From the NCBI GenBank assembly GCA_013298595.1, contig JAAFIG010000002.1, forward strand, positions 124,001 through 188,000: a stretch of DNA of 64,000 nucleotides, read 5' to 3'. Position 1 is the stretch's first letter, and every line of letters begins with the position of its first letter. The notes beneath the pieces were generated by a model that was not told where the DNA came from, searched no databases, and was given only the letters and a program-made list of their open reading frames with translations. Positions 1 to 64,000 of this stretch are shown here, piece after piece. The stretch comes from Deinococcales bacterium. Its GTDB lineage: Bacteria; Deinococcota; Deinococci; Deinococcales; JAAFIG01. A program made the position numbers and the translations under genes.

Positions 1-252
1 GATATCGTGTAAACCTTGACCAGTTGCCAGTGCTGTGGTCAATGCTTGGTGGTGATCGCCGTATTGCAAAGCAGTCAATTCGATGTCGTAGTTAGGGTAT
101 TTCTTTTTTAAACCTGGCAATGCAATTTTCACAGCTTCATCGAGGCTTGGGAAAGCAGCAATGGTAATTTTTTTCATACCTGTTTGGGCGCTGACTAAAC
201 CAGCAACAGCTGCTGTGGCAAGTCCAAAAGCAATAATGGTACGGAGTTTCAT
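1..252 (-). CDS. ABC transporter substrate-binding protein, N-terminal part (runs off left edge)
   Basis: The reverse strand reads from an ATG at 252 into a signal peptide (MKLRTIIAFGLATAAVAG, cleavage near VSA-Q) and then a mature start with KKITIAAFPSLDEAV and LKKKYPNYDIELTAL. This resembles family 1 extracellular solute-binding proteins, which capture sugars for an ABC importer in the periplasm. About 84 codons are visible and the rest lies outside the window. A strong ribosome site (GAGGAGG) precedes the start. A LacI-type operator at 291-304 and the adjacent LacI-family gene suggest carbohydrate control. The substrate cannot be told. Confidence 0.75.
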   Translation of the reverse strand, partial: MKLRTIIAFGLATAAVAGLVSAQTGMKKITIAAFPSLDEAVKIALPGLKKKYPNYDIELTALQYGDHHQALTTALATGQGLHDI

Positions 253-290
253 GGTTTTCCTCCTCAGGAATTGAATGATGGCTTAGTGCT

Positions 291-304
291 TGAAACCGCT
301 TGCA
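291..304. promoter_or_regulatory. LacI/CcpA-type operator upstream of the binding-protein gene
   Basis: The sequence TGAAACCGCTTGCA matches the LacI-family consensus TGnAAnCGnTTnCA at every fixed position. It lies 40 bp upstream of the binding-protein start and next to the regulator gene, so it is the likely target of that regulator. Confidence 0.65.
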
Positions 305-342
305 AAATCAGCTTGAAATCCTCCTTTTACTTGTCCAACAAA

Positions 343-1350
343 TTACGAATGTCTTAATCGAGTGGTTGACTCACGAACCACTAAATGAGGGGTAAAAATC
401 AAAGATGGTAGTTTTCGGTGCTCGAGTAGCGACAATACCATTTGAGCTGCGGCATTGCCCATTTCCTGTCCAGGTTGACGAACAGTTGTCAGTGGCGGAG
501 TTGAATAACTCGAGCCGAATAAATCATCAAAACCAATAATGCTGATGTCTTCTGGAACTCGAATGCCTCGGCGGTATAGGGCTAAACGCGCACCTGATGC
601 CATTTGGTCGTTGGCTGAAAAAACAGCGGTAATACTGGTATCTCGAGTTAGTAATTGTTCCATAGCAAGTAAGCCACTGTGTTCTTGGAAATTGCCTGAT
701 ACAACTAAATTAGGGTCAAAAGGGATATCGTTAGCAGCTAAGACTTGTTGGTAACCGTGTAAGCGTCCTGTCGAGTCACGATGTGACGCTGGTCCTGCGA
801 TATGGGCAATTCGATGGTGTCCTAAGTCAATCAGGTGTTGCACTCCTGCGGCAGCACCTTGTATTTGGTCAATATGAATACATTGATTTTCTAAGCCTTG
901 AATGAAACGTCCAACGGCTACCAGAGGAATTTGTTGAGATAACTGCAATAAATATTGATCGTCTAAGTTGCCACCTAAAATAATTAGGCTATCTACGCGT
1001 CTAGCGGTCAAAATTTCAATTGCCTCGAGTTCTTTATCCTGTCGCCAATGCCCAGAAATAAACATTGGATGATACACACTATCGGCAAACCCTTGTTCGA
1101 TACCTGCTAGTGTTTCGGCATAAAACGGACTCGAGATGGCTTGGGTGACAACACCAACGGTCATTGAACGTCCTTTGGCAAGGGCTTGCGCCATCACATT
1201 TGGACGATAGCCTAGCGTTGCAATGGCTGTTTCGACTTGCTTACGTTTCTCAGGGCTGACGACTGCCGTGCCATTCAGAATCCTCGAGACAGTACTCGGG
1301 GAGACTTGGGCGATTTTGGCAACATCATTGAGTGTTCGTGTGCGAGACAC
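343..1350 (-). CDS. LacI-family transcriptional regulator
   Basis: This is a DNA-binding repressor or activator of the LacI/GalR family, 335 aa from a GTG start at 1350. That start is chosen because GGAGG lies 8 nt upstream and the protein then begins directly with the helix-turn-helix (TLNDVAKIAQVSPSTVSRIL). The hinge helix (RPNVMAQALAKGRS) and a periplasmic-binding-like sensor domain follow (SMTVGVVTQAISSPFY, FSANDQMASGA, ISIIGFDD). A longer reading frame extends to 1449 but adds an uncharacteristic N-terminus. The gene points toward the binding-protein gene on the same strand, 90 bp away. A matching operator at 1401-1414 suggests autoregulation. The inducer is probably a sugar (inference). 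Confidence 0.9.
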   Translation of the reverse strand: MSRTRTLNDVAKIAQVSPSTVSRILNGTAVVSPEKRKQVETAIATLGYRPNVMAQALAKGRSMTVGVVTQAISSPFYAETLAGIEQGFADSVYHPMFISGHWRQDKELEAIEILTARRVDSLIILGGNLDDQYLLQLSQQIPLVAVGRFIQGLENQCIHIDQIQGAAAGVQHLIDLGHHRIAHIAGPASHRDSTGRLHGYQQVLAANDIPFDPNLVVSGNFQEHSGLLAMEQLLTRDTSITAVFSANDQMASGARLALYRRGIRVPEDISIIGFDDLFGSSYSTPPLTTVRQPGQEMGNAAAQMVLSLLEHRKLPSLIFTPHLVVRESTTRLRHS

Positions 1351-1400
1351 TGGCTTTTCCTCCGTTTGGATGGTTTGATTGTGCGAAGTGTAACAGTATC

Positions 1401-1414
1401 TGAAAGCGCTGTCA
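1401..1414. promoter_or_regulatory. LacI-type operator, probably autoregulatory
   Basis: TGAAAGCGCTGTCA is a near-perfect LacI-family operator. It is located 50 bp upstream of the GTG start of the regulator at 1350. Confidence 0.6.
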
Positions 1415-1732
1415 AGAGGTTTGGTCACAAGAACAAAAATCAAGAGCAAATCAGTTTGGTGGTATCACAAAGCGCAGCTCTACTGAAGATAAATGTCTAA
1501 AAAAGTAGCTTAGAAAGTCTATTTCTCGAGTATATAACCTAAAATATATAGTGTTTTAGGCAGAGATATTTTTGTGAGCCAGATTTCTTTTTTGGATAAT
1601 ATCGATGGGTAACTGACAAGTGCTTTTGACTAAGTACGTACTTCAATTTATGAAAGGGCTTTCAGGCAAAATAAGTAAGTTATTTTTAACAATGCAACAG
1701 CGCACACCACAATTCTGGTAGTACCATTTTTG

Positions 1733-1738
1733 TAAACT
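1733..1738 (+). promoter_or_regulatory. Candidate -10 box, near-leaderless, for the SbtA-like gene
   Basis: TAAACT ends 8 nt before the GTG at 1747, the spacing seen at many other starts in this window. No clear -35 is visible. Confidence 0.35.
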
Positions 1739-1746
1739 GGTCAGTT

Positions 1747-2703
1747 GTGGATATTCTCGAGTTATTGCGTTTCAATCTGCTTTCACCAATGGTCTTAGCG
1801 TTCTTACTGGGTTTACTGGCTGTTTGGGTGCGTTCTGATCTCAGCTTACCCAAAGATTTTGCAGCCATTATCAGTGTCTACTTATTGTTCGCAATTGGCT
1901 TAAAAGGTGGTGCTGAACTTTCTGTCACACCATTCTCGAGCATTATTATGCCTATCATCGCCACTCTCATTTTAGGTGTGATCACACCACTGATTGCTTT
2001 TTGGGTTTTACGAAAACGTTTTGATGCAACCAATGCAGCTGCTATTGCCGCGCATTATGGCAGTGTATCAGCAGTCACTTTTACAGCGGCTTTTACTTTT
2101 GCCCAAGTAAAATTTCCCAATGTCGAAGGTTTTATGCCAGCTTTGGTAGCAGTACTCGAGATACCAGGCATTGCCATTGCCATTGCTTTAGCAAAAAATA
2201 CACAAAGTAAATCCCAGCATTTATGGCATGAACTTATAACAGGACGCAGTTTGTTTGTTTTACTTGGCGGCGTTGTCATTGGTTTACTGGCAGGCAAACC
2301 TGGTCTCGAGCAAGTGAAACCATTTTTTGTGGATCCATTTAAAGGGGTTTTAACCTTGTTTTTACTCGAGATGGGATTAATTGCAGGGCAGCGTTTGCGT
2401 GACTTACAAAAAGCAGGTGTTTTCTTGGTTGGTTTTGCCACACTCATGCCAATTGTCTTTGGTTGCTTAGGCATCCTGTTAGCTCGAGTTGCAGGAATGA
2501 GTGAAGGTGGTGCTTTTGTGCTGGGGACAATGGCAGCCAGTGCCAGTTATATTGCTGCGCCAGCAGCGGTTCGAGTTGCATTACCGGAAGCTAACCCTGC
2601 CTACTATCTTGGCTCGAGTATTGGTATGACATTTCCGTTTAATTTGACATTAGGCATTCCGTTATATGCACTTTTTGCCGAACTTGTTTATGGTTGGTTC
2701 TAA
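1747..2703 (+). CDS. SbtA-like sodium-dependent bicarbonate permease
   Basis: An integral membrane protein of 318 aa with about ten hydrophobic segments, starting at a GTG. Its sequence (LKGGAELS, AAHYGSVSAVTFTAA, LLEMGLIAGQRL, GTMAASASYIAAPAAVR) fits the Sbt_1 (formerly DUF897) family, whose cyanobacterial member SbtA imports bicarbonate with sodium. Non-cyanobacterial members are mostly uncharacterised, so the substrate here is inferred. No SbtB-like PII gene is next to it. It is convergent with the serine hydrolase and their ends overlap by 4 nt. CTCGAG is frequent throughout the gene. Confidence 0.8.
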   Translation: MDILELLRFNLLSPMVLAFLLGLLAVWVRSDLSLPKDFAAIISVYLLFAIGLKGGAELSVTPFSSIIMPIIATLILGVITPLIAFWVLRKRFDATNAAAIAAHYGSVSAVTFTAAFTFAQVKFPNVEGFMPALVAVLEIPGIAIAIALAKNTQSKSQHLWHELITGRSLFVLLGGVVIGLLAGKPGLEQVKPFFVDPFKGVLTLFLLEMGLIAGQRLRDLQKAGVFLVGFATLMPIVFGCLGILLARVAGMSEGGAFVLGTMAASASYIAAPAAVRVALPEANPAYYLGSSIGMTFPFNLTLGIPLYALFAELVYGWF

Positions 2704-3785
2704 TTACCGACTAGCATCTGACTGAGTTCTCGAGCGATTCGTTCCATTGGTGCTTGATCTTGGTTACAAAGAATAATCAGGCTGGCTCGAGCGGCTGGGT
2801 ATTTGATAAAAACGGTTCTGTAACCCGGTAATTCACCTGTGTGGACATAGCGTTTTTGCCCAAAGCGCTGATCTATAAACCAACCAAAACCATAACTACC
2901 CAGTTTGGCAGTGAAAATTGTGGATGCTTCAGGTAATGTATCGAGTACTTGACTCCATTGGTACAAATCCTTGAGTGTGCTGACCAGTGCAGCATCGCCA
3001 GCAGGCGGGGTTAAAGCCAGTGGCGGAACTCTTTGCCAGTTTTTTGTGTAACCAACCGCAATGGTATTGCGGTTACTGCTTGGCTCGAGCATTAATGTAG
3101 AACGCAGTTTAACTGGTTTGAGAATAGTATCTTGGACAATTTGAGTAAAAGGTTGCCGACCAACTTGTTCAATTAATTTTGAAAGTACAATATAAGCTGT
3201 GTTGCTATAAGAAAATTTTGTTCCAGGCTTAAACTCGAGCGGGGCTTTATATGCTTGCTCAAGAATGGTTTGGGTGGCATTTTCCCGAGTCATAAAATTC
3301 AAATACGTTTGGCTATGTAAACCAAGAGGTTTTTCATAATCAGCAATACCGCTCGAGTGATGAATGAGTTGACTAATGGTAATCAGTTTCCATTGCTTGG
3401 CGCAGGGTTTGAGGTATTTGCAAAGGCTATCTGTGAGTTTCAATTTACCTTGGTTACTGAGTTTTAAAGCTGTAATCGCTGTGAACATTTTTGAAATAGA
3501 TGCCACATGGAATTTTGTACTGGGTAAGAAATTTTCTCGAGTTTTGCGGTTTGCTAATCCGTACCCTTGGCTCAACACAATTTGATTATTCACAGCAAGT
3601 AATACTGCACCACTAAATTGTTCGGCTTTTACCAATTTTTCTAAATATAGATTTGCTTTTTGCGTTGTATTTTTTGATTGTGCAAAAATAATTCCGATAC
3701 CAGACCCCAGAATTCCGATACTGTAACCAAAAAAAATCAATCCTCGAGCCAGCGTTTGGATATCATGAGGGTATCTGAATAACAT
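2700..3785 (-). CDS. Serine hydrolase, beta-lactamase class C / PBP-like, membrane-anchored
   Basis: A class-C beta-lactamase-fold serine hydrolase of about 361 aa. The catalytic motifs are visible: SxxK (VASISKMFT), YxN (FSYSNTAY) and the HTG version of the KTG box (YVHTGELPG). An N-terminal hydrophobic segment (GLIFFGYSIGILGSGIGII) suggests an uncleaved anchor or signal peptide with the enzyme outside the membrane. The frame stays open to 3881 but would then overlap the divergent hydrolase gene, so the ATG at 3785 is preferred. Likely activities are esterase or peptidoglycan-peptide hydrolase. The sequence gives no reason to call it antibiotic resistance. Confidence 0.8.
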   Translation of the reverse strand: MLFRYPHDIQTLARGLIFFGYSIGILGSGIGIIFAQSKNTTQKANLYLEKLVKAEQFSGAVLLAVNNQIVLSQGYGLANRKTRENFLPSTKFHVASISKMFTAITALKLSNQGKLKLTDSLCKYLKPCAKQWKLITISQLIHHSSGIADYEKPLGLHSQTYLNFMTRENATQTILEQAYKAPLEFKPGTKFSYSNTAYIVLSKLIEQVGRQPFTQIVQDTILKPVKLRSTLMLEPSSNRNTIAVGYTKNWQRVPPLALTPPAGDAALVSTLKDLYQWSQVLDTLPEASTIFTAKLGSYGFGWFIDQRFGQKRYVHTGELPGYRTVFIKYPAARASLIILCNQDQAPMERIARELSQMLVGN

Positions 3786-3823
3786 ATCATTATGGTACCT
3801 GAACAAAAGGTGTAGAGTTTCGT

Positions 3824-4927
3824 ATGCGATTTTTATTAGCAGTTGGTGCATTGGCAGTAGCCGTCTCGAGTTTAGCTGCACAACCAGCTTTAATGGCTCG
3901 AGGACAGTACAAAGTGGGCGTTAAAACCATGCAGCTCGAGTATGGGCAACGCAAATTAACCCTCGAGGTTTGGTATCCTGCTAAAACCGATACGCTCGAG
4001 CAAATTGTGTATCGTTCAACGGTGGGTGATACACCGTATGCCTTAGCTGGTAAAGCAGGTCGAGATGCCACAGCCCTAGATGGTACATTTCCCATGTTGA
4101 TTTATTCGCATGGGCAACCAGGAGCACGTTTCCAAGCAGCCTATCTACTCGAGCACTTAGCTTCGCAGGGTTTTGTGGTGGCAGCCATAGATCACGCAGA
4201 TGCCACTTATGCCGATTTAAAACAAGAAAGTTATGTTTCTGGGTTGGTCAATCGTCCACTGGATATTTTGGCAGTGCTTAACGATTTACCTAAGAAATTA
4301 CCCAATGCCGATGGCAATAATGTCGGTTTGATTGGCTATAGTTATGGTGGTTACTCGAGTCTGAATGCGGCTGGCTTGGGTTTAGATAGTGCTACTTTAA
4401 AAGCCTATTGCCAACAAAGCAATAACGAAGGTCCATGTTTTGTTTTGCCGTACTTTGCTGCGCTCGAGGCAGCTCGAGGTACACAAATTAGTCTTGACCC
4501 TCGGATTAAAGCAGTCATGGTTTTTGCACCTTATGGTATTCCGTGGTTATCAGCAAAAATGATTGCTGATATGAAAGTGCCTTTATTTGTTGGTGTTGGC
4601 AGTGCCGATACTGTTGCCACAGCCAGCCGAGATGCTTTTTCTTTATTTAAGCAAAGTGGCTCGAGTCAAAAGTATTTGTTAACCCTTGAAGCTGCCACCC
4701 ATAATCCATGGATTGTTTGTCCGCCAGAAGTAAAAGTAAATGCTAAGGATTACGAAAGGTGCAGCGAACCAAATTGGGATCATGCGGTTTCACATGGTTT
4801 AGCTCAGCATTTCGCAACCGCGTTTTTTGCTTTACAAATGCAAAAAAATACTGTAATGCGCCAATATTTAACCCCGAGTCTCGAGGGTGTGAGTGATAAG
4901 AACCGTGTCAAACTCGAGACTCGTTAA
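3824..4927 (+). CDS. Secreted alpha/beta hydrolase, PAF-acetylhydrolase/dienelactone-hydrolase-like
   Basis: 367 aa with a signal peptide (MRFLLAVGALAVAVSSLAAQ). The alpha/beta hydrolase core shows FPMLIYSHGQPG (oxyanion region) and the nucleophile elbow GLIGYSYGGYSS, with a late His in LEAATHNPW as candidate triad residue. Cysteines in CQQSNNEGPC and CPPEV..ERC could form disulfides, consistent with export. The substrate is unknown. The gene is divergent from the serine hydrolase with a 38 bp gap and convergent with the lipoprotein gene. Confidence 0.75.
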   Translation: MRFLLAVGALAVAVSSLAAQPALMARGQYKVGVKTMQLEYGQRKLTLEVWYPAKTDTLEQIVYRSTVGDTPYALAGKAGRDATALDGTFPMLIYSHGQPGARFQAAYLLEHLASQGFVVAAIDHADATYADLKQESYVSGLVNRPLDILAVLNDLPKKLPNADGNNVGLIGYSYGGYSSLNAAGLGLDSATLKAYCQQSNNEGPCFVLPYFAALEAARGTQISLDPRIKAVMVFAPYGIPWLSAKMIADMKVPLFVGVGSADTVATASRDAFSLFKQSGSSQKYLLTLEAATHNPWIVCPPEVKVNAKDYERCSEPNWDHAVSHGLAQHFATAFFALQMQKNTVMRQYLTPSLEGVSDKNRVKLETR

Positions 4928-4932
4928 CAATT

Positions 4933-5457
4933 CTAATTGGTGATGGTGACTTTCCAATTAACCAGTACTGGTTTCAGGTTACGTATCGAAATGCGTCCTT
5001 CAATAAAATAAGTGCCTGGTTTGCTGTCCTTAGGAATATTCAGGGTTGCTCCCATGCGGTATCTACCCAACGCAACTTGTGTGACTGTATTAATGGTTTC
5101 AGCATTAGAGATGCTGCTCGAGGTCGCAATCAGTTCAACTTCATCGCCCAAGAATCGCAAATTCCAATTCTCGGGCAGTATCGAGGTTTCTAATGTGGCT
5201 AAATCTGCATTGACAAAAATATTCTTGCTACCAGAAAGTAAAATACTGCTGTCATTGCTTGCGCGAAATAAAGCCGCTGGTTGTAAACCAACTTTTGGAG
5301 CTTCGCCAAGTGATAAAAAGATTTGGTTATTGCTGCCTGCTTTGGTGATAAAGGCACTGATTGGTTCGATACGTAACGGGTTAAAAGAACCACCCGGCTC
5401 GAAAGAGCTGCATGCCGTGATAGAAAGTAAACTCAAGCAGAAAAGAATTTTTTTCAT
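4933..5457 (-). CDS. Small lipoprotein of unknown function
   Basis: 174 aa. It begins with a lipoprotein signal (MKKILFCLSLLSITAC, lipobox ITAC with Cys16). The mature part is rich in Ser, Asn and beta-prone segments and ends with GTYFIEGRISIRNLKPVLVNWKV, which suggests an extracellular beta-sandwich. I recognise no family. A TACCCT -10 box ends 6 nt before the ATG, so the mRNA is probably leaderless. It is divergent from argB. Confidence 0.65.
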   Translation of the reverse strand: MKKILFCLSLLSITACSSFEPGGSFNPLRIEPISAFITKAGSNNQIFLSLGEAPKVGLQPAALFRASNDSSILLSGSKNIFVNADLATLETSILPENWNLRFLGDEVELIATSSSISNAETINTVTQVALGRYRMGATLNIPKDSKPGTYFIEGRISIRNLKPVLVNWKVTITN

Positions 5458-5463
5458 AGATCA

Positions 5464-5469
5464 AGGGTA
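5464..5469 (-). promoter_or_regulatory. Leaderless-type -10 box of the lipoprotein gene
   Basis: Reverse-strand TACCCT is followed by 6 nt and then the ATG at 5457. There is no room for a ribosome site. Confidence 0.45.
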
Positions 5470-5504
5470 GCACAGGAATCAAAAAGTATAGCATCAGATT
5501 AAGG

Positions 5505-5510
5505 TATGCT
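5505..5510 (+). promoter_or_regulatory. Leaderless-type -10 box of argB
   Basis: TATGCT ends 6 nt before the argB ATG at 5517, so transcription would begin at or next to the start codon. Confidence 0.5.
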
Positions 5511-5516
5511 AAAGCC

Positions 5517-6278
5517 ATGAAACCAGTGGTGATTAAATACGGTGGAAATGCGATGAAAAGTCTCGAGTTGCGTCGAGCGATTGCCAGCGAAATTGCAGAG
5601 TTGCGCCAATCTCGAGCTGTGGTGGTGGTGCATGGTGGTGGTCCGGTCATAGAACGCGATTTAACACGTCTTGGTATTGAATCGCATTTTTTGCGTGGGA
5701 TGCGTGTGACCACGCCAGAAGCGATGGAAGTGATTGAAAAAGCCATTACTGTGCTAAGTAAAGCATTAGCCCAAGATATTGGTCATGCTATTGGTTTAAC
5801 GGGGCGTGATGCCAATTTACTCGAGGCGAAAATGCTTGAGCCAGAATTTGGACGGGTTGGTAAGGTACGTCAAGTCAATACCGAGTTAATTGAAATTTTG
5901 TTAGCCCAAGGTATTACGCCTGTGATTGGTTGTATTGCTGTGGATAGTGCTGGTGAAGCGCTGAACGTCAATGCGGATTGGGCAGCGGGTGCAGTGGCTG
6001 GTTTGCTCGAGACGGATATTGTTTTCTTAACCGATGTCAGTGGTGTGATGCGCGACCCCAAAGACCCAAGTAGCCTGATTCGGCAATTGACCGAATTTCA
6101 AGGGGTCGGTTTAATCGAAGATGGCGTTGTCACAGGTGGCATGATTCCTAAGGTTGAAGCGGCATTGAATGCACTAGCAATGGGTGCGACCAGTGCTACT
6201 ATTGCCAGCGGAATGACTGCAGGGGTACTGCGCTCAGCCTTACACGGAGAAGCAGGCACGACCCTGAAACCTAATTAG
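5517..6278 (+). CDS. argB: Acetylglutamate kinase
   Basis: 253 aa, normal length for the family. ArgB phosphorylates N-acetyl-L-glutamate with ATP, the second step of arginine biosynthesis, in the cytoplasm. The amino acid kinase fold is clear: VIKYGGNAM at the N-terminus, the glycine loop [25 protein letters not shown], then [16 protein letters not shown] and [11 protein letters not shown] near the nucleotide site, and [12 protein letters not shown]. No other arg gene lies next to it; arginase is 36 kb away. The gene overlaps the convergent S41 protease gene by 4 nt. Confidence 0.95.
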
Positions 6279-7528
6279 CGGGTGCTGTTCTCGAGCCAAC
6301 CAAAAGCACGTTCCAGCCCTGTGTCTCGACCTTGGATCAGGGCTGATTGATTTTCGGCTAAGACATCGTTTGGAGTCACTCGAGATGGGAAAGGCTGCAT
6401 ATTTTCGTTCAAACTGCGCCCAACACTGACTGCTAAACTCGAGCCATCAGGTAAACTATAAAAAGTGTTGGTGGTGTTCAGTGCGCCAAGGGTTGGTTCG
6501 CCAACCACCCGAGCGCGTTTACTGCGTTGCAATAAATATGATACGTATTCTGGGGCGCTTTTGCTGCGTTGACTGGTGAGAATAACAATACGACCTTTAA
6601 AACGGGTTGGTTCTTTGACAATTTTAGCAATGTATCTCGAGCCATCCGATTCTTCTTGGCTGTAATTGCCATTGCTGACTTCAAAACGGGTGCGGGTTGT
6701 TTTAAAACTGGCATGGAATGTGGCATGTTCGATAAAAGCTGAGGTAACTGCCAGCATTTCTGTGACTAAACCACCTTTGCTATCGCGTAAATCGAGCACA
6801 ATGCCACTGACATTTTTACTGATTGCTTCGCGCACTAAGGCATGAACTCGAGTGGCAATAGCAGATTTGAATTGGAAAATCTCGAGAATAGCGATGTTAT
6901 TACGAATTTCCAGTTGTGGCTGCCAGACACCTAAGGCTTTTGGGAAGATACTGACACTGCGTTTTGTGGTTTTTGTATTACTGACTTCTAAACTCAAGGC
7001 TGCTTGGGTTTCGGCGCGCTGCACTGCTTCTAGGGCTTCTTTGCTGTTTTTGGCTTGCTCGAGTAGCAAATTATTGACTTTCCAAATTTGGTCACCACGG
7101 CGTAAACCAGCATTCCAAGCGGGGCTATTTTGCCGAACTCGAGTGATCAGTAAAGAACTGCTATCGGCAACTGGCTCGAGTTGAATACCAATACTCAGTT
7201 GTGTGGCTTGCCCGCTGCTTTCCCGTTCGCGGGCTTGGGTTTCGCTCGGACTGAGCAGATAGGTGTGTGGGTCGTTGAGTTCCTCGAGCATATTTTCCAG
7301 CAGAGGTGTGGCGGTTTCGCTTGGGCAAGGGTTGATGTTTTGGCAAGCCGATTCGAGTGCCCGAGTGTATGTTTGGCGTTCCCGACCATCAAAGTTGGCA
7401 TAACCATAATAATTTTCTTCTAAGGTGTGCAGTGTTGTTTCGAGTAATTCAAAAGCAGGTGAGGCTGGTTGGGCATGACTCAACCCGAGCAATACTCCGC
7501 ATAGGGTCAGCCAACGCAACTTGGACAT
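6275..7528 (-). CDS. S41-family C-terminal processing peptidase with PDZ domain
   Basis: 417 aa. The ATG at 7528 is chosen because it begins a signal peptide ([20 protein letters not shown]). A helical N-domain comes first, then a PDZ domain ([25 protein letters not shown]) and the S41 catalytic core ([12 protein letters not shown], then [13 protein letters not shown] with the presumed nucleophile Ser). Lys in VVGEPTLGA is not conserved, so the exact Ser-Lys pair needs an alignment. Such proteases trim C-termini of exported or envelope proteins. It faces argB and is divergent from rpoB. Confidence 0.85.
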
Positions 7529-7534
7529 TTTTAA

Positions 7535-7540
7535 ATTGTA
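7535..7540 (-). promoter_or_regulatory. Leaderless-type -10 box of the S41 protease gene
   Basis: Reverse-strand TACAAT ends 6 nt before the ATG at 7528. Confidence 0.45.
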
Positions 7541-7572
7541 ATGTGTTTGGCTAATTTTGCATGAGGAGTCTC

Positions 7573-7600
7573 TTGACTTCTTGAGAAAACCCAGTACACT
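7573..7600 (+). promoter_or_regulatory. Sigma-70-type promoter of rpoB
   Basis: TTGACT (7573-7578), a 16 bp spacer and TACACT (7595-7600) lie about 175 bp upstream of rpoB. A second TATAAT (7626-7631) further down could be an alternative -10. Unlike most promoters here, this one leaves a long leader. Confidence 0.6.
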
Positions 7601-7645
7601 AGGTCTATGCTCCAACAGGGGCTTGTATAATTTAGTTCTCATTCT

Positions 7646-7759
7646 CCGCAGGTTCTCGCCTGCGGTCTTGTTGCGTCATCCATGATCGGCACTGGCAAAC
7701 AAGGTTTCGGCTTTTCGGCGATTCGTTTTTCGCATAGCCAGACCACGTTCAAGTCTGGC
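7646..7759 (+). promoter_or_regulatory. rpoB leader with two hairpins
   Basis: The untranslated leader holds a 7 bp hairpin (CCGCAGG / CCTGCGG, 7646-7665) and another (GCCAGAC / GTCTGGC, 7737-7759) that ends 15 nt before the rpoB start, beside the ribosome site. Their position fits attenuation or translational control of RNA polymerase synthesis. The mechanism is not known. Confidence 0.4.
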
Positions 7760-7774
7760 AGACAGGGAGCAAGG

Positions 7775-10700
7775 ATGAAAGAAATCATCCGTTTCGGCAC
7801 CATCAAGGAAATTCTCGAGCTTCCACGATTAGTGGAATTGCAAATTGGTTCGTTTAACCATTTTTTGCAAAAAGGTGTTCTGGCTAAAGACCGCGAGGAC
7901 TTTGGTTTGCAAGGCGCATTCAGAGAGATCTTTCCCATAGACGAATCCGAGAAAAACCGCACAGGTGGTTTGGTCTTGGATTTTCTCGAGTATGAATTGG
8001 GCGACCCGCCCTATAGTCCAGACGAAAGCCGCGATAAGGATTTAACTTATCAAGCGCCAATGTTTGCCAAATTACAACTCATTCACCGCGATACTGGTCT
8101 GATTAAAGAAGACAAAGTCTTCCTTGGCGACCTACCCCTAATGACCGATGAAGGTAGCTTTATCGTCAATGGTGCAGACCGCGTGATTGTTTCACAAATT
8201 CACCGTTCACCTGGTGTGTACTTCACCAAATCGTACCGTGGTTCAAAACCACTTTACGCTGGTTCAATCATTCCAATGCCTAAACGCGGACCGTGGATTG
8301 AACTCGAGTTTGCCACTTCCGATGTGCTCGAAATGAAAGTCAATAAGCGCAAATTCCCAGTTACTATGTTGTTGCGGGTACTGGGTTATGACGATCAATC
8401 GATGCGAAAAATCTTCAAAGGTGCCGATGCTGTTTTAGAAGCCACCTTTAACGAAGATAAAACCGCTGGTATGAGCGGCGAAGAAGCCTTGTTGCGTTTG
8501 TTCACTATTTTGCGTCCTGGTGACCCACCTAAGCGTGACAAAGCGGTTTCGTACTTGTATGGCTTACTCGCCGACCCAAAGCGTTACGATTTAGGTGATG
8601 CTGGTCGTTTCAAAGTCAACAGCAAACTTGGGATTAAAAACCCAGAAAAAACCTTGCTGATTTTTGAAGACGGACAATTTAAAGATGCTGGTTTAATCGC
8701 CACCATTCAGTACTTGTTAACCCTACAAAGCGGCGCAGAAGGCTACTCCGAAGACGACATCGACCACTTGGGTAATCGCCGTGTTCGTACCGTTGGCGAG
8801 TTGCTCGGCGACCAATTCCGTGTTGGCTTAGGGCGTATGGCAAGAGGCGTGCGTGAACGTATGTTACTTGGCAACCCAGACGCTGCCACCCCAAGCAAAT
8901 TGGTCAACAACCGCCCAATTGTGGCTGCTATGCGTGAATTCTTCGGACGTTCGCAACTCAGCCAATTCAAAGACCAAATTAATCCACTGGCAGAACTTCG
9001 TCACAAACGCCGTATTTCGGCGCTTGGACCGGGTGGTTTAACCCGTGAACGCGCAGGTTTCGATGTCCGCGACGTGCACCGTACCCATTACGGACGCATC
9101 TGCCCAATCGAAACACCAGAAGGCGCAAACATTGGTCTGATCTCGAGCTTGGCTTCATTTGCTAAGGTCAATCCACTTGGTTTTATCGAAGCACCCTACC
9201 GTAAAGTGGTCAAAGGCAAGCTGACCGATACCATCGAGTACATGGCAGCCCATACCGAAGACAAATACATTATCGCTCAAGCCAGTACCGTGGTAATTGA
9301 TGGCATGTTATCGGGTCAAGTGGTAGCCCGTAAAAAAGGTGACCCTGTGATTGTGGCAGGCGAAGAATGCGATTACATGGATGTGACCCCGAAACAAATT
9401 GTTTCGATCAGCACCAGTTTAATTCCATTCCTCGAGCACGACGACGCAAACCGTGCCCTCATGGGTAGCAATATGCAATCCCAAGCAGTGCCTTTGGTTC
9501 GTGCCGAACCACCGATGGTGGGTACGGGTATCGAAGAGCGTATTGTGCTTGATTCTGGTACCAATTTAATTTGCGATGTGGATGGCGAAGTTGTTGAAGT
9601 AGACGGTGCGAAAATTGTTGTCAAATACGGCAAAAATAACATCCGCGAATTCAAGCTAACCCGCTTCCAACGCAGCAATTACGGCACCAACCACGATCAA
9701 AAACCAATTGTCAAACTAGGCGATACTGTCAAAGCTGGACAAGTCCTTGCCGATGGTCCTGCTTCACAAAATGGTCGTTTGGCACTGGGTCAGAATATCA
9801 CCATTGCGATTATGCCTTTTGATGGTTACAACTACGAAGACGCGATTGTGCTGTCTGAAAACCTGATTCGCAAGGATTTCTACACCAGCATTCACATCGA
9901 AAAGCACGAAAAAGAGGCTCGAGATACCAAGCTCGGACCTGAGAAAATCACCAGAGATATCCCAGGTTTGTCCGAAGCTGCATTGCGCGACCTCGACGAG
10001 GACGGCATTGTCCGTGTTGGAGCCGAAGTCAAACAAGGTGATATCTTGGTAGGGCACACCAGCTTCAAGGGCGAAACCGAACCAACCCCAGAAGAACGCT
10101 TGTTACGTTCGATTTTCGGCGAAAAAGCCAGAGAAGTCAAAGACACTTCGGCTCGAGTTCCATCGGGTGAAGGTGGCATTGTTATTCGTACAGTCCGCTT
10201 TAAGCGTGGCGAAGAAGGCGTGGACTTAAAACCTGGTGTGCGCGAAATGGTGCGTATTTACGTGGCGCAACGCCGCAAGTTGCAAGTCGGCGATAAGTTA
10301 GCCAATCGTCACGGTAACAAAGGTGTCGTGGCTCGTATCCAAGCCCCAGAAGATATGCCGTACTTACCAGATGGTACCCCAGTAGACCTTGTTTTCAATC
10401 CGCTTGGTGTGCCTAGCCGTATGAATCTTGGTCAAATCTTTGAGACGCACCTTGGTGAAGTTGCCCGTCGCATGGGAGTCAGTTTTGTTACTCCAGTTTT
10501 TGATAGTGCTACCGAAGCCCAAATTAAAGAACGTCTGATTTCCACTGCTAAAGAAGCCGTCGAAGCCCATGAAAAACTTGGTTATGGCATGGATAACCGT
10601 GAAGCCGAAGTGATTACTCGTGCCCAAAAACTCGGTGTGATTTCTATGGAAAACACCCTCGAGAAAGCTCGAGAAAACCTTTGGGGAACGGGTAAGACCA

Positions 10701-11143
10701 CCTTGTTTGATGGTCGTACTGGCGAAGCCATCGAAGGTCCTGTGGTGGTTGGCACAATGTATGTCTTGAAGCTTTACCACATGGTTGAAGACAAGATGCA
10801 CGCCCGTAGCACTGGACCCTACAGCTTGATTACTCAACAACCCTTGGGTGGTAAAGCCCAAAACGGTGGTCAACGCTTCGGTGAAATGGAAGTTTGGGCA
10901 CTCGAGGCTTACGGCGCAGCTCATACTTTGCAAGAAATTTTGACGGTCAAATCTGACGATATCGGTGGACGCGACGATGCGTACCAAGCCATTGTCAAAG
11001 GCGAAGAAGTGCAGGATGCCAGCATTCCAGAGTCGTTCAAAGTGCTTGTCAAAGAACTTCACAGCCTCGGTTTAGATGTACAAGTGCTTGACCAAAACGA
11101 TAAAACCGTGGACATCTTTGAAGGAATGATGCCTAGAAGATAA
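7775..11143 (+). CDS. rpoB: DNA-directed RNA polymerase subunit beta
   Basis: 1122 aa, close to the Thermus/Deinococcus beta length. It forms one half of the RNA polymerase active cleft. Visible conserved regions include GSFIVNGADRVIVSQIHRSP, GRICPIETPEGANIG (rifampicin region context), FDGYNYEDAIVLSE, LANRHGNKGVVARI and, near the C-terminus, KAQNGGQRFGEMEVWALEAYGA. The ATG at 7775 has GGGAGCAAGG just upstream and gives the usual MKEIIRFG start. rplJ and rplL are not upstream, unlike in E. coli. rpoC follows after 75 bp. CTCGAG is about half as dense here as in neighbouring genes. Confidence 0.98.
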   Translation: MKEIIRFGTIKEILELPRLVELQIGSFNHFLQKGVLAKDREDFGLQGAFREIFPIDESEKNRTGGLVLDFLEYELGDPPYSPDESRDKDLTYQAPMFAKLQLIHRDTGLIKEDKVFLGDLPLMTDEGSFIVNGADRVIVSQIHRSPGVYFTKSYRGSKPLYAGSIIPMPKRGPWIELEFATSDVLEMKVNKRKFPVTMLLRVLGYDDQSMRKIFKGADAVLEATFNEDKTAGMSGEEALLRLFTILRPGDPPKRDKAVSYLYGLLADPKRYDLGDAGRFKVNSKLGIKNPEKTLLIFEDGQFKDAGLIATIQYLLTLQSGAEGYSEDDIDHLGNRRVRTVGELLGDQFRVGLGRMARGVRERMLLGNPDAATPSKLVNNRPIVAAMREFFGRSQLSQFKDQINPLAELRHKRRISALGPGGLTRERAGFDVRDVHRTHYGRICPIETPEGANIGLISSLASFAKVNPLGFIEAPYRKVVKGKLTDTIEYMAAHTEDKYIIAQASTVVIDGMLSGQVVARKKGDPVIVAGEECDYMDVTPKQIVSISTSLIPFLEHDDANRALMGSNMQSQAVPLVRAEPPMVGTGIEERIVLDSGTNLICDVDGEVVEVDGAKIVVKYGKNNIREFKLTRFQRSNYGTNHDQKPIVKLGDTVKAGQVLADGPASQNGRLALGQNITIAIMPFDGYNYEDAIVLSENLIRKDFYTSIHIEKHEKEARDTKLGPEKITRDIPGLSEAALRDLDEDGIVRVGAEVKQGDILVGHTSFKGETEPTPEERLLRSIFGEKAREVKDTSARVPSGEGGIVIRTVRFKRGEEGVDLKPGVREMVRIYVAQRRKLQVGDKLANRHGNKGVVARIQAPEDMPYLPDGTPVDLVFNPLGVPSRMNLGQIFETHLGEVARRMGVSFVTPVFDSATEAQIKERLISTAKEAVEAHEKLGYGMDNREAEVITRAQKLGVISMENTLEKARENLWGTGKTTLFDGRTGEAIEGPVVVGTMYVLKLYHMVEDKMHARSTGPYSLITQQPLGGKAQNGGQRFGEMEVWALEAYGAAHTLQEILTVKSDDIGGRDDAYQAIVKGEEVQDASIPESFKVLVKELHSLGLDVQVLDQNDKTVDIFEGMMPRR

Positions 11144-11212
11144 AAGGCAAAAGGTGAAAGGTAAAAGTTTTTCTCATGCCTTTCGCCCTTTGCCCTTCGC
11201 CTCTCCGAAGGA
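11144..11212 (+). repeat. Purine/pyrimidine hairpin repeat between rpoB and rpoC
   Basis: A purine arm (GGCAAAAGGTGAAAGG, 11146-11161) is nearly complementary to a pyrimidine arm at 11179-11194 (14 Watson-Crick pairs, one G-T, one mismatch). Related purine-then-pyrimidine blocks occur at 30361-30440 and 32724-32795; this one shares CCTTTCGCC with the 32.7 kb copy. Possible roles are RNA stability or attenuation between the two subunit genes. Confidence 0.55.
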
Positions 11213-11218
11213 GAAAAC

Positions 11219-14200
11219 ATGCGCGACTTTAGCAAAGTAAAAATTCAACTTGCCAGCCCCGAGAAAATCCGTTCTTGGAGTTATGGTGAAGTCGAAAAAC
11301 CAGAAACCATTAATTACCGTACACTCAAACCAGAACGTGATGGTTTGTTTGACGAGCGGATTTTCGGACCTGAAAAGGATTACGAATGCGCTTGCGGTAA
11401 GTACAAACGTCAACGTTATGAAGGTAAAGTCTGTGAGCGTTGCGGTGTCGAAGTGACTAAACGCATCGTGCGTCGTTACCGCATGGGACATATCGAACTT
11501 GCTACGGCAGCTGCCCATATTTGGTATGTCAAAGATATTCCAAGTAAAATTGGTACCTTACTCGACCTCAGCGCTGGGCAACTCGAGCAAGTCTTGTACT
11601 TTGGTAAGTTCATTGTGACCGATCCACAAGGTGCAATTAAAGATGGTCGCCCACTGAAAAAAGGCGAGTTGCTTTCCGACGAAGAGTACCGCGAACTACG
11701 CATTGGTAAGCAAGAAACGTATTCTTTACAAGTTGGAACCCATGCCGAAGTGCGTGACGGAGAATACGTCACTCGAGGACAAAAACTCGGTGGCAATGTC
11801 GTCTCGAAAATGGATGGTGTTGCCCAGTATCGTTTCCCACGCAAAGCAACCCTCGAGTACGCTCGAGAAGGCGAAGCCAAATTCACACTGCCAAAAGGTG
11901 TGACCATTGAACTCGAAGCTTTCCGAGCTGGCGAAGAAATTTGTGATGGCATTGAAAATCACAGTATTCTAGCCACTCGAGATGGTGTGATCAGCATTAC
12001 CGAACTTGGCGAAGGCTTTGGTCGTGGTGGTGTGATTATCGAAGTCCAAGACCCTGAAGATGCCCAAGTGCTCGAGCGTGTCTTTGTGCCAATGGGCTTT
12101 GAAGTGCTGGTTGGCGATGGCGAAAGTGTCGAATCTGATACCGAACTCGCCCAAGCCAATGGCGATTTAATTCGTATGCCCCGTGGTGCAAATGCCAGTG
12201 CTGTCAGCAGCAAAAAACGTGGTTCTAATCTCGATGTTTCCTTGACACTGCACTGGAATCTCGAGAAAACCCTCGAGATTAACCCAACCATGCACGTCTT
12301 GGTTGGCGATGGCGCAGAGTTTAGTGCTGGTGACCGTTTAATTGGTGCCATAGACCCATCCCAAGAAATTATGGCAGAAGCTGATGGTACATTAACACTG
12401 CAAGAACCAGCCAGCATCATTGTTTCTCGAGCAAAATTGTACAAATACGAAGATGAACCGATTGTGGTCAATGGCGACCGTGTTGAACCAGGCGATGACT
12501 TGGCAGACAAAGGCAATCTCAAATCCGAAATTCATGGTCGTATCGAAATTGATTTGGTACGTCGTCAAGTGCGCGTTGTTGAAGCTTACGACTTTGAAGC
12601 TCGCATGGGTGCAGAAGCCATCAAGCAATTGCTAGAAGGTATTGTTCTCGAGACCCTCGAAGCCGAATTAAACGAAGAAATGACCAACCCAAGTCGCCAC
12701 AAACGAGCCAAAGCCCGTAAGCGTCTCGAGGTGGCTCGTGCTTTCCGTAAGAGCGGGAATCGCCCAGAGTGGATGATTCTTGACAGCGTACCTGTGATGC
12801 CGCCAGATTTGCGTCCGATGGTGCAAGTGGATGGTGGGCGTTTTGCGACTTCAGATTTGAACGATTTGTACCGCCGCTTGATTAACCGCAACAACCGTTT
12901 GAAGAAGTTAATGACCACGGGCGCACCAGAAATGATTGTTCGCAACGAAAAACGCATGTTGCAAGAAGCTGTAGATGCGCTGATTGACAATGGTCGTCGT
13001 GGTACTCCAGTCACCCACCCAGGTTCAGATCGAGCATTACGTAGCCTCACCGATTTACTTGGTGGTAAACAGGGTCGTTTCCGTCAGAACTTGCTTGGTA
13101 AACGCGTAGATTACTCTGGTCGTTCGGTGATTGTGGTTGGTCCACAATTGCGTTTACATCAATGCGGATTGCCAAAACGTATGGCACTCGAGTTATTCAA
13201 ACCATTTTTGTTTAAAGTGCTCGAGGAAAAAGGTGTTGTTACCAACATCAAGCAAGCCCGTAAGCTGCTCGAGCGTTACCGCGACACCCGCGACGAAATT
13301 TGGGATGCCTTAGAAGAAGTCATCCAAGACAAAGTGGTGCTGTTAAACCGCGCACCGACCTTGCACCGTCTTGGTATTCAAGCTTTCACCCCAGTTTTGG
13401 TTGAAGGTCAGGCTATTCAATTGCACCCACTGGTTTGCGAAGCCTTCAACGCCGATTTCGATGGCGACCAAATGGCAATTCACGTACCACTCTCGCCATA
13501 CGCCCAAGCAGAAGCTCGAGTACAAATGCTTTCGGCACATAATTTGCTTTCGCCTGCTAACGGCGAACCAAACGTCAAACCAGCTAAAGACATTATTTTA
13601 GGTATTTACACCCTGACCCAACCACGCCCAGGCAAAGTTGGTATGGGCAGTAAATTCAAAGATCAAGAAGAAGTCTTAAAAGCCCTCGAGAAGAACAAAG
13701 TTGATCTGAACTCTCGCATTGTTGTTGGTGGCAGAGAAACCAGCGCAGGCGCAATTCGCCATATCTTTGGTAATCTCGATGAAGCCTTACATGCAGTACA
13801 ACGCGGCGAAATTGACACCCAAGACAGTGTTTCAATCCGCTTAGATTTAGTCAGTGGCTCAGAGATTATTGAAACCACCACAGGACGGGCATTGTTCCGT
13901 CGTATGGTCAACGAAACCATCACCGAAGATGGCAGTATCCTATCTCGAGAATACGTCAACCTGACCACCACCTACGGCAAGAACCCTTTGACCGAAATGG
14001 TGATTGATATCTTCAAAACCATGGGTGTGGAAAAAACTGCTGCGATTCTTGACGCACTCAAATCCAATGGTTTCAAACTCGCCAGTACCAGCGGCGTAAC
14101 TGTCGGTATTGACGATGCCATGATTCCACCCGAGAAAACCGAATTGCTGCGAAAAGCCGACCTTGAACTCGAGCAAATCCGCGAAGATTCAGACCTTGGT

Positions 14201-15808
14201 TTGGTCACCGAAGAAGAACGTTACCGCCAAGTGATTACCTTGTGGACAAACACCACCGAGGATGTCACCAACGCTGCCTACGCCAACTTTGAAAAGCATT
14301 ACCCACTCAACCCGTTCTACGTCATGAGCCAATCAGGTGCCCGTGGTAACAAACAACAACTCCGCCAACTCATGGGTATGCGCGGATTGATGCAAAAACC
14401 AAACGGCGACACCATCGAACTCCCTGTACGCGCCAACTTCCGCGAAGGTCTGAACGTGCTCGAGTACTTCACCAGCACCCACGGTGCACGTAAAGGTGGA
14501 GCTGACACGGCGCTTCGTACCGCAGACTCGGGTTACTTAACCCGTAAGCTTCACGATGTTGCCCACGAAATTGTCATCCGTGAACCAGACTGTGGTACAT
14601 CCGATTACTTAACAATACCGCTGCTCGAGGATGGTAAACAACGCAAAGCTGGCGATATCGAAATGGGCTTATATGGTCGTCACCTCGGCGCTGACCTCGA
14701 GATTGGTGGCAAAACCCTCGAAGCTGGCTTGTTACTGAACACCGACGAAGTCAAATTTATCCTCAAACACCGCGAGCAACTGGCAGGTGTACCAGTTCGT
14801 AGTCCAATTACCTGCCGTACTCGAGCTGGCGCTTGCCAAAAGTGCTACGGTTTTGACCTTTCACAAGCCAAACTTGTTTCCAAAGGCGAAGCTGTTGGTG
14901 TGATTGCCGCGCAATCCATCGGAGAACCAGGCACACAGCTAACCATGCGTACCTTCCACACAGGTGGTGTAGCAGGTGCCCAAGACATCACCCTTGGTTT
15001 GCCTCGCGTTGTTGAACTTTTCGAGGCTCGTAAGCCAAAAATCAAAGCCACACTCTCGGAAATTGATGGTATCGTCTCCATCGCTGATGAAGACGGCAGC
15101 GATAAGATCATCCTGACTGTGACTGACAACGACCTTGCCAAGAAATATAAAGTCGAACGCAATACCCGTTTGTTAGTCCGTGAAGGCGACAAAGTCGAAG
15201 CTGGTCAAGTCATGACACGCGGTGCAATCAACCCAGAAGACTTACTCGACTCCAAAGGTGTTGAAGCAGCCCAACGTTACCTCGTAGATGGTATCCAACA
15301 AGTGTACCGTCAACAAGGCGTGAAAATTCACGACAAGCACATCGAATTAATTGTCAAACAAATGTTCAAATACGTCGAAATCCTCGAGGATACAGGCGAT
15401 AGCGAATTCCTCGAAGGACAAGTACTCGAGAAATTCGATGTTGAACGCGAAAACGAACGACTCGAAGAAGCAGGCAAAAATCCTGCTTCATGGAAACCAA
15501 AACTCATGGGTATCACCAAGAGCGCTTTATCCACCAAGTCGTGGTTATCAGCAGCCAGTTTCCAACACACCACTCACGTACTCACCGAAGCCAGCGTCAG
15601 CGGCAAAGTAGACGAACTGATTGGCTTAAAAGAAAACGTGATTCTAGGCAAACTGATCCCAGCGGGAACAGGCTTAGCCGAAGTCAAAGAAATTCAAGTC
15701 ATGGACGACCGCCTCCGCGAGAAAGTACTCGAGGGCAACGACCGAGCAACCCGCCTTGCCCAGAGCGGCAATGCAAATATGCCACAAGCACCAGCTGGCG
15801 ACGATTAA
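11219..15808 (+). CDS. rpoC: DNA-directed RNA polymerase subunit beta-prime
   Basis: 1529 aa, the long Thermus/Deinococcus type. The N-terminus [20 protein letters not shown] and the zinc-binding [14 protein letters not shown] come first. A non-conserved insertion of beta-sandwich repeats then extends to roughly residue 510. The core resumes with [16 protein letters not shown], and [10 protein letters not shown] (about residue 744) binds the catalytic Mg. The bridge/trigger region includes [20 protein letters not shown], and [16 protein letters not shown] lies near the C-terminus. The last ~48 codons are repeated, diverged, at 16635-16781 beyond a xisH-xisI insertion, so the present 3' end may have been swapped in by that element. 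A strong terminator follows. Confidence 0.98.
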
Positions 15809-15827
15809 AACCCGTTATAAGCTCAAG

Positions 15828-15857
15828 AAACCCCCAAGCCGTAACTTGGGGGTTTTT
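15828..15857 (+). terminator. rpoC terminator
   Basis: An 11 bp stem (AAACCCCCAAG / CTTGGGGGTTT) with a 6 nt loop runs into a T stretch 20 nt after the rpoC stop. Confidence 0.85.
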
Positions 15858-15877
15858 GTGTTTACAGACAACACTGC

Positions 15878-15883
15878 TATACT
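15878..15883 (+). promoter_or_regulatory. Leaderless-type -10 box of xisH
   Basis: TATACT ends 6 nt before the xisH ATG. The xisHI pair therefore has its own promoter, downstream of the rpoC terminator. Confidence 0.5.
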
Positions 15884-15889
15884 TTTTAT

Positions 15890-16309
15890 ATGGCTCGAGA
15901 CAAATACCATCAAGCCGTAAAGACAGCCCTGCAAAAAGCTGGTTGGAACGTCACCCATGACCCATTGCGCTTACAAATAGAAAGTATTCCAGTCTTAATA
16001 GACCTTGGAGCGGAACGACTGATTGCGGCTGAACGCAACGATGAAAAAATTGCCATTGAGATAAAAACATTTGGTGGAAACTCAGACATCAACGATTTTC
16101 ATGTAGCGCTTGGACAATACCTGAACTACCAAGTTTTTTTACACGAAGCAGAATCAAACAGAACTTTGTTTATTGCTGTGCCTGAAGATACTTGGTTTGA
16201 TTTTTTTCAAAACCGAGTGATTCAAAAAATTTGTCAGCAACACAAGATTCGTTTCTTGGTCTACAACTCGTTACTCGAGGAGGTTATCTTATGGACATCC
16301 AGCAGTTAA
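15890..16309 (+). CDS. xisH: XisH-family protein, PD-(D/E)XK nuclease-like
   Basis: 139 aa, normal for the XisH family, first described as controlling factors for fdxN element excision in Anabaena. The start (MARDKYHQAVKTALQKAGW) and VLIDLGAERLIAAER are typical. The residues D (VLIDLG), ExK (IAIEIKTF) and Q..Y (LGQYLNYQ) give a plausible PD-(D/E)XK active site, so a DNA nuclease role is likely but inferred. It overlaps xisI by 19 nt. The pair is inserted between two copies of the rpoC 3' end. No integrase or fdxN-like element is present, so excision control is unlikely to be its job here. Confidence 0.85.
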   Translation: MARDKYHQAVKTALQKAGWNVTHDPLRLQIESIPVLIDLGAERLIAAERNDEKIAIEIKTFGGNSDINDFHVALGQYLNYQVFLHEAESNRTLFIAVPEDTWFDFFQNRVIQKICQQHKIRFLVYNSLLEEVILWTSSS

Positions 16310-16626
16310 GAGAAATTATTCAAAAAACCCTAAAAGAATACGCTTCCATACCAAGCATCAATTCTACAAGTCAAGACCGTCTGATATTTGACACCAATGC
16401 AGATTCGTACCAATGGCTGAGTATGGGTTGGAATGGAATGCAACGCATTTTCAATGTCATCATCCACATTGAAATTCGTCAGAACTTGGTGTGGATTGAA
16501 CGCAACAACTCGAGTATCGAAATTGGTGAAATTCTAGTCGAGCAAGGTGTTCCAAGAAACCAAATCGTACTGGCATTCCATGCGCCATACAAACGTGGTT
16601 TACACGGTTATGCAACAGGCGAGTAA
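16291..16626 (+). CDS. xisI: XisI-family protein, partner of XisH
   Basis: 111 aa from an ATG preceded by GAGGAGG, which itself overlaps a CTCGAG. The sequence is typical XisI: MDIQQLREIIQKTLKEY, FDTNADSYQWLSMGWN, IHIEIRQNLVWIERNNSS and the C-terminal LVEQGVPRNQIVLAFHAPYK. XisI normally accompanies XisH and may be its partner or control subunit; the biochemistry is unknown. Translation is probably coupled to xisH by the 19 nt overlap. The stop lies only 8 nt before homology to the rpoC tail resumes, so the cassette ends almost exactly here. Confidence 0.88.
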   Translation: MDIQQLREIIQKTLKEYASIPSINSTSQDRLIFDTNADSYQWLSMGWNGMQRIFNVIIHIEIRQNLVWIERNNSSIEIGEILVEQGVPRNQIVLAFHAPYKRGLHGYATGE

Positions 16627-16634
16627 AGTGAATT

Positions 16635-16781
16635 CCAGCAGGAACGGGTTTAGCCGAAGTCAAAGAAATTCAAGTCATGGATGACCGTCTGCGCGAGAAG
16701 GTACTCGAGGGCAATGACCGTGCGGCAAGGCTGGCTCAAAGCGGCAGCGCACAAATCCAAGCCCCTGCTGGCGATGATTGA
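16635..16781 (+). pseudogene. Second copy of the rpoC 3' end (48 codons plus stop)
   Basis: This stretch translates as [20 protein letters not shown] and on to QAPAGDD-stop, in frame and open. It matches rpoC codons at 15659-15808 except for a one-codon gap. Nearly all differences are synonymous; amino acid changes are confined to the last variable residues (T to A, N to S, and NMP versus QI). It has no start codon or ribosome site, so it is not a gene by itself. Mostly silent divergence means both copies spent a long time under selection as real rpoC ends, which argues against a recent tandem duplication. Weak similarity may extend back to about 16625. Confidence 0.85.
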
Positions 16782-16814
16782 AGAATAGAATTTGCTCGAG
16801 ATGAAGAGATTAAG

Positions 16815-16852
16815 AACCCGCAAGTCACAGCTCGGGGGGTTTGGTTTGACTC
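16815..16852 (+). terminator. Degenerate terminator after the second rpoC tail
   Basis: AACCCGCAAG and CTCGGGGGGTTT occupy the same place relative to the tail as the real rpoC terminator and share its skeleton, but pair poorly. It looks like a decaying copy, now inside a spacer. Confidence 0.4.
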
Positions 16853-16881
16853 GAGATGACAATGAAAGTACAGTTCAAGAT

Positions 16882-18039
16882 ATGGAAAAGCACCTAGAAA
16901 AAAAGAATAAGAATAAGAATGAGAATGAGTTTAACTGGAAGGGATGCTTGGTCATCTTTTTCGTGAGCTTGCTTGTACTGCCTTTTTTTGCAGTTCGTAG
17001 CCAAGACTCACTCCCACAAGTCAATATCGAAACCGTGGCGGCAAGTGACCATTCGTTGGTGGTCCGTTCAGATGGTGCTTTGTGGGCTTTTGGAGCAAAT
17101 GAATCGGGGCAATTGGGCATGGGTACAACGGAAAACCAACTGAAACCTGTTCAAGTCATGACTGATGTCTCGAGTGTCGCGGCTGGTGGTCACTCGTTGG
17201 TTTTGAAGTCTGATGATTCTTTATGGACGTTTGGTCGCAATAATGTATGGCAACTTGGCGATGCAACCAAGATCAATAGGAGTAAACCAATACAAATCAT
17301 GGGCGATGTCATCAATATTGCTACGGGTGCTGCTCACTCTTTTGCGATTAAAAAAGATCGTTCTTTATGGGCGTTTGGATTCAATAATCAAGGGCAGCTT
17401 GGAGATGGTACAACTAACAGTCGGGGAAAGCCTGTCAAAATCATGGAAAATGTAGCAGAAGTTAGGGCAGGTGTTTTTATCTCCCTTGTCTTAAAACTGG
17501 ATGGTACACTTTGGTCTTTTGGTCAAGGAGGGTATTTGGGTGATGGTACTCTTAAGCAACGCCAAAAACCCGTAAAAGTGATGGAAAATATCATCAAGAT
17601 TGGAACAGGTGATTTTCATTCTTTGGCGTTAGGCAAAGACAAAACGCTTTGGGGATTTGGCTTGAATTACTATGGACAACTTGGTGATGGTACAGATATT
17701 CAGGGGTGGATGAAACCAATTAGAATCATGTCCGATGTTTCATATGTCAGTGCTGGTTCTTATCATTCCTTAGTTATAAAAACGGATGGCACGCTTTGGG
17801 CATTTGGTAGAAATGATTTTGGTCAGCTTGGAAATGGGACAAACATCAATCAAAGAAAGCCAGTCAAAGTTATGGATAATGTTGCTTTTGGAGCAGCAGG
17901 TAATATGTACTCTTTGGTAACAAAAACAGATGGTTCGTTGTGGGCATTTGGACAAAACAAGTTTGGACAACTTGGAGATGGGACAACAATAAACAGAAAT
18001 CAACCTGTTCAAATTTTGACAGATGTACGAATCCCCTAA
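16882..18039 (+). CDS. Membrane-anchored RCC1-repeat protein
   Basis: 385 aa from the ATG at 16882 (an upstream TTG in frame at 16792 is less likely). A charged N-terminus (KKNKNKNENE) precedes one membrane segment (GCLVIFFVSLLVLPFFAV). About seven repeats of ~47 residues follow, each like SLWAFGxNxxGQLGxGTTxNxxKPVxIMxxVxxVxAGxxHS, forming an RCC1-type beta-propeller outside the membrane. These propellers usually bind proteins; the partner is unknown. Only one CTCGAG (17169) falls in the 1.16 kb gene, far below the window average, which suggests recent arrival. Confidence 0.85.
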   Translation: MEKHLEKKNKNKNENEFNWKGCLVIFFVSLLVLPFFAVRSQDSLPQVNIETVAASDHSLVVRSDGALWAFGANESGQLGMGTTENQLKPVQVMTDVSSVAAGGHSLVLKSDDSLWTFGRNNVWQLGDATKINRSKPIQIMGDVINIATGAAHSFAIKKDRSLWAFGFNNQGQLGDGTTNSRGKPVKIMENVAEVRAGVFISLVLKLDGTLWSFGQGGYLGDGTLKQRQKPVKVMENIIKIGTGDFHSLALGKDKTLWGFGLNYYGQLGDGTDIQGWMKPIRIMSDVSYVSAGSYHSLVIKTDGTLWAFGRNDFGQLGNGTNINQRKPVKVMDNVAFGAAGNMYSLVTKTDGSLWAFGQNKFGQLGDGTTINRNQPVQILTDVRIP

Positions 18040-18064
18040 AGTCTTGCAAGGGGTGTTTCTTTTT
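18033..18064 (+). terminator. Terminator of the RCC1 gene
   Basis: A short CCCCT / AGGGG stem containing the stop codon is followed by GTTTCTTTTTC. Confidence 0.5.
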
Positions 18065-18184
18065 CTCGAGAAACCTATTGTTTTCATGGCTCGAGAATCA
18101 CTCTTCTGCTCTGTGCCATTCTTTCAGGCGCTACCTTCGCGCTTGGTCGGTAGGGCGCTTAGGCTCGAGCTTGTGCTGGTTGCG

Positions 18185-18607
18185 CTATGGCTCGAGGCTG
18201 ATTGCTGCAACATTTTCGCCTAAGCGCATAAAATGCTTTAAATTCAGGGTGTATAACTTCTTCGCCCCAACTTTTAATGCACTGGTTGCTATCAATGTGT
18301 CAAAAATTGTGCCACCTTGAATGCCTAAGTCAATTAACCGCTCCACACTGCTTTGATAATCGCTTGGCTCGAGAATAATTTGTTCAACACCTTTTAAGTT
18401 TCCATCCAGCATTTTCTTGACTTCTTTTGGCGGTATTAAATGCCGTCCTGTCAGTACCGAGTACAATTCTGCAATAGTATGGGTGCTAATTGCGGCTCGA
18501 GATGCGGCTCGGCTTTCTGTAAAAACTTTTTTGCAACGCAGGTGTGCTTCGCGACACGGTAGCATTAAAGCAATCAGGACACTTGTGTCAAAAACATCTT
18601 TACTCAA
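18185..18607 (-). CDS. PIN-domain toxin, VapC-like
   Basis: 140 aa. PIN-domain ribonuclease of a type II toxin-antitoxin pair, expected to cleave RNA when released. The acidic residues are at the usual places: VFDTSVLIALML (first Asp), THTIAELYSVL (Glu), GGTIFDTLIATSAL (Asp), and a final Leu-rich strand in YTLNLKHF. It starts 8 nt inside the end of the upstream AbrB-type gene, which favours coupled translation. The target RNA is unknown. Confidence 0.85.
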   Translation of the reverse strand: MSKDVFDTSVLIALMLPCREAHLRCKKVFTESRAASRAAISTHTIAELYSVLTGRHLIPPKEVKKMLDGNLKGVEQIILEPSDYQSSVERLIDLGIQGGTIFDTLIATSALKVGAKKLYTLNLKHFMRLGENVAAISLEP

Positions 18608-18857
18608 GGTCGTCCATTCGGGTAGCTCGAGCAGTTACTATCATTTCTTCGATGGAATCTGGAATATCTGTGCCTGTCCAGACGTATATGCCATCTTGTT
18701 CGATTACTTCCCCGTCGCAGCGTGGACTGAGTACAAGTGAACCATCTTGGATTTGGATATCGAATTGACTTTGAGGCTCGAGGTTCAAAGCGGTTCGTAA
18801 GTGTTTTGGAATTAAAACGTGCCCAAAGGTATCAAGAGTAATGGTTTCACTGTGCAT
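18600..18857 (-). CDS. AbrB/SpoVT-type antitoxin, VapB-like
   Basis: 85 aa from the ATG at 18857 (a TTG at 18866 is an alternative). The N-terminus (ITLDTFGHVLIPKHLRTALNL) is the swapped-hairpin AbrB DNA-binding fold; the C-terminal part (DSIEEMIVTARATRM) would bind and block the PIN toxin. It is the first gene of the pair and probably represses its own operon through the inverted repeat at 18859-18887. Confidence 0.85.
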   Translation of the reverse strand: MHSETITLDTFGHVLIPKHLRTALNLEPQSQFDIQIQDGSLVLSPRCDGEVIEQDGIYVWTGTDIPDSIEEMIVTARATRMDDLE

Positions 18858-18858
18858 A

Positions 18859-18887
18859 ATTGCCAATTAGAATAAAAAATTGGCAAT
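18859..18887. promoter_or_regulatory. Inverted-repeat operator of the toxin-antitoxin pair
   Basis: ATTGCCAATT and AATTGGCAAT form a perfect 10 bp inverted repeat with a 9 bp AT spacer. It abuts the antitoxin ATG, as expected for an autorepression site. Confidence 0.7.
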
Positions 18888-18980
18888 AATGCTTTTTAGA
18901 TTGAGCATCTAATCTGTGTCTTGAATGCTTTACGAACGCTTGCTCGAGACTTAGTAACTTAAAACCTGCACAATAGACCC

Positions 18981-19736
18981 ATGAATTACTTTGCTCATGC
19001 CAGTGCGGCTGAACGTTATGCAGCTTTCCGTCCGTATTTTCATCCCAGAGCCGTGAAACTGCTGCTCGAGGCTACAAACCAACAACGTTTCTCGAGGGTG
19101 CTGGATGTGGCTTGCGGCACTGGCATGGGAGTCAAAGCGCTGCTTGAGGTTGCAGATTCTGTGACAGGTTGCGATGCCGCTCCTGAAATGCTTGAATTTG
19201 CTCAGCGTGACTTGCCACAAGCTGATTTTCTGGAATCTCGAGCCGAAGTACTGCCTTTTGTGGATGCCAGTTTTGATGTACTAACGACTTTCTTGGCGTT
19301 TCATTGGTTTGATGGGGCTAAGTTCTTAACCGAGGCAACTCGAGTACTGCAATCTAATGGTTATTTGATGATTGTGCAACACGTTTTTGATTGTTCGCTC
19401 GAGGGGGCAGAGTTATTCAGATCAAGTATGGATGATTTCTACGCGGATTATCCACAACCACCACGCAATCCGCTACGGCTCGAGCCTACTGCCAGTACCG
19501 ATTTTGGATTTCGGATTGTTGCACAGCAAAATTGGTCAGAAACCTTTGCCATGAATGCCGAGCAAGTCGCGCAGTATATCAGTACACAAAGCAATGTGAT
19601 TGCTAAGGTTGAACAAGGTACTGAACGCTTAGAACAGGTGCTTGAGAAAATTAACGCTCGAGTGCAGCCATTCTTGCAAGGTGGTATGGGGAATTTTGGT
19701 TTTACTGGGCAGCTTTGGGTGTTGCAAAAAATTTAA
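18981..19736 (+). CDS. Class I SAM-dependent methyltransferase
   Basis: 251 aa, UbiE/Methyltransf_11 type. The SAM-binding motif I is VLDVACGTGMG, followed by VTGCDAAPEMLEFAQRDL (acidic residue after strand 2), AEVLPFVDASFDVLTTFLAF (motif II area) and LQSNGYLMIVQH (motif III). FHWFDGAKFL is common in this subgroup. The substrate is probably a small molecule but cannot be named. It stands alone, followed by a bidirectional terminator shared with tRNA-Asn. Confidence 0.8.
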   Translation: MNYFAHASAAERYAAFRPYFHPRAVKLLLEATNQQRFSRVLDVACGTGMGVKALLEVADSVTGCDAAPEMLEFAQRDLPQADFLESRAEVLPFVDASFDVLTTFLAFHWFDGAKFLTEATRVLQSNGYLMIVQHVFDCSLEGAELFRSSMDDFYADYPQPPRNPLRLEPTASTDFGFRIVAQQNWSETFAMNAEQVAQYISTQSNVIAKVEQGTERLEQVLEKINARVQPFLQGGMGNFGFTGQLWVLQKI

Positions 19737-19749
19737 TCTCGAGAAACCA

Positions 19750-19773
19750 AAAACCTCGCCTAGGCGAGGTTTT
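19750..19773. terminator. Bidirectional terminator between the methyltransferase and tRNA-Asn
   Basis: A 24 bp perfect palindrome (AAAACCTCGCC, then TAGGCGAGGTTTT) gives a T tract on both strands and serves two converging units. Confidence 0.75.
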
Positions 19774-19777
19774 CTTC

Positions 19778-19852
19778 TGGCTCGGGAGGTAGGGATCGAA
19801 CCTACGACCAATCGGTTAACAGCCGATTGCTCTACCGCTGAGCTACTCCCGA
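19778..19852 (-). tRNA. tRNA-Asn (anticodon GUU)
   Basis: The reverse strand begins TCGGGAGTAGCTCAG and ends CTCCCGA-G-CCA. The acceptor stem is fully paired, the anticodon loop is CTGTTAACC with GTT, and the T loop is GTTCGATCC. CCA is encoded. Confidence 0.95.
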
Positions 19853-19976
19853 ACGCGGTTAGTGCGGACGAAAATGTATCATGGGTTTTCGAGAAACGCA
19901 AGCCCCCCTTTTGGTATTATTGGTTTGGGGCTTGACGTTGTGCGGTTAAGCGTGTATCTTTTGTTGCCCTGAGCGT

Positions 19977-20063
<87 letters not shown>

Positions 20064-20067
20064 TAGC

Positions 20068-20099
20068 AACCACGATTCTTGACTCGAGTCGTGGTTTTT
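20068..20099 (+). terminator. tRNA-Leu terminator
   Basis: AACCACGA / TCGTGGTT stem with a loop containing CTCGAG, then a T run. Confidence 0.7.
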
Positions 20100-20204
20100 C
20101 TTGTATACTTTGTGAGTAACAGGGTTTTGATGATTTTAGCTTGAGGTCGAAAAAGCTGTTTTTTGGGCTTTGGTGGGAAAACAAAAGCATTATTTGCCTC
20201 TCGA

Positions 20205-20240
20205 GTGGGGTTTGGTGGGGTTGAGTGGTAAAACTGGGGA
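20205..20240 (+). promoter_or_regulatory. MraZ-binding repeats upstream of the dcw cluster
   Basis: Four G-rich boxes (GTGGGG, GTGGGG, GTGGTA, TGGGGA) occur at 9-10 bp spacing about 105-140 bp before mraZ. Spacing and sequence match the TGGGN5 direct repeats bound by MraZ, so the cluster is probably autoregulated. A further GTGGGA lies at 20173. Confidence 0.7.
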
Positions 20241-20344
20241 AAGCATGATATTCTCTTATATCAGCGCTTCACTGTTTGCTGGTCGTGTGTTTTCCTAAGG
20301 TGGTCTTAGGAAGCGATTTTGGCACAGTGGGAAACGGTGGGAGA

Positions 20345-20785
20345 ATGCCGTTCGGAGAGTACCCTTACGCAATTGATGACAAAGGTCGGGTGGTGATGCC
20401 ACCAGACTTTCGTAAGTTTGTCGAGGATGGCATGGTGCTGACTCGAGGTTTTGAGGGTTGCGTGTATATCTTTCCGTTGTCTGAATGGCAACGGATCGAA
20501 AGTGCTGTTGATGAATTGCCTTTAAACGATAAAGCTGGTCGTGACTTTATGCGTTTTTTCTATGCTGGGGCGCAAAAAATTCGTTTAGATAATCAATCTC
20601 GGATTTCGGTTCCTAACACCCTGCGTTCTTACGCAGCGCTCGAGGGCGATGTGGTTGTGACGGGCGCACCTAAGCGCCTCGAGTTATGGAATATTGATCG
20701 TTGGAATGTCATCATTGCCGAAGTGCAAATGCAGCCGCCTAAACAAGAAGAACTGCCTGAAGTCTTACGCAAGTTGGTGGGCTGA
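20345..20785 (+). CDS. mraZ: Transcriptional regulator MraZ
   Basis: 146 aa from the ATG at 20345, chosen because it gives the standard start MPFGEYPYAIDDKGRVVMPP; the frame is open upstream to 20276. Two SpoVT/AbrB-like domains are visible, the first with DDKGRV and the second with LDNQSRISVPNTLR. MraZ is a ring-shaped DNA-binding protein that controls the dcw operon. Its stop overlaps the rsmH start (TGATG). Confidence 0.95.
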   Translation: MPFGEYPYAIDDKGRVVMPPDFRKFVEDGMVLTRGFEGCVYIFPLSEWQRIESAVDELPLNDKAGRDFMRFFYAGAQKIRLDNQSRISVPNTLRSYAALEGDVVVTGAPKRLELWNIDRWNVIIAEVQMQPPKQEELPEVLRKLVG

Positions 20786-21687
20786 TGGCACGAGTTAAAG
20801 GTAAGCGCATTGTTGTGAAAACCGAATCTGATGGTTCGCAACTCAGCCATTTACCTGTGATGCCAAGCGAAGTTCTAGCGGCACTCGAGCCAAAAGCGGG
20901 GGCATTCATTGTCGATGGCACACTTGGTGGTGCAGGGCATACGCGTTTACTGCTCGAGGCGGGTGCTCAGGTGATTGGCATAGACCAAGACCCTTTTGCT
21001 TTAGCCAGAGCCAAAGAAGCTGGGTTATTGGGTCTTGAGGTGCGTGAGGGTAATTTTCGTGATCTCGAGCTACTTGTACCTGAACGAGTGGATGGTGTGT
21101 TGCTGGATTTAGGTGTTTCGAGTTTCCAATTAGATGATGCCATGCGTGGGTTTTCTTTTCATACTGATGCGCCGCTGGATATGCGAATGTCGCAAAGTGG
21201 TGAATCGGCAGCTGATATTGTGAATACCCTAGATTACGAAGATTTAGCCCAAATTATTTATGATTACGGCGAGGAACGTCACTCGCGGCGTATTGCCAGA
21301 GCAATTGTTGCAGAACGTGAGAAAACGGCTTTCTCGAGCACAGTACAACTGGCAGCGGTGGTGAAAAAAGCGTACCCAGGTGGTCATGCTCGGGGGATTC
21401 ATCCTGCACGGCGTACATTTCAGGCTTTACGGATTTACGTCAACGATGAACTTGGCGCACTTGAAGCGGGTTTACGAGGTGCAAAAACCATTCTCAAAAC
21501 AGGTGGGCGTTTAGCGGTGATTAGTTTCCACTCACTCGAGGATCGTATTGTCAAGCGTTTTATGCGAAGCGAACTCGAACCACTTCATAAAAAACCACTT
21601 GAAGCAACAGTTGCAGAACTCGAGATCAATCCGCGTTCGAGAAGTGCTAAGTTGCGTGTGGCAAGTAAAACCGAGGTGATCGCATGA
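20785..21687 (+). CDS. rsmH: 16S rRNA (cytosine-1402-N4)-methyltransferase
   Basis: 300 aa. RsmH (MraW) methylates C1402 in the ribosomal P site using SAM. Motifs: HLPVMPSEVLAAL, FIVDGTLGGAGHTRLLLEAG (SAM loop), VDGVLLDLGVSSFQLDDAMRGFSF, and GGRLAVISFHSLEDRIVKRF near the C-terminus. Second gene of the dcw cluster, overlapping mraZ by 1 nt and ftsL by 4 nt. Confidence 0.96.
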   Translation: MARVKGKRIVVKTESDGSQLSHLPVMPSEVLAALEPKAGAFIVDGTLGGAGHTRLLLEAGAQVIGIDQDPFALARAKEAGLLGLEVREGNFRDLELLVPERVDGVLLDLGVSSFQLDDAMRGFSFHTDAPLDMRMSQSGESAADIVNTLDYEDLAQIIYDYGEERHSRRIARAIVAEREKTAFSSTVQLAAVVKKAYPGGHARGIHPARRTFQALRIYVNDELGALEAGLRGAKTILKTGGRLAVISFHSLEDRIVKRFMRSELEPLHKKPLEATVAELEINPRSRSAKLRVASKTEVIA

Positions 21688-22010
21688 GTGAACGTATTCA
21701 ACGTTTTATGCTTTTTTATGCTGTGATGGTTGTGGTTTTGGTTGGTGTGCGTTTTATGACCAAAGACAGTGCTCAGCAACTCGAGGATTTACAAATACAA
21801 ACAGGTTTATTAGTTGCTGAACGTGCCGAATTACAATTGCAACTGGCTAATCTTGAAAGTCCGAGTCGGGTTCGTAAATGGGCTTTTGATAACAATATGA
21901 TTCCGTTTTCAAGTGCCAGTGCTTTACAACTCGAGTTTAAGCCGTTGAAATTGTTAGCACCTATTGCTCCTGTGAAACAAAAAATTACGGTTGAAACACA
22001 GTGGCGTTAA
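21684..22010 (+). CDS. ftsL: Cell division protein FtsL-like
   Basis: 108 aa bitopic membrane protein: short cytoplasmic start, one TM segment (MLFYAVMVVVLVGVRFM), then a coiled coil (LEDLQIQTGLLVAERAELQLQLANLE) and a short tail. Sequence conservation of FtsL is weak; the call rests on architecture and on its place between rsmH and ftsI. It would join FtsB and FtsQ in the divisome. Confidence 0.75.
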   Translation: MSERIQRFMLFYAVMVVVLVGVRFMTKDSAQQLEDLQIQTGLLVAERAELQLQLANLESPSRVRKWAFDNNMIPFSSASALQLEFKPLKLLAPIAPVKQKITVETQWR

Positions 22011-22056
22011 GTCAGTATCAAGGTATGTAAAATCTGTTGAAAAATTGGAAACCTCT

Positions 22057-23493
22057 ATGACCCAAGTCGAAACTAAACCAATCAAAACAACGACAATACC
22101 GCTCGAGACAGAGCCTGCGGTTGTTGATATTTTGCCACCAGTTGCAGTGCAACAACCTTGGCGATTTACCTTGGTTGGTCTTGTTTTAGCTGTGCCGTTG
22201 TTGCTTTTATGGCTCGAGTTTGCCAGTTTATCTTTGGGTTTGCCGTTTATTCCAAAAGTTGTTCAAGAAGTCCAACGTGGACGAATTCTGATGCGTGACG
22301 AAAAAGGTTTTATGACCTTAGCCGAAACAGCAGGTCAAGGGGCTAATCTCGAGCGCCATTATCCTCAGGAGCGTTTAGCCGCAGGTGTACTGGGTTTTGT
22401 TGGTGATGAACAAAAAGGCTTGTATGGTGTGGAACTTTTCCAAAATGAATTCCTGAAAAAAGGCGCAGATTTGGTTTTAACGTTAGACCCTAAAATTCAA
22501 GCCAGTGCCGAAGCAACCCTCGAGAATGCCATACTTTCTACAGGAGCAGAATCAGGCACAGTGGTGGTGATGGAAGCCAAGACCAATCGTTTATTGGCAG
22601 TGGCAAATGCGCCAGGCTTTGATGCTAGTAATTGGGAAGCTTCAAAAGAAAGTATTTGGAAAAACCGTGCTTTCCGCGATACATTCGATCCTGGTAGCAC
22701 AATTAAAGGTTTGGTTGCTGCAATGCTGGTTAATGAAGGTATTGCCGATGCCGATTCACCAATTTACGCACCCATGCAACGCCAATACCGCAATGCTCCT
22801 CCGATCAATGATGCCATTAAGCACCGCCCAGATTTAACCTTAAAAGATGTGCTGAAATACTCGAGCAATGTTGGAATCTCGAGGTTTGCGGATCGTTTAG
22901 GTGCCAGGAAATTACATGATTACTTAGGGAAATTTGGTTTTGGACGCGATGTTTGGGTTAAAGATTCCAGTGTCGAAACAGGTGTCCTGACCAATTGGCA
23001 AGGCTGGCGACCACGTGATTTTGCCACCCATAGTTTCGGACAAGGCTTTACCAGCACAGCTGTGCAACTTGCCACAGCCTTTAGTGTCTTGGTCAACGAT
23101 GGGCAGTACATTGCCCCTAAATTATTTGATGGACAAGATATCCCTAAACCAACTCGAGTTATCAGCCCAGAAGCTGCTAAAGCAACGCGTACCATGCTCG
23201 AGTACACAGTCAACGAAGGCGTCAAACGTGCCCAAGTGCCAAATTATTGTGTTGGTGGTAAAACTGGTACATCTGAAACGTGGGTCAATGGCAAGATATC
23301 CTCGAGCCGTTTCCATGCCTTATTTGCTGGATTTTTTCCTGTGGATAATCCAAAAGTGGTGATTGCTGTGCAGTTGTATGCACCAAAATCGGTCTACCAT
23401 GGTTCATTGGTGTCTGCGCCTGTTTTTAGACAAATTGTGCTTGAGACAGCCGCACGGTATGGTATTGCACCTTCTCCTTGTGTGAAACGGTAG
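22057..23493 (+). CDS. ftsI: Septal peptidoglycan transpeptidase FtsI (PBP3-type)
   Basis: 478 aa from the ATG at 22057 with GGAAA upstream; the frame runs back to a TTG at 21991. One N-terminal membrane helix is followed by a short pedestal domain (GRILMRDEKGFM, GVLGFVGDEQKGLYGVE). The transpeptidase domain has SxxK at Ser214 (GSTIKG), SxN at 269-271 (YSSNVG) and KTG at 402 (GGKTGTSE). It cross-links septal peptidoglycan with FtsW. It is shorter than E. coli FtsI. Confidence 0.93.
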   Translation: MTQVETKPIKTTTIPLETEPAVVDILPPVAVQQPWRFTLVGLVLAVPLLLLWLEFASLSLGLPFIPKVVQEVQRGRILMRDEKGFMTLAETAGQGANLERHYPQERLAAGVLGFVGDEQKGLYGVELFQNEFLKKGADLVLTLDPKIQASAEATLENAILSTGAESGTVVVMEAKTNRLLAVANAPGFDASNWEASKESIWKNRAFRDTFDPGSTIKGLVAAMLVNEGIADADSPIYAPMQRQYRNAPPINDAIKHRPDLTLKDVLKYSSNVGISRFADRLGARKLHDYLGKFGFGRDVWVKDSSVETGVLTNWQGWRPRDFATHSFGQGFTSTAVQLATAFSVLVNDGQYIAPKLFDGQDIPKPTRVISPEAAKATRTMLEYTVNEGVKRAQVPNYCVGGKTGTSETWVNGKISSSRFHALFAGFFPVDNPKVVIAVQLYAPKSVYHGSLVSAPVFRQIVLETAARYGIAPSPCVKR

Positions 23494-23537
23494 AATTGTT
23501 CGATGAAGTCTTTATTGACAGTATTAACAACATATGG

Positions 23538-23557
23538 GGGCTTGCTCGAGCAAGCCC
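23538..23557. repeat. 20 bp perfect palindrome centred on CTCGAG
   Basis: GGGCTTGCTCGAGCAAGCCC lies between ftsI and murF. It may act as a weak hairpin or terminator within the operon. Confidence 0.5.
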
Positions 23558-23581
23558 TGATTCGTGTCTACCGAGGTTCTG

Positions 23582-24853
23582 ATGATTGATCCTCGAGTGT
23601 GGGCAGCTGAACTTGGTGCGATCGTCAGTGCCGATGCTGGTGTGGCAAAACGCATTACTTTTATGACTGCTGAATGTAATGAAGAAACAGCCTTTGCGGC
23701 TCTGCAAGGTGCAACGCGGCATGGCAATGATTTTATTGAAGCAGCACTCGAGGCAGGAGCACCATTTATTCTGACCAATCTCGATGTGCCTCGAGCGGTT
23801 AAAGTGGCGGATAGCACGGTGGCATTGCGTCGCTGGGCAAGATTACACCGCGATGCTACGCAAGCTGAGTTAATTGGTATTACAGGTTCGGCAGGCAAAA
23901 CCACTGCTAAAAGCTTGGTCTCGAGTGCTTTGGCTGTGCCGACCACACCAGGAAATTTAAACACCCTCAATTACTTGGCATGTTATTTACTTTCAAATGT
24001 GACCACTGGCAGTACCCATGTGATCGAAATGGGCATTGACCGCATTGGCGAAATGGATGAATTAATGGCATTGGTTGCACCAAGTATTGGTGTGATTACG
24101 GCTGTAGGAGCAGCTCATCTCGAGTTTTTTGGAACTGTCAAAACAGTTGCTTATGAAAAAGGCAGAATGCTTCAAGCGCCTTCTGGATTGGTAGCAGGTA
24201 GCACAGCGTATCGTTATCCCAACACACCAAGTTATGGTTTCCTCGAGACCTGTACTTTCGCGGCTACAGCCCTTGAAGTTGATGCTGAAAGTGTTTCGTT
24301 TACCTACCATAATCAGCGTATTACTTTGGCAACACCAAGTGTGCAAATTGCTGAAAGTGCAGTGCTGGCACTTGCTCTTGCTGAAAAATTTGCGATTCCA
24401 CTCGAGGTAGCTAAAACCAGACTTGAGCAGAGCCAAATCCCAAGTGGTAGGCTCCGTATTGAACGTGGCAATATCACCCTGATAGACGATGCGTACAATG
24501 CCAATCCGCTTTCAGTAGCTGCTAGTCTCGAGACACTAGCGCGTTTCTCTGGGCGTAAAGTGGCTATTCTTGGGCATATGCGCGAACTTGGTACTTATAG
24601 CCGTGAGTACCATCACGAAGTTGGCATTATCGCTGGTAAACAAGCTGATCTTGTCATTGCCATCGGCGAACATAGTGATGCTTTGGTACAGGCAGCCCTC
24701 GAGAACGGAACAGAAGCTATTGCTTACGAAACTACCGAGATTGCTAAGACACAGGTTTACAAACACATCAAAAATGGCGATAACATCCTCGTCAAAGGCT
24801 CGAGATTTGTTGCTCTCGAGCAGTTGGTGGAGGTGTTACGTGAAAAACTTTAA
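23582..24853 (+). CDS. murF: UDP-MurNAc-tripeptide-D-Ala-D-Ala ligase
   Basis: 423 aa from the ATG at 23582, with GAGG 7 nt upstream (a GTG at 23564 is possible). MurF adds D-Ala-D-Ala to the UDP-MurNAc-tripeptide with ATP. The Mur ligase signature is complete: P-loop GITGSAGKTTAK, VIEMGIDRIGEMD, GVITAVGAAHLEFF, and in the C-domain LIDDAYNANPLSVAASLETL and VAILGHMRELG. murE is not next to it. Confidence 0.94.
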   Translation: MIDPRVWAAELGAIVSADAGVAKRITFMTAECNEETAFAALQGATRHGNDFIEAALEAGAPFILTNLDVPRAVKVADSTVALRRWARLHRDATQAELIGITGSAGKTTAKSLVSSALAVPTTPGNLNTLNYLACYLLSNVTTGSTHVIEMGIDRIGEMDELMALVAPSIGVITAVGAAHLEFFGTVKTVAYEKGRMLQAPSGLVAGSTAYRYPNTPSYGFLETCTFAATALEVDAESVSFTYHNQRITLATPSVQIAESAVLALALAEKFAIPLEVAKTRLEQSQIPSGRLRIERGNITLIDDAYNANPLSVAASLETLARFSGRKVAILGHMRELGTYSREYHHEVGIIAGKQADLVIAIGEHSDALVQAALENGTEAIAYETTEIAKTQVYKHIKNGDNILVKGSRFVALEQLVEVLREKL

Positions 24854-24926
24854 AGGGTGCTATGAGCGATTCTTGAGCGGGTATCAAAAAAATCTTAGGA
24901 AAATGCATGGCATATTCAGTGATGAT

Positions 24927-25802
24927 ATGAACGTGTTGCAAGCCCTTTCCCCAGTTCGCGCTTCGCTTGAACGCCCCTCTAGAGGGGTTGGGGAGAGGGT
25001 TTATCGCTCACTGCTCTTCTTGGGTTTACTCAGTATTGCCTTGGGTTGTGCCCCTGCTCGAGTTGCCTCGGGTGCGGCTGTGCAAGCATCTGGCATTGTT
25101 AGTTTAGTGGTCAATTTAGAAGGAGATGCTGTTTGTATTGCTGCTAATACCACCAGCGTGGCGTTGTTTCCTCGAGCAGCGATTCGTGGTTTAACTGGGC
25201 ATGATTGGTTATCTGCTGCGGCTCGGGTGAATAGTGCCGCTTGGGTTGGTGGGGCGTGGTGGTTGGCTTTACCTCGAGCTGGTGTGATTCAAAAAGCGCA
25301 AGGTGTGCCACAAAATGTGTTTATTGCAGGGCAACCCAATTTACTTTCAAGTCGGTTGGTGTTCACCCTCGAGGGAGATGTGTTTTCTTTTGCGGGGCAG
25401 CGGGTTGGGCGTTTAGCCAAGCAACCTTCAAGCGTTATAGATGTCAAAGATAAAACTTTTGCCTTAGTTGGTCAGGATGTCTACGCCATTGCCGATGGGA
25501 TTACTCGAGTGACACAACTTGCTAGTGCAGATTATTCTTTGGTTGCTGATAAGGATTCGTTTGCAACAGTTAAAGGTAAGGCAGTGCGGCAAGATAATCT
25601 GACTTATTCGCTCGAGAAACAAACAATGGTGATTCGTCGTTTTGATGGTCAGAGCATTAAAACCATTGCTTTTTCCGATATGCCATCACAAATTGCAGTT
25701 GGTGGCGATACTTTAGCAGTGGCAAGTGGCTCGAGTGTACAATTTTTTGATGCTAGAACTTTTGTACCACTGCTAACTCGAGCTTGTGAGGTGACGCGGT
25801 GA
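24927..25802 (+). CDS. Predicted lipoprotein inside the dcw cluster, unknown function
   Basis: About 291 aa from the ATG at 24927 (one at 24903 also fits). A basic stretch and hydrophobic core (RSLLFLGLLSIALGC) end in a lipobox Cys. The mature part has repeated short beta-strand motifs (VFTLEGDVFSFAGQRVGRL, KTFALVGQDVYAIADGI, DTLAVASGSSVQFFDA) like a beta-propeller. It overlaps mraY by 4 nt, so it is part of the operon. Its 5' end includes a GC-rich palindromic repeat (24974-24987) read as part of the signal region. I do not recognise the family; the position suggests an envelope or division role. Confidence 0.6.
   Translation: MNVLQALSPVRASLERPSRGVGERVYRSLLFLGLLSIALGCAPARVASGAAVQASGIVSLVVNLEGDAVCIAANTTSVALFPRAAIRGLTGHDWLSAAARVNSAAWVGGAWWLALPRAGVIQKAQGVPQNVFIAGQPNLLSSRLVFTLEGDVFSFAGQRVGRLAKQPSSVIDVKDKTFALVGQDVYAIADGITRVTQLASADYSLVADKDSFATVKGKAVRQDNLTYSLEKQTMVIRRFDGQSIKTIAFSDMPSQIAVGGDTLAVASGSSVQFFDARTFVPLLTRACEVTR
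24974..25000 (+). repeat. Palindromic GC-rich repeat within the lipoprotein gene start
   Basis: CCCCTCTAGAGGGG followed by TTGGGGAGAGGG has the look of a common dispersed intergenic repeat. Here it appears to be translated as RPSRGVGER. Confidence 0.5.
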
Positions 25803-26731
25803 GATTTGTTTTAACAGCCTTACTTTCATGGTTTGCTGTTGGTATGTTTCTGCGTTTTGCTAAAGAACGCGGTTGGGGGCAAACTGTGCGCCGTGAGGGT
25901 CCTGCGACGCATTTGGTTAAAGATGGTACGCCAACAATGGGTGGTATTCCATTTACTTTGGTTATTTTACTGGTCTGGCTTGTTTTTGTTGGTATTCCAG
26001 GTTTATCAGATATTAAAGGTTGGGCTGTGGTTTGGTTAGCTTTTGGTATGTACTGCATTGGCGCTTGGGATGATATTGGCATTGTTCGCTCGAGAATGCT
26101 TGGGCGCGCAACTCGAGGTGATTTACCAGCTCGTTATAAATTCCCTGCTCAGATTGTTGTGGCTGCCATTTTTGCTTATGTGGTGGCTGGACAAATTTCG
26201 TTGTTTAGTAATTTCTGGTTTGATGCCTTGTTTTACTGTTTTGTTGCGGTCGGTACAGCCAATGCTGTGAATTTTTCGGATGGTTTAGATGGTTTATGTG
26301 CGGGTACAGTGGCAATTATTCTTGTGCCTTTAATTATTTCTTCGCCAATTGCAGGTATTACCATTGCTGCCTTACTTGGGTATTTATGGTTTAACGCGCC
26401 AAAAGCCCAAATTTTTATGGGCGATGCAGGTTCGCATGCGCTTGGTGGCATTGTGGCAGGTGTTTATATTACCCAAGGTTGGACTTGGGTTTTACCTATA
26501 GCTGCAATTTTCCCTGTTATGGCAATTGTGAGTGTGGTGTTGCAGGTGCTTTCCAAACGCTATAACGAACGTTTTCATGGTGTGGATAAGCGCTTATTTT
26601 TAATGACACCGATTCACCATCATTTTGAAAAACTGGGTTGGGCAGAAACCAAAGTCACCATTCGATTCCTTGCCATTACGGCTGTTGCCACCATGCTTGC
26701 TTGGAGTCTGATGAACGGCGGCAAAGCATGA
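25799..26731 (+). CDS. mraY: Phospho-MurNAc-pentapeptide transferase
   Basis: 310 aa polytopic membrane enzyme from a GTG start overlapping the previous stop. MraY transfers phospho-MurNAc-pentapeptide to undecaprenyl phosphate (lipid I). Motifs: GTPTMGGIPF, the catalytic aspartates in IGAWDDIG and AVNFSDGLDGL, IFMGDAGSHALGG, and the HHH loop LMTPIHHHFEKLGW. Only two CTCGAG copies occur, in line with strong protein conservation. Confidence 0.96.
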   Translation: MRFVLTALLSWFAVGMFLRFAKERGWGQTVRREGPATHLVKDGTPTMGGIPFTLVILLVWLVFVGIPGLSDIKGWAVVWLAFGMYCIGAWDDIGIVRSRMLGRATRGDLPARYKFPAQIVVAAIFAYVVAGQISLFSNFWFDALFYCFVAVGTANAVNFSDGLDGLCAGTVAIILVPLIISSPIAGITIAALLGYLWFNAPKAQIFMGDAGSHALGGIVAGVYITQGWTWVLPIAAIFPVMAIVSVVLQVLSKRYNERFHGVDKRLFLMTPIHHHFEKLGWAETKVTIRFLAITAVATMLAWSLMNGGKA

Positions 26732-28032
26732 AAACCCTCATTTTTGGTTTGGGGCGAAGCGGTACCAGTGTTGCTCGCCATTTAGCTAAACTCGGCTGGA
26801 CAGGCGTTTGGTTTGATGATTCAGCTGAACCTTTTGGGGCTGCTGAAGCAATTGCACTGGGTTTTGCTCGACTCGAGCAATTTGATTTGCAGGGTATTGA
26901 ACTGGTTGTGGCTGCCCCTGGTGTGATGATGCGCCACCCAAAAATGCAAGCCGCATTAGCAGCAGGTATTCCTGTTTGGGGCGAAGTTGAACTAGCCTTT
27001 CGTACTCAGCAATTCTCGAGTATTGGGATTACGGGTACAGCCGGCAAAGGCAGTACCACTTTACTGATTGCCCATTTGCTTGTCTCTCAGGGGTTAGATG
27101 CCAGAGTTGGTGGTAATTTTGATCCGCCACTACTCGAGGTTTTAGATGCCGAGGTTTGTGTGGTTGAACTTTCGAGTTTTCAACTCGAGCGTATCGATTT
27201 GTACCATCCTGAAGTGGCAGTTGTGACTAATATTGGTGTGGATCATGTGCGCGATCATGGTTCGCTTGAGGCGTACAAGGCTGCGAAATGGCAATTGGTC
27301 AAGAATTTAACTGCTAAGAATGCCTTGGTTTTACCTGCGTCTTTACCTGTAGCTCGAGCCACTCCTGCTGCAATCCTACCTGTACCCGAAAGTGGCGATG
27401 TCATGGCGGGTATAACCAAACTCGTGGCGCTCGAGGAAATCCCGCACACAGTGCATCCACAAAATGCTCGAGTGGCAGTTGTGGCAGCACTGGCATACTT
27501 AGAACGTATTGGTAAACCGATGGACTTAGCATGTTTACGAAAAGCTTTACTCGAATTTCTAGGTGTGCCCGGTCGTTTTGAAACCATTGCAACCCTGCAA
27601 AACACACGATTTATTGAAGACAGTATTGCCACTCGGGTTTTAGCTGTGCAAAGCGCACTCGAGAATGCACCTGCACCGATTGCTTGGATACTTGGTGGAC
27701 GCGATAAACTCACACCAGAAGAACATTTTTCCGAGTTGCCTAAACTCGAGCAATTGGTTAAAAACAAGGTTAGCGTAGTACTGGCATTTGGTGAAAGTGG
27801 TCTCGAGTACGCTAAAGCCTTGCAACATATCGGTGTGAAAGTGATAGATTTAACCAAGGAAACATCTGAAAGTATTATGCCAAAAGCAGTACAACTTGGA
27901 TTTGAACATGCCAAAGGTGGCAGTGTAATTTTAGCCCCACTTGGTACAAGTTTTGATTTATTCAAAAATTATAAAGCTCGAGGACAAGCATTTCGGGATG
28001 CTGTAGAACAACTCGAGAAAGGAAATCTATGA
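26728..28032 (+). CDS. murD: UDP-MurNAc-L-Ala:D-Glu ligase
   Basis: 434 aa from the ATG at 26728, overlapping mraY by 4 nt. MurD adds D-glutamate. The N-domain has LIFGLGRSGTSVARHL, the P-loop is GITGTAGKGSTTLL (Gly-Ser replacing the usual Lys-Thr-Thr order after Lys), then CVVELSSFQLERID, VVTNIGVDHVRDHGS and, in the C-domain, AWILGGRDK. A 22-codon frame at 28029-28097 overlaps its stop and the ftsW start and may couple translation. Confidence 0.93.
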   Translation: MKTLIFGLGRSGTSVARHLAKLGWTGVWFDDSAEPFGAAEAIALGFARLEQFDLQGIELVVAAPGVMMRHPKMQAALAAGIPVWGEVELAFRTQQFSSIGITGTAGKGSTTLLIAHLLVSQGLDARVGGNFDPPLLEVLDAEVCVVELSSFQLERIDLYHPEVAVVTNIGVDHVRDHGSLEAYKAAKWQLVKNLTAKNALVLPASLPVARATPAAILPVPESGDVMAGITKLVALEEIPHTVHPQNARVAVVAALAYLERIGKPMDLACLRKALLEFLGVPGRFETIATLQNTRFIEDSIATRVLAVQSALENAPAPIAWILGGRDKLTPEEHFSELPKLEQLVKNKVSVVLAFGESGLEYAKALQHIGVKVIDLTKETSESIMPKAVQLGFEHAKGGSVILAPLGTSFDLFKNYKARGQAFRDAVEQLEKGNL

Positions 28033-28090
28033 AAAAATGGCGTGTACCGTTTTTTGTGTGCTTTGCACAGACTCTTTTTGAGGTTGTATC

Positions 28091-29227
28091 ATGTTAAAAC
28101 CTTTACATCCAATACTGGTGGCTGTGCAGTTTGTATTATTTGCTTTGGGTATTCTTGCTATGGCAACTGTCGCGCCTGACAATGTGCCTAAAAGTTTAAT
28201 GTTTGTAGGTATTGGTATTGCTGTGACATTTGTGGTTTCGCAAATGCGTTCAGGTGCTTCAGTGCAACTCGGTAGTTATGGTTGGGTCTTTTGTTTACTT
28301 GCTTTAGTCGCTGTGTTATTTATTGGACGTGAAATTAATGGTGTCAAACGCTGGATTCTAATTGGTGGTTTTCAATTTCAGCCATCAGAATTTGCTAAGG
28401 TTGCTTTGATAGCTTATTTCGCATCGTTTTTTGCGCGGCGTGGCTCGAGGCATGGGTTAATTTTTCCATTTGTGGCTTTAGGGGCAACGACTGGTTTTAT
28501 TTTACTTGCCCCTAGTATTTCGGCAGCGGTGTTTACATTTTTACTCGGGTTGGGCGTGATGTTTATTGCTCAAGTTCCGCTGGGTCGAATTATTAGTATT
28601 GCCATTACTGCTGGGTTATTGGCTTCACCATTTATTGGAGTGGTGATTGGGCAACATAAGTACATTGGTGATCGCATTTCTGGATTTAATGAAACGCTTC
28701 GTACCGATGACCTTTGCTACAAACCCGATAAAACCCAAGTCGAATTTGCACGTTGTTTTATAGAACGTGGCGGTGTTTGGGGACGCGGACCAGCCCAAGC
28801 AAAATGGAAATTATTTGCTGAAACCGATGATTTTGTCTCGAGTACTGTGGCGCATAGTCTTGGCTTACTGGGAATTACCACGATTTTTGCGGCTTTTGCT
28901 TGTATTTTATGGATTGGTTTAGACTTACTGTACCGCCTCTCAAGATTGCAAATCTTGGATGTGGATGAACGCAACGCTGCTAGTATTTTATGCGGTGGTG
29001 GCATGTTGTTATTGGTTGCTCATGCGGCGATTAACTTAGCTGTGACGGTGGGTAAATTCCCGAATACAGGTATGACTTTACCGTTTGTGTCCGATGGTGG
29101 CTCGAGCATGATTACTTGTGCTATTGCAATTGGTTGGATGCACGCAGCGTATGCCTTATTGGTAAAACACGAAAAAGTTGCCAATCCACGAAAAGTCAGT
29201 CATCGCCAATCAGTAGCAATGCAGTAA
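28091..29227 (+). CDS. ftsW: Septal peptidoglycan glycosyltransferase FtsW (SEDS)
   Basis: 378 aa with about ten TM helices. FtsW polymerises lipid II at the septum together with FtsI. SEDS motifs: GVKRWILIGGFQFQPSEFAK, a Cys-containing extracellular loop (DDLCYKPDKTQVEFARC), AETDDFVSSTVAHSLGLLG, and GMTLPFVSDGGSSM near the end. The two loop cysteines could form a disulfide. Confidence 0.94.
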   Translation: MLKPLHPILVAVQFVLFALGILAMATVAPDNVPKSLMFVGIGIAVTFVVSQMRSGASVQLGSYGWVFCLLALVAVLFIGREINGVKRWILIGGFQFQPSEFAKVALIAYFASFFARRGSRHGLIFPFVALGATTGFILLAPSISAAVFTFLLGLGVMFIAQVPLGRIISIAITAGLLASPFIGVVIGQHKYIGDRISGFNETLRTDDLCYKPDKTQVEFARCFIERGGVWGRGPAQAKWKLFAETDDFVSSTVAHSLGLLGITTIFAAFACILWIGLDLLYRLSRLQILDVDERNAASILCGGGMLLLVAHAAINLAVTVGKFPNTGMTLPFVSDGGSSMITCAIAIGWMHAAYALLVKHEKVANPRKVSHRQSVAMQ

Positions 29228-29265
29228 TGTGTAGGAGTTGCTTGCCCACAAACCTAGAAAATCTT

Positions 29266-30360
29266 ATGACTCAAACCTCGAAAACAAAAATTCTGCTCTC
29301 AGCGGGTGGTACAGCCGGTCATATTTTTCCAGCTATTGCCTTATCCAGAGAACTCAAATCTCGAGGTATTGAATCGGCTTTGATTGGGGCTGCTAGTGGG
29401 ATGGAAGCAGGTTTAGCTGCCACCGAAGGTCTCGAGTTTTTTGGTGTGCGTTCGGGTAAGTTGGATCGTTCGCGTCCAGACCCTAGGGCGTTATGGCGTG
29501 CGGGCATGGGTTTTTTTGATGCTGTTGGTGTTTTACGGCGTTATAAACCAACATTGGTGGTTGGATTTGGTGGTTTTGCCAGTTTGCAAGGAATGGGTGG
29601 CGCAGTCTTTACAGGTACACCACTTGCCATGCACGAAGCCAATGCGTACCCTGGTTTGGTGACACGGTTTTTCGCGCCTCGAGCCAGAGTGGTTGCTTTA
29701 GCTGACGCGGCAACAAAAATGTATTTGCAGGGTGTGAAAACGGTTGTGGTTGGTATGCCTGTGCGAGAAAATAAGGTTGCTCGGCTCGAGGCGCGAAAAA
29801 GTTTTGGTTTAGAAACCGATAAGTTTACGGTATTGGTCATGGGTGGTTCGCAAGGCAGTATGCGTTTAAATGCTTTGCTGCCAGCTTTACTCGAGCGGGC
29901 TTTAACAGGTAAGAATGCTCAAGTGCTGCATCAAACAGGGCGTGGTCGTCTTGAAGAAGTGATGCCAAAAGTTTCGCATTTGCCTTGGTACAAGTGTGCC
30001 GAGTTTGTGGATGGTAGTGCAGCTTGGAGCATGACCGATTTTGCTATCACCAGAGCTGGTATGAGCACCATTGCTGATGCCGCTTTTCATGGTGTGCCAT
30101 TAGCGCTTGTACCTTTACCCAGCAGTGCCGAAAATCATCAAATCAAAAATGCCCAAGCCCTTGAAGCTCGAGGGGCTGGTGTTTGTGTGCTCGAGTCCGA
30201 GTTGGAAGCCGAACTTTCGGGTCTTGACGGTAAACTCATTAGCGGTATGCTGTCGTGCTTTGACGTTGTGCATTATAGTGCATGGCAACAAAAAATTTTA
30301 CAATTCAGTCCAGCAGGAGCAGCAAAACGCCTTGCAGACGCGATACTCGAGGGGTTATGA
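29266..30360 (+). CDS. murG: Lipid II synthase MurG
   Basis: 364 aa from the ATG at 29266, where the expected start ILLSAGGTAGHIFPAIAL follows at once; the frame is open upstream to 29116. MurG transfers GlcNAc to lipid I on the inner membrane face. G loops: SAGGTAGH and VMGGSQGSMRLN; acceptor and UDP-GlcNAc regions: GFGGFASLQG, HEANAYPGLVTRF and ITRAGMSTIADAAFHGVPLAL. Confidence 0.94.
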   Translation: MTQTSKTKILLSAGGTAGHIFPAIALSRELKSRGIESALIGAASGMEAGLAATEGLEFFGVRSGKLDRSRPDPRALWRAGMGFFDAVGVLRRYKPTLVVGFGGFASLQGMGGAVFTGTPLAMHEANAYPGLVTRFFAPRARVVALADAATKMYLQGVKTVVVGMPVRENKVARLEARKSFGLETDKFTVLVMGGSQGSMRLNALLPALLERALTGKNAQVLHQTGRGRLEEVMPKVSHLPWYKCAEFVDGSAAWSMTDFAITRAGMSTIADAAFHGVPLALVPLPSSAENHQIKNAQALEARGAGVCVLESELEAELSGLDGKLISGMLSCFDVVHYSAWQQKILQFSPAGAAKRLADAILEGL

Positions 30361-30440
30361 GAGCAGAGAAAAGAGAAAAAAGAAAAGATGAAAGAAGGTC
30401 GTTACCTTTTTCTTTCCTCTTCGTACCTTCCTCTTTCTTG
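30361..30440 (+). repeat. Purine/pyrimidine repeat between murG and murC
   Basis: A purine run (GAGAAAAGAGAAAAAAGAAA and on to AAGGTC) is followed by a pyrimidine run (ACCTTTTTCTTTCCTCTTC and on), forming an imperfect hairpin like that at 11144. The ribosome site AAAGGAAA follows. Confidence 0.45.
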
Positions 30441-30451
30441 AAAGGAAACTC

Positions 30452-31828
30452 ATGCACTACCATTTAATGGATGTTGGCGGTATTGGCATGAGTGGTTTAG
30501 CCTTAATTTTGCAGTCGTTTGGGCATCGGGTTTCTGGGTGCGATAAAAATGTATTTGATAAAACCCGTGAACTCGAGGCGCATGGTATTGCTGTGGCACA
30601 TGGGCACGATGTTTCGCATGTGACTGTTGATGTGGATGCTTTGGTGTTATCCACAGGTATTCGTGCCGATGAACCTGAAGTGGTTTTTGCTCAGGCTGCT
30701 GGCAAAACGGTGATGCGTCGTATCGAGTTGCTGGCAGATTTGATGCGACAAAAACAGGGTGTTTCGGTGGCGGGTACACATGGTAAGACCAGTACCAGTG
30801 CTATGGTGGCAACAGTTTTTCAGGGTTGTGATGCCGATCCGACAGCTGCTGTTGGTGGCGAAGTTGCCGCTATTGGTGGCAATGCTAAAGTGGGCTTAGG
30901 TAAGCATTTTATTGCCGAAATAGATGAATCCGATCCGCTGTTTGCCAATGTTACTTCTGATATTGCCATTATTACCAATATCGAAGATGACCACGTAGCA
31001 TTAGACGAAGATGATGTTCGTAACAATTATCATGCCAGTGTTGAAGATTTACACAATGCTTTTCGGGTGTTTGCGCTCAATGCTAAAAAAGTGGTGTATT
31101 GTGCTGATTGGCATTCACTCGAGCAAATTTTGGCAGGTTGTCTCGAGAATGCAGTTTCTTATGGGATCGAACGTGGTGCGTATCGTGCTGAGAATTTGTC
31201 GCTCGAGGGTGGTCAGCCAACATTTACATTAACGCTGCATGGTCAAAAACTGGTGGATGTGCGTTTGATCGTACCTGGAGCGCATAATGTACTTAACGCG
31301 GTGGCAAGTTTAGCTGTAGCCCATCTCGAGGGTTTGGATTTGGTGAAAGCTGCGGCTGCCTTAGCCGATTTCCCTGGGGCTGGTCGGCGCTGGGAAATAC
31401 TTGGTGCTTTCCAAGAAGCTTTGCTGGTGGATGATTACGCGCATAATCCAACCAAAGTCAATGCTGCAATTCGCGGTGCGTTATCGTATGGGCAGCGTGT
31501 GCGGGTGATTTTTCAGCCACATCGTGTGATTCGTACAGCCAGAGATTGGGAGCGTTATGTTGAAGTTTTACAACAAGCTCACGAAGTCCTACTGCTTGAC
31601 ATTTACACTGCAGGAGAAAAAGCCATCGCTGGCGTAAATTCACAACGTATTTTAGAAAAAATGCAAAGTCAAGGATTCCAAAACGTGCATTACTACCCAA
31701 GTTTAGCTGCTGTGAAAAATCATGTACTTAAAACGGCTCAAAGCGGTGAGTTAATTGTTTCAATGGGCGCAGGTGATGTTACCAAAGTATTGCGTGAAGT
31801 ACTGCAAGAAGCTCGAGGTGGTTTGTGA
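30452..31828 (+). CDS. murC: UDP-MurNAc-L-alanine ligase
   Basis: 458 aa. MurC adds the first L-Ala to UDP-MurNAc. The N-domain begins YHLMDVGGIGMSGLALIL; P-loop SVAGTHGKTSTSAM; FIAEIDESDPLF; IITNIEDDHV; C-domain ALLVDDYAHNPTKVNAAI and VRVIFQPHRVIRT. It is followed by murB, whose GTG overlaps its stop. Confidence 0.95.
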   Translation: MHYHLMDVGGIGMSGLALILQSFGHRVSGCDKNVFDKTRELEAHGIAVAHGHDVSHVTVDVDALVLSTGIRADEPEVVFAQAAGKTVMRRIELLADLMRQKQGVSVAGTHGKTSTSAMVATVFQGCDADPTAAVGGEVAAIGGNAKVGLGKHFIAEIDESDPLFANVTSDIAIITNIEDDHVALDEDDVRNNYHASVEDLHNAFRVFALNAKKVVYCADWHSLEQILAGCLENAVSYGIERGAYRAENLSLEGGQPTFTLTLHGQKLVDVRLIVPGAHNVLNAVASLAVAHLEGLDLVKAAAALADFPGAGRRWEILGAFQEALLVDDYAHNPTKVNAAIRGALSYGQRVRVIFQPHRVIRTARDWERYVEVLQQAHEVLLLDIYTAGEKAIAGVNSQRILEKMQSQGFQNVHYYPSLAAVKNHVLKTAQSGELIVSMGAGDVTKVLREVLQEARGGL

Positions 31829-32724
31829 ATGCGGAGGCGTGTACTGTGATGGTGGCAGCCAGCACTAAAGGTGCACCTCGAGTGGTGCGTTTATCGCAAT
31901 TCACTACACTTGGCGTGGGTGGCGAAGCTGAGTTATGGGTTTGCCATGATTTGCCCGAGTTACTCGAGGCAACGACTGCGCCATACCGTGTTTTGGGTGG
32001 TGGTAGCAATTTAATTGTTTCTGACGCTGGTGTTTCTGAACGGGTTATTCGACTTGGTGGTGAGTACAGCAAAGCTGATTTAACCCCTGAATTCGAGACA
32101 GATACCCATGTTTTTACGGGTTGGGTTGGGGCAGCTAAACCGATTCCTGGTTTTGTTCGTGATTTGCAACGTCGTGGTTTATCGGGTTTAGAGGGTTTAT
32201 GGGGTGTGCCAGCCCAAATTGGTGGGGCAGTACGAATGAATGCAGGTACGCGATTTGGTGAAATGGCAGATTGTTTAGTGGCATTAGAAATTGTTGTGGA
32301 TGGTCAAGCCAAAGTGTTTACGCCACAAGAGCTTGGTTTTGTGTACCGAAATTCCAATCTTCCACAGGGTAAAAATGGCGTTGGTATCGTGACCAAAGTT
32401 AAATTAAAACTCGAGAAATCCACACCCGAAACGGTTCAAGAGCGTATGAATTTTGCCGATGAAGCCCGTAAAGGACAACCGCATTGGCGCACTTTTGGTT
32501 GTGCTTGGAAAAATCCTGTGGGTCAAAGTGCTGGGCGTATGGTAGATCAGGCGGGCTTAAAAGGTACAAAAATAGGAAACGCCATGATCTCACTAGAACA
32601 TGGTAACTTTATAGTCAATCTAGGTGGTGCAACTGCATCGGATGTGATTTCGCTCCTCGAGAAAATCGAGGCGACACTGGCATTGCCACTCGAACGTGAA
32701 GTCGAAATCTGGGGTGAGATATGA
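31825..32724 (+). CDS. murB: UDP-N-acetylenolpyruvoylglucosamine reductase
   Basis: 299 aa from a GTG start overlapping murC by 4 nt. MurB reduces UDP-GlcNAc-enolpyruvate to UDP-MurNAc with FAD and NADPH. FAD motifs: FTTLGVGGEAELWV, YRVLGGGSNLIVSD, GLSGLEGLWGVPAQIGGAVRMNAG; substrate region FVYRNSNLP. The usual catalytic Ser of GS(V/F)FKNP is Cys here (FGCAWKNP), a replacement that could still donate a proton. Confidence 0.94.
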   Translation: MNAEACTVMVAASTKGAPRVVRLSQFTTLGVGGEAELWVCHDLPELLEATTAPYRVLGGGSNLIVSDAGVSERVIRLGGEYSKADLTPEFETDTHVFTGWVGAAKPIPGFVRDLQRRGLSGLEGLWGVPAQIGGAVRMNAGTRFGEMADCLVALEIVVDGQAKVFTPQELGFVYRNSNLPQGKNGVGIVTKVKLKLEKSTPETVQERMNFADEARKGQPHWRTFGCAWKNPVGQSAGRMVDQAGLKGTKIGNAMISLEHGNFIVNLGGATASDVISLLEKIEATLALPLEREVEIWGEI

Positions 32725-33404
32725 AGTACAAAGAAAGAAAAGAGGCAAGAGAAATGGAGTTTGAGCCTTCCTCCTTCCTCCTTTCGCCTTCGTCTCGAGT
32801 TGTTTGGCGTGGTTTTTTTGCACTTGGTGTGATTGTATTTGCCTTATTTGCCAGTAGCTGGTTTTTCTTGCCAGTGGATAAAGTCTTGGTGTCTGGTAGT
32901 AAAAACTTGGATGCCAAAGAAGTTGCTCGGATGGCAGGGGTAGCTCGAGGTAATCCGTGGTTATGGGTTTCAACAGCTCGAGCTGCGGCATTGGAACGTG
33001 AACCATGGGTGCGAAAAGCCAGTATTGTGAAGAAATTCCCTGACACTGTAACCATTCAACTCGAGGAACGTGTGCCACTTGCTATGTGGAAAAGAGCTGG
33101 TAAATTTGAAGTCATTGCCGAAGATGGCACAGTCTTACCAACTGCCAGTGCCAAACTTACCCTCGAGGGTGAAAGCCAAGCCCGTTTTGCCGAGGCGTTA
33201 ACTGTGGCTCGAATAGCTCGAGATATGGGTGCTAAACGAGTTAAATTTGATACTAATGGTTTTTCGGTGGGGTTTGCGAACGCCGAAATCTGGGTGGAAT
33301 CATTTGAAAGTTTGATGAAATACGGAGAAAGTGTCAGAATGATGGTTATGCAATCTCGAACAAAGCGGGTTAATGTGTATTCTTGGGGGGTGAGCGCGCA
33401 ATGA
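32721..33404 (+). CDS. ftsQ: Cell division protein FtsQ
   Basis: 227 aa: a cytoplasmic tail, one TM helix (GFFALGVIVFALFASSWFF), then a POTRA domain (VDKVLVSGSKNLDAKEVARM) and the FtsQ-type beta domain (KASIVKKFPDTVTIQLEER). FtsQ links FtsL/FtsB to the rest of the divisome. The first ~26 codons (KYKERKEAREMEFEPSSFLL) come from a purine/pyrimidine repeat, so the tail looks repeat-derived. The ATG overlaps the murB stop; an inner ATG at 32754 is a possible alternative start. Confidence 0.88.
   Translation: MKYKERKEAREMEFEPSSFLLSPSSRVVWRGFFALGVIVFALFASSWFFLPVDKVLVSGSKNLDAKEVARMAGVARGNPWLWVSTARAAALEREPWVRKASIVKKFPDTVTIQLEERVPLAMWKRAGKFEVIAEDGTVLPTASAKLTLEGESQARFAEALTVARIARDMGAKRVKFDTNGFSVGFANAEIWVESFESLMKYGESVRMMVMQSRTKRVNVYSWGVSAQ
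32724..32795 (+). repeat. Purine/pyrimidine repeat encoding the FtsQ N-terminus
   Basis: A purine block (CAAAGAAAGAAAAGAGGCAA) precedes a pyrimidine block with CCTTCCTCCTTCCTCC and CCTTTCGCCTT. The last part matches the copy between rpoB and rpoC. Confidence 0.5.
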
Positions 33405-34777
33405 ACTCAAGCACAGATAGCCGCTTAATTGTTGGTTTAGATATTGGAAGTACTAAGATTACCACAGTGATTGGTGAAGTTGGTCCAGATAATGTTCTGG
33501 ATATTATTGGTGAAGGTACAGTGCCATCCGAAGGTTTAAAAAGAGGTGTGGTTGTTAATCTCGAGCGAGCCACTGCCAGTATTCGTGCAGCTATTAATGC
33601 TGCTGAGCGTGTGGCTGGAGCATCTGTACACGATGTCTATGTGGGTGTAGCAGGTGGGCATTTAAGTGCTTTAACCAGTCATGGTTTAGCAGCGATTCGC
33701 CGTGGTCAACAAATCGCTCGATCAGATATTGACCGAGCTGTGGAAAATGCCAGAGCTGTGCCTTTAGACCCAAACCGTGAAGTGATTCATGTTTTACCTC
33801 AGGAATACACTGTAGATGGGCAAGAAGGCATCAAGAACCCCTTAGGAATGCATGGTGTGCGTCTCGAGGTGGATGTGCATATTGTGACGGGTGCACAAGG
33901 TCCTTTAGCCAATTTACGACACTGTGTTTCACAAGCAGGTGTCCATGTTAATGGTTTGGTGTTACAAGGTTACGCCAGTGGTTTAAGTGTGCTCGAGCCA
34001 GCCGAAGAAGATACCACCACAGTTTTAATTGATATTGGTGGTGGCACAACCGATGTAGCCGTGTTTCGTCGTGGCAATTTAGCCCACAGTGCTGTGTTAC
34101 CACTGGGTGGCGAACATGTCACCCAAGACTTAGCACAAATCCTGAAAATTCCAGCTGACGAAGCTGAACGGGTCAAAAAGAAATATGGCAGTGCAGTTCC
34201 AGAACTTGCTGACCCAGAACTGAATTTGGAATTAACCCAAAATGGTGTGGTACCAAGTGTCTCGGCATTTGATTTAAGCCGCATTATCAAACCTCGAGTT
34301 GCTGAAATTTTTAACCTAGCCCGAGCCGAAATAGATAGTGTGCTCGGACCTGTCGAACTGATCGCTGGTGGTGTGGTCTTAACAGGTGGTACTGCCCTGA
34401 TGCGAGGCGTGGTTGAGTTAGCTCGAGAGCGCTTTAAATTGCCTGTGCGGGTCGGTAAACCACGCAGTGTTGCTGGTGGTTTAAATAATCTGATTGGTTC
34501 GCCTACCCATGCAACTGTGGTTGGTTTAATTTGGTACGGCATGGAACACGCTGCTGGTAGTGGTGCAATCCGCCCAGAAGCTCCAGAAATGCCCATCGAA
34601 GAAACCTTAGTTGCTGCTACTTCTAACCCAGATTTCTCCCGCATTGAACGCCTCGAGCCTCGTATGGAACGTGCCGAGGGTACACTTGAAACCATTCAAG
34701 AACGTGATCGTTTAGCAGCTTCGGATAAACCAGGTTTGCTTGATCGTATTCGGGGTTTCTTTAAGGATTGGTTTTAA
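33401..34777 (+). CDS. ftsA: Cell division protein FtsA
   Basis: 458 aa from the ATG at 33401, overlapping the ftsQ stop (ATGA). FtsA is an actin-fold ATPase that anchors FtsZ to the membrane. Motifs: LIVGLDIGSTKITTVIGE (phosphate 1), VLIDIGGGTTDVAVF (phosphate 2, about residue 211), AGGVVLTGGTALMRGV (adenosine). The C-terminal LLDRIRGFFKDWF is an amphipathic membrane-targeting helix. Confidence 0.96.
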   Translation: MNSSTDSRLIVGLDIGSTKITTVIGEVGPDNVLDIIGEGTVPSEGLKRGVVVNLERATASIRAAINAAERVAGASVHDVYVGVAGGHLSALTSHGLAAIRRGQQIARSDIDRAVENARAVPLDPNREVIHVLPQEYTVDGQEGIKNPLGMHGVRLEVDVHIVTGAQGPLANLRHCVSQAGVHVNGLVLQGYASGLSVLEPAEEDTTTVLIDIGGGTTDVAVFRRGNLAHSAVLPLGGEHVTQDLAQILKIPADEAERVKKKYGSAVPELADPELNLELTQNGVVPSVSAFDLSRIIKPRVAEIFNLARAEIDSVLGPVELIAGGVVLTGGTALMRGVVELARERFKLPVRVGKPRSVAGGLNNLIGSPTHATVVGLIWYGMEHAAGSGAIRPEAPEMPIEETLVAATSNPDFSRIERLEPRMERAEGTLETIQERDRLAASDKPGLLDRIRGFFKDWF

Positions 34778-34850
34778 TGATACCAACACTCATTTTTTTT
34801 GATAGAATTTCAACCCGCGCAAACAGATTTTGCGCTCGGGAGGCATAATC

Positions 34851-35936
34851 GTGCATGGAGCTAAGATTCGGGTAGTCGGACTGGGTGGCGCTGGTAACAA
34901 CGCTGTCAACCGCATGATTGAAAACGGTTTAGATGGTGTGGAGTTTATTGCGGGTAACACCGATGCCCAAGTACTTTCCAAAAGCCATGCCGAGTATCGT
35001 ATTCAAATGGGTGATCGTATCACCCGTGGTTTAGGGGCAGGCGCAGACCCTGATGTTGGCGAAAAAGCCGCCGAAGAAGACCGCGAAACCATCAAAGAGC
35101 ATTTGGCAGATACAGATTTAGTTTTTATTACAGCTGGAATGGGTGGTGGCACAGGTACGGGTAGCGCACCTGTGGTAGCAGAAATTGCTCGAGAAATGGG
35201 TATTTTAACCATTGCTATTGTTACCCGACCATTTCGTTTTGAAGGTCCAAAGCGTTTACGGGTTGCTGAAGAAGGTATTAAAAAGCTTTCCGAGCGCGTT
35301 GACGGCATGATTATTGTTAATAACGAAAAATTGATTCAAGCCAACGATAAAAAAGTTTCTTTAAAAGATGCTTTCTTGATGGCTGACCGAGTACTTTATT
35401 ATGGTATCAAAGGTATTTCTGATGTCATTAACTCGAGCGGCATGATTAACGTGGATTTTGCCGATGTGAAAAATCAGCTCAAAGATGCAGGTAGTATCCT
35501 CATGGGTATCGGTGCGGGACGTGGTGATAAGTTAATCGAAGAAGCTGTTGCCAGTGCGATTCATTCGCCATTGCTCGAGCGTAGTATCGAAGGTGCAAAA
35601 AAGATTTTAATTAACATCACAGGGCATGAAGACAAAGTGACGTTGTCCGACACTTACGAAATTGTGAACCGAATCACCGAAGCCACAGGCTTTGACCAGA
35701 ACACAGTTGAAGTCTTATTTGGTGTTGCTTACGACGAAAGCGCAGGCGATGAAATCCGAGTGACTGTGGTTGCCAGTGGCTTTAACGAAACACCTGGTTT
35801 AGGTAATTTTATTCGTGGTTCGCAACAATCGCCATTAACCCCACCATTTCAAAATATCCCAAATCCCAATAATTCCCCAGATATTTACGAAATCCCAACT
35901 TTTTTGCGTTGGCAAGATAAAGATAATAAACGTTAA
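34851..35936 (+). CDS. ftsZ: Cell division GTPase FtsZ
   Basis: 361 aa from a GTG at 34851, chosen because GGGAGG lies 7 nt upstream; the frame continues upstream to 34830. FtsZ forms the division ring. GTP-binding motifs: VVGLGGAGNNAVNRM, GMGGGTGTGSAP (tubulin signature), RPFRFEGPKR; T7 loop NVDFADVKN. A short linker rich in Pro and Asn leads to the conserved C-terminal peptide EIPTFLRWQ that binds FtsA. Last gene of the dcw cluster, followed by a strong terminator. Confidence 0.97.
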   Translation: MHGAKIRVVGLGGAGNNAVNRMIENGLDGVEFIAGNTDAQVLSKSHAEYRIQMGDRITRGLGAGADPDVGEKAAEEDRETIKEHLADTDLVFITAGMGGGTGTGSAPVVAEIAREMGILTIAIVTRPFRFEGPKRLRVAEEGIKKLSERVDGMIIVNNEKLIQANDKKVSLKDAFLMADRVLYYGIKGISDVINSSGMINVDFADVKNQLKDAGSILMGIGAGRGDKLIEEAVASAIHSPLLERSIEGAKKILINITGHEDKVTLSDTYEIVNRITEATGFDQNTVEVLFGVAYDESAGDEIRVTVVASGFNETPGLGNFIRGSQQSPLTPPFQNIPNPNNSPDIYEIPTFLRWQDKDNKR

Positions 35937-35946
35937 AAGACTAAAC

Positions 35947-35980
35947 AAAAAAGACGAAAGCTTTGGCTTTCGTCTTTTTT
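35947..35980. terminator. Terminator of the dcw cluster (also for mscL)
   Basis: The stem GACGAAAGC / GCTTTCGTC with a TTTG loop is flanked by A and T tracts, so it can work on both strands. It sits between the convergent ftsZ and mscL. Confidence 0.88.
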
Positions 35981-35990
35981 GTTTCAAGAA

Positions 35991-36359
35991 TTATCTTTTA
36001 AGTAAATCACGAATTTCGGTTAACAATGCCTGATCGGGTGTAGGACCGGCTGGAGCAGCTGGTGCTTCTGGCTTTTTCATACGAGCCATTGCTGCATTCA
36101 TTGGAACCACAATAACGAAGTAAACAACTGCTGCAAGGATCACAAAAGCCACCACTGCGTTGATAAAATTACCAATCAAAATGGGTCCGAGTTTGATGCT
36201 CGAGAAATCTGGTGAACCGCCTAAAGCACCAATCAATGGTGTGATGACATCTTTCACCATTGAATCTACGATCTTACCGAATGCCCCACCGATGATAACA
36301 CCAACTGCTAAATCTACAACGTTCCCACGTAACAAGAAATTCTTAAAGCCTTCAATCAT
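35991..36359 (-). CDS. mscL: Large-conductance mechanosensitive channel
   Basis: 122 aa from the ATG at 36359, behind GGGGAGG; the open frame reaches 36431 but that region holds the ribosome site. MscL forms a pentameric pore that opens under membrane tension. TM1 is FLLRGNVVDLAVGVIIGGAFGKIV (typical, with the N-terminal IEGFKNFL helix), TM2 is FINAVVAFVILAAVVYFVIV, followed by a C-terminal helix (LLTEIRDLLKR). It is convergent with ftsZ. Confidence 0.95.
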   Translation of the reverse strand: MIEGFKNFLLRGNVVDLAVGVIIGGAFGKIVDSMVKDVITPLIGALGGSPDFSSIKLGPILIGNFINAVVAFVILAAVVYFVIVVPMNAAMARMKKPEAPAAPAGPTPDQALLTEIRDLLKR

Positions 36360-36451
36360 ATGAGTACCTCCCCTTCTTTCTTTGAATTGCCCGTAAAGTC
36401 TAAGCCATTTGTGTTCCAAAAAGCAATTCAAAAGTGTGAAAGAACCAACAG

Positions 36452-37828
36452 TTACGCACGACGTTCTTTGACAGCGTGGGCGCTATAGCCAAATTGTGGC
36501 AAGCTACTCTGGGCATTCTCGAGAATGACTCGAGCTAATTCACCAAGGTTTTTGCCACCACTGCGGACATCCATTTTGAGTTTTTCACGTAAATTTGTCA
36601 GACTGATATCGTCAAGCATCAATTCTGTGCCGTAACGCAAAGTGCTTGGGCTAACAATCAGTAAATCTGCTTCGGCTGGCGTAATATTCTCGAGGAAACA
36701 ACGCCCAGTCAGTAAACCAGCCACGGTAGTAACCGTACCAAAGGTTTTATTCTCGAGTGCTCGAACTTCGATATGTAAACCCCGCACTGCCCGTAAAGGC
36801 TCGAGGGCAAGATCTAAAATTGGGGCGAACAATTTACCTGTTCCAAGAATCACTCGAGTGCCAGGTACGGCTTTTGGCAACGGTGGCAATTCGCCGCTGA
36901 GAAAATCACGTACCATACCCACACCATTCTCGAGCATTGGGTAACCTTCGTAGGCTTCTTCTGGTGGTAGCGGTTCGCCAGCCAGAATATAAAATTCATC
37001 GGATGGAAAAATAAATCGCGTGCCACGTTCCTCGAGCAATTTTTTCTGCCACTTATGAGCGATACGCAGCACATCCTTGGCTTCTGGAGCAGTGTAAGGA
37101 CGTAACTCGGGCAGATTGCGCCGATGGTCGGTTAAACCAAGTGGTACACAGGCAACCGATAAGACATTTGGTAAACTACTCAGGTATTCAAGCGATTCCT
37201 CGAGATACTGCCCATCGTTACGGCTTGGCAACAAAACAAGTTGCGTGTACAAATCAATTGGCTCAAGACGTTTTAAGGTGTCTTGAATTTTGGTACTTTC
37301 AGGGTCTTTGACTTTTAAGCGCCACCATTTCATCATATCTGCCCGCAAAGCCTGATCGGTACTGTGCACCGAGACATACAAAGGCGAGAGATTCTCCGAG
37401 ATAATTCGGTCAAAATCGGCTTCGGATAAATTGGTTAGCGTTACAAACGAACCATACAAAAACGACAAACGATAATCATCATCCATCACATATAAACTCT
37501 TACGAAATCCCTTAGGCATCTGGTGTACATAACAAAACTCGCATTTATTGGCACACAATTTAATACCATCAAACAGCACTTCACTAAACTCGAGACCAGG
37601 ATCTTCCCAAGAGACACGAAATTCAAAAGTACTACTATCAACGCGTTGCATCTCGAGGGTCACATCACCCGCTTCGAGTTCACGCCGGTACGCCAGAATA
37701 TCGGTAATGGCATTGCCATTGACGCGCAGCAAGGCATCACCGGCTTGTACACCCGCTTGGGCAGCCGCAGAATCAGGTTCAACCCTCGAGACAAAAGCAG
37801 GATGAACAGGGGAGAGCAAAGACATCAT
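36452..37828 (-). CDS. DUF512 family protein with PDZ and radical-SAM-like domains
   Basis: 458 aa. The N-terminal PDZ domain (VSRVEPDSAAAQAGVQAGDALLRV) is followed by a radical-SAM-like part with CANKCEFCYVHQ (CxxxCxxC iron-sulfur site) and YRLSFLYGSFVTLTNL, and then the DUF512 domain (PELRPYTAPEAKDVLRIAHKW, FIFPSDEFYILAGEPLP). Members are found in Firmicutes, Cyanobacteria and Deinococcota; the function is unknown. A TACACTCGAG -10 region lies 6 nt before the first ATG. Confidence 0.88.
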   Translation of the reverse strand: MMSLLSPVHPAFVSRVEPDSAAAQAGVQAGDALLRVNGNAITDILAYRRELEAGDVTLEMQRVDSSTFEFRVSWEDPGLEFSEVLFDGIKLCANKCEFCYVHQMPKGFRKSLYVMDDDYRLSFLYGSFVTLTNLSEADFDRIISENLSPLYVSVHSTDQALRADMMKWWRLKVKDPESTKIQDTLKRLEPIDLYTQLVLLPSRNDGQYLEESLEYLSSLPNVLSVACVPLGLTDHRRNLPELRPYTAPEAKDVLRIAHKWQKKLLEERGTRFIFPSDEFYILAGEPLPPEEAYEGYPMLENGVGMVRDFLSGELPPLPKAVPGTRVILGTGKLFAPILDLALEPLRAVRGLHIEVRALENKTFGTVTTVAGLLTGRCFLENITPAEADLLIVSPSTLRYGTELMLDDISLTNLREKLKMDVRSGGKNLGELARVILENAQSSLPQFGYSAHAVKERRA

Positions 37829-37834
37829 GCCTCG

Positions 37835-37840
37835 AGTGTA
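37835..37840 (-). promoter_or_regulatory. Leaderless-type -10 box overlapping CTCGAG (DUF512 gene)
   Basis: Reverse-strand TACACTCGAGGC then ATG: the -10 box TACACT shares its last two bases with the palindrome. Confidence 0.5.
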
Positions 37841-37876
37841 GCGTACTCGGCGCTGAGAAACGAGGGACGACCCGCA

Positions 37877-38284
37877 TTAAGCGCCAACCAGTACTGTGGC
37901 ACTGGAGGTAATACAAACATCTGTACTCGAGCGTAACTCACCTTCGAGTTTGACCAGAAAACCATTGAGTGTGGTTTTCCAAGTCACTTCGACCACATGC
38001 CATTCAATCAAATGCTCGAGATTCGCCAGCACAGGACGACGAAATTTCATGGTAAATTCTAAACCAAGCATCGAGCTTTCTCGAGAAAAATACGAAGCTG
38101 TTACCCCCATCGTCAACCCAGAAGTTTGAGTACCACTAGCAATGGTGTCTGAAAACCCCTGAGTTAAAGCTGCCTCGAGACGATGATGCACAGGATTAAA
38201 ATCCTGCACTAAACTCGAGAAAGCAGCAATTTCTGCTGAGGATAACAAGATTTTCTGACGAAAAACCTCTCCAACTTCTGGCAT
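37877..38284 (-). CDS. MaoC-like dehydratase (hotdog fold)
   Basis: 135 aa from the ATG at 38284; an upstream frame exists but would overlap the divergent gene. Hydratase signature: AFSSLVQDFNPVHHRLEAALTQGF (Asp and His of the D-x4-H motif), then DTIASGTQTSGLTMGVTASYF. MaoC/PhaJ-type enzymes hydrate enoyl-CoA or act on related thioesters. The substrate is unknown. Its promoter overlaps that of the aldo/keto reductase. Confidence 0.8.
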   Translation of the reverse strand: MPEVGEVFRQKILLSSAEIAAFSSLVQDFNPVHHRLEAALTQGFSDTIASGTQTSGLTMGVTASYFSRESSMLGLEFTMKFRRPVLANLEHLIEWHVVEVTWKTTLNGFLVKLEGELRSSTDVCITSSATVLVGA

Positions 38285-38290
38285 GACTCG

Positions 38291-38300
38291 AGTGTAAACT
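38291..38300. promoter_or_regulatory. Overlapping divergent -10 boxes (MaoC-like gene and aldo/keto reductase)
   Basis: Reverse TACACT (38291-38296) and forward TAAACT (38295-38300) share two bases; each ends 6 nt from its own ATG. Only 22 bp separate the two start codons, so both -35 regions must lie inside the opposite gene. Confidence 0.55.
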
Positions 38301-38306
38301 ATTCGT

Positions 38307-39281
38307 ATGGAACCACGCATTCTTGGGCGTTCAGGGATTGCCGTTGACGGTATGGGCTTAGGTTGCTGGGCAATCGGTGGACCCTTCTGGGATCGTGGTG
38401 GCTACATGGGTTACGGCACTGTGGACAGCGCAGAAGCCAAACGGGCATTGCAATGTGCCCTCGAGCTTGGCATTCGTTTTTTTGATGTAGCAGGTGTTTA
38501 CGGTTGTGGTCAAGCTGAAACACTGCTTGGAGAAGCAATTAAAGCCTACCCAGATGTGATTATTGCTGCAAAGTTCGGCTACATTTTTAGCCAAGACCCA
38601 CCTGCTGTCATAGGTAAAGATATTTCCCAAAAAGGTATTCAAACTGCGCTCGAGCAAAGCCTGAAACATTTACAACGCGAGTACATTGATATTTACCAAC
38701 TGCACTTATTTGATTTACCACTCGAGCAAGCCCTTGAAGTCAGCGCAATTTTAGATGGATTCCAACAACAAGGACTGATTCGAGCTTACTCGTGGTGCAA
38801 CGAACAAGCCACAACAATTGAACAATTTGCTCGAGCCAGCCATGCCAGTGTGATACCAATTTTACTCAATGTTTTAGAAGGTAACAAAGATTTACTAACC
38901 CTTTGCGAAACCCTCGAGTTAGGTATGATTATTCGCCGACCACTGGGTATGGGCTTACTGACAGGCAAAATCCAAGTGGGTCATGTGTTCGATTCTCAAG
39001 ATATGCGAATCCGTTTCAAATGGAATCTCGAGCATGGTAAACAAGCTCAGCAACTCGAGCAATTGCAGAGCATTCAAGAATTACTCACCCAAGGCGGCAG
39101 AACCCTGGCTCAGGGTGCACTGGCTTGGCTTTGGGCGATCAATCCCAACATTGTACCCATCCCAGGATTTAAGACCGTAAAACAAGTTGAAGAGAACGTT
39201 GCTGCAATGCAATTCGGGGCTTTACCAGCAGTTACATTGCTCGAGATTGAACAAATTCTGAAAGGAGCAAATGCCAAATAG
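38307..39281 (+). CDS. Aldo/keto reductase
   Basis: 324 aa TIM-barrel NAD(P)H oxidoreductase. The tetrad is visible: Asp and Tyr in FFDVAGVYGCGQAE, Lys in VIIAAKFGY and His in YQLHLFDLP. The N-terminus RILGRSGIAVDGMGLGCWAIGG and the C-terminal cofactor region IVPIPGFKTVKQVEENV are typical of the Tas/YakC type. The substrate is unknown. It overlaps the start of the glycosylase gene by 11 nt, so the two form an operon. Confidence 0.9.
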   Translation: MEPRILGRSGIAVDGMGLGCWAIGGPFWDRGGYMGYGTVDSAEAKRALQCALELGIRFFDVAGVYGCGQAETLLGEAIKAYPDVIIAAKFGYIFSQDPPAVIGKDISQKGIQTALEQSLKHLQREYIDIYQLHLFDLPLEQALEVSAILDGFQQQGLIRAYSWCNEQATTIEQFARASHASVIPILLNVLEGNKDLLTLCETLELGMIIRRPLGMGLLTGKIQVGHVFDSQDMRIRFKWNLEHGKQAQQLEQLQSIQELLTQGGRTLAQGALAWLWAINPNIVPIPGFKTVKQVEENVAAMQFGALPAVTLLEIEQILKGANAK

Positions 39282-39768
39282 TTTCCCAGTTGTTGCTCGA
39301 GCCGATGCCAGAATTTTGATTTTAGGCTCAATGCCAGGTGTGGCTTCACTAAAGGCACAAGAATACTACGCACATCCTCGTAATGCCTTCTGGAGCATAC
39401 TCGAGGCACTGTACGGCATTCCTCGAGTTGCACCTTACGCGCAACGGCTCGAAGCGTTGCAAAACGCTGGTATTGCCCTTTGGGATGTGCTCGAGTCCTG
39501 TGAACGCCAAGGCAGTTTAGATAGCGCAATTATTCCTGAAAGTATTGTTGTCAATAAAATTCCAGAATTACTGATTAGCTTACCAAACCTCGAGATGATT
39601 GCTACAAATGGTGGTACAGCCAGCAAATTATTTAAAACCCATGTTTGGCAAACCATGCCACCCTCGAGTCTGCGCTGGCAGCAATTACCCAGTAGCAGCC
39701 CAGCCAATGCCAGAATTAGTCTCGAGCAAAAAATAGTGATTTGGCAAGAACAATTATTGCTTGATTGA
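39271..39768 (+). CDS. DNA-deoxyinosine glycosylase (UDG family 6)
   Basis: 165 aa. Family 6 uracil-DNA-glycosylase-fold enzymes remove hypoxanthine arising from adenine deamination. Diagnostic motifs: ILILGSMPGVASLKAQEYYAHPRNAFW (motif 1), IALWDVLESCERQGSLDSAI, IATNGGTASKLF, and the late LPSSSPAN. It works in base excision repair; coupling with an aldo/keto reductase has no obvious logic. Confidence 0.9.
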   Translation: MPNSFPVVARADARILILGSMPGVASLKAQEYYAHPRNAFWSILEALYGIPRVAPYAQRLEALQNAGIALWDVLESCERQGSLDSAIIPESIVVNKIPELLISLPNLEMIATNGGTASKLFKTHVWQTMPPSSLRWQQLPSSSPANARISLEQKIVIWQEQLLLD

Positions 39769-39857
39769 AATTTGGATAGCTCGAAATGTGAAATCGAGAT
39801 GGTACAGTACTCGAGAAATGGTTAAACGTATCATTCAATCCTGTACGTATCTCGTTT

Positions 39858-40409
39858 ATGGAAACTGACCTTTTGCGCCCACGCACACCACTACCCAGTG
39901 CGCCACGTAATTTCTTTGAACTCGAGCGCTACTCGAGCATTAAACGCTTCTGGGATTTACTCGAGGGGTGTCACTCACATGGTTTTGCTGTGGTCGTGCC
40001 ATCCCGTACCGAACCCAGTTTGTGCCGCCGAGCAATTACAGGGATTACTCGAGCCAAAGCAGGTGGTTTAATCAATGATGCTGCGCTAAGTACAGCCTTG
40101 CTCGAGGATGAAGATATTGCCTTAGAAGCTTTTAACCTCAGTCCTGAAGCCAGAGAAGCAGTTCAGAAATTACTTGAAGGCTACCGAGCACCATTGGTGG
40201 AAATACTCAGTACCACCTACCAACTCGAGTTTGATATTCAACTGGCATTTACCGCCCGACGTGAAATGCTGATGCGAGCCAGTGCAGCTTTTGTGCCATT
40301 GCCATATCTCGAGCCGCCCTTTCCAGTTTCTTGGAAACTCGAGCCGATTCGCTGGCGCAGAGACGATTATAAAGTTCTGCTTGAGCGTGCAGCTTCTGGG
40401 CTGCTGTGA
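39858..40409 (+). CDS. Conserved-looking hypothetical protein
   Basis: 183 aa, soluble and mainly helical, rich in Arg, Glu and Leu, with FELERYSSIKRFWDLLEGCHSHGF near the start and FPVSWKLEPIRWRRDDYKVLLERA near the end. No family recognised. A 16-codon frame (ATG at 39818) ends 10 nt inside this gene and could couple translation. CTCGAG is dense, so it looks like a long-time resident. Confidence 0.6.
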   Translation: METDLLRPRTPLPSAPRNFFELERYSSIKRFWDLLEGCHSHGFAVVVPSRTEPSLCRRAITGITRAKAGGLINDAALSTALLEDEDIALEAFNLSPEAREAVQKLLEGYRAPLVEILSTTYQLEFDIQLAFTARREMLMRASAAFVPLPYLEPPFPVSWKLEPIRWRRDDYKVLLERAASGLL

Positions 40410-40439
40410 TTTTTGACCAATACAGCAAAAAATACTGTG

Positions 40440-40445
40440 TAAAAT
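40440..40445 (+). promoter_or_regulatory. Near-leaderless -10 box of the peroxidase gene
   Basis: TAAAAT ends 7 nt before the GTG at 40453. Confidence 0.35.
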
Positions 40446-40452
40446 ACCCATT

Positions 40453-41727
40453 GTGAAGTTTTCTCGAGTCTTCGGTTTTGTCCTGGCAGCATTTACTTTG
40501 CTGACTGTGTCTTTTTCTGCCAATTCGGGCTGGACAAGTAAAGAACTTGCAACGTTACAAAGCCTATGGTTGGACAGTCTACCCGAAAAGCCCTCAGACC
40601 CAAGTAATGCCTATGCAGATAACCCAAAAGCTGCTGAACTAGGGCAAAAATTTTTCTTTGATACCCGTTTTTCTAAAGATGGTACGGTTTCTTGTGCCAC
40701 TTGTCATATGCCCCAAAATGGTTTTGTGGATAATTTACCTCAAGCCAAAGGCATTGGAACAACGACCCGTAAAACCATGAACATTGTTGGTGCCGCTTAT
40801 GGTAAATGGTTCTTCTGGGATGGACGTGCAGATGCCTTATGGAATCAAGCACTTGGACCACTCGAGAGTGCAGTAGAACATGGTGGCACCCGTACTCAAT
40901 ACGCAAAGACTATCGCAAAGGTGTATCGCAGTAGTTATGAAAGTGTTTTTGGACAAATCCCCAATCAAGATTTTTGGAATGACATTCCTGATAGAGCAGG
41001 ACCTACTGGTAATGCTAATCAACAACGTGCTTGGCAAAATATGAATCCACAACAACAAGAAACAGTAAACCGAATATTTGCCAATCTGGGTAAAGCCATT
41101 GCTGCTTACGAAATGAACCTTAAACCAGGACGCTCGAGATTCGATCAGTACGTTGGTGAATTGGTCAATACATCAGCTGATGGTTCAACTGCCGCAAGTA
41201 ACTCGAGTCAAACACTATCAGAACAAGAAATAGCTGGTTTACGATTATTTATTGGTAAAGCCAATTGCATTGAATGCCATAACACTCCACGTTTTACCGA
41301 TGACAGCTTTTATAATGTTGGTGCGCCTGACTTAGCCAATATTGCTTTCGATAACGGACGACAAAATGTGTACAGAACAGCAATACTCGCTGAATTTGGT
41401 TGCCGTAGTACCTATTCGGATAATACAGATCGTTGTCCGTCGGTGCAAAACACAGCAGAAACCCCTGCTTTTCTAGGAGCGTTCAAAACACCAAGCCTAC
41501 GCAATGTTGCAGAACACGGACCTTACACACATGCAGGGCAGTTGGCTTCACTCGAGGATGTGGTGATGCACTACAGCAAAGCCCCCTCTGCCAATGTTGG
41601 TGAAAATGTGATCAAACCCTTAAATTTAACACCAACCGAACAAAGCCAATTGGTGGCTTTTCTTGAGTCTTTAACAGCGCCAATTAACGCGCCTGCTTCG
41701 ATGCTGATCTCGCCAATAATGCCGTAA
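40453..41727 (+). CDS. Di-heme cytochrome c peroxidase / MauG family protein
   Basis: 424 aa, exported (MKFSRVFGFVLAAFTLLTVSFSANS) and starting at a GTG. Two heme-binding motifs: CATCH (near residue 80) and CIECH (near residue 275). Other landmarks: ELGQKFFFDTRFSKDGTVSCATC, WDGRADALWNQALGPL, TPSLRNVAEHGPYTHAGQLASLEDVVMHY. Such proteins reduce hydrogen peroxide or oxidise protein side chains outside the membrane. The N-terminal extension and long linker are within family variation. Confidence 0.9.
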   Translation: MKFSRVFGFVLAAFTLLTVSFSANSGWTSKELATLQSLWLDSLPEKPSDPSNAYADNPKAAELGQKFFFDTRFSKDGTVSCATCHMPQNGFVDNLPQAKGIGTTTRKTMNIVGAAYGKWFFWDGRADALWNQALGPLESAVEHGGTRTQYAKTIAKVYRSSYESVFGQIPNQDFWNDIPDRAGPTGNANQQRAWQNMNPQQQETVNRIFANLGKAIAAYEMNLKPGRSRFDQYVGELVNTSADGSTAASNSSQTLSEQEIAGLRLFIGKANCIECHNTPRFTDDSFYNVGAPDLANIAFDNGRQNVYRTAILAEFGCRSTYSDNTDRCPSVQNTAETPAFLGAFKTPSLRNVAEHGPYTHAGQLASLEDVVMHYSKAPSANVGENVIKPLNLTPTEQSQLVAFLESLTAPINAPASMLISPIMP

Positions 41728-42645
41728 CTATAAAATATGCTTACCTAATAAGCTGGCAGCCATTTTAACCATCACAGCGGCGGTCATATTTTCACGGTCT
41801 AGCACTGGATTGACTTCTACTAAATCTAAGCTACTGACTTTTTGAGTATCTGCCAGTAATTCCATTAACAAATGTGCCTCTCGGTAAGAAATACCACCAG
41901 GCACAGGTGTACCAACCCCAGGAGCAATACTTGGGTCGAGTGAATCGGCATCAAAAGAAACATGCCACTGCTCGAGGTGAGCTAAGTGTGCTCGAGTTTG
42001 TTCGACAATTGTTGCCATACCTAAACGGTCAATGTCTTTCATGGTGAACACTTTAATACCTTTTTGTTGTTCGGTTTGCATGTACTGCCTAAGTAGTTCA
42101 CCCTCTTTGCTATCCACGCTGCGAATACCAATCATGACAATATCTTCTGGGCGGACTTTTGCACCAATACCACCAATACCCACTAAGCGAGCATCGCCTA
42201 AACCAATTAAACTGGCTACAGGCATACCATGAATATTGCCACTTGGACTGATTTCAGGCACATTAAAATCGGTATGAGCATCCACCCAAATTAAGCCTCG
42301 TCGTTGCCCACGAAAAGCACCAGCTACAGTTCCCATACTCATCGAATGATCGCCGCCAATGGCAATGGGAAAGACATCAGACTCGAGTGCAGCCAGTATT
42401 TGGGCTGCGTTTTCACAAGCCGCTCGGATTTCCTCGAGATAATGCGGGTCGGTGCTGGAACGATCTATGGTTTCCACTATTTTGACAGCCACATTACCAA
42501 GGTCTACAACATCGTGCCCAAGGTCACGTAGGGTCTCTGAGAGTTGTGCGTAGCGCAAAGCACTTGGTCCCATGTCCACACCACGCCGCCCTGCTCCTAA
42601 ATCCATTGGAATGCCAAGGATCCGAATCTTCTTTTGCTTTTGCAT
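41728..42645 (-). CDS. rocF: Arginase
   Basis: 305 aa from the ATG at 42645 (MQKQKKIRILGIPMDLGAGR); the open frame runs to 42702 but overlaps the divergent gene's promoter. Arginase splits arginine into ornithine and urea. Mn ligands: GGDHSMSMG, DAHTDFN and SFDADSLDP; also GVGTPVPGGISYREA and SLDLVEVNP. Ornithine may feed Orn-type peptidoglycan as in Deinococcus (inference). The Asp and His residues expected for both metals are present. Confidence 0.92.
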   Translation of the reverse strand: MQKQKKIRILGIPMDLGAGRRGVDMGPSALRYAQLSETLRDLGHDVVDLGNVAVKIVETIDRSSTDPHYLEEIRAACENAAQILAALESDVFPIAIGGDHSMSMGTVAGAFRGQRRGLIWVDAHTDFNVPEISPSGNIHGMPVASLIGLGDARLVGIGGIGAKVRPEDIVMIGIRSVDSKEGELLRQYMQTEQQKGIKVFTMKDIDRLGMATIVEQTRAHLAHLEQWHVSFDADSLDPSIAPGVGTPVPGGISYREAHLLMELLADTQKVSSLDLVEVNPVLDRENMTAAVMVKMAASLLGKHIL

Positions 42646-42652
42646 GCCGCAA

Positions 42653-42696
42653 AGTATCATGCTGCTCAGAACCGCAGATAAGCAAAATGTTAGACT
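42653..42696. promoter_or_regulatory. Divergent leaderless-type promoters, arginase and thioesterase
   Basis: Reverse GATACT (42653-42658) ends 7 nt before the arginase ATG; forward TAGACT (42691-42696) ends 7 nt before the thioesterase ATG at 42704. Confidence 0.45.
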
Positions 42697-42703
42697 ACCC
42701 ATA

Positions 42704-43141
42704 ATGTTGCTCGAGAAAGAACAAATTCGTACCGAAGCTGCTCGTCATCACCGTGAAGTGTTCGCTGTGCAAGCCGATGATATTGACGAACTTGACCATG
42801 TCAATAACAGCGTCTTTTTGCGTTACGCAGATCGGGCAGCCATTGCCCATGCAGCTAGAGTGGGTTTAGATTTTGCCACTATGCGCGGACTTGGTGTTGT
42901 GCCAGTGGTGCATGGTCATACCATTAAGTACAATAAATCGGCGTTGCTTGGGCAAACACTCGAGGATTACACTTGGATTGAAAGCTGCCAAGGTATTCGT
43001 TCGGTGCGGCGGCATGAAATTCGTTGTTTAGAAGAGAACACTTTGTTAGTAGAAATCAAAACCGATTGGGTTTGGGTTGACCCGATCACCCAACGACCAA
43101 AACGAGTGGCTCCTGAAATTTTAGTTGCCTTTGGGTTGTAG
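42704..43141 (+). CDS. Acyl-CoA thioesterase, 4HBT hotdog family
   Basis: 145 aa from the ATG at 42704. The signature is VQADDIDELDHVNNSVFLRYADRAAIAHA (Asp of the 4-hydroxybenzoyl-CoA thioesterase type), followed by VVHGHTIKYNKSALLGQTLEDYTWIE and CLEENTLLVEIKTDWVWVD. It hydrolyses acyl-CoA; the chain preference is unknown. It stops 2 nt before alr, so the pair is cotranscribed. Confidence 0.85.
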   Translation: MLLEKEQIRTEAARHHREVFAVQADDIDELDHVNNSVFLRYADRAAIAHAARVGLDFATMRGLGVVPVVHGHTIKYNKSALLGQTLEDYTWIESCQGIRSVRRHEIRCLEENTLLVEIKTDWVWVDPITQRPKRVAPEILVAFGL

Positions 43142-43143
43142 TC

Positions 43144-44232
43144 ATGACTGATACCCATGCACATATCAATCTCGAGGCGATCAAAGCTAATACTAAAATC
43201 TTATCTGACTTCGCCAATCGCCCTGTGCTTGCACCAATCAAAGCCGATGCGTATGGGCATGGTGCGGTACGTGTAGCCCAAGTGCTCGAGCCTGAAAGAC
43301 ATGTTATCGGTTTTGCCATTGCCACCAGTTCTGAAGCCCTCGAGTTACGAGCCGCTGGTATCTGCAAAGATATTTTGCTGCTCACACCGCCGCCACCAGA
43401 ACAAATCGCTATTCTGATTCATAACCAAATCAGTTTTGTCATCTCGAGTAGCGCCGAACTGAGTGCGCTTTCGAGCGAAGCGACAGCCCAAAATGAACGC
43501 CCAAAAATTCATTTGAAAATCAACACAGGCTTAAATCGGCTAGGCGCAAACCCTCGAGAAGGTGCAGAAATCCTCGCCAAAACGGTGCACTCAAGCGTTG
43601 AATTAATCGGCATCATGACCCACCTTGTGGATTCCGAAGATATCCCAGCCATACACGCTACAGAACAAATTAAGCGCTTCAAAAACTTCCTCGAGACACA
43701 CCAACCAGCTGTGCAATACCGCCACGCTGCCAATACAGGCGCAGTACTCAACAAAACCTTACAAGCCGAATTTGATTTGATACGCCCAGGTATTGGTTTA
43801 TACGGTTACGCTCCAGGAGCAGATTGCGAAAATATTCTGCCACTCGAGCCAGCCATGAACTTAAAAGCCCGAGTCATTCACATTAAAAACCTAGAGCAAG
43901 GCGAACCAGTCTCGTATAACGCCACTTGGACAGCCCCACAAGCAACGCGGGTTGCCACCGTGCGTTTAGGCTATGCCGATGGCTACCCTCGAGCAGTTTC
44001 GAGTAAAGCGCAAATGCTACTGCACGGACAAAAAGTCCAACAAATCGGACGAGTCTGCATGGATCAATTACTGCTTGATATTGGCGAAGTAGAAGCAGAA
44101 TATGGTGATATGGTCGAAGTTTTCGGGGCTAAGCAAATAACCGCTGACCACGTTGCAAACTGGGCAAATACCAATAGTTACGAAATTCTCACAGGCATTG
44201 GTGCTCGAGTGCCACGTCAATACAGTGTTTAG
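43144..44232 (+). CDS. alr: Alanine racemase
   Basis: 362 aa. PLP enzyme that makes D-alanine for peptidoglycan. PLP lysine in VLAPIKADAYGHGAV; LKINTGLNRLG; the second catalytic base Tyr in EPVSYNATWTA; VRLGYADGYPRAV; GRVCMDQLLLDIG; C-terminal NSYEILTGIGARVPRQY. It supplies D-Ala for the missing ddl and for MurF in the cluster upstream. Confidence 0.94.
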   Translation: MTDTHAHINLEAIKANTKILSDFANRPVLAPIKADAYGHGAVRVAQVLEPERHVIGFAIATSSEALELRAAGICKDILLLTPPPPEQIAILIHNQISFVISSSAELSALSSEATAQNERPKIHLKINTGLNRLGANPREGAEILAKTVHSSVELIGIMTHLVDSEDIPAIHATEQIKRFKNFLETHQPAVQYRHAANTGAVLNKTLQAEFDLIRPGIGLYGYAPGADCENILPLEPAMNLKARVIHIKNLEQGEPVSYNATWTAPQATRVATVRLGYADGYPRAVSSKAQMLLHGQKVQQIGRVCMDQLLLDIGEVEAEYGDMVEVFGAKQITADHVANWANTNSYEILTGIGARVPRQYSV

Positions 44233-44276
44233 ATACCGTTCAACCCAGCAATCATCGCTATACTCGAGGTAACGCT

Positions 44277-45998
44277 ATGAGCCAACCAAGTGTTACAGCA
44301 AAAACTGAATTCGAGCAACGCCTCGAGCAATTTGATGCTGTTGTGCAAAGTAACCCCAGTGAAGCCCTGACCATTGCCCAATCTAGTCTTGCACTAGCCA
44401 CTACCCAACACCAGTGTGGCAAGGTTTATGTGCGCTTAGGTTTAGCCCAAAGACTCTTATCGCAATTACACAATGCCGAAATAAACAACAACAAAGCCCT
44501 CGAGATTTTTTTACAACACAACGACCTCGAGAATCACACCCTTGCTTTGATATCAGCAGGTGCAATTGAAATTTACAGTGGCAAACGCGAACAAGCCTAC
44601 CACCATTTAATGAAAGCCCTTGAACAAAGCCGAACCATTCAACACAAACTCTACGAAGCTCGAGCCTGCAATACACTGGGCGCATTATTTGACTGGTACA
44701 GCAATGCCAGCATTGCCCTCGAGTACTTATTAGAAGCTTTACGATTGATGCGAGAATTGCAAGAAACCATGATGGAAAACATTATTTTATCCAACATTGG
44801 TGCGATTCATTACCGCCAAGGAGAATACGAAAAAGCCCTCGAGTATTACAACACCAGCCTTGAAGGATTACGCATTCTTGGTGCCGAATTACACATTGCC
44901 CACGGAGAACTCAATATTGCTGAAAGTCTGATTAAATTAAACAGACCTACCGAAGCCGAAACAATCATACAAAATGCCATTCAAGGTGTACAGAACCAAC
45001 AAGATATTCTAGGAGAAAGCTTTGCCTTACGTACCCTAGGAACAGCTCGGTTGGCTCAACAAAAAAATACAGATGCCTTAACCGCATTTCAAACTGCTTA
45101 TGAAATTGCTGACAAGCACCAATTACTCGAGGAAAAAAGCCTTGCCCAACTTGGCATCGGACAAGCCCATATCGCCCTTGGGCAAGCCAACCAAGCATTA
45201 ACGGTACTGGCTCAAGCTAGGCAAGGTTTAAGCCAAAGCAGTGCCGAAAACCAACTCGAGGTTTTAAAAGCCATCGTGACTGCCAATGAGCAACTAGGAC
45301 AATACAAAGAAGCCCTTGAAACCCAACGTCAATACACTGCACTCGAGCAGCAATACCGCGAAACCAATTCGCAGCGCTACGTGCAAAGCCTGATGTTACG
45401 TTTTGAATTATCCGAAACCCAACGCGAAGCCACAGCTGCAATAAAACGTAACAAAGACCTCGAAAGTGTGATCCAAGAAAAAGAACAACTGACCGCAGAA
45501 CTCGAGCGATTAAGCCTCCAAGACCCACTGACGGGCTTATACAATCGCCGTTACCTCGAGCAACACTTTGCACAATTACTCGAGGTTTTTCAGAACCAAG
45601 CCCACGATGTTACTGTGGCATTACTCGACATAGATCATTTCAAAAATATCAACGATCAGTACTCGCATTTAATTGGCGACCAAGTGCTACGGCAAATAGC
45701 CCAGTTGCTCTTAAAAAATTTGCGTCCAAGCGATATCACTGTGCGCTTTGGTGGAGAAGAATTTCTGGTCATACTGCCAAGCACCAACCCCGAAATTGCT
45801 TACACACTTGCAGAGCGTTTACGAAAAAATGTACAACAACACGCGTGGTACAGAATCCATCAGCATTTACAAGTCACCATCAGCATCGGACTAGCCACAC
45901 TCGAAGCAACGGATACAACCGAGCAATTACTGACTCGAGCTGACCAGAATTTATACAAAGCCAAACAAAACGGACGCAACCAAGTCATCAAAAATTAA
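44277..45998 (+). CDS. TPR-domain diguanylate cyclase (GGDEF)
   Basis: 573 aa. Residues ~10-385 hold about nine TPR units (for example GAIHYRQGEYEKALEYYNTS). A coiled coil (QRYVQSLMLRFELSETQ..LTAELERL) links them to a GGDEF domain: LSLQDPLTGLYNRRYLEQHF, ALLDIDHFKNINDQYSH, VRFGGEEFLVI. The active site is GGEEF and the inhibitory site RPSD sits 5 residues before it, so product feedback is likely. It makes cyclic di-GMP in the cytoplasm in response to a protein partner bound by the TPRs. There is no signal peptide or TM. It starts after TATACTCGAGG and is convergent with the STAND regulator, overlapping by 4 nt. Confidence 0.92.
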   Translation: MSQPSVTAKTEFEQRLEQFDAVVQSNPSEALTIAQSSLALATTQHQCGKVYVRLGLAQRLLSQLHNAEINNNKALEIFLQHNDLENHTLALISAGAIEIYSGKREQAYHHLMKALEQSRTIQHKLYEARACNTLGALFDWYSNASIALEYLLEALRLMRELQETMMENIILSNIGAIHYRQGEYEKALEYYNTSLEGLRILGAELHIAHGELNIAESLIKLNRPTEAETIIQNAIQGVQNQQDILGESFALRTLGTARLAQQKNTDALTAFQTAYEIADKHQLLEEKSLAQLGIGQAHIALGQANQALTVLAQARQGLSQSSAENQLEVLKAIVTANEQLGQYKEALETQRQYTALEQQYRETNSQRYVQSLMLRFELSETQREATAAIKRNKDLESVIQEKEQLTAELERLSLQDPLTGLYNRRYLEQHFAQLLEVFQNQAHDVTVALLDIDHFKNINDQYSHLIGDQVLRQIAQLLLKNLRPSDITVRFGGEEFLVILPSTNPEIAYTLAERLRKNVQQHAWYRIHQHLQVTISIGLATLEATDTTEQLLTRADQNLYKAKQNGRNQVIKN

Positions 45999-48952
45999 TT
46001 CAATAATCGTTGCACTTCCCGACCACGTTGCAACTCGATAAACACGGCTTCAAAGCGATCACCTCGAGATACCGCTAAGCCTTGCAAACCATCATACGCT
46101 TCATCCGTCAAAGGCTCGAGGTGCAACACAAACTGATACGCTTCTAAAGCCAGCAATGGCTCGGATGCTTCGGCATTTTGAGCCATTGCCAACACTCGAG
46201 CAACTAACAAATTCTGTAAACGCTGCCGCGTCTGAGCAGCCCAATCTGTTTCGGCAAAAGGCAAGAATTCACCAGTATAAGCCGCTTTTAATTGCTCGAG
46301 TGATGAATCAGGATTTCGTAACAATGCCTCGAGTGAATGCACATCCCACTCGATTTTTAAGTACTCCGATAACTCATACCGCCCAGCCTCGAGTGGTAAA
46401 GGATCAAAATTCACCACCGAAACACTGGTTAATGCCAAACGCAATTTACGAATTGCCACCCTGAAATAATCCGTGGCTAAACGCGCACCTTCCCAAACCG
46501 CACTGACTAAATCTTTTTGCAAACTTGAGCCTTGGCTAAGCAAAAAAGCCAGTACTTCCTTAGATTTAGAAAGTGGCACATCAACTTCTACATCATCAAT
46601 CAAAACTTGAAAATCACCCAGCGAACGCACTTTCAGCACAGGACGAGTGTCTCGCTCCACTGACACAGACTCGAGCAAAGCGAACAAATTCTTGACTCGA
46701 GTTTTGTACAACGGATTAGGTAATAAGTGTTCTTTATAAAAAGGCTCGAGCACCGAGAAATCTGAAAGCAAAGGTGTGTCGTGTTGCACAGAATCATCTA
46801 TTTTCTGAAAAGCTATTGCAATACTTTCTGAGCTACTTTCACCTAAGTAAAATTGACAAGCCCCAACAAACATATATGCACGGATTTCGTCCCAAATAAA
46901 AAGATTCAAAGGAATTGCCTTAGTAAAAAAATCTATTGCAACCACATAATCCTTTTTACAAAATGCAATCAGAGCTTCCGTAAAAAAAATGCCATTCTGA
47001 TTTTGATCCGAACCCTGCTCGAGCAATTTTAGTTCTGCAAGTAGCTTTTCAGCCTCGAGTAGATTGCCAGTCAAAGTAGTCACTTGAGTTAGCGAAGAAC
47101 GGTGCAAAAAAGCATATTCAAATTGAACATCTTTTATCAGGTGCAAAGATTGCTTAAAACAATTCGCAGCTTTTGCGGGTTTATTCAAAGCATAAAAAGT
47201 TAAACCTTGTTGACCAAGCAAAAGAATACTTGCTCGCCCATGTTTTTGTCCTACTAAACGAATCCCAATGTCAACACAATCCAAAGCAACTTGTAAACGA
47301 CCGTGTGTTAAAGCAACATCTACCCAATTGTTATACATCTCAAGTTTTGGTCGAATTGCACCTAAAGTATCATAAATGCGGACTGCTTCAGTAAAAGCCG
47401 CATCAGCTTCATTATGTTTTTTTAGCTCACCATATATTGTGCCTATGTTTGTCAAACCTTTTGCATAATGAATTGGATTATCTAAACTCTTAGCAATTTG
47501 TATGCCTTGACTTGCATATACCAATGCTTCGGATAAGCGACCCATTGAAAACAATTGAAACCACCCTGAGTTATATAACTCGAGGCGAAATCTTGGATTA
47601 TTTTCGGTTTGTAAACCCTCTTCAACAATTGCCAATGCTTGGGAATAGCGACCATGAAACGCTTCTATTTGCGCCAAAATAGCTTTTTCATATCCAGAAA
47701 GTGTTTTTTCTTGTGATAACTCTTGTAAAATAGACTTGCTATCTGCAACTGCACCAGTAACGTACAAAGTATAACCCAACATAGATAAGAGTTGTTGTGT
47801 CAGATACTTTTTTGGAACAGGTTGCGAGATTTTTTTTAGTAATGAATACTCATGTCGTTGTAAAAAAATCGGTGCAACTTTTTCTAATACTTTAACTGAT
47901 GCTGACCAATCTCGAGCGGCACAAAAATGCTCGAGAGCAATTAAAGGCTTATCTTGTTTTAAGTATAGTTGACCCACTAAAACTCTAAATTTGATATGCC
48001 GCGCCGAATCTAACTCGAGTTCTTTGCTTAAAACCTCGAGAAACAACTGATGTGGGCGGTACTCGGTGGTGGAAATTGGCATGAGAGGTAAACCAATAGC
48101 CAAGACTGTTTCAAAAAAACCAGTTGGTAATTTCAAAGTTAAATCTTTAGCCACTGCAACACTCCAAACATCCAGCACAGCCAGTGGCGGCAGTAACTCT
48201 TGAATTTCTTGTGGTAAACGCTGCACTCGCTCGAGAATCAATGATTGTGGTGAAACCAACGTTTTTTCTTGTTGTTGCACTGCTAATGCCAGCGCAGCAG
48301 GGAAACCATCTAAGGAAGCCAGAGCGGATTCCTCGAGATTACCAGCAAAACCCTTGGTTTCGGCATCCGAAAAACGCAATTGATCGGCAGAGAACACCAG
48401 CACATCCGAACGGGCTGCCCAGCGCGATAACGGCAACGGTGAAGATGCAAAACCAGCCAGTAACACCCGATGCCCTTCGCCGAGTTGTTCGACAAAAACC
48501 TCGAGAAAAACAGATACAGAAGCACTTAAAACCTCGGTACGATCCAGTACAATATCCACGGTTTGCTTGGCTTCCTCGAGCGCATTTAAATCTCGAGCCA
48601 ACGCCCGACCTAAGCCCTCCGCCGAAGCCTGAGCTGCCAAAGCAGCTGTGGTTGCTTGTGCAGCAAAAGAAGGTAGCATCCGCTTTAATTCCTCGAGTAA
48701 CACCTCGAGCAAACGCAACACTGAAGCATCATCGGGTGTTAAAAGTACCCACGCCACAACTCGTTTAGAACGCCGTGCTAACTGTGCCAACAATGTGGAC
48801 TTACCAAAACCAGATGGTGCAAGCAATGCCACCACACGGCAATCGGGTAAGCCTGAAACTTGTTTCAGCAAAGCCTTACGCTCGAGTTCAAGTGGTAATT
48901 CCTTTGGGATACGAGCCACGGGTTTACGCGAAGAAGTTGTCAAACGAGCCAT
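45995..48952 (-). CDS. STAND-type ATPase transcriptional regulator with TPR and BTAD domains
   Basis: 985 aa. Residues ~1-300 form a MalT/STAND-like NTPase (P-loop LLAPSGFGKSTLLAQL; TVDIVLDRTEVLS as Walker B). Residues ~330-780 are TPR repeats. The C-terminal ~190 residues are a winged helix (VRSLGDFQVLIDDVEVDVPLSKSKEVLAFLLS) plus a BTAD domain (WDVHSLEALLRNPD.., AYTGEFLPF.., ALEAYQFVLHLEPLTDEAYDGL), as in SARP-like activators. It probably binds DNA after ligand-triggered oligomerisation. The middle (47060-47905) is poor in CTCGAG and more AT-rich, which suggests a swapped TPR segment. Confidence 0.87.
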   Translation of the reverse strand: MARLTTSSRKPVARIPKELPLELERKALLKQVSGLPDCRVVALLAPSGFGKSTLLAQLARRSKRVVAWVLLTPDDASVLRLLEVLLEELKRMLPSFAAQATTAALAAQASAEGLGRALARDLNALEEAKQTVDIVLDRTEVLSASVSVFLEVFVEQLGEGHRVLLAGFASSPLPLSRWAARSDVLVFSADQLRFSDAETKGFAGNLEESALASLDGFPAALALAVQQQEKTLVSPQSLILERVQRLPQEIQELLPPLAVLDVWSVAVAKDLTLKLPTGFFETVLAIGLPLMPISTTEYRPHQLFLEVLSKELELDSARHIKFRVLVGQLYLKQDKPLIALEHFCAARDWSASVKVLEKVAPIFLQRHEYSLLKKISQPVPKKYLTQQLLSMLGYTLYVTGAVADSKSILQELSQEKTLSGYEKAILAQIEAFHGRYSQALAIVEEGLQTENNPRFRLELYNSGWFQLFSMGRLSEALVYASQGIQIAKSLDNPIHYAKGLTNIGTIYGELKKHNEADAAFTEAVRIYDTLGAIRPKLEMYNNWVDVALTHGRLQVALDCVDIGIRLVGQKHGRASILLLGQQGLTFYALNKPAKAANCFKQSLHLIKDVQFEYAFLHRSSLTQVTTLTGNLLEAEKLLAELKLLEQGSDQNQNGIFFTEALIAFCKKDYVVAIDFFTKAIPLNLFIWDEIRAYMFVGACQFYLGESSSESIAIAFQKIDDSVQHDTPLLSDFSVLEPFYKEHLLPNPLYKTRVKNLFALLESVSVERDTRPVLKVRSLGDFQVLIDDVEVDVPLSKSKEVLAFLLSQGSSLQKDLVSAVWEGARLATDYFRVAIRKLRLALTSVSVVNFDPLPLEAGRYELSEYLKIEWDVHSLEALLRNPDSSLEQLKAAYTGEFLPFAETDWAAQTRQRLQNLLVARVLAMAQNAEASEPLLALEAYQFVLHLEPLTDEAYDGLQGLAVSRGDRFEAVFIELQRGREVQRLLN

Positions 48953-48957
48953 AACGC

Positions 48958-48963
48958 AGTGTA
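48958..48963 (-). promoter_or_regulatory. Leaderless-type -10 box of the STAND regulator
   Basis: Reverse-strand TACACT ends 5 nt before the ATG at 48952. Confidence 0.45.
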
Positions 48964-49010
48964 CACAATTTGCAAAAAGCTAAGCTCGAGAGAATATGGG
49001 ATGGTTAGCT

Positions 49011-49063
49011 CCTCATCAGCCTTCGGCAGCTTCTCCCTTGGGAGAAGCGCTTGTGGGTTGCTG
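49011..49063. repeat. Hairpin repeat, first copy
   Basis: Contains the palindrome CTTCTCCCTTGGGAGAAG (49030-49047) flanked by CCTCATCAGCCTTCGGCAG; the tail GGAGAAGCGCTTGTGG recurs at 49147. The sequence type resembles a dispersed repeat common in many bacteria. Confidence 0.6.
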
Positions 49064-49146
49064 CGGATACGTTTTGGGATTGGTTTACTTAGGCAAAAGT
49101 TGTTTCGGGTATCCACGAGCTTTGCTCGGTTTATGGTTATCCCATA

Positions 49147-49169
49147 GGAGAAGCGCTTGTGGATTACTG
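49147..49169. repeat. Partial direct copy of the 49041 repeat tail
   Basis: GGAGAAGCGCTTGTGGATTA repeats 49041 onward with two changes. Confidence 0.5.
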
Positions 49170-49210
49170 TAATTTTTAGCACTCAACGTTCTCGAGGAAA
49201 GCCCACCAAT

Positions 49211-49249
49211 CCTTCTCCAACGGAAGAAGGTGGCGAAGCCGGATGAGGG
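49211..49249. repeat. Hairpin repeat, inverted second copy
   Basis: CCTTCTCCAACGGAAGAAGG followed by TGGCGAAGCCGGATGAGG is the approximate reverse complement of the first copy. Together they bracket about 160 bp like the ends of a miniature element. Confidence 0.5.
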
Positions 49250-49485
49250 GCTTTCTGCCCCACGTTTTCTTGGTTGCTCGAGGTTTGGTTTTGCTCTGGC
49301 TTGAGCTGGTTTTTGCTGGCTCGAGATAGGCTTGCTCATCTCTTGCTCATGTTTAATCCGAGTTGTCTATCACGAACGATTTATGGGTGATTAACACCCC
49401 CTAATTTACACTGTTTTCGGTGCATCGGGAGGTGTACCACCAAGCTCGAGCAACCTCGAGTGACCAGACCCCACGGAGGGAACAT

Positions 49486-50775
49486 ATGAACCGAATACTC
49501 TCAACCCTAAGCCACAGCACTCAGCGATACATCGCAGCTTTTAGTTTACTCTTCCTATTCGCCGCTTGTAACCAAACACCAACACCAAACAACCCAGACC
49601 CAAACAACATAACTGGAATGCAAGTCGAAAACGAAAATGGTACACTCAGCTTAGCCGCAGCCACAACCCAAGGTTTAACAGGTGATTATTTTGATAACAT
49701 GGATTTCACTGGAACCAAAAAAACACAAATAGATGCCACCATCAACAAAACATGGAACAACAACAGCCCAGTAACAGGCATCGCCAAAACCACGTATAGC
49801 GTCAGATGGACAGGTCAAATCCAACCTCAATACACGCAAAAGTACACGTTTTACGTAACCTCGAGTGACGGAGCTAGGCTTATGGTTAATGGTCAAGCTT
49901 TGGTCAATGATTGGAAAGATGGCGTGAACCGAGTTCGTAGTGGAACAGTGGACTTAATAGCCAATACCAAGTACGACATTCGACTCGAGTACTACCGTAA
50001 TGCAACCAATGCAGGAGCTGTGAAACTCGAGTGGCAAAGTACGAGCCGAACGAGACAAGTTGTGCCACAAGTAAAATTATACCCAACAGGCAGCAATTCA
50101 ACTATTGCTTTCAATCTTGTTACTCAAAATGCGAAATTTCAAGCACTAAATTTAGTTGTGAACCAAACAGAAGTTTTTGCTGTCTTAGGTTCAGATGGAA
50201 CAATATCAGTCAATATGCCTGAGAAAAATGGCTTAGGATTTGCTATTGCAGCAATTAAACAAAATGTTGTCCAACAATTATTTTACATTTCACGATTGAA
50301 TGATGTTGGCGTTTTTAAAAATGTACTGAAAAATAAGAGTGTTGAAATTCCTAATTTAAGTCAGTTTAGGAATGCCGATGGCTCATATACCTTGAGTCAA
50401 CTTCAAAGTGTTGCTAATCTATTGGTAGAAGTAGTTTCAGAAGGCGCTATCAAGAAACAACTTTCAAATGCTCAAACCACAAGTATCAAACCACAATGGG
50501 CTGAGTCTATTCCAAATGCGTGTAATTGGATTCCACCACCTCCAAGTTGTACCAATGGTAATTGCTCCATAATTGCTGATGCGTATAGAGAGGCAGTGTG
50601 TGGTGTTCTTTATGGGACAGGTGAATTTTTGCTGGGTCAGGCGGCAGGAGCCATACTGACAGGTGGGTGGGCAAATGTAGCCTTTTATAGGTGGGTCAGC
50701 ACCACTAGATGTGCTTTTGAGACTCACTTCATTAGAATCGTTATGGGAAAAGTATATTCTATGTATCTCTGGTAA
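49486..50775 (+). CDS. PA14-domain lipoprotein, C-terminus altered by a probable frameshift
   Basis: 429 aa from the ATG at 49486 behind GGAGGG. Lipoprotein signal (YIAAFSLLFLFAACNQ) and then a PA14 domain at ~65-205 (GLTGDYFDNMDFTG, TYSVRWTGQIQP, YTFYVTSSDGARLMVNGQ, KLEWQS), which usually binds glycans. The rest has no clear family but contains cysteines (IPNACNWIPPPPSCTNGNC). After about residue 399 the frame probably slips: removing one T from TTTT at 50683-50686 joins this gene to the next open frame and would give one protein of about 940 aa. Confidence 0.75.
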   Translation: MNRILSTLSHSTQRYIAAFSLLFLFAACNQTPTPNNPDPNNITGMQVENENGTLSLAAATTQGLTGDYFDNMDFTGTKKTQIDATINKTWNNNSPVTGIAKTTYSVRWTGQIQPQYTQKYTFYVTSSDGARLMVNGQALVNDWKDGVNRVRSGTVDLIANTKYDIRLEYYRNATNAGAVKLEWQSTSRTRQVVPQVKLYPTGSNSTIAFNLVTQNAKFQALNLVVNQTEVFAVLGSDGTISVNMPEKNGLGFAIAAIKQNVVQQLFYISRLNDVGVFKNVLKNKSVEIPNLSQFRNADGSYTLSQLQSVANLLVEVVSEGAIKKQLSNAQTTSIKPQWAESIPNACNWIPPPPSCTNGNCSIIADAYREAVCGVLYGTGEFLLGQAAGAILTGGWANVAFYRWVSTTRCAFETHFIRIVMGKVYSMYLW

Positions 50776-52312
50776 ACTACCATCTGATAATGCTGGAACA
50801 ATGATTGTTGGATGTCCACCAAAGATAATTACACCTGAACCAATAGGAATCCGTAAACCCCTCAATACATTAGGTACTGTAGCAATTCCAGTAAAAAGTG
50901 ATGGTACTTCTGATTCAACACTCCAATATAGTCCTTACCTTGTAGGAAGTACCTCAAAAGGAAAACAAATACGTGTTATTTTTTCTGAAGATGGTGAAGT
51001 ATTTAAACTTTTAAAGGGAGACGAGTATGCTCATTTTCTGAGCTATGCTTGTCCAGATATACCTTCAGAGTGGGTCGGTATTTTATTTTTATACCATAAT
51101 GCGCTTACGAACCAATCTGGTATGGCAGTCGATAATCCGTATAAAATCAGTGTAAAAATAACTTGTTATGGTGAACCCAGACTAATAGTAGACCCTAATC
51201 CTGTACTAATGTCTACGCCAGTTAATACGATATTACCAACTAAAGTAGTTAAGATGACAAACGATGGTACAGAAGTTCTCGAGATTACAGGTTTTGATTA
51301 CAAGGAAATCAAGCCTTTAACGGGTAGCAAAGTCACTCCTTTGTTTCCTGCGGCTTCTACTGCTAATCCGTTAAAAATTGCTGTGGGCGGAAACAATTTC
51401 TTTTCGTTAGACCCCGTTTGCGGTAACACTGCTGGTAAGCTCGAGGGTACTATTACTATCTCGAGTAATGCTACGAATGTGCCCAATGGAACTTTAAGCG
51501 TAGGCGTAACGCTCGAGTGTACTGGTGCGCCTCAAATCTTGGCAACACCTAATCCTCTGAACTTGTACGCACCAAATACTTTTTCTGGTTACGCAGATTC
51601 TATCGCAGGTGGCATTATTAAGGTAGAAAATAAGGGTGTTGGAAATTTAATTATTAAAAACACTACTTTGGTAGGCAATAAGTTTAGTATGCCTAATCCT
51701 ATTGCACCAAATACGGTCATTGCACCAAATGACTTTCAGAATGTAGTAATTCAGGGTGTTTGTGATAAAACTACGACTGTTTATTCTGGAACATTGAAAA
51801 TTGAAAGTAATGACCCAAGTTCACCGTTTACGGATGTTGGGCTTACACTCGAGTGTTTCTGGCAAGTGAATACGGGTGTTGAGATTAGAACGTTCCAGAG
51901 AGGTGGTAGTTTTGGATCAAGACAAAATCTCATTACAGGTCAATCAGAATGCTATGAAGAACATAACATAACCATTTTTGCTAGTGTATATAATGGTGGT
52001 GTCATTATAAATCAACCAAATGACATTTCTTGGAGTAGTGGTGAAGGTCAAGTTAATGTTCTAAGCGTTTCAGGTTCTATAGATTGTAGGGCAGAGTTTA
52101 GCGCTAAATGGAACGCAGCTAAAGATGGGTATTACAATCTTGCGAAGAAGATTATAGTGGATAAGTTGAAACCGTATTATCGGTTGAAAATTCTAAATTT
52201 ACCAATGGATAGCTTCGATTATACATTGCTTCCTAACTATGGTGCTACTAATCAAATTGAATTAAATTGTACAACGCCTAATAGTGTTTATTATTGTGGT
52301 GGTAAGCTTTAA
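50681..52312 (+). CDS. ASH/choice-of-anchor D-like repeat protein, probably the 3' half of the PA14 gene
   Basis: Open from 50681; the first possible start is a GTG at 50711 without a ribosome site or signal peptide. Two or more Ig-like repeats are visible, each with PxPxxLxxxxPN..VKMTNDGTEVLEITG and ISSNATNVPNGTLSVGVTLEC patterns, typical of ASH/choice-of-anchor modules on exported proteins. A Cys closes each repeat (TLECTG, TLECFW). Without a start or export signal it makes sense only fused to the PA14 lipoprotein. The first 590 nt contain no CTCGAG. Confidence 0.65.
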   Translation, partial: PFIGGSAPLDVLLRLTSLESLWEKYILCISGKLPSDNAGTMIVGCPPKIITPEPIGIRKPLNTLGTVAIPVKSDGTSDSTLQYSPYLVGSTSKGKQIRVIFSEDGEVFKLLKGDEYAHFLSYACPDIPSEWVGILFLYHNALTNQSGMAVDNPYKISVKITCYGEPRLIVDPNPVLMSTPVNTILPTKVVKMTNDGTEVLEITGFDYKEIKPLTGSKVTPLFPAASTANPLKIAVGGNNFFSLDPVCGNTAGKLEGTITISSNATNVPNGTLSVGVTLECTGAPQILATPNPLNLYAPNTFSGYADSIAGGIIKVENKGVGNLIIKNTTLVGNKFSMPNPIAPNTVIAPNDFQNVVIQGVCDKTTTVYSGTLKIESNDPSSPFTDVGLTLECFWQVNTGVEIRTFQRGGSFGSRQNLITGQSECYEEHNITIFASVYNGGVIINQPNDISWSSGEGQVNVLSVSGSIDCRAEFSAKWNAAKDGYYNLAKKIIVDKLKPYYRLKILNLPMDSFDYTLLPNYGATNQIELNCTTPNSVYYCGGKL

Positions 52313-52345
52313 TCAAAAACGTAATACTTGAGTAAGTTCAAAAGC

Positions 52346-52376
52346 AAGGAGCGCAGGGTTTTCGCCTGCGCTCCTT
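52346..52376. terminator. Bidirectional terminator
   Basis: AAGGAGCGCAGG / CCTGCGCTCCTT stem with a TTTTCG-type loop between two convergent genes. Confidence 0.75.
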
Positions 52377-52406
52377 TGGACAAATAGGTTGTCTACCTGC
52401 TCGAGT

Positions 52407-53408
52407 TTAATCAATTTCCACGCTGAACCGCACGGCGTTTCCATCGCGCTCCAAGCGGAGCTTCATCCCTTCGTCCCCACGACGAAACTCGAGTCGAATG
52501 TTTTCGTTTTTAATTTTAATTTTGCTAACAGCCCAACCTCGAGTTTCAAGTTGACGGCGGTGCGTGTCGGCAAGTACGCCAATGCTGTTGTTAGTGGTAA
52601 TTAAGGCGCTGAATGAATCGTTGTCGTTGTCAAAGATGCGGATGATGCTCGAGCCTGGCATTAAGTTCATGCCAAAGCGGGTGAATGGGTCGCTCGAGAT
52701 AACCACTGGGTTCGGGCGGTTGGTGTTGATGTTGATGTTGACACTGACACTTGGGTTTGGTTGTACAACAACGGTTGGAGCTGGGTTTGGTTGAACCACA
52801 ACTGGGGCTGGTGGTGTGCTGACGTAACCACGGGCTTGAACTTGGAATTGAGCGGTGGTGGTTACCCAATCCTGAGCTGGGAGTGGTGAGACAACCACGG
52901 CTAATGGGCGAGCTAATCCACTCGAGCCTTGAATGCTTGGGTTGACAGTGGCAAATGATTGACCGTTTTTGAAAGTGGCTATTTCTGAGAGGTTGAGTTG
53001 GCGTTTACTAGCCACAACCAGTAGTTGGTCTTGTCCGTATGGTGCAGTGATATTGAGTTGCCAATTTGCGCCTTGGGGTGGGAATTGTTTGGTTTCGCCA
53101 CCGCGCATAAATTCGGCTCCACCTGCGAATCGGTTTGGCAGAATTAAATCTACGCTGCCTGCTGCGTCAATGCTGAATAAGTAAACGTAAGCATCTTGGT
53201 TGACACTGACACGAATTTTAATATTTTCGCCAACAAAATACACTGGGTTGATACCTTGTTTGTCTACGCTAACTTGAGCTTGTAACGTGGTTTGGACTGG
53301 GTTGACAATGATGCCTTGTGGGCTAACCACTGGGTTGCTCTGTGCGAAGGCATTGTTGAGGGCGAAACTCGAGGCGATAAGGGCGGTTAATATTGCAATC
53401 TTTTTCAT
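52407..53408 (-). CDS. Exported DUF4384-domain protein
   Basis: 333 aa from the ATG at 53408, which begins a signal peptide (MKKIAILTALIASSFALNNAFA-Q). The DUF4384 domain follows (NIKIRVSVNQDAYVYLFSIDAAGSVDLILPNRF, TKQFPPQG, YGQDQLLVVAS). A Pro/Val/Asn-rich linker (QPNPAPTVVVQPNPSVSVNI) leads to a C-terminal domain (TTNNSIGVLADTHRRQLETRGW). DUF4384 proteins are common in Deinococcota and may be surface or protein-interaction modules; the function is unknown. Two GGTGTACC boxes lie 45-65 bp upstream. Confidence 0.85.
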   Translation of the reverse strand: MKKIAILTALIASSFALNNAFAQSNPVVSPQGIIVNPVQTTLQAQVSVDKQGINPVYFVGENIKIRVSVNQDAYVYLFSIDAAGSVDLILPNRFAGGAEFMRGGETKQFPPQGANWQLNITAPYGQDQLLVVASKRQLNLSEIATFKNGQSFATVNPSIQGSSGLARPLAVVVSPLPAQDWVTTTAQFQVQARGYVSTPPAPVVVQPNPAPTVVVQPNPSVSVNININTNRPNPVVISSDPFTRFGMNLMPGSSIIRIFDNDNDSFSALITTNNSIGVLADTHRRQLETRGWAVSKIKIKNENIRLEFRRGDEGMKLRLERDGNAVRFSVEID

Positions 53409-53452
53409 AATCGTTTTCCTTTTTGCCCATGCGAACTGTGTTGCTTCTGGGC

Positions 53453-53473
53453 GGTACACCATGAAGGTACACC
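53453..53473 (-). promoter_or_regulatory. Tandem GGTACACC boxes upstream of the DUF4384 gene
   Basis: GGTACACC occurs twice, 13 bp apart. The same octamer, in the reverse sense, lies upstream of the PA14 gene at 49431. A shared regulator site is possible. Confidence 0.35.
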
Positions 53474-53685
53474 TCGTTTCTCGAGCTGCGATGAAGCGAA
53501 GGTTTTGATGTCTTTAGAAATGAAGGTGGGGTTAAGAAAAGCCTGTTTTTTGTGTTGGATATGAGAGAAGGTTAAAAGAAAAAGGATAAAGGCAAAATAC
53601 AAAACTGTAGAGCTGCCTTGCCCACATGCCTTGCTCGAAGCACGAGATAACAATTTCGTCTTGAGCGTAGCTGTACACTGTTGTT

Positions 53686-53982
53686 GTGTGGACTTTGGTT
53701 GAATCTGATGATGATGTTCATTACCGTGCAATTCTCGAGGGGTACTTGGTTTTTTTGCGGCTCGAGCCTTCAGATTTTTCGCGGCGCAAACAAAAGAAAA
53801 AGCGTGGTTCAGGCGATTGGTTTGTGCATTTTTTAATTCCTTCTGAGGAGCGCGAGAAAGCGTTTTTGGCGGGTGAGGGTTTTAGTAGTGGGGTTCTTCT
53901 CGAGCGAGCGCAAGCCATTGCGTTTGAAAAGGCACTCGAGTTGCGTGGTGCGCTGGAGCGCAAAGCGAAACGCAGCCTGTAA
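53686..53982 (+). CDS. Small hypothetical protein
   Basis: 98 aa from a GTG (start uncertain). Charged, with a basic patch (FSRRKQKKKRGSGDW) and a helical C-terminus (LLERAQAIAFEKALELRGALERKAKR). No family recognised. It lies between two exported-protein genes and has no signal peptide. Confidence 0.5.
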   Translation: MWTLVESDDDVHYRAILEGYLVFLRLEPSDFSRRKQKKKRGSGDWFVHFLIPSEEREKAFLAGEGFSSGVLLERAQAIAFEKALELRGALERKAKRSL

Positions 53983-54071
53983 TCGAGCGGCATTTTTTCC
54001 CAAATAGGTAACGCTCAGGTAACGCTGTGTGTTGTACTTTGTTGTTGTGTCGTAAAAGCAAAGGAGAAAGT

Positions 54072-56981
54072 ATGAAAATACTGAGGTTGGGGGTTGGGGT
54101 TATTTTGGCATTCATGTTGGCTGGGTGTCGTCCTGATGGGATGACATTGCCAACCATTGGCTCGACGGGTGGTACGGTTTCAACGGCGGATAATTTGGCA
54201 AAGCTGATTATTCCTAGTGGAACATTCTCGAGTCCTGTGGCGATTTCTTTGCAGAAAGTGGTGGTGCCTTCACCTGATCCGCTCGAGTACACGGCAATTG
54301 CTGGTGGTGGTTTTGAGATCAAAGCCCCTGCGGCTTTTACTGCGTCGCAAACTGTGACATTGCAGGTGGAAGATAGTGCTTTGACCTTGGCGAACGGGCA
54401 GCGTTTAACCCCGCAAGCCGTGCCTGCTGGTTCGATTGTGGTGGCGTTAGCCCAACGCCCAGAGGATAGTTCGCCTGTGATGTTGCCTGTGCAGCGTGCT
54501 GAGATTACAGTGCAACGAGTTGTTCCTGCTTGGCAAGTTACACTCAGCAAAGAACTTGTTTGTTTTGCTTGCCGCATTTGGTATTCGTTTTTTACGCCAA
54601 CTCGGATTAGTATCAATGTGCCTGATCTTGCTGAGGGCGGCAGTGCCACGGCAACTTTAACTGCTTTTGATAAAAATGGTAATTCGGTTTCACCGAATAA
54701 TGTGACCCCAACATGGTCTAGTCTTGATACCAGTATTGCCACTGTCAACTCGAGTGGTTTAGTGACTGGGGTTAAATTAGGCTCAACGATCATTCGGGCT
54801 GTTGTGACAAATCTAGTGCCAGCCGAGGATGCGTTAACAGTGATTGCCAAACCTGTGGTGTTCACTGCCGATTTTAACGGTGGGATAATTCGTGGTTACT
54901 CGAGAGGGCAACTTGCCAGTAGTGGGATTCCTGTTCCTGCAATAACGGTTACATTACCCACAGGGTCTAAACCCAACGATCTCGAGTTTGATGCTGCTTT
55001 GAATTTATGGGTGACAGATAATGCCAATAATCAGTTGTTGCGCTTATCACCGAATCAGTACAGCACAACCAACTCGCCAACCCCCAGTGTCATTATCAGT
55101 GCCAATTCTGGCAGTATTAACGAACCTGTTGGTTTGGCTTTCGACTCGAGCAATAATCTTTGGGTGGCAAATAAAACCAGCTTGGTGCGTTTTACAGCTG
55201 CCAGTTTAGCTGCCAGTGGTGCACCCGCGCCTGATAAAACCATTACGGGTGTCAGCATTAATTTCCCCGGTGGTATTGCTTTTGACTCGAGTAATAATCT
55301 TTGGGTGGCTATGTTTGGAACCAATAAAGTGCATCGTTGGATACCTGCCGAACAAACAGGTACGACTGCACCTTCGATCACCATTTCGCCTAGTTTGCAA
55401 CCTGCTGGGCTGACTTTTGACTCGAGTGGGAATTTATTTGTTGGACAAATTGGTGGCGCTGCAACTTCTGGGGTCAGTGTCTATTCAGCTCCGATTAGCA
55501 ACAACGCAAGTGCAGTTCGCACCCTCGGTACAGGTGCAACCAATAATGTCTACGGTGTGGCTTTTGATGCCAACACAGGTGGTGTTTGGGCAAACAACCA
55601 AGGCGCAGGCGAATTGATTGGATTTTCCTCGAGTAGCCTGAGTACCAATGCTGTTGCGCCTACTGTCAAAATTGGTGGTGCAACTCAGGCAAATCTTGGG
55701 TATGGTGGTGTTGCCACGTTGCCCAATAGTAACCCTGCCAATCCGCCACCGAGTATCTCGAGTTTCACGGTCAATCCGCCGAATCTGGGCAGTGGTGGTG
55801 GCAATGTCACTTTTTCTTGGGTTGTTACTGGTGCCAGCAGTTTAAGTATTAACAATGGGGTTGGCACTGTAACTGGCTCGAGCCGCGTGCAGAATGTCAG
55901 CACTACAACTTCGTTTACATTAACGGCTACCAATGCTTTTGGTAGCACTGTCTCGAGTCCTGTGACTGTGACTGTGGCTGTGCTCGGACGTAAACTCTGG
56001 CATGCGTCGTTCAGAGAGAATCTGATTCGTGGCTATGCGTATAACGAAGCTGCTGGGACTGTGGCAGCTGCCCCGACAACAACACTGAATTTAGCGGCGT
56101 GCGGTGCGAATATTTATCCGAATAGTGTAATTCAGGATAACGCTGGGAACATTATTTTTAGTGCGCCAGTCCAAAACAAGGTGGTGCGTATCGACTCGAG
56201 TTTAGTGGCGCAAAATGGAACAGTTAATATAACGGCTGCTCAGTGCAAAACACTGATTTCTGGTCATGGTGATTACATTGGTTTTGCTTTGGATACCGAT
56301 GGACGCAGTTTCTTTGCTGGTTCACAAAGTGGTGTGCGTTACGCAAAGTACAATGCTGGTTCAGATTCGTATGCGGATGTCAACATGCCTATTTTGAATA
56401 CAGTGTATAAAATCTCTGGTTTGCATCTGATTGGTAACCGTTTGTACGCTGTGGATCACATCGATTTTGCTGGTAGTGTAGATGGCAAAGTGCGGGTTTA
56501 CGATCTTGATCAAAACCGTATTGCCGATGCCAGTTTGCGTTTAACTTTCCAACCAACTGGTAACAATTTCCGTCTTCCAGAAGGTATTGCTATTGCCGAA
56601 AATCGTTTGTGGGTAGCCAACAACAGCGGTGATAACCTGATGGGCTTTGCGCTTGCTGATATTGACGCGAACTTAAAAGCTGCCAATTCGGTGGCAGCAA
56701 AAGCCAATAGCGCACTGGCGTTTAAAGCCATCAATACCACTGCTGGTACAAGCAATATGCACTGTCCGGGTGGTATTGCCACCGCGCCAAATGGTGAATT
56801 ATGGGTCAATGTACAAGGTGCCAATGCCGCAGATTGCGGTAATTTTGGCTCGAGCCTAGGCAATGTCTTTAAGTACAGCAAAGCTGATCTCAACGGTGCG
56901 AATAATGCACCTGCCTCGAGTTTACAGATCTCTGGAATTGTTAGTGTGCCCGGTTTTGGTGGTTTGTTTTTCGGTAAGTAA
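54072..56981 (+). CDS. Large lipoprotein with Big2 domain and NHL-type beta-propellers
   Basis: 969 aa from the ATG at 54072 with AAGGAGAAAG upstream. Lipobox LAGC (MKILRLGVGVILAFMLAGC). Order: ZU5-like start (STGGTVSTADNLAKLIIPSGTF), Big2 Ig-like domain (TWSSLDTSIATVNSSGLVTG), a first propeller with repeats of GLAFDSSNNLWVAN type, an Ig-like linker (PSISSFTVNPPNLGSGGGNVTFSW), and a second propeller (FRENLIRGYAYNE to GELWVNVQGAN). Probably a surface protein; ligand unknown. The recurrent FDSSNNLW codons create many in-frame CTCGAG sites. Confidence 0.85.
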   Translation: MKILRLGVGVILAFMLAGCRPDGMTLPTIGSTGGTVSTADNLAKLIIPSGTFSSPVAISLQKVVVPSPDPLEYTAIAGGGFEIKAPAAFTASQTVTLQVEDSALTLANGQRLTPQAVPAGSIVVALAQRPEDSSPVMLPVQRAEITVQRVVPAWQVTLSKELVCFACRIWYSFFTPTRISINVPDLAEGGSATATLTAFDKNGNSVSPNNVTPTWSSLDTSIATVNSSGLVTGVKLGSTIIRAVVTNLVPAEDALTVIAKPVVFTADFNGGIIRGYSRGQLASSGIPVPAITVTLPTGSKPNDLEFDAALNLWVTDNANNQLLRLSPNQYSTTNSPTPSVIISANSGSINEPVGLAFDSSNNLWVANKTSLVRFTAASLAASGAPAPDKTITGVSINFPGGIAFDSSNNLWVAMFGTNKVHRWIPAEQTGTTAPSITISPSLQPAGLTFDSSGNLFVGQIGGAATSGVSVYSAPISNNASAVRTLGTGATNNVYGVAFDANTGGVWANNQGAGELIGFSSSSLSTNAVAPTVKIGGATQANLGYGGVATLPNSNPANPPPSISSFTVNPPNLGSGGGNVTFSWVVTGASSLSINNGVGTVTGSSRVQNVSTTTSFTLTATNAFGSTVSSPVTVTVAVLGRKLWHASFRENLIRGYAYNEAAGTVAAAPTTTLNLAACGANIYPNSVIQDNAGNIIFSAPVQNKVVRIDSSLVAQNGTVNITAAQCKTLISGHGDYIGFALDTDGRSFFAGSQSGVRYAKYNAGSDSYADVNMPILNTVYKISGLHLIGNRLYAVDHIDFAGSVDGKVRVYDLDQNRIADASLRLTFQPTGNNFRLPEGIAIAENRLWVANNSGDNLMGFALADIDANLKAANSVAAKANSALAFKAINTTAGTSNMHCPGGIATAPNGELWVNVQGANAADCGNFGSSLGNVFKYSKADLNGANNAPASSLQISGIVSVPGFGGLFFGK

Positions 56982-56986
56982 TTTGC

Positions 56987-57031
56987 AAAAAACATCACCT
57001 CGAGCGTGTTCTCTCGAGGTGATGTTTTTTT
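56987..57031 (+). terminator. Terminator with CTCGAG on both arms
   Basis: The stem AACATCACCTCGAG / CTCGAGGTGATGTT has an 8 nt loop and long T tract. Two CTCGAG copies pair with each other. Confidence 0.9.
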
Positions 57032-57082
57032 GCTTAAGGGTTCTTTTACATGTTCGTGTGCGTATCAAGGGCGTATCTGGTA

Positions 57083-57103
57083 GGGGCGATCCTTGTGATC
57101 GCC
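57083..57103. repeat. 21 bp hairpin repeat, first copy
   Basis: GGCGATC-CTTGT-GATCGCC preceded by GG. An identical copy lies at 57679-57699, on the other side of the small gene. Confidence 0.7.
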
Positions 57104-57170
57104 TTGTGTAAATGGTTCGTCGATCAATTTGCAATTTTGCAGCTTTTGTTTGCCTCAGGCTGATATATGG

Positions 57171-57176
57171 TACATT
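57171..57176 (+). promoter_or_regulatory. Leaderless-type -10 box
   Basis: TACATT ends 6 nt before the ATG at 57183. Confidence 0.4.
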
Positions 57177-57182
57177 GCGATC

Positions 57183-57659
57183 ATGCAAACAAAACATGGA
57201 ATGGTTTTTAATACGTTGGCGCTGACACTGGTTTTTTCAGGAGTTCTGGCACTTGCTGGCGATACAACCCCTGTTGGTCAGGTTGGCAAAGTGGTGAATT
57301 TGCGAGCCGATTTACCAAAAAGTGTGGTTGCTTTTGCGCCAACGGATGCTAAGGCAATTCGTTTTACAGCAACTCTCAAAGATAAATCAGTACCAGCGGA
57401 TTTAGTGGTCCATTGGAATACTTTTAAGTATAAAAAAAGCACGTTTTTACTTTCCTATTGGGTGACGGTTAAAACGGCTTACCCAAATATCGAATTAAGC
57501 CAGCCTTATAACGATAATTCAATTAATCGGGGTACCGAAGAATCTGTGATTCAGGGAATTCGCATATTTATCAAGTGGCAAGACCAGAAATTAGTGAAGT
57601 CTCGATTTGGCACGGTATGGGCGGAAATTCAAGCCGACGGTAAATTTAAAGTTCAATAA
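57183..57659 (+). CDS. Small exported protein of unknown function
   Basis: 158 aa with a signal peptide (MVFNTLALTLVFSGVLALAG). The mature part is beta-rich (IRFTATLKDKSVPADLVVHW, TFLLSYWVTVKTAYPNIELS). No family recognised. It has no CTCGAG at all and is flanked by identical 21 bp hairpin repeats, both hints of recent insertion. The second repeat may serve as its terminator. Confidence 0.6.
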   Translation: MQTKHGMVFNTLALTLVFSGVLALAGDTTPVGQVGKVVNLRADLPKSVVAFAPTDAKAIRFTATLKDKSVPADLVVHWNTFKYKKSTFLLSYWVTVKTAYPNIELSQPYNDNSINRGTEESVIQGIRIFIKWQDQKLVKSRFGTVWAEIQADGKFKVQ

Positions 57660-57678
57660 AATTCAATAAAAGTACCGT

Positions 57679-57699
57679 GGGGCGATCCTTGTGATCGCC
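57679..57699. repeat. 21 bp hairpin repeat, second copy
   Basis: Identical to 57083-57103; here the stem is 8 bp (GGGCGATC / GATCGCCC) and followed by TTT, so it can also end transcription of the small gene. Confidence 0.7.
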
Positions 57700-57724
57700 C
57701 TTTAACGTAAAATCAAATGCACAG

Positions 57725-59356
57725 CTAAATAGCGACGGGTTCTTCGTACACGCCGTACACGTTGCGTAGTACATCCATTTGCTCGCCGAGGGTAGCGTAG
57801 GCATGGGCGCACTCGAGAAAGGCTGGCATGGTGTTTTGCCCAAGAATAGCTGCTTTGCGTAGACTCTCGAGGGCAGCTTTGTGGCGAATCGGGTCGCGTT
57901 CACGGCGAACTCGAGCGAGTCGTTCGGCTTGAATGATTTCGACTTGTTTGTCAATCAGTTGAATGGGTACGCGGGCGGGTTTGTTATCGCCAAATTCGTT
58001 CACTCCGACGATGATGCGTTGCTTACTGTCTAATTCGCGTTGGAATTGGTAACTGGCATCGCCGATTTCGGTGGCAAAGAAACCTGCTTCGAGGGCTTTG
58101 ACAACGCCGCCTAGGTCACGGATTTGGGTGATGTATTTCATGGCTCGAGCTTCGACTTGGCTGGTTAGGCTTTCGACGTAGTAACTGCCTGCCAGTGGGT
58201 CTACAACGTTGGCAACGCCAGTTTCATAAGCGATGATTTGTTGGGTGCGTAGTGCAATGGTGGCAGCTTCTTCGGTGGGTAGTGCAAGGGCTTCATCGAA
58301 GGAATCGGTGTGTAGACTTTGTGTGCCACCAAGCACAGCCGCGAGGGCTTGGATGGCAACTCGAGCGATGTTGTTCAGTGGTTGCTGAGCGGTTAAGCTG
58401 ACCCCTGCCGTTTGGGCATGGGTGCGAAGGATCCATGATTTTGGGTTGCGAGCGCCGTAGCGCTCGCGCATTTGGGTTGCCCAGATGCGTCTGGCTGCGC
58501 GGAATTTGGCAATTTCTTCAAAAAAATCGTTGTGTACATCCCAGAAAAAACTGATGCGTGGCGCAAATTCGTCGATGTCTAAGCCGCGTTTAAGGGCTTC
58601 TTCGACGTAATGAAAACCATCAGCGAGCGTAAACGCTAGTTCTTGGATGTTGGTGCTACCAGCTTCGCGGATGTGGTAGCCAGAGACGCTGATAAAATTC
58701 CATTTTGGTGTGTGTTTTGGCGACCATTCAAAGGTGTCTATGACCAGTTTGACACTGGGTTCTGGGGGAAAAATAAATTCTTTTTGGGCAATGAATTCTT
58801 TTAAAATATCGTTTTGGATGGTGCCGCCTAAGTTCTCGAGTTTAAAACCTTGTTTTTCGGCATTGGCAAGGTACATTGCCCAGATGGCACTGGCTGGCGA
58901 GTTGATGGTCATGCTGGTGGTGACTTGCTCAAGGTTGATGCCGTTAAATAGCACTTCCATATCGGCTAGACTCGAGACTGCCACACCGCATTTACCAACT
59001 TCGCCGACACTAAATGGGTGGTCGGCGTCGTAACCCATCAGGGTTGGTAAGTCAAAGGCAGTGCTGAGTCCGGTTTGCCCAGCGTTTAATAATTGATGAA
59101 AGCGTTGATTGGTTTGTTCGGCACTGCCAAACCCAGCGAACATTCGCATTGTCCAGAGTTTGGCGCGGTACATGCTGGCTTGGGTGCCTCGAGTGTAGGG
59201 GTACTCGCCAGGCATGGGCAGTTCTGGTGGGGCATCCTCGAGTGTGTAGACAGGGTCTGGTTCGATACCGCTCATGGTTTTGAACAAGAAGTTTCGCTCG
59301 GGGAATTTGGCAGTGGCTTTGGCGTATTCGCTCGAGAGCCAATCGTTCTTTTTCAT
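57725..59356 (-). CDS. Methylmalonyl-CoA mutase, catalytic (large) subunit
   Basis: 543 aa, the length of the split form lacking the C-terminal B12-binding domain. It converts methylmalonyl-CoA and succinyl-CoA in propionate metabolism and needs a separate ~130 aa cobalamin subunit. Motifs: [70 protein letters not shown], and [28 protein letters not shown]. The B12 subunit gene is not in the window; the enzyme could also be a related acyl-CoA mutase. Confidence 0.92.
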
Positions 59357-59407
59357 AAATAAAGTATAACGGATTTTGCGAATTAAAACGCAGAAACGTC
59401 ATATAAA

Positions 59408-60139
59408 TTATCTGCCACCAGCAATTCTCAGGATTGCACCTGTGGTGTACGCCGATAGCTCGGAGAGTAAAAACAGGGCAGCTTCAGCAATTTCTTGGCT
59501 GGTACCAGCCCGTTGCATTGGAACTGTTGGCACAACTTGTTCGAGGCGTTCAGGCGGACTCATTTCTGTGGCAATAAACCCAGCCGCGATGGCATTAACT
59601 CGGATGTTCTCGAGGGCTACTTCTTTGGCTAAACCTATCGTCATGGCATCCACAGCTGCTTTGCTGGCAGCGTACCAAATGTAATCGTTGGGGCTACCAA
59701 GGGTGGCTGCGGCACTGGACAAGTTGACGATTGCGCCACCTTGTCCGCCATGTTGTGTGGACATGCGTTGTACAGCAGCTCGAGCACAAAGCAATGTGCC
59801 AAGGGTGTTAATTTCAAGGGTGCGGCGCATATCGGTTGCTGTGGCTTGATCTAATCGGCTGCGTTTGCCTGTAATCCCAGCACTATTAACCAAATGTGTT
59901 ATCCACCCTAAGCTCGAGTCGAGCGTTGCGAACATGGTTTCGACTTCGGTTTCGCTCGAGACATCAGCTTTAATGGCAATGGCGTTGACTCCGTACTCGA
60001 GGATTTGTTGCAGGGTTTCCTCAGCAGCTGGTTGGTTGCTGGTGTAATTGATGGCGATGTTATAACCATGTTGTGCGGCTAGTAAGGCAATACTTTTGCC
60101 AATACCTCGGCTGCCGCCTGTAATTAAAAGGGTTTTCAT
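59408..60139 (-). CDS. Short-chain dehydrogenase/reductase, FabG-like
   Basis: 243 aa classical SDR: cofactor loop TGGSRGIGKSIALLAA, NSAGITG, catalytic Ser in VNLSSAAATLG, Tyr and Lys in YIWYAASKAAVD. Similar to 3-oxoacyl-ACP reductases and glucose-dehydrogenase-like SDRs; NADPH or NADH preference is unclear. Substrate unknown. It has a leaderless TACACTCGAG promoter. Confidence 0.87.
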   Translation of the reverse strand: MKTLLITGGSRGIGKSIALLAAQHGYNIAINYTSNQPAAEETLQQILEYGVNAIAIKADVSSETEVETMFATLDSSLGWITHLVNSAGITGKRSRLDQATATDMRRTLEINTLGTLLCARAAVQRMSTQHGGQGGAIVNLSSAAATLGSPNDYIWYAASKAAVDAMTIGLAKEVALENIRVNAIAAGFIATEMSPPERLEQVVPTVPMQRAGTSQEIAEAALFLLSELSAYTTGAILRIAGGR

Positions 60140-60145
60140 GGCTCG

Positions 60146-60151
60146 AGTGTA
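60146..60151 (-). promoter_or_regulatory. Leaderless-type -10 box overlapping CTCGAG (SDR gene)
   Basis: Reverse-strand TACACTCGAGCC then ATG; gap of 6 nt. Confidence 0.5.
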
Positions 60152-60192
60152 GCAAGTTTGTTTCTGGCGCTGTTTTGATAGTGGCGGCTCGG

Positions 60193-60198
60193 TATGCT
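60193..60198 (+). promoter_or_regulatory. Near-leaderless -10 box of the MFS gene
   Basis: TATGCT ends 8 nt before the ATG at 60207. Confidence 0.4.
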
Positions 60199-60206
60199 AT
60201 TGCTCG

Positions 60207-61424
60207 ATGTTTGCCGCGTTTGCTGTTACGCAGTACAAGCGATTTTGGTTCGCTCAGGTTTTCTCATTGATTGGTTCGTGGTTGCAAGCCAGTGCGATTT
60301 CTTGGTTGGTGGTCGCAATTTTATATCCTAACGAACCTGCTTTAGCCACTTCGCAAGCGGGTTTACTCAGTGCCATTCAATGGACACCAAGTTTGGTGCT
60401 GTCTTTGTTTGCTGGGGCATTACTGGATCGGGTCTCGAGGCGCATCACATTGTTGTTATCGCAAATCACTTTGATGTGTGTGGCAATTGGTTTTACCTTG
60501 GTGCTGGCGTTTCAGGTGGCTTCGTTTCCATTGGTGGCTGGTTTAGCTTTTTGCGCTGGTTTAGCCAATGTTTTTGATATTGTGGCACGGCAAAGTTTAG
60601 TGCCTAGTTTAGTCCCCAGAGAACTGATGCCCAATGCAATCGCTTTAAATACGTTAGCATTTAATACCACACGGATTCTTGGCGGGGCATTGTTTGGGGT
60701 GGTTGCACCACTTGGTTTAACCAGTATTTTTTTGTTTAACGCATTATCTTTTTTAGGCGTGCTGTACGCGATTTGGCGCATTCAAATTCCGCAGCCACAA
60801 CCCAAAGAAACCAACATTCTCGAGGATATGAAAATTGGTTTACGTTATGTCCGAGACAATAAGCGTGTTGGCTCACCGATTTTACTTTTGATGTTCTTAT
60901 CACTGACGGTCATTAACTTCCAAGTGATTATTCCAACCTTTGCTAAGTTTGCTTTACAGCTCGAGGAAGGTGGGTTTGGTCTGCTGAGTGCAGCTTTCGG
61001 GGCTGGAGCTGTCGCTGCTGCTGTGCTTCAGGCTTCGCTAGCGAAGAATCGCAGTTTTATGATTTGGGGTGCATTGCAATTAACAGGTGCAGTCTTGTTG
61101 CTGGCTTGGATGCCCACTATTTGGACAGCAGGGCTGAGTTTATTTTTAGCAGGTAGTGGTATGAATTTGTTTACTGTCTCAGCTAATTCAGCTGTGCAAT
61201 TACATACCCCAGACGAACTTCGTGCTCGAGTGATGAGTGTGTACTCCTTGGTCTTTGCGGGTATGACCCCGCCAGGGGCGTTGCTTTCTGGTTGGCTCAT
61301 GTCTGTATTGGGTGTGCGGGGTGGTGTTTTGATGCTTGGCGCGCTTGGGTTAGTGGCAGTACTGTGGTTATTGCCAAGTTTGCGTTCACTTACGGAAAGC
61401 AGCAATCCCACCAAGCCGAGTTAA
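60207..61424 (+). CDS. MFS transporter, EntS-like exporter
   Basis: 405 aa with about twelve TM helices. Typical of the MFS_3 group: FWFAQVFSLIGSWLQASAISWLV, AGALLDRVSRRITLLLSQ (motif A), DIVARQSLVPSLVPRELMPNAIALNTLAFNTTRILGGAL, and DELRARVMSVYSLVFAGMTPPGALLSG. Members export siderophores, macrolides or other small molecules; the substrate is not deducible. It overlaps the end of the convergent cytochrome gene. Confidence 0.85.
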   Translation: MFAAFAVTQYKRFWFAQVFSLIGSWLQASAISWLVVAILYPNEPALATSQAGLLSAIQWTPSLVLSLFAGALLDRVSRRITLLLSQITLMCVAIGFTLVLAFQVASFPLVAGLAFCAGLANVFDIVARQSLVPSLVPRELMPNAIALNTLAFNTTRILGGALFGVVAPLGLTSIFLFNALSFLGVLYAIWRIQIPQPQPKETNILEDMKIGLRYVRDNKRVGSPILLLMFLSLTVINFQVIIPTFAKFALQLEEGGFGLLSAAFGAGAVAAAVLQASLAKNRSFMIWGALQLTGAVLLLAWMPTIWTAGLSLFLAGSGMNLFTVSANSAVQLHTPDELRARVMSVYSLVFAGMTPPGALLSGWLMSVLGVRGGVLMLGALGLVAVLWLLPSLRSLTESSNPTKPS

Positions 61425-61853
61425 TTCGTTACTCAGAGCAACGGCAGTTTTACTTGGACGACTTTTCTTATCACCAGGAGCGGTTTTAGCAACAATCTCG
61501 AGAATATCCATATACCCATCCTGATCAGAATCTTTGCGAGCCGATAGTGCTTGGTATAAGGCAGTGGGGAAATCGTATTTAGCAGTGCCATAATAAAAAC
61601 TCGAGATTAACGTACCAAAACCATTCCAAGTATCCCCACCGTATTTGTTGGTATGGCAGTACGTACAAGTCATTGGGTTGTTCTTAGGGTCGAGTTTTAA
61701 TTGGCTGATGGCATGTAAGCGATGTGCATTGGTGGCACTCGAGGAAATTTGGCTGATTATAAGAATACCAAGAACGGCAAAGCCGAGAATTCGGGTGGCG
61801 GAAGATTTCACGATGCTTATTATTGCCTGAATTGGGTCGGTCGTTTTGGTCAA
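61386..61853 (-). CDS. Small exported c-type cytochrome-like protein
   Basis: 155 aa from a TTG, or 141 aa from a GTG at 61811 that gives a cleaner signal (RILGFAVLGILIISQISSSA). One heme motif CTYCH (about residue 63) follows LKLDPKNNPM. A calcium-loop-like DSDQDGYMDILE lies further on. No distal Met ligand is obvious. A role in extracytoplasmic electron transfer is likely, possibly with the peroxidase family, but unproven. Confidence 0.65.
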   Translation of the reverse strand: MTKTTDPIQAIISIVKSSATRILGFAVLGILIISQISSSATNAHRLHAISQLKLDPKNNPMTCTYCHTNKYGGDTWNGFGTLISSFYYGTAKYDFPTALYQALSARKDSDQDGYMDILEIVAKTAPGDKKSRPSKTAVALSNELTRLGGIAAFRK

Positions 61854-61911
61854 AACCTGATTTACGAGAAAAACTCATCTAAAGTCTTGTTTTCTCTCTC
61901 ATGATTCGAGG

Positions 61912-61917
61912 TACAAT
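61912..61917 (+). promoter_or_regulatory. Near-leaderless -10 box of the ABC transporter operon
   Basis: TACAAT ends 8 nt before the GTG at 61926. Confidence 0.4.
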
Positions 61918-61925
61918 GCAGTCTT

Positions 61926-62852
61926 GTGCTGATCGTTGAGCATCTTCAAAAACGCTATGGTTCGTTCACCGCCGTCCACGACGTGAGTTTTCATGTCCAA
62001 GCAGGGGAGGTCTATGGTTTACTTGGACCGAATGGCGCAGGAAAATCCAGCACTATTCGGGTTTTATCGTGCCTTGCCAAGCCAGATTCGGGTTCGGTAC
62101 GGATCAATGGCATGGATATTGTTCGTGAACAAGGCAAAGTTAAACGCACAATTGGCATTGTGCCCCAGGACTTTGCTCTTTACGATGACTTCTCGGCTCG
62201 AGAGAACCTGATTTTCTTTGGGCGCTTGTACGGCATTAGTGGGCGTGAACTCAAAATTCGTGCCGATGAACTGCTCGAGGCAGTGGGTTTACTCGAGCGA
62301 GGCAACGAAGCTGTTGGGACTTTTTCGGGTGGTATGAAACGCCGCATTAACATTGCGGCTGGTCTGATGCACAAACCCAAGATGTTGTATTTGGATGAAC
62401 CAACAGTAGGCATAGACCCCCAATCGCGGCGCAATATCCTCGATTTGGTCAAAACCCTTAATGCAGGTGGTTTGACTGTGCTTTACACCACGCATTATAT
62501 GGAAGAAGCTGAAGAACTCTGTCACCGAATTGGGGTCATAGATCAGGGCAAAATCATTGCTGAAGGCACACTTTCTGAAATGCGTTCAATGGCAGGAGAA
62601 ACTGCACCCATTCGGCTCGAGTTACGCGATAATCTTTCAAAACCTCAACTCGAGCAATTACGCACCATTGCCGAAGAAGTCATTACCCAAGATAAAACCA
62701 TTACCTTGTTTACTCGAGATCCAAAAACGGCGTTATCGGGTATTTTGCAAATGCTGGCAGATTTTGGTGCCCATGTACACCATCTTGAACTTGATGAACC
62801 TGATCTCGAGACAGTTTTTTTGAAATTAACAGGGCGGCGTTTACGTGATTAA
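61926..62852 (+). CDS. ABC-2 type exporter, ATP-binding protein
   Basis: 308 aa from a GTG. CcmA/DrrA-like ATPase: Walker A LLGPNGAGKSSTIRVL, Q-loop IVPQDFALYDDFSA, signature FSGGMKRRINIAAGL, Walker B MLYLDEPTVGID, H-switch TTHYMEEAEELC. The DrrA-type C-terminal extension is present (TALSGILQMLADFGAHVHHLELDEPDLETVFLKLTGRRL). It energises export of a lipid, drug or polymer with the adjacent permease, which it overlaps by 8 nt. Confidence 0.93.
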   Translation: MLIVEHLQKRYGSFTAVHDVSFHVQAGEVYGLLGPNGAGKSSTIRVLSCLAKPDSGSVRINGMDIVREQGKVKRTIGIVPQDFALYDDFSARENLIFFGRLYGISGRELKIRADELLEAVGLLERGNEAVGTFSGGMKRRINIAAGLMHKPKMLYLDEPTVGIDPQSRRNILDLVKTLNAGGLTVLYTTHYMEEAEELCHRIGVIDQGKIIAEGTLSEMRSMAGETAPIRLELRDNLSKPQLEQLRTIAEEVITQDKTITLFTRDPKTALSGILQMLADFGAHVHHLELDEPDLETVFLKLTGRRLRD

Positions 62853-64000
62853 TCTGATCCTAACGGTTACTTGGCGCGATGTGGTGGCACAATTGCGTTC
62901 GCGCAGTTTTATGGTATTTACCTTGTTATTGCCGATTGTGCTTACTTTGATAATTGGTAATGCCATCGGGGGTACAACCGACTTTAAGCCTCTGCCTGTG
63001 GCAGTGGTTGGCACAGGCGAAATCGCTAATGGCTTAAAGAAATTACTCGCCGATACCAAAACCGCTGTGGTTTTCACCCTTGCTGATGCGAGCCAAGCCG
63101 AAACCATGGTGCGAATTGGTAAAGCCACCATGAGTATTGTGCTGCCCGAACGGCTCGAGATTAAGTTTTTACGTAATGATCCGCTGAACATCGAAGTGTA
63201 CTTAGATCCGACTAGCCATCAACGTGGCGAATTGATTAAACAATTGGTACAAGGCTATATGCAGCAACTCGAAGCAGCCAGAGCTGCATTGCTAGGCTCA
63301 GTACAAGCCATTGCCCCTGCCACAGCCGCTGATTTACAAAATACCTTGCTTGCAGTACGAACAAAAATCGAAAAGCAATACCAAATTGCAGCGGTTAACC
63401 TCGAGCAAAAAGAAGCAGGTGGGCGCAGCCAAGGGATTTTTGCCTATTACGCAGTGGCGTTCGGTGTGATGTTCACATTGTTATCAGCAACCAATGGCGC
63501 TGGTGGTGTGATAGATGAACTCGAGCGTGGCACAATTCATCGGCTATTGGCTTCACCATTAACCCCAACATTATTGCTGGTCTCAAAATTTATTGCCTTA
63601 TGGATACTTGGCGTTTGGCAACTTGGGGTGTTTGCAGTTTTTTCAAGCATTATTTACGGTGTTTCATGGGGTTCACCATTGGCTGTGCTGCCAGTACTGC
63701 TGGCAACGGCTGCTGCTGCTGCTGGTTTTGGCGGTATTATTCTGGGCATCTCACGCTCCAGAGAACAACTCAATACCCTCTCCTTGGTTTTTGTACTGGT
63801 CATGAGTTTACTTGGTGGTTCGATGTGGCCACTCGAGACTTTACCTGCGGCTGCACAAATGCTTTCAAAATTAACCTATAACCGTTGGAGTATCGAAGCC
63901 TTTCAATTGGCTGCTGTTTCCTCGAGTGATCCACAAATTCTGATTGCTATTGCTGTGCTGAGCGCTATGGCAATTGTTGGGGTTTGTTTTGGTTCGATGC
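62845..64000 (+). CDS. ABC-2 type exporter permease (runs off right edge)
   Basis: About 385 codons visible from a GTG at 62845 that overlaps the ATPase stop. One TM helix (SFMVFTLLLPIVLTLIIGNAI), a long extracytoplasmic loop (~40-205, with QAETMVRIGKATMSIVLPERLE), and then the ABC-2 membrane core (IFAYYAVAFGVMFTLLSATNGA, VIDELERGTIHRLLASPLTP, LGGSMWPLETLPAAAQMLSKL). The NodJ/DrrB-like pattern fits an exporter of drugs or lipids. The C-terminus is outside the window. Confidence 0.88.
   Translation, partial: MINLILTVTWRDVVAQLRSRSFMVFTLLLPIVLTLIIGNAIGGTTDFKPLPVAVVGTGEIANGLKKLLADTKTAVVFTLADASQAETMVRIGKATMSIVLPERLEIKFLRNDPLNIEVYLDPTSHQRGELIKQLVQGYMQQLEAARAALLGSVQAIAPATAADLQNTLLAVRTKIEKQYQIAAVNLEQKEAGGRSQGIFAYYAVAFGVMFTLLSATNGAGGVIDELERGTIHRLLASPLTPTLLLVSKFIALWILGVWQLGVFAVFSSIIYGVSWGSPLAVLPVLLATAAAAAGFGGIILGISRSREQLNTLSLVFVLVMSLLGGSMWPLETLPAAAQMLSKLTYNRWSIEAFQLAAVSSSDPQILIAIAVLSAMAIVGVCFGSM

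What the first reader, a model, noticed from the sequence alone, without database searches (positions are those of the whole stretch)
1..64000. CTCGAG as a HIP1-like highly iterated palindrome
Seen: 33 CTCGAG copies in the first 5 kb and similar density elsewhere, on the order of 30-fold over chance for a window of this composition. The hexamer appears in all reading frames and in noncoding DNA, so neither a dipeptide nor a codon preference explains it. GAG codons and CGA codons seem largely confined to this context. Known: cyanobacteria carry HIP1 (GCGATCGC) at comparable density, with unresolved function. I know of no described CTCGAG equivalent in Deinococcota. Inference: a mutational or repair bias, a solitary methyltransferase recognising CTCGAG, or a chromosome-organisation signal maintains it.
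Basis: partly seen in the sequence, partly recalled or inferred. Interest (0 to 1): 0.92.

Follow-up and report, generated by a model that had tools for sequence, protein, structure and literature searches.

The report
CTCGAG saturates a Deinococcales genome
One six-letter DNA palindrome, CTCGAG, is written about every 160 letters throughout this uncultured Deinococcales genome and its nearest relatives, 50-100 times more often than chance and strongly enough to double the Leu-Glu pairs in its proteins; it is a highly iterated palindrome like HIP1 of cyanobacteria, in a phylum where I found none described.

Summary
The window holds 379 CTCGAG (33 in the first 5 kb; 56x an order-1 Markov expectation), the genome 27,159 (5.9/kb). 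Density is alike in genes (all frames) and between genes. All six positions are held: the 18 one-off hexamers stay near background. Leu-Glu dipeptides are 2.4x over expectation, so the force bends proteins; codon preference and simple mutational bias do not explain it. It is lineage-wide: 38-90x in four genomes of the window's family and two of a sister family, and often the most enriched palindrome in the rest of the order (111 genomes counted, 62 sampled). No methyltransferase from five Pfam families is shared by all saturated genomes; the best candidate is HpaII-like (CCGG). Enrichment tracks avoidance of all other palindromes (rho -0.74) and is low in five near-complete genomes lacking ComEC (0.8-2.4x versus median 4.8x; p 0.0004, 0.016 within families). 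My best explanation, moderately held, is a per-site transmission drive through natural transformation (uptake-sequence-like self mark). Methyl-directed repair and a nucleoid-protein site remain open. New variant of the HIP / uptake-sequence kind; function unproven.

The parts
1..64000 (.). 379 copies of CTCGAG (palindrome, both strands), 5.9 per kb, across the whole window
   Evidence: genome-wide 27,159 copies
421..4918 (.). The 33 copies of the first 5 kb: starts 421, 509, 642, 1024, 1130, 1283, 1525, 1756, 1935, 2155, 2305, 2365, 2483, 2613, 2729, 2786, 3084, 3234, 3352, 3536, 3743, 3865, 3897, 3935, 3962, 3995, 4148, 4354, 4463, 4473, 4660, 4880, 4913
7682..11143 (+). rpoB: only 10 copies (2.9/kb), a strongly constrained gene with fewer sites
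   Evidence: gene name from the translation and its place before rpoC (my reading)
11219..15808 (+). rpoC: 25 copies (5.4/kb)
   Evidence: gene name from the translation (my reading)
20276..35936 (+). Division and cell-wall cluster (mraZ to ftsZ), 90 copies (5.7/kb); region used for alignment with G001-G003
50026..51278 (.). The one gap over 1 kb between copies in the window (1,252 bp, GC 0.38)
56999..57018 (+). Paired copies CTCGAG-N8-CTCGAG inside a longer perfect hairpin (AAAAAACATCACCTCGAG...CTCGAGGTGATGTTTTTT), terminator-like, just after a gene end
19778..20063 (.). tRNA-Asn and tRNA-Leu genes: no copy inside

Best explanation
CTCGAG is a lineage-wide highly iterated palindrome held near saturation by a force that acts additively on every exact copy, in coding and noncoding DNA alike. 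The size of the force is estimated from counts: an intact copy is favoured over a one-off form by a scaled strength of about 4 (ln of 74/1.26). The mechanism is inferred: DNA pieces carrying exact CTCGAG are passed on preferentially between cells by natural transformation (a self-DNA uptake or incorporation mark), so recombination turns near-misses into CTCGAG and keeps copies intact, a transmission drive like that of Neisseria and Haemophilus uptake sequences. The same traffic through mixed restriction systems would explain why the same genomes are nearly free of many other restriction palindromes. The reader of the mark (pilin, translocation protein or modification enzyme) is unknown.
For: (1) Every position is held: one-offs total 1233 vs 1216 (order 1) or 969 (order 2, CTCGAG masked) beside 2889 exact copies; the same in intergenic DNA (242 vs 230 beside 500). 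(2) Similar density in coding and noncoding DNA, no flanking motif (at most 0.025 bits). (3) It overrides protein sequence: Leu-Glu O/E 2.4 (Ser-Ser 1.55), broadly tracking motif strength across genomes from 1.06 (G004) to 2.86 (G012). (4) Genome-wide equilibrium, not fixed functional sites: where Leu-Glu is conserved, G001 uses CTCGAG in 40 of 44 whatever G000 uses (Fisher OR 0.88). (5) Spacing is memoryless from 60 to 350 bp, as for an additive per-copy force. (6) Lineage: 38-90x in f1 and two f2 genomes, 8-11x in most sampled Meiothermus-like genomes, constant while avoided words (GGCC, CCGG, GATC) change between near relatives. (7) Five genomes of at least 92% completeness without ComEC have O/E 0.8-2.4; 50 with it have median 4.8 (p 0.0004; 0.0025 after size and GC; 0.016 within families). 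(8) O/E correlates with avoidance of other palindromes, rho -0.74, p 1e-10. (9) Some of the longest motif-free stretches carry defence-like, probably acquired genes (SIR2; E2/ThiF/JAB); uptake sequences are likewise absent from recently acquired genes (PMC2397512).
Against: [quoted passage not shown] CTCGAG is only 2.4-6.7x in the Thermus-like genus. Most genomes with ComEC in families f3 and f4 have weak enrichment, so competence is not sufficient. The ComEC association rests on five absences, is only family-stratified (no tree) and is carried mainly by G004. G016 (58% complete) lacks a ComEC hit yet is saturated. ComEC was the only competence gene tested. Codon-atypical genes are not clearly poorer in the motif. 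Known uptake sequences are 9-12 bp, not palindromic, and about one per kb, not one per 160 bp. No receptor was identified.
Confidence: 0.4

Rival explanations
1. Methyl-linked HIP: a methyltransferase modifies CTCGAG and repair or another process guided by the mark creates and keeps the sites (Elhai's model for HIP1 and alternate HIPs).
For: Alternate HIPs in cyanobacteria coincide with cognate methyltransferases (PMC4390886). A solitary CTCGAG methyltransferase with motif clusters at the replication origin is reported in Nocardia (PMC4752239). A repair bias restoring any one-off would also leave no halo.
Against: No MTase from Pfam PF00145, PF01555, PF07669, PF02384 or PF02086 is shared by G000-G003 and G012. 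The best solitary candidate (G000:C15) is close to an MTase beside an HpaII endonuclease (CCGG) and is absent from G002 and G003. Modification genes and avoided words turn over between these genomes while CTCGAG does not.
Confidence: 0.25
2. Binding site of an abundant nucleoid or chromosome-organising protein, each bound copy giving a small benefit.
For: Uniform density in coding and noncoding DNA; scarcity of second copies within about 45 bp in coding DNA (0.06-0.80 of expected) resembles a footprint; vertical constancy across families.
Against: In intergenic DNA the scarcity is confined to under 12 bp, so the coding effect may be mRNA hairpin avoidance, although inverted repeats in general show little of it. 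No longer-range spacing rule. Does not by itself explain the link with palindrome avoidance or ComEC loss. No candidate protein.
Confidence: 0.2
3. Mutational bias: a sequence-specific mutator or very-short-patch-like repair makes CTCGAG, with no selection or drive.
For: TTCGAA, two transitions from CTCGAG, is absent (0 vs 149 expected), as a T-to-C ratchet would give; transition one-offs are 1.5-3.1x.
Against: Copies decaying neutrally would leave hundreds of one-offs at every position; they stay near background. The motif doubles Leu-Glu at the protein level. TTCGAA absence is one of many absent restriction palindromes. Vsr itself was not searched.
Confidence: 0.07
4. Leu-Glu dipeptide or codon preference.
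For: 59% of coding copies are CTC GAG in frame.
Against: Present in all three frames and in intergenic DNA at nearly the same density; Ser-Ser is also raised.
Confidence: 0.01

Closest known systems
HIP1 (GCGATCGC) and alternate HIPs of cyanobacteria (Robinson 1995; Elhai 2015, PMC4390886)
   Same: Palindrome, extreme over-representation genome-wide, one dominant word per genome.
   Different: Different word (CTCGAG) and phylum; about one per 160 bp against about one per 1000 bp for most HIPs; no cognate methyltransferase found; almost no one-off excess here, whereas one-offs of the 10-mer form of HIP1 were about 11-fold over expectation (1830 vs 160, PMC1939737; word lengths differ).
DNA uptake sequences of Neisseria (DUS) and Pasteurellaceae (USS) (PMC2397512, PMC1939737)
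   Same: Short word at high copy, highly conserved, explained by transmission or molecular drive, absent from recently acquired DNA; here some motif-free stretches carry defence genes and ComEC-less genomes lack strong enrichment.
   Different: Palindromic 6-mer, several times denser; no uptake experiment; Thermus uptake reported as not sequence-specific.
Solitary CTCGAG methyltransferase of Nocardia (Blow 2016, PMC4752239)
   Same: Same hexamer.
   Different: There motif clusters lie at the replication origin; here the whole genome is saturated and no corresponding enzyme was found.
Restriction-site avoidance
   Same: Same genomes: other palindromes are depleted (e.g. GGCC, GAGCTC, TTCGAA near zero in G000).
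   Different: Opposite sign; CTCGAG is the one strong exception.

Membership tests
Highly iterated palindromes (HIP) | Palindromic word far above Markov expectation genome-wide | tested here: met
   56x in window, 27,159 copies in genome; 70x over masked order 2
Highly iterated palindromes (HIP) | Found in all frames and in noncoding DNA | tested here: met
   6.35/kb coding, 5.67/kb intergenic
Highly iterated palindromes (HIP) | Cognate methyltransferase in the genome | tested here: inconclusive
   Five Pfam MTase families searched in 12 genomes; none shared by all saturated genomes, best candidate HpaII-like; specificities not measured, other MTase families not searched
HIP1 itself (GCGATCGC) | The word GCGATCGC | tested here: not met
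   1 copy in 464 kb
DNA uptake sequence (DUS/USS) | Promotes DNA uptake in competence assays | not testable with these tools
   Needs cultured competent cells
DNA uptake sequence (DUS/USS) | Enrichment depends on natural competence | tested here: inconclusive
   ComEC-less genomes low, p 0.0004 raw, 0.016 within families; five absences only
DNA uptake sequence (DUS/USS) | Rare in recently acquired genes | tested here: inconclusive
   Motif-free gaps include SIR2 and E2/ThiF/JAB genes, but others hold lipoprotein-like or FG-GAP genes, and codon typicality did not predict lower density
DNA uptake sequence (DUS/USS) | Spacing matches conversion-tract length | not tested
Mutational hotspot or VSP-type bias | Halo of decaying one-off sites | tested here: not met
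   1233 observed vs 969-1216 expected beside 2889 copies

The most novel reading that the evidence does not exclude
CTCGAG is a palindromic self-DNA mark for natural transformation in a deep Deinococcota lineage, dense enough to reshape the proteome; the same transmission drive, working through mixed restriction systems, erases other palindromes, so both the favoured and the forbidden words of these genomes are set by success in horizontal passage, which would also give a testable account of HIP1.
Probability: 0.3. Interest if true: 0.92.

Novelty: new variant of a known kind. Interest (0 to 1): 0.82.

Why it matters
HIP1 has resisted explanation since 1995. An independent highly iterated palindrome in another phylum, denser and strong enough to change amino acids, with a natural series of strengths from none (G004) through 8-11x (Meiothermus-like genomes, probably including cultured species) to 70-90x, gives the question a comparative axis and probably cultivable test organisms. 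If the transformation link holds, it would add a new family of uptake-type sequences and connect motif gain with restriction-site loss; if a methylation link holds, it would extend the HIP-methyltransferase rule beyond cyanobacteria.

Tried and rejected
C5 methyltransferase of G000 (L001) as the CTCGAG enzyme: it looked solitary (PADLOC orphan model) with orthologs in G001 and G012, but is absent from G002 and G003 and its plasmid relatives include one beside an HpaII endonuclease (CCGG). Positional conservation (62% of copies shared with G001 against 23% of hexamers) first looked like site-specific function; given conserved Leu-Glu, codon choice in G001 is independent of G000, so it shows a genome-wide equilibrium instead. 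Local repulsion read as a protein footprint: not seen beyond 12 bp in intergenic DNA. A first MTase clustering ignored minus-strand genes and was redone. Codon-typicality test for foreign genes: no clear trend. Literature: no paper found describing CTCGAG iteration in Deinococcota; the only genome-wide CTCGAG over-representation found elsewhere was in honey bee intergenic DNA.
Full report
What is there. The window is G000:C12:124001-188000 of a 4.58 Mb genome in 68 contigs. It holds 379 CTCGAG, 33 in the first 5 kb and 21-42 in each further full 5 kb; expectation 12.9 under base composition, 6.8 under order 1, 24 under order 2. The whole genome has 27,159 copies against 15 of the reversed control GAGCTC.

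Not a codon effect. In 464 kb of this genome with my own simple gene calls, copies fall in all three frames (1413, 555, 421) and in intergenic DNA at 5.67/kb against 6.35/kb in genes. 57% of GAG and 56% of CTC codons, but only 37% of CGA and 32% of TCG codons, lie inside CTCGAG. Leu-Glu dipeptides are 2.39x expectation and Ser-Ser 1.55x; across genomes Leu-Glu broadly follows motif strength, 1.06 in G004 to 2.86 in G012. The force therefore changes proteins. The constrained rpoB gene carries 2.9/kb, rpoC 5.4/kb.

Not a decaying mutational hotspot. If copies were made by a mutational process and then drifted, one-off hexamers would pile up. The 18 one-offs total 1233 against 1216 (order 1) or 969 (order 2, motif masked), beside 2889 exact copies; transitions are mildly raised (1.5-3.1x over the masked models) and transversions at positions 2 and 5 depleted (0.4-0.5x). 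In intergenic DNA: 500 copies, 242 one-offs against 230 expected. Flanks carry almost no information. All six positions are held, with a scaled preference of about 4 (ln of 74/1.26; my estimate).

A genome-wide equilibrium. At 74% DNA identity to G001, 62% of copies sit at the same place against 23% for hexamers in general; G003 52% vs 14%, G002 29% vs 10%. But where Leu-Glu itself is conserved, G001 uses CTCGAG in 40 of 44 cases whether or not G000 does (OR 0.88). So positions are shared because proteins permit them, not because single sites have known functions. Spacing: second copies within 45 bp are scarce in genes (0.06 to 0.80 of expected), in intergenic DNA only within 12 bp; from 60 to 350 bp the hazard is flat. 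Some paired copies form terminator-like hairpins, e.g. 56999-57018.

Lineage. Counts in 111 genomes of the order, with background from sampled DNA for 62 of them: 38-74x in four f1 genomes, 75-90x in f2 genus g11, 9x in G008, none in G004 (0.8x), 8-11x in most sampled genomes of genus g13 and in g23 (Meiothermus and Allomeiothermus judging from replicon sizes I remember; not confirmed by a tool), 2.4-6.7x in g7 (Thermus-like), mostly 1.3-3x in f3 and f4 with exceptions of 8-27x in f3 and up to 5.5x in f4. Among 36 to 55 genomes O/E correlates with avoidance of other palindromes (rho -0.78 and -0.74). In G000 GGCC, GAGCTC and GAGCCC (GRGCYC type), TTCGAA, CTTAAG and others are nearly absent. 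Avoided words differ between close relatives; CTCGAG does not.

Methyltransferases. Five Pfam families searched over 12 genomes and compared give no family shared by all saturated genomes. The solitary C5 enzyme of G000 is an HpaII relative, and CCGG is depleted there. A CTCGAG solitary MTase is reported in Nocardia. Fragmented assemblies, unsearched MTase families and non-homologous enzymes of equal specificity keep the methyl route open.

Competence. ComEC is found in 100 of 111 genomes. The five genomes of at least 92% completeness without it that were sampled have O/E 0.75, 1.5, 1.7, 2.0, 2.4; 50 with it have median 4.8 (p 0.0004; after size and GC p 0.0025). Stratified by family p 0.016, carried mainly by G004 against its sister genera. 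This is suggestive, not proof: it is not tree-corrected and rests on absences in draft assemblies.

Mechanism. Shown: saturation, position-by-position maintenance, protein cost, lineage pattern. Inferred: per-copy transmission drive through transformation. It predicts additive, memoryless, context-free accumulation, loss with competence and scarcity in newly acquired DNA; the longest gaps include defence-type genes (SIR2; E2/ThiF/JAB), though other gap genes are not of that type. Against it: Thermus uptake is reported as not sequence-specific, and many members with ComEC show weak enrichment. Rivals: methyl-directed repair or conversion, and a nucleoid-protein site.

Novelty. Highly iterated palindromes are a known kind (cyanobacteria, PMC4390886). 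This one differs in word, phylum, density and protein effect, and lacks an evident methyltransferase; I found no earlier report in the held literature, which lacks most subscription journals.

Noticed in passing
G000, 464 kb sampled (window and L021-L040): Extreme restriction-type palindrome avoidance: GGCC 12 copies (O/E 0.01), GAGCTC, GGGCCC and GAGCCC, TTCGAA (0 vs 149), AGGCCT, CCGCGG at zero.
   Followed up: partly
L053-L054 (G016) vs L049-L052 (G012): GATC is O/E 0.00 in G016 but 1.35 in G012 of the same genus; avoided words turn over fast (only 12.7 kb of G016).
   Followed up: no
L040:11487-15266 and L023:8041-11381: CTCGAG-poor islands carrying a SIR2-domain protein and an E2/ThiF/JAB protein beside an unassigned 371-aa protein, probable acquired defence systems.
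   Followed up: partly
L094:399-2823: PglX-like 514-aa methyltransferase next to a match to a type II restriction enzyme model (PADLOC REase_II, 353 bits).
   Followed up: no
L058-L060 (G004): Sister-family genome with no ComEC hit, no CTCGAG enrichment and no palindrome avoidance.
   Followed up: partly
Window 56999-57018: Terminator-like hairpin whose stem contains both CTCGAG copies.
   Followed up: no
G007, G049, G086 (Thermus-like genus g7): TGCGCA, not CTCGAG, is the top enriched palindrome in three of the four g7 genomes ranked, perhaps a second iterated word.
   Followed up: no

Follow-up and report, generated by a model that had tools for sequence, protein, structure and literature searches.

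The window analysed here is a stretch of 64,000 nucleotides from contig C12 of a Deinococcota genome (G000), which was compared with a congener MAG, 'WN_Deinococcales_2' (G001). On its plus strand the window contains an intact rpoC gene (11219..15808), which encodes 1529 amino acids and has matches in 40 relatives. The last 50 codons of rpoC and the stop codon (15656..15808, plus strand), fused to the gene and native-looking, form the upstream copy (T_L) of a duplicated gene end and are followed by the intrinsic terminator of rpoC, a hairpin with a T run (about 15824..15860, plus strand). Behind the terminator, also on the plus strand, lie xisH (15890..16309; 139 amino acids) and xisI (16291..16626; 111 amino acids), the latter overlapping the end of its partner gene. 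An orphan copy of the rpoC end (T_R; 16632..16781, plus strand) follows in frame with 49 codons and a stop codon, and behind it a G001-like 3′-untranslated region (UTR) with a decayed terminator (16782..16850, plus strand). This order of features, described in an initial annotation made from the sequence alone, was confirmed by open reading frames (ORFs), Pfam matches, and alignment. Two measurements had to be corrected: the orphan tail starts 5 nt instead of 8 nt after the xisI stop codon, and the duplicated tail comprises 50 (fused) or 49 (orphan) codons instead of 48.

The similarity of the two tails is far beyond chance (81-82% DNA identity; 125 nt at 82%, or 154 alignment columns at 81%, E=3e-38). 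Apart from a short indel, the tails differ mostly at silent positions, as had been stated before (20 of the 25 coding differences), and the orphan ends with the C-terminus ...QAPAGDD*. The ORF list contained no integrase or transposase between rpoC and an RCC1-like gene, in agreement with the annotated integrase-less cassette of roughly 1 kb at the rpoC 3′ end.

XisH matched PF08814 as its only Pfam family (170.5 bits, E=3e-50) and XisI matched PF08869 (113.7 bits, E=7e-33), both with a curated cut-off of 25; XisI also matched solved XisI structures (2nlv, E=3e-22). The AlphaFold model of XisH (pLDDT 88.5) is nearest to the structures 2okf/2inb (Z about 23) and has moderate fold similarity (Z about 6-9) to EndoMS, a CdiA toxin domain, PaqCI, Hjc, and others, with FokI also among the moderately similar nucleases. 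The residues D38, E57, and K59, corresponding to a D ... ExK active site, are invariant in 42 divergent homologues. Fold and residues support the PD-(D/E)XK features already noted in XisH, which according to its model is a protein of this fold with a conserved predicted active site.

Several further observations were made in the surroundings of the cassette. The gene of the RCC1-like repeat protein (window 16792-18039) is located directly 3′ of the orphan tail, where G001 instead has an SMC-like gene region of about 6 kb. The segment 18185-18866 of the window, on the minus strand and 3′ of the RCC1-like gene, likely encodes a PIN-domain toxin and an AbrB-type antitoxin. The rpoC terminator stem (window 15824-15855) matches the G001 hairpin as its reverse complement (94% over 32 nt), as would result from an inversion of the hairpin. 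The palindrome CTCGAG, a HIP1-like abundant motif, occurs 379 times in window 1-64000 where about 7 would be expected, and it is common as well in those loci of G001 and G003 that were read.

Origin of the copies at the rpoC and Uma2 loci

An empty site was found in G001, whose rpoC shares 93% protein identity with that of G000, has no xisHI behind it, and possesses a single tail. Between both genomes the rpoC body has 81.6% DNA identity, while rpoB and other genes have 70-84%. The fused G000 tail is 82.7% identical to the G001 tail and thus about as similar as the body, which is expected by descent; this observed concordance runs against a strict end-replacement model. The orphan shares 98.7% identity with the G001 rpoC end, whereas 437 body windows of the same length reach 81.5% on average and 92.6% at maximum. 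On a background of 82%, such a value points to a recent common ancestor with the G001 rpoC end across the species boundary. The G001-rpoC-like sequence starts at AAGT overlapping the xisI stop codon, and the match from 16626 to 16842 has 91.7% identity.

With 98.7% identity to G001 and 81-82% to the fused tail, the orphan did not turn out to be a recent duplicate of the adjacent rpoC. Judged by these identities, it is the copy of cross-species origin at rpoC, a polarity opposite to that of the annotation, in which a recoded tail fused to the gene had been imported. A native downstream tail combined with an imported fused tail was dropped as a reading once the 82% background between G000 and G001 had been measured. 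Simple tandem duplication followed by neutral decay is ruled out by the silent-site bias and the cross-species identity.

The model of an imported upstream copy, which was not supported at rpoC, did fit a second locus of the same genome. Behind a gene of the Uma2 family, G000 carries a target-xisHI-target arrangement with 39 nt repeats, and a search of four genomes gave no further occurrence of this repeat. The corresponding locus in G001 (G001:C142) has three xisHI units in an array, of which two have decayed, and the units are separated by this same repeat. The upstream repeat and xisHI share 96.1% identity between G000 and G001, the identity beginning exactly at the repeat, and the adjacent Uma2 gene shares 86.6%. 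Silent codon differences amount to 7% in xisHI versus 22% in Uma2 (p=4e-5). By this comparison, the transferred block begins at the upstream copy, which sits in the 3′-UTR and moved together with xisHI. For both the rpoC and the Uma2 locus, the identity patterns show transfer between species.

Gene-end copies at further xisHI loci

To what extent flanking repeats accompany xisHI was analyzed with 165 testable pairs from Deinococcales, Cyanobacteria, and Bacteroidota and with 534 shifted windows as controls. In a first-pass count, flanking repeats were present at 31/144 pairs versus 12/516 controls (p=3e-13), and the downstream copy started within -15..+25 nt of the xisI stop codon in 15 of the 31 loci. 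Dispersed repeats were filtered out before the final count, in which unique tight flanking repeats were obtained for 18/165 pairs versus 3/534 controls (p=1.7e-9) and unique flanking repeats overall for 24/165 versus 9/534 (p=1.2e-9). As the signal persisted after filtering, dispersed cyanobacterial repeats were rejected as its source. In over three quarters of the pairs a flanking copy could not be detected, meaning that the duplication either is not obligatory or is frequently lost. The sample consisted mostly of one genome per species with many MAGs, which limits allele-level tests.

Many of these repeats are gene ends, some are 3′-UTR only, and duplicated gene ends occur in Deinococcota, Cyanobacteria, and Bacteroidota. 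Other xisHI loci next to duplicated gene ends, which the proposal of a homing element had led one to look for, thus do exist. The tail of the upstream gene is repeated at rpoC, cysS (G120, G133), uvrB (G149), an RND efflux gene (G169), deoC (G003), a DinB-like gene (L106), a TPR gene (L143), and apparently a glycosidase gene (G163). At a dapL-like gene in Roseofilum and a methyltransferase gene in Nostoc, the start of the downstream gene is repeated instead. The names uvrB, cysS, deoC, and gpmI are based on NCBIfam, while dapL, DinB-like, TPR, and glycosidase were read from sequence. Cassette and target gene are co-directional in the cases examined, and the 3′ end is the commonest position, the 5′ end being used sometimes. 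Essential genes, previously proposed as the anchor of the element, are frequent but not sole targets. Among genus relatives of G149 no comparator for the uvrB locus was found. The RND locus was compared with G143, in which the element has decayed by deletion; the three derived changes are all found in the upstream copy, a pattern compatible with either direction.

In Roseofilum G122, a single repeat copy of about 86 nt joins the left flank to the dapL-like gene and spans the junction exactly; in G116 and G123 xisHI lies between two copies, and in G124 and G125 the halves of the locus lie on different contigs, with the break at the repeat. Within the Spirosomaceae, 58 of 61 genomes are without XisH at cysS and three have it. 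G120 and G133 share one cassette at cysS, while in G154 the cysS stop codon is immediately followed by an unrelated XisH, and a second copy was not detected there. Also the gpmI ends in G180 and G120 are each followed by an unrelated xisHI; the recurrence at cysS and gpmI was noticed post hoc. The cassettes at cysS and dapL have for the most part shared the evolution of their flanks, and therefore homing there is not recent.

Some loci have more complex structures. Locus L183 (G116:C141, Roseofilum) is an array of four divergent xisHI pairs with XisH identities of only 47-65%; the units have a common spacer repeat and the same leader sequence, and further small genes are inserted in one spacer. 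In Roseofilum acuticapitatum (L110), two nucleotidyltransferase genes with 98% identity are each followed by a different xisHI. At the Nostoc methyltransferase locus (L075-L078, L092), two alternative upstream flanks exist, switching near the upstream gene-end copy. Together with the breaks in Roseofilum G124 and G125, this flank switch suggests that xisHI sites may act as seeds of rearrangements.

Eight coding copy pairs were pooled for the analysis of substitutions. They differ at 55 of 180 silent sites and at 33 of 633 replacement sites, resulting in a pS/pN of 5.9 (binomial p=5e-16). The excess remains without rpoC (pS/pN 4.5, p=6e-9) and for the closest pairs only (p=2e-6). Drift of an untranslated duplicate in place would not produce such an excess, which indicates that one copy per pair came from, or was converted by, another functional allele. 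By this measure, the two copies diverge as functional alleles do.

Regarding possible vehicles, XisH was found in 0 of 50,697 phage records and gave one match in viral contigs, whereby phage-borne spread was ruled out. Some cyanobacterial plasmids carry xisHI. In the openly readable literature, no report of xisHI with gene-end duplications was found.

Possible routes of movement and comparison with known elements

Elements replacing gene ends are known from earlier work on mitochondria. In the yeasts Torulaspora and Lachancea, the nuclease of WHO elements homes into FBA1 such that the gene remains intact and a 3′ fragment is displaced; its cleavage was demonstrated, and WHO-type insertions at other genes with duplicated 3′ ends were reported (Coughlan et al. 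2020, PMC7282813). The likeness to xisHI concerns several features. The WHO nuclease gene adjoins an essential gene, and xisHI likewise lies between an intact target and a gene-end fragment that has been displaced. The arrays of L183 and G001:C142 correspond to the tandem WHO clusters, in which divergent nuclease genes are interspersed with target fragments. In both systems the copies are diverged alleles, and empty alleles without nuclease gene and fragment are also seen for xisHI. The differences are equally clear: the WHO nuclease is related to inteins and HO and has zinc fingers, whereas XisH has a PD-(D/E)XK fold and is accompanied by a second gene. WHO elements occur in eukaryotes and mainly at FBA1, whereas xisHI is found in bacteria at many gene ends, 3′ and 5′. 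Furthermore, the foreign copy at rpoC is the downstream one, and cleavage by XisH is predicted only. Since the nucleases are unrelated, xisHI is not a member of the WHO family.

The reading we favour, and consider reasonably probable, is that xisHI constitutes a minimal integrase-less mobile cassette of about 0.8 kb with the structure [target end]-xisH-xisI-[target end], which is located at the exact gene end, keeps the gene whole by the second copy of this end, and homes as WHO elements do. On this reading, the cassettes are selfish, end-duplicating elements that probably home. A donor would carry a target-xisHI-target allele. XisH, with XisI as specificity or immunity partner, would break or nick an unoccupied gene end, and homologous recombination would repair the break against the donor, thereby copying in the cassette and one donor gene-end copy. 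The exchange point would decide which copy is foreign: the import would comprise xisHI and the downstream tail from a G001-like donor at rpoC, and the upstream copy and xisHI at Uma2. Serial events or tandem duplication could build arrays such as those of Roseofilum. A strict WHO-like order is possible as well, in which rpoC of G000 earlier took up a G001-like end that was later displaced by the cassette.

A serious rival to homing is plain recombination of DNA taken up from neighbours, as the exchanges could have occurred by ordinary transformation without any action of the nuclease. In a Campbell-type integration, circles with one target copy and xisHI would pop out between the repeats and integrate by a RecA-dependent crossover at a homologous end, with XisH having no role in movement and xisHI being kept for other reasons such as defence or addiction. 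A crossover at either repeat edge would explain the foreign downstream copy at rpoC as well as the foreign upstream copy at Uma2, and the geometry, always target-xisHI-target in one direction, fits. Short repeats (32 nt), however, are poorly used by RecA, and neither the sharing of cysS and gpmI ends by unrelated xisHI nor the occurrence of the pattern with this nuclease family in particular would be explained. We consider the Campbell-type route improbable.

Similarly unlikely, in our estimate, is an insertion with long target duplication, in which a staggered or replicative event would duplicate 30-170 bp of host target and the copies would then drift. It is favoured by direct repeats that are long and variable and by exact empty sites containing a single copy, and such target duplications are attributed to inserting restriction-modification gene complexes (Nobusato 2000, as cited in PMC3031569). 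With these complexes xisHI shares a small nuclease-containing gene pair, the absence of a transposase, long variable direct repeats, and clean empty sites; it differs by having no methyltransferase, its only other gene being xisI (PF08869), and by copies that are gene ends keeping the target whole, diverge silently, and can, as at rpoC, stem from another species. Drift does not agree with copies differing mainly silently although the orphan is untranslated as a gene part, nor does in situ duplication agree with an rpoC copy from another species and an Uma2 upstream copy that moved with xisHI as a block.

It is very unlikely that the cassette is moved in trans by a site-specific recombinase encoded elsewhere, be it XisF-like or of the tyrosine type. 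The xisHI genes would then encode accessory factors, and the gene-end copies would be attachment sites. Integrases commonly rebuild gene 3′ ends, and integrase-bearing islands and prophages resemble xisHI in residing at a gene 3′ end with the gene end on both sides; the xisHI cassette has no integrase, is far smaller, and uses a new target at each locus. XisH and XisI are treated in the literature as helpers of XisF with poorly defined roles, being required for the XisF-dependent excision of the fdxN element (PMC4874684). The Anabaena pair belongs to the same families, PF08814 and PF08869 (structures 2inb, 2okf, and 2nlv). There, however, it assists XisF in excising a larger element, whereas here the cassette itself is the mobile unit, and a profile search for PF07508 (large serine recombinase, XisF-type) gave no match in the G000 genome and none linked to the cassette. 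In addition, each locus has its own target and repeat sequence, whereas attachment sites are fixed, and xisHI without xisF was noted in Beggiatoa (PMC4853749). Hardly credible is a chance duplication of the rpoC tail whose orphan was later converted by G001-like DNA that the cell had acquired. This would account for an identity block confined exactly to the homologous orphan copy, but it needs two coincident events and leaves the recurrence at xisHI loci in three phyla unexplained.

Returning to the homing cassette, a wider claim can be put forward tentatively, at slightly less than even chances: XisH-XisI might be the core of widespread bacterial homing elements, convergent with yeast WHO, in which XisH cuts gene ends, often of essential genes, XisI controls or restrains it, and transfers carry an end copy, whereby rpoC, cysS, and uvrB ends would be exchanged between species. 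These results give a testable function to a large and poorly understood protein pair, present in up to dozens of copies in cyanobacteria and also in other phyla. If homing is involved, xisHI would be the first bacterial counterpart of elements anchored on the end of an essential gene without intron, intein, or integrase; we know of no earlier one. The 3′ ends of core genes can move between species, and gene phylogenies can be misled thereby. The cassette may also represent a compact DNA-insertion system whose target is set by the gene end it carries.
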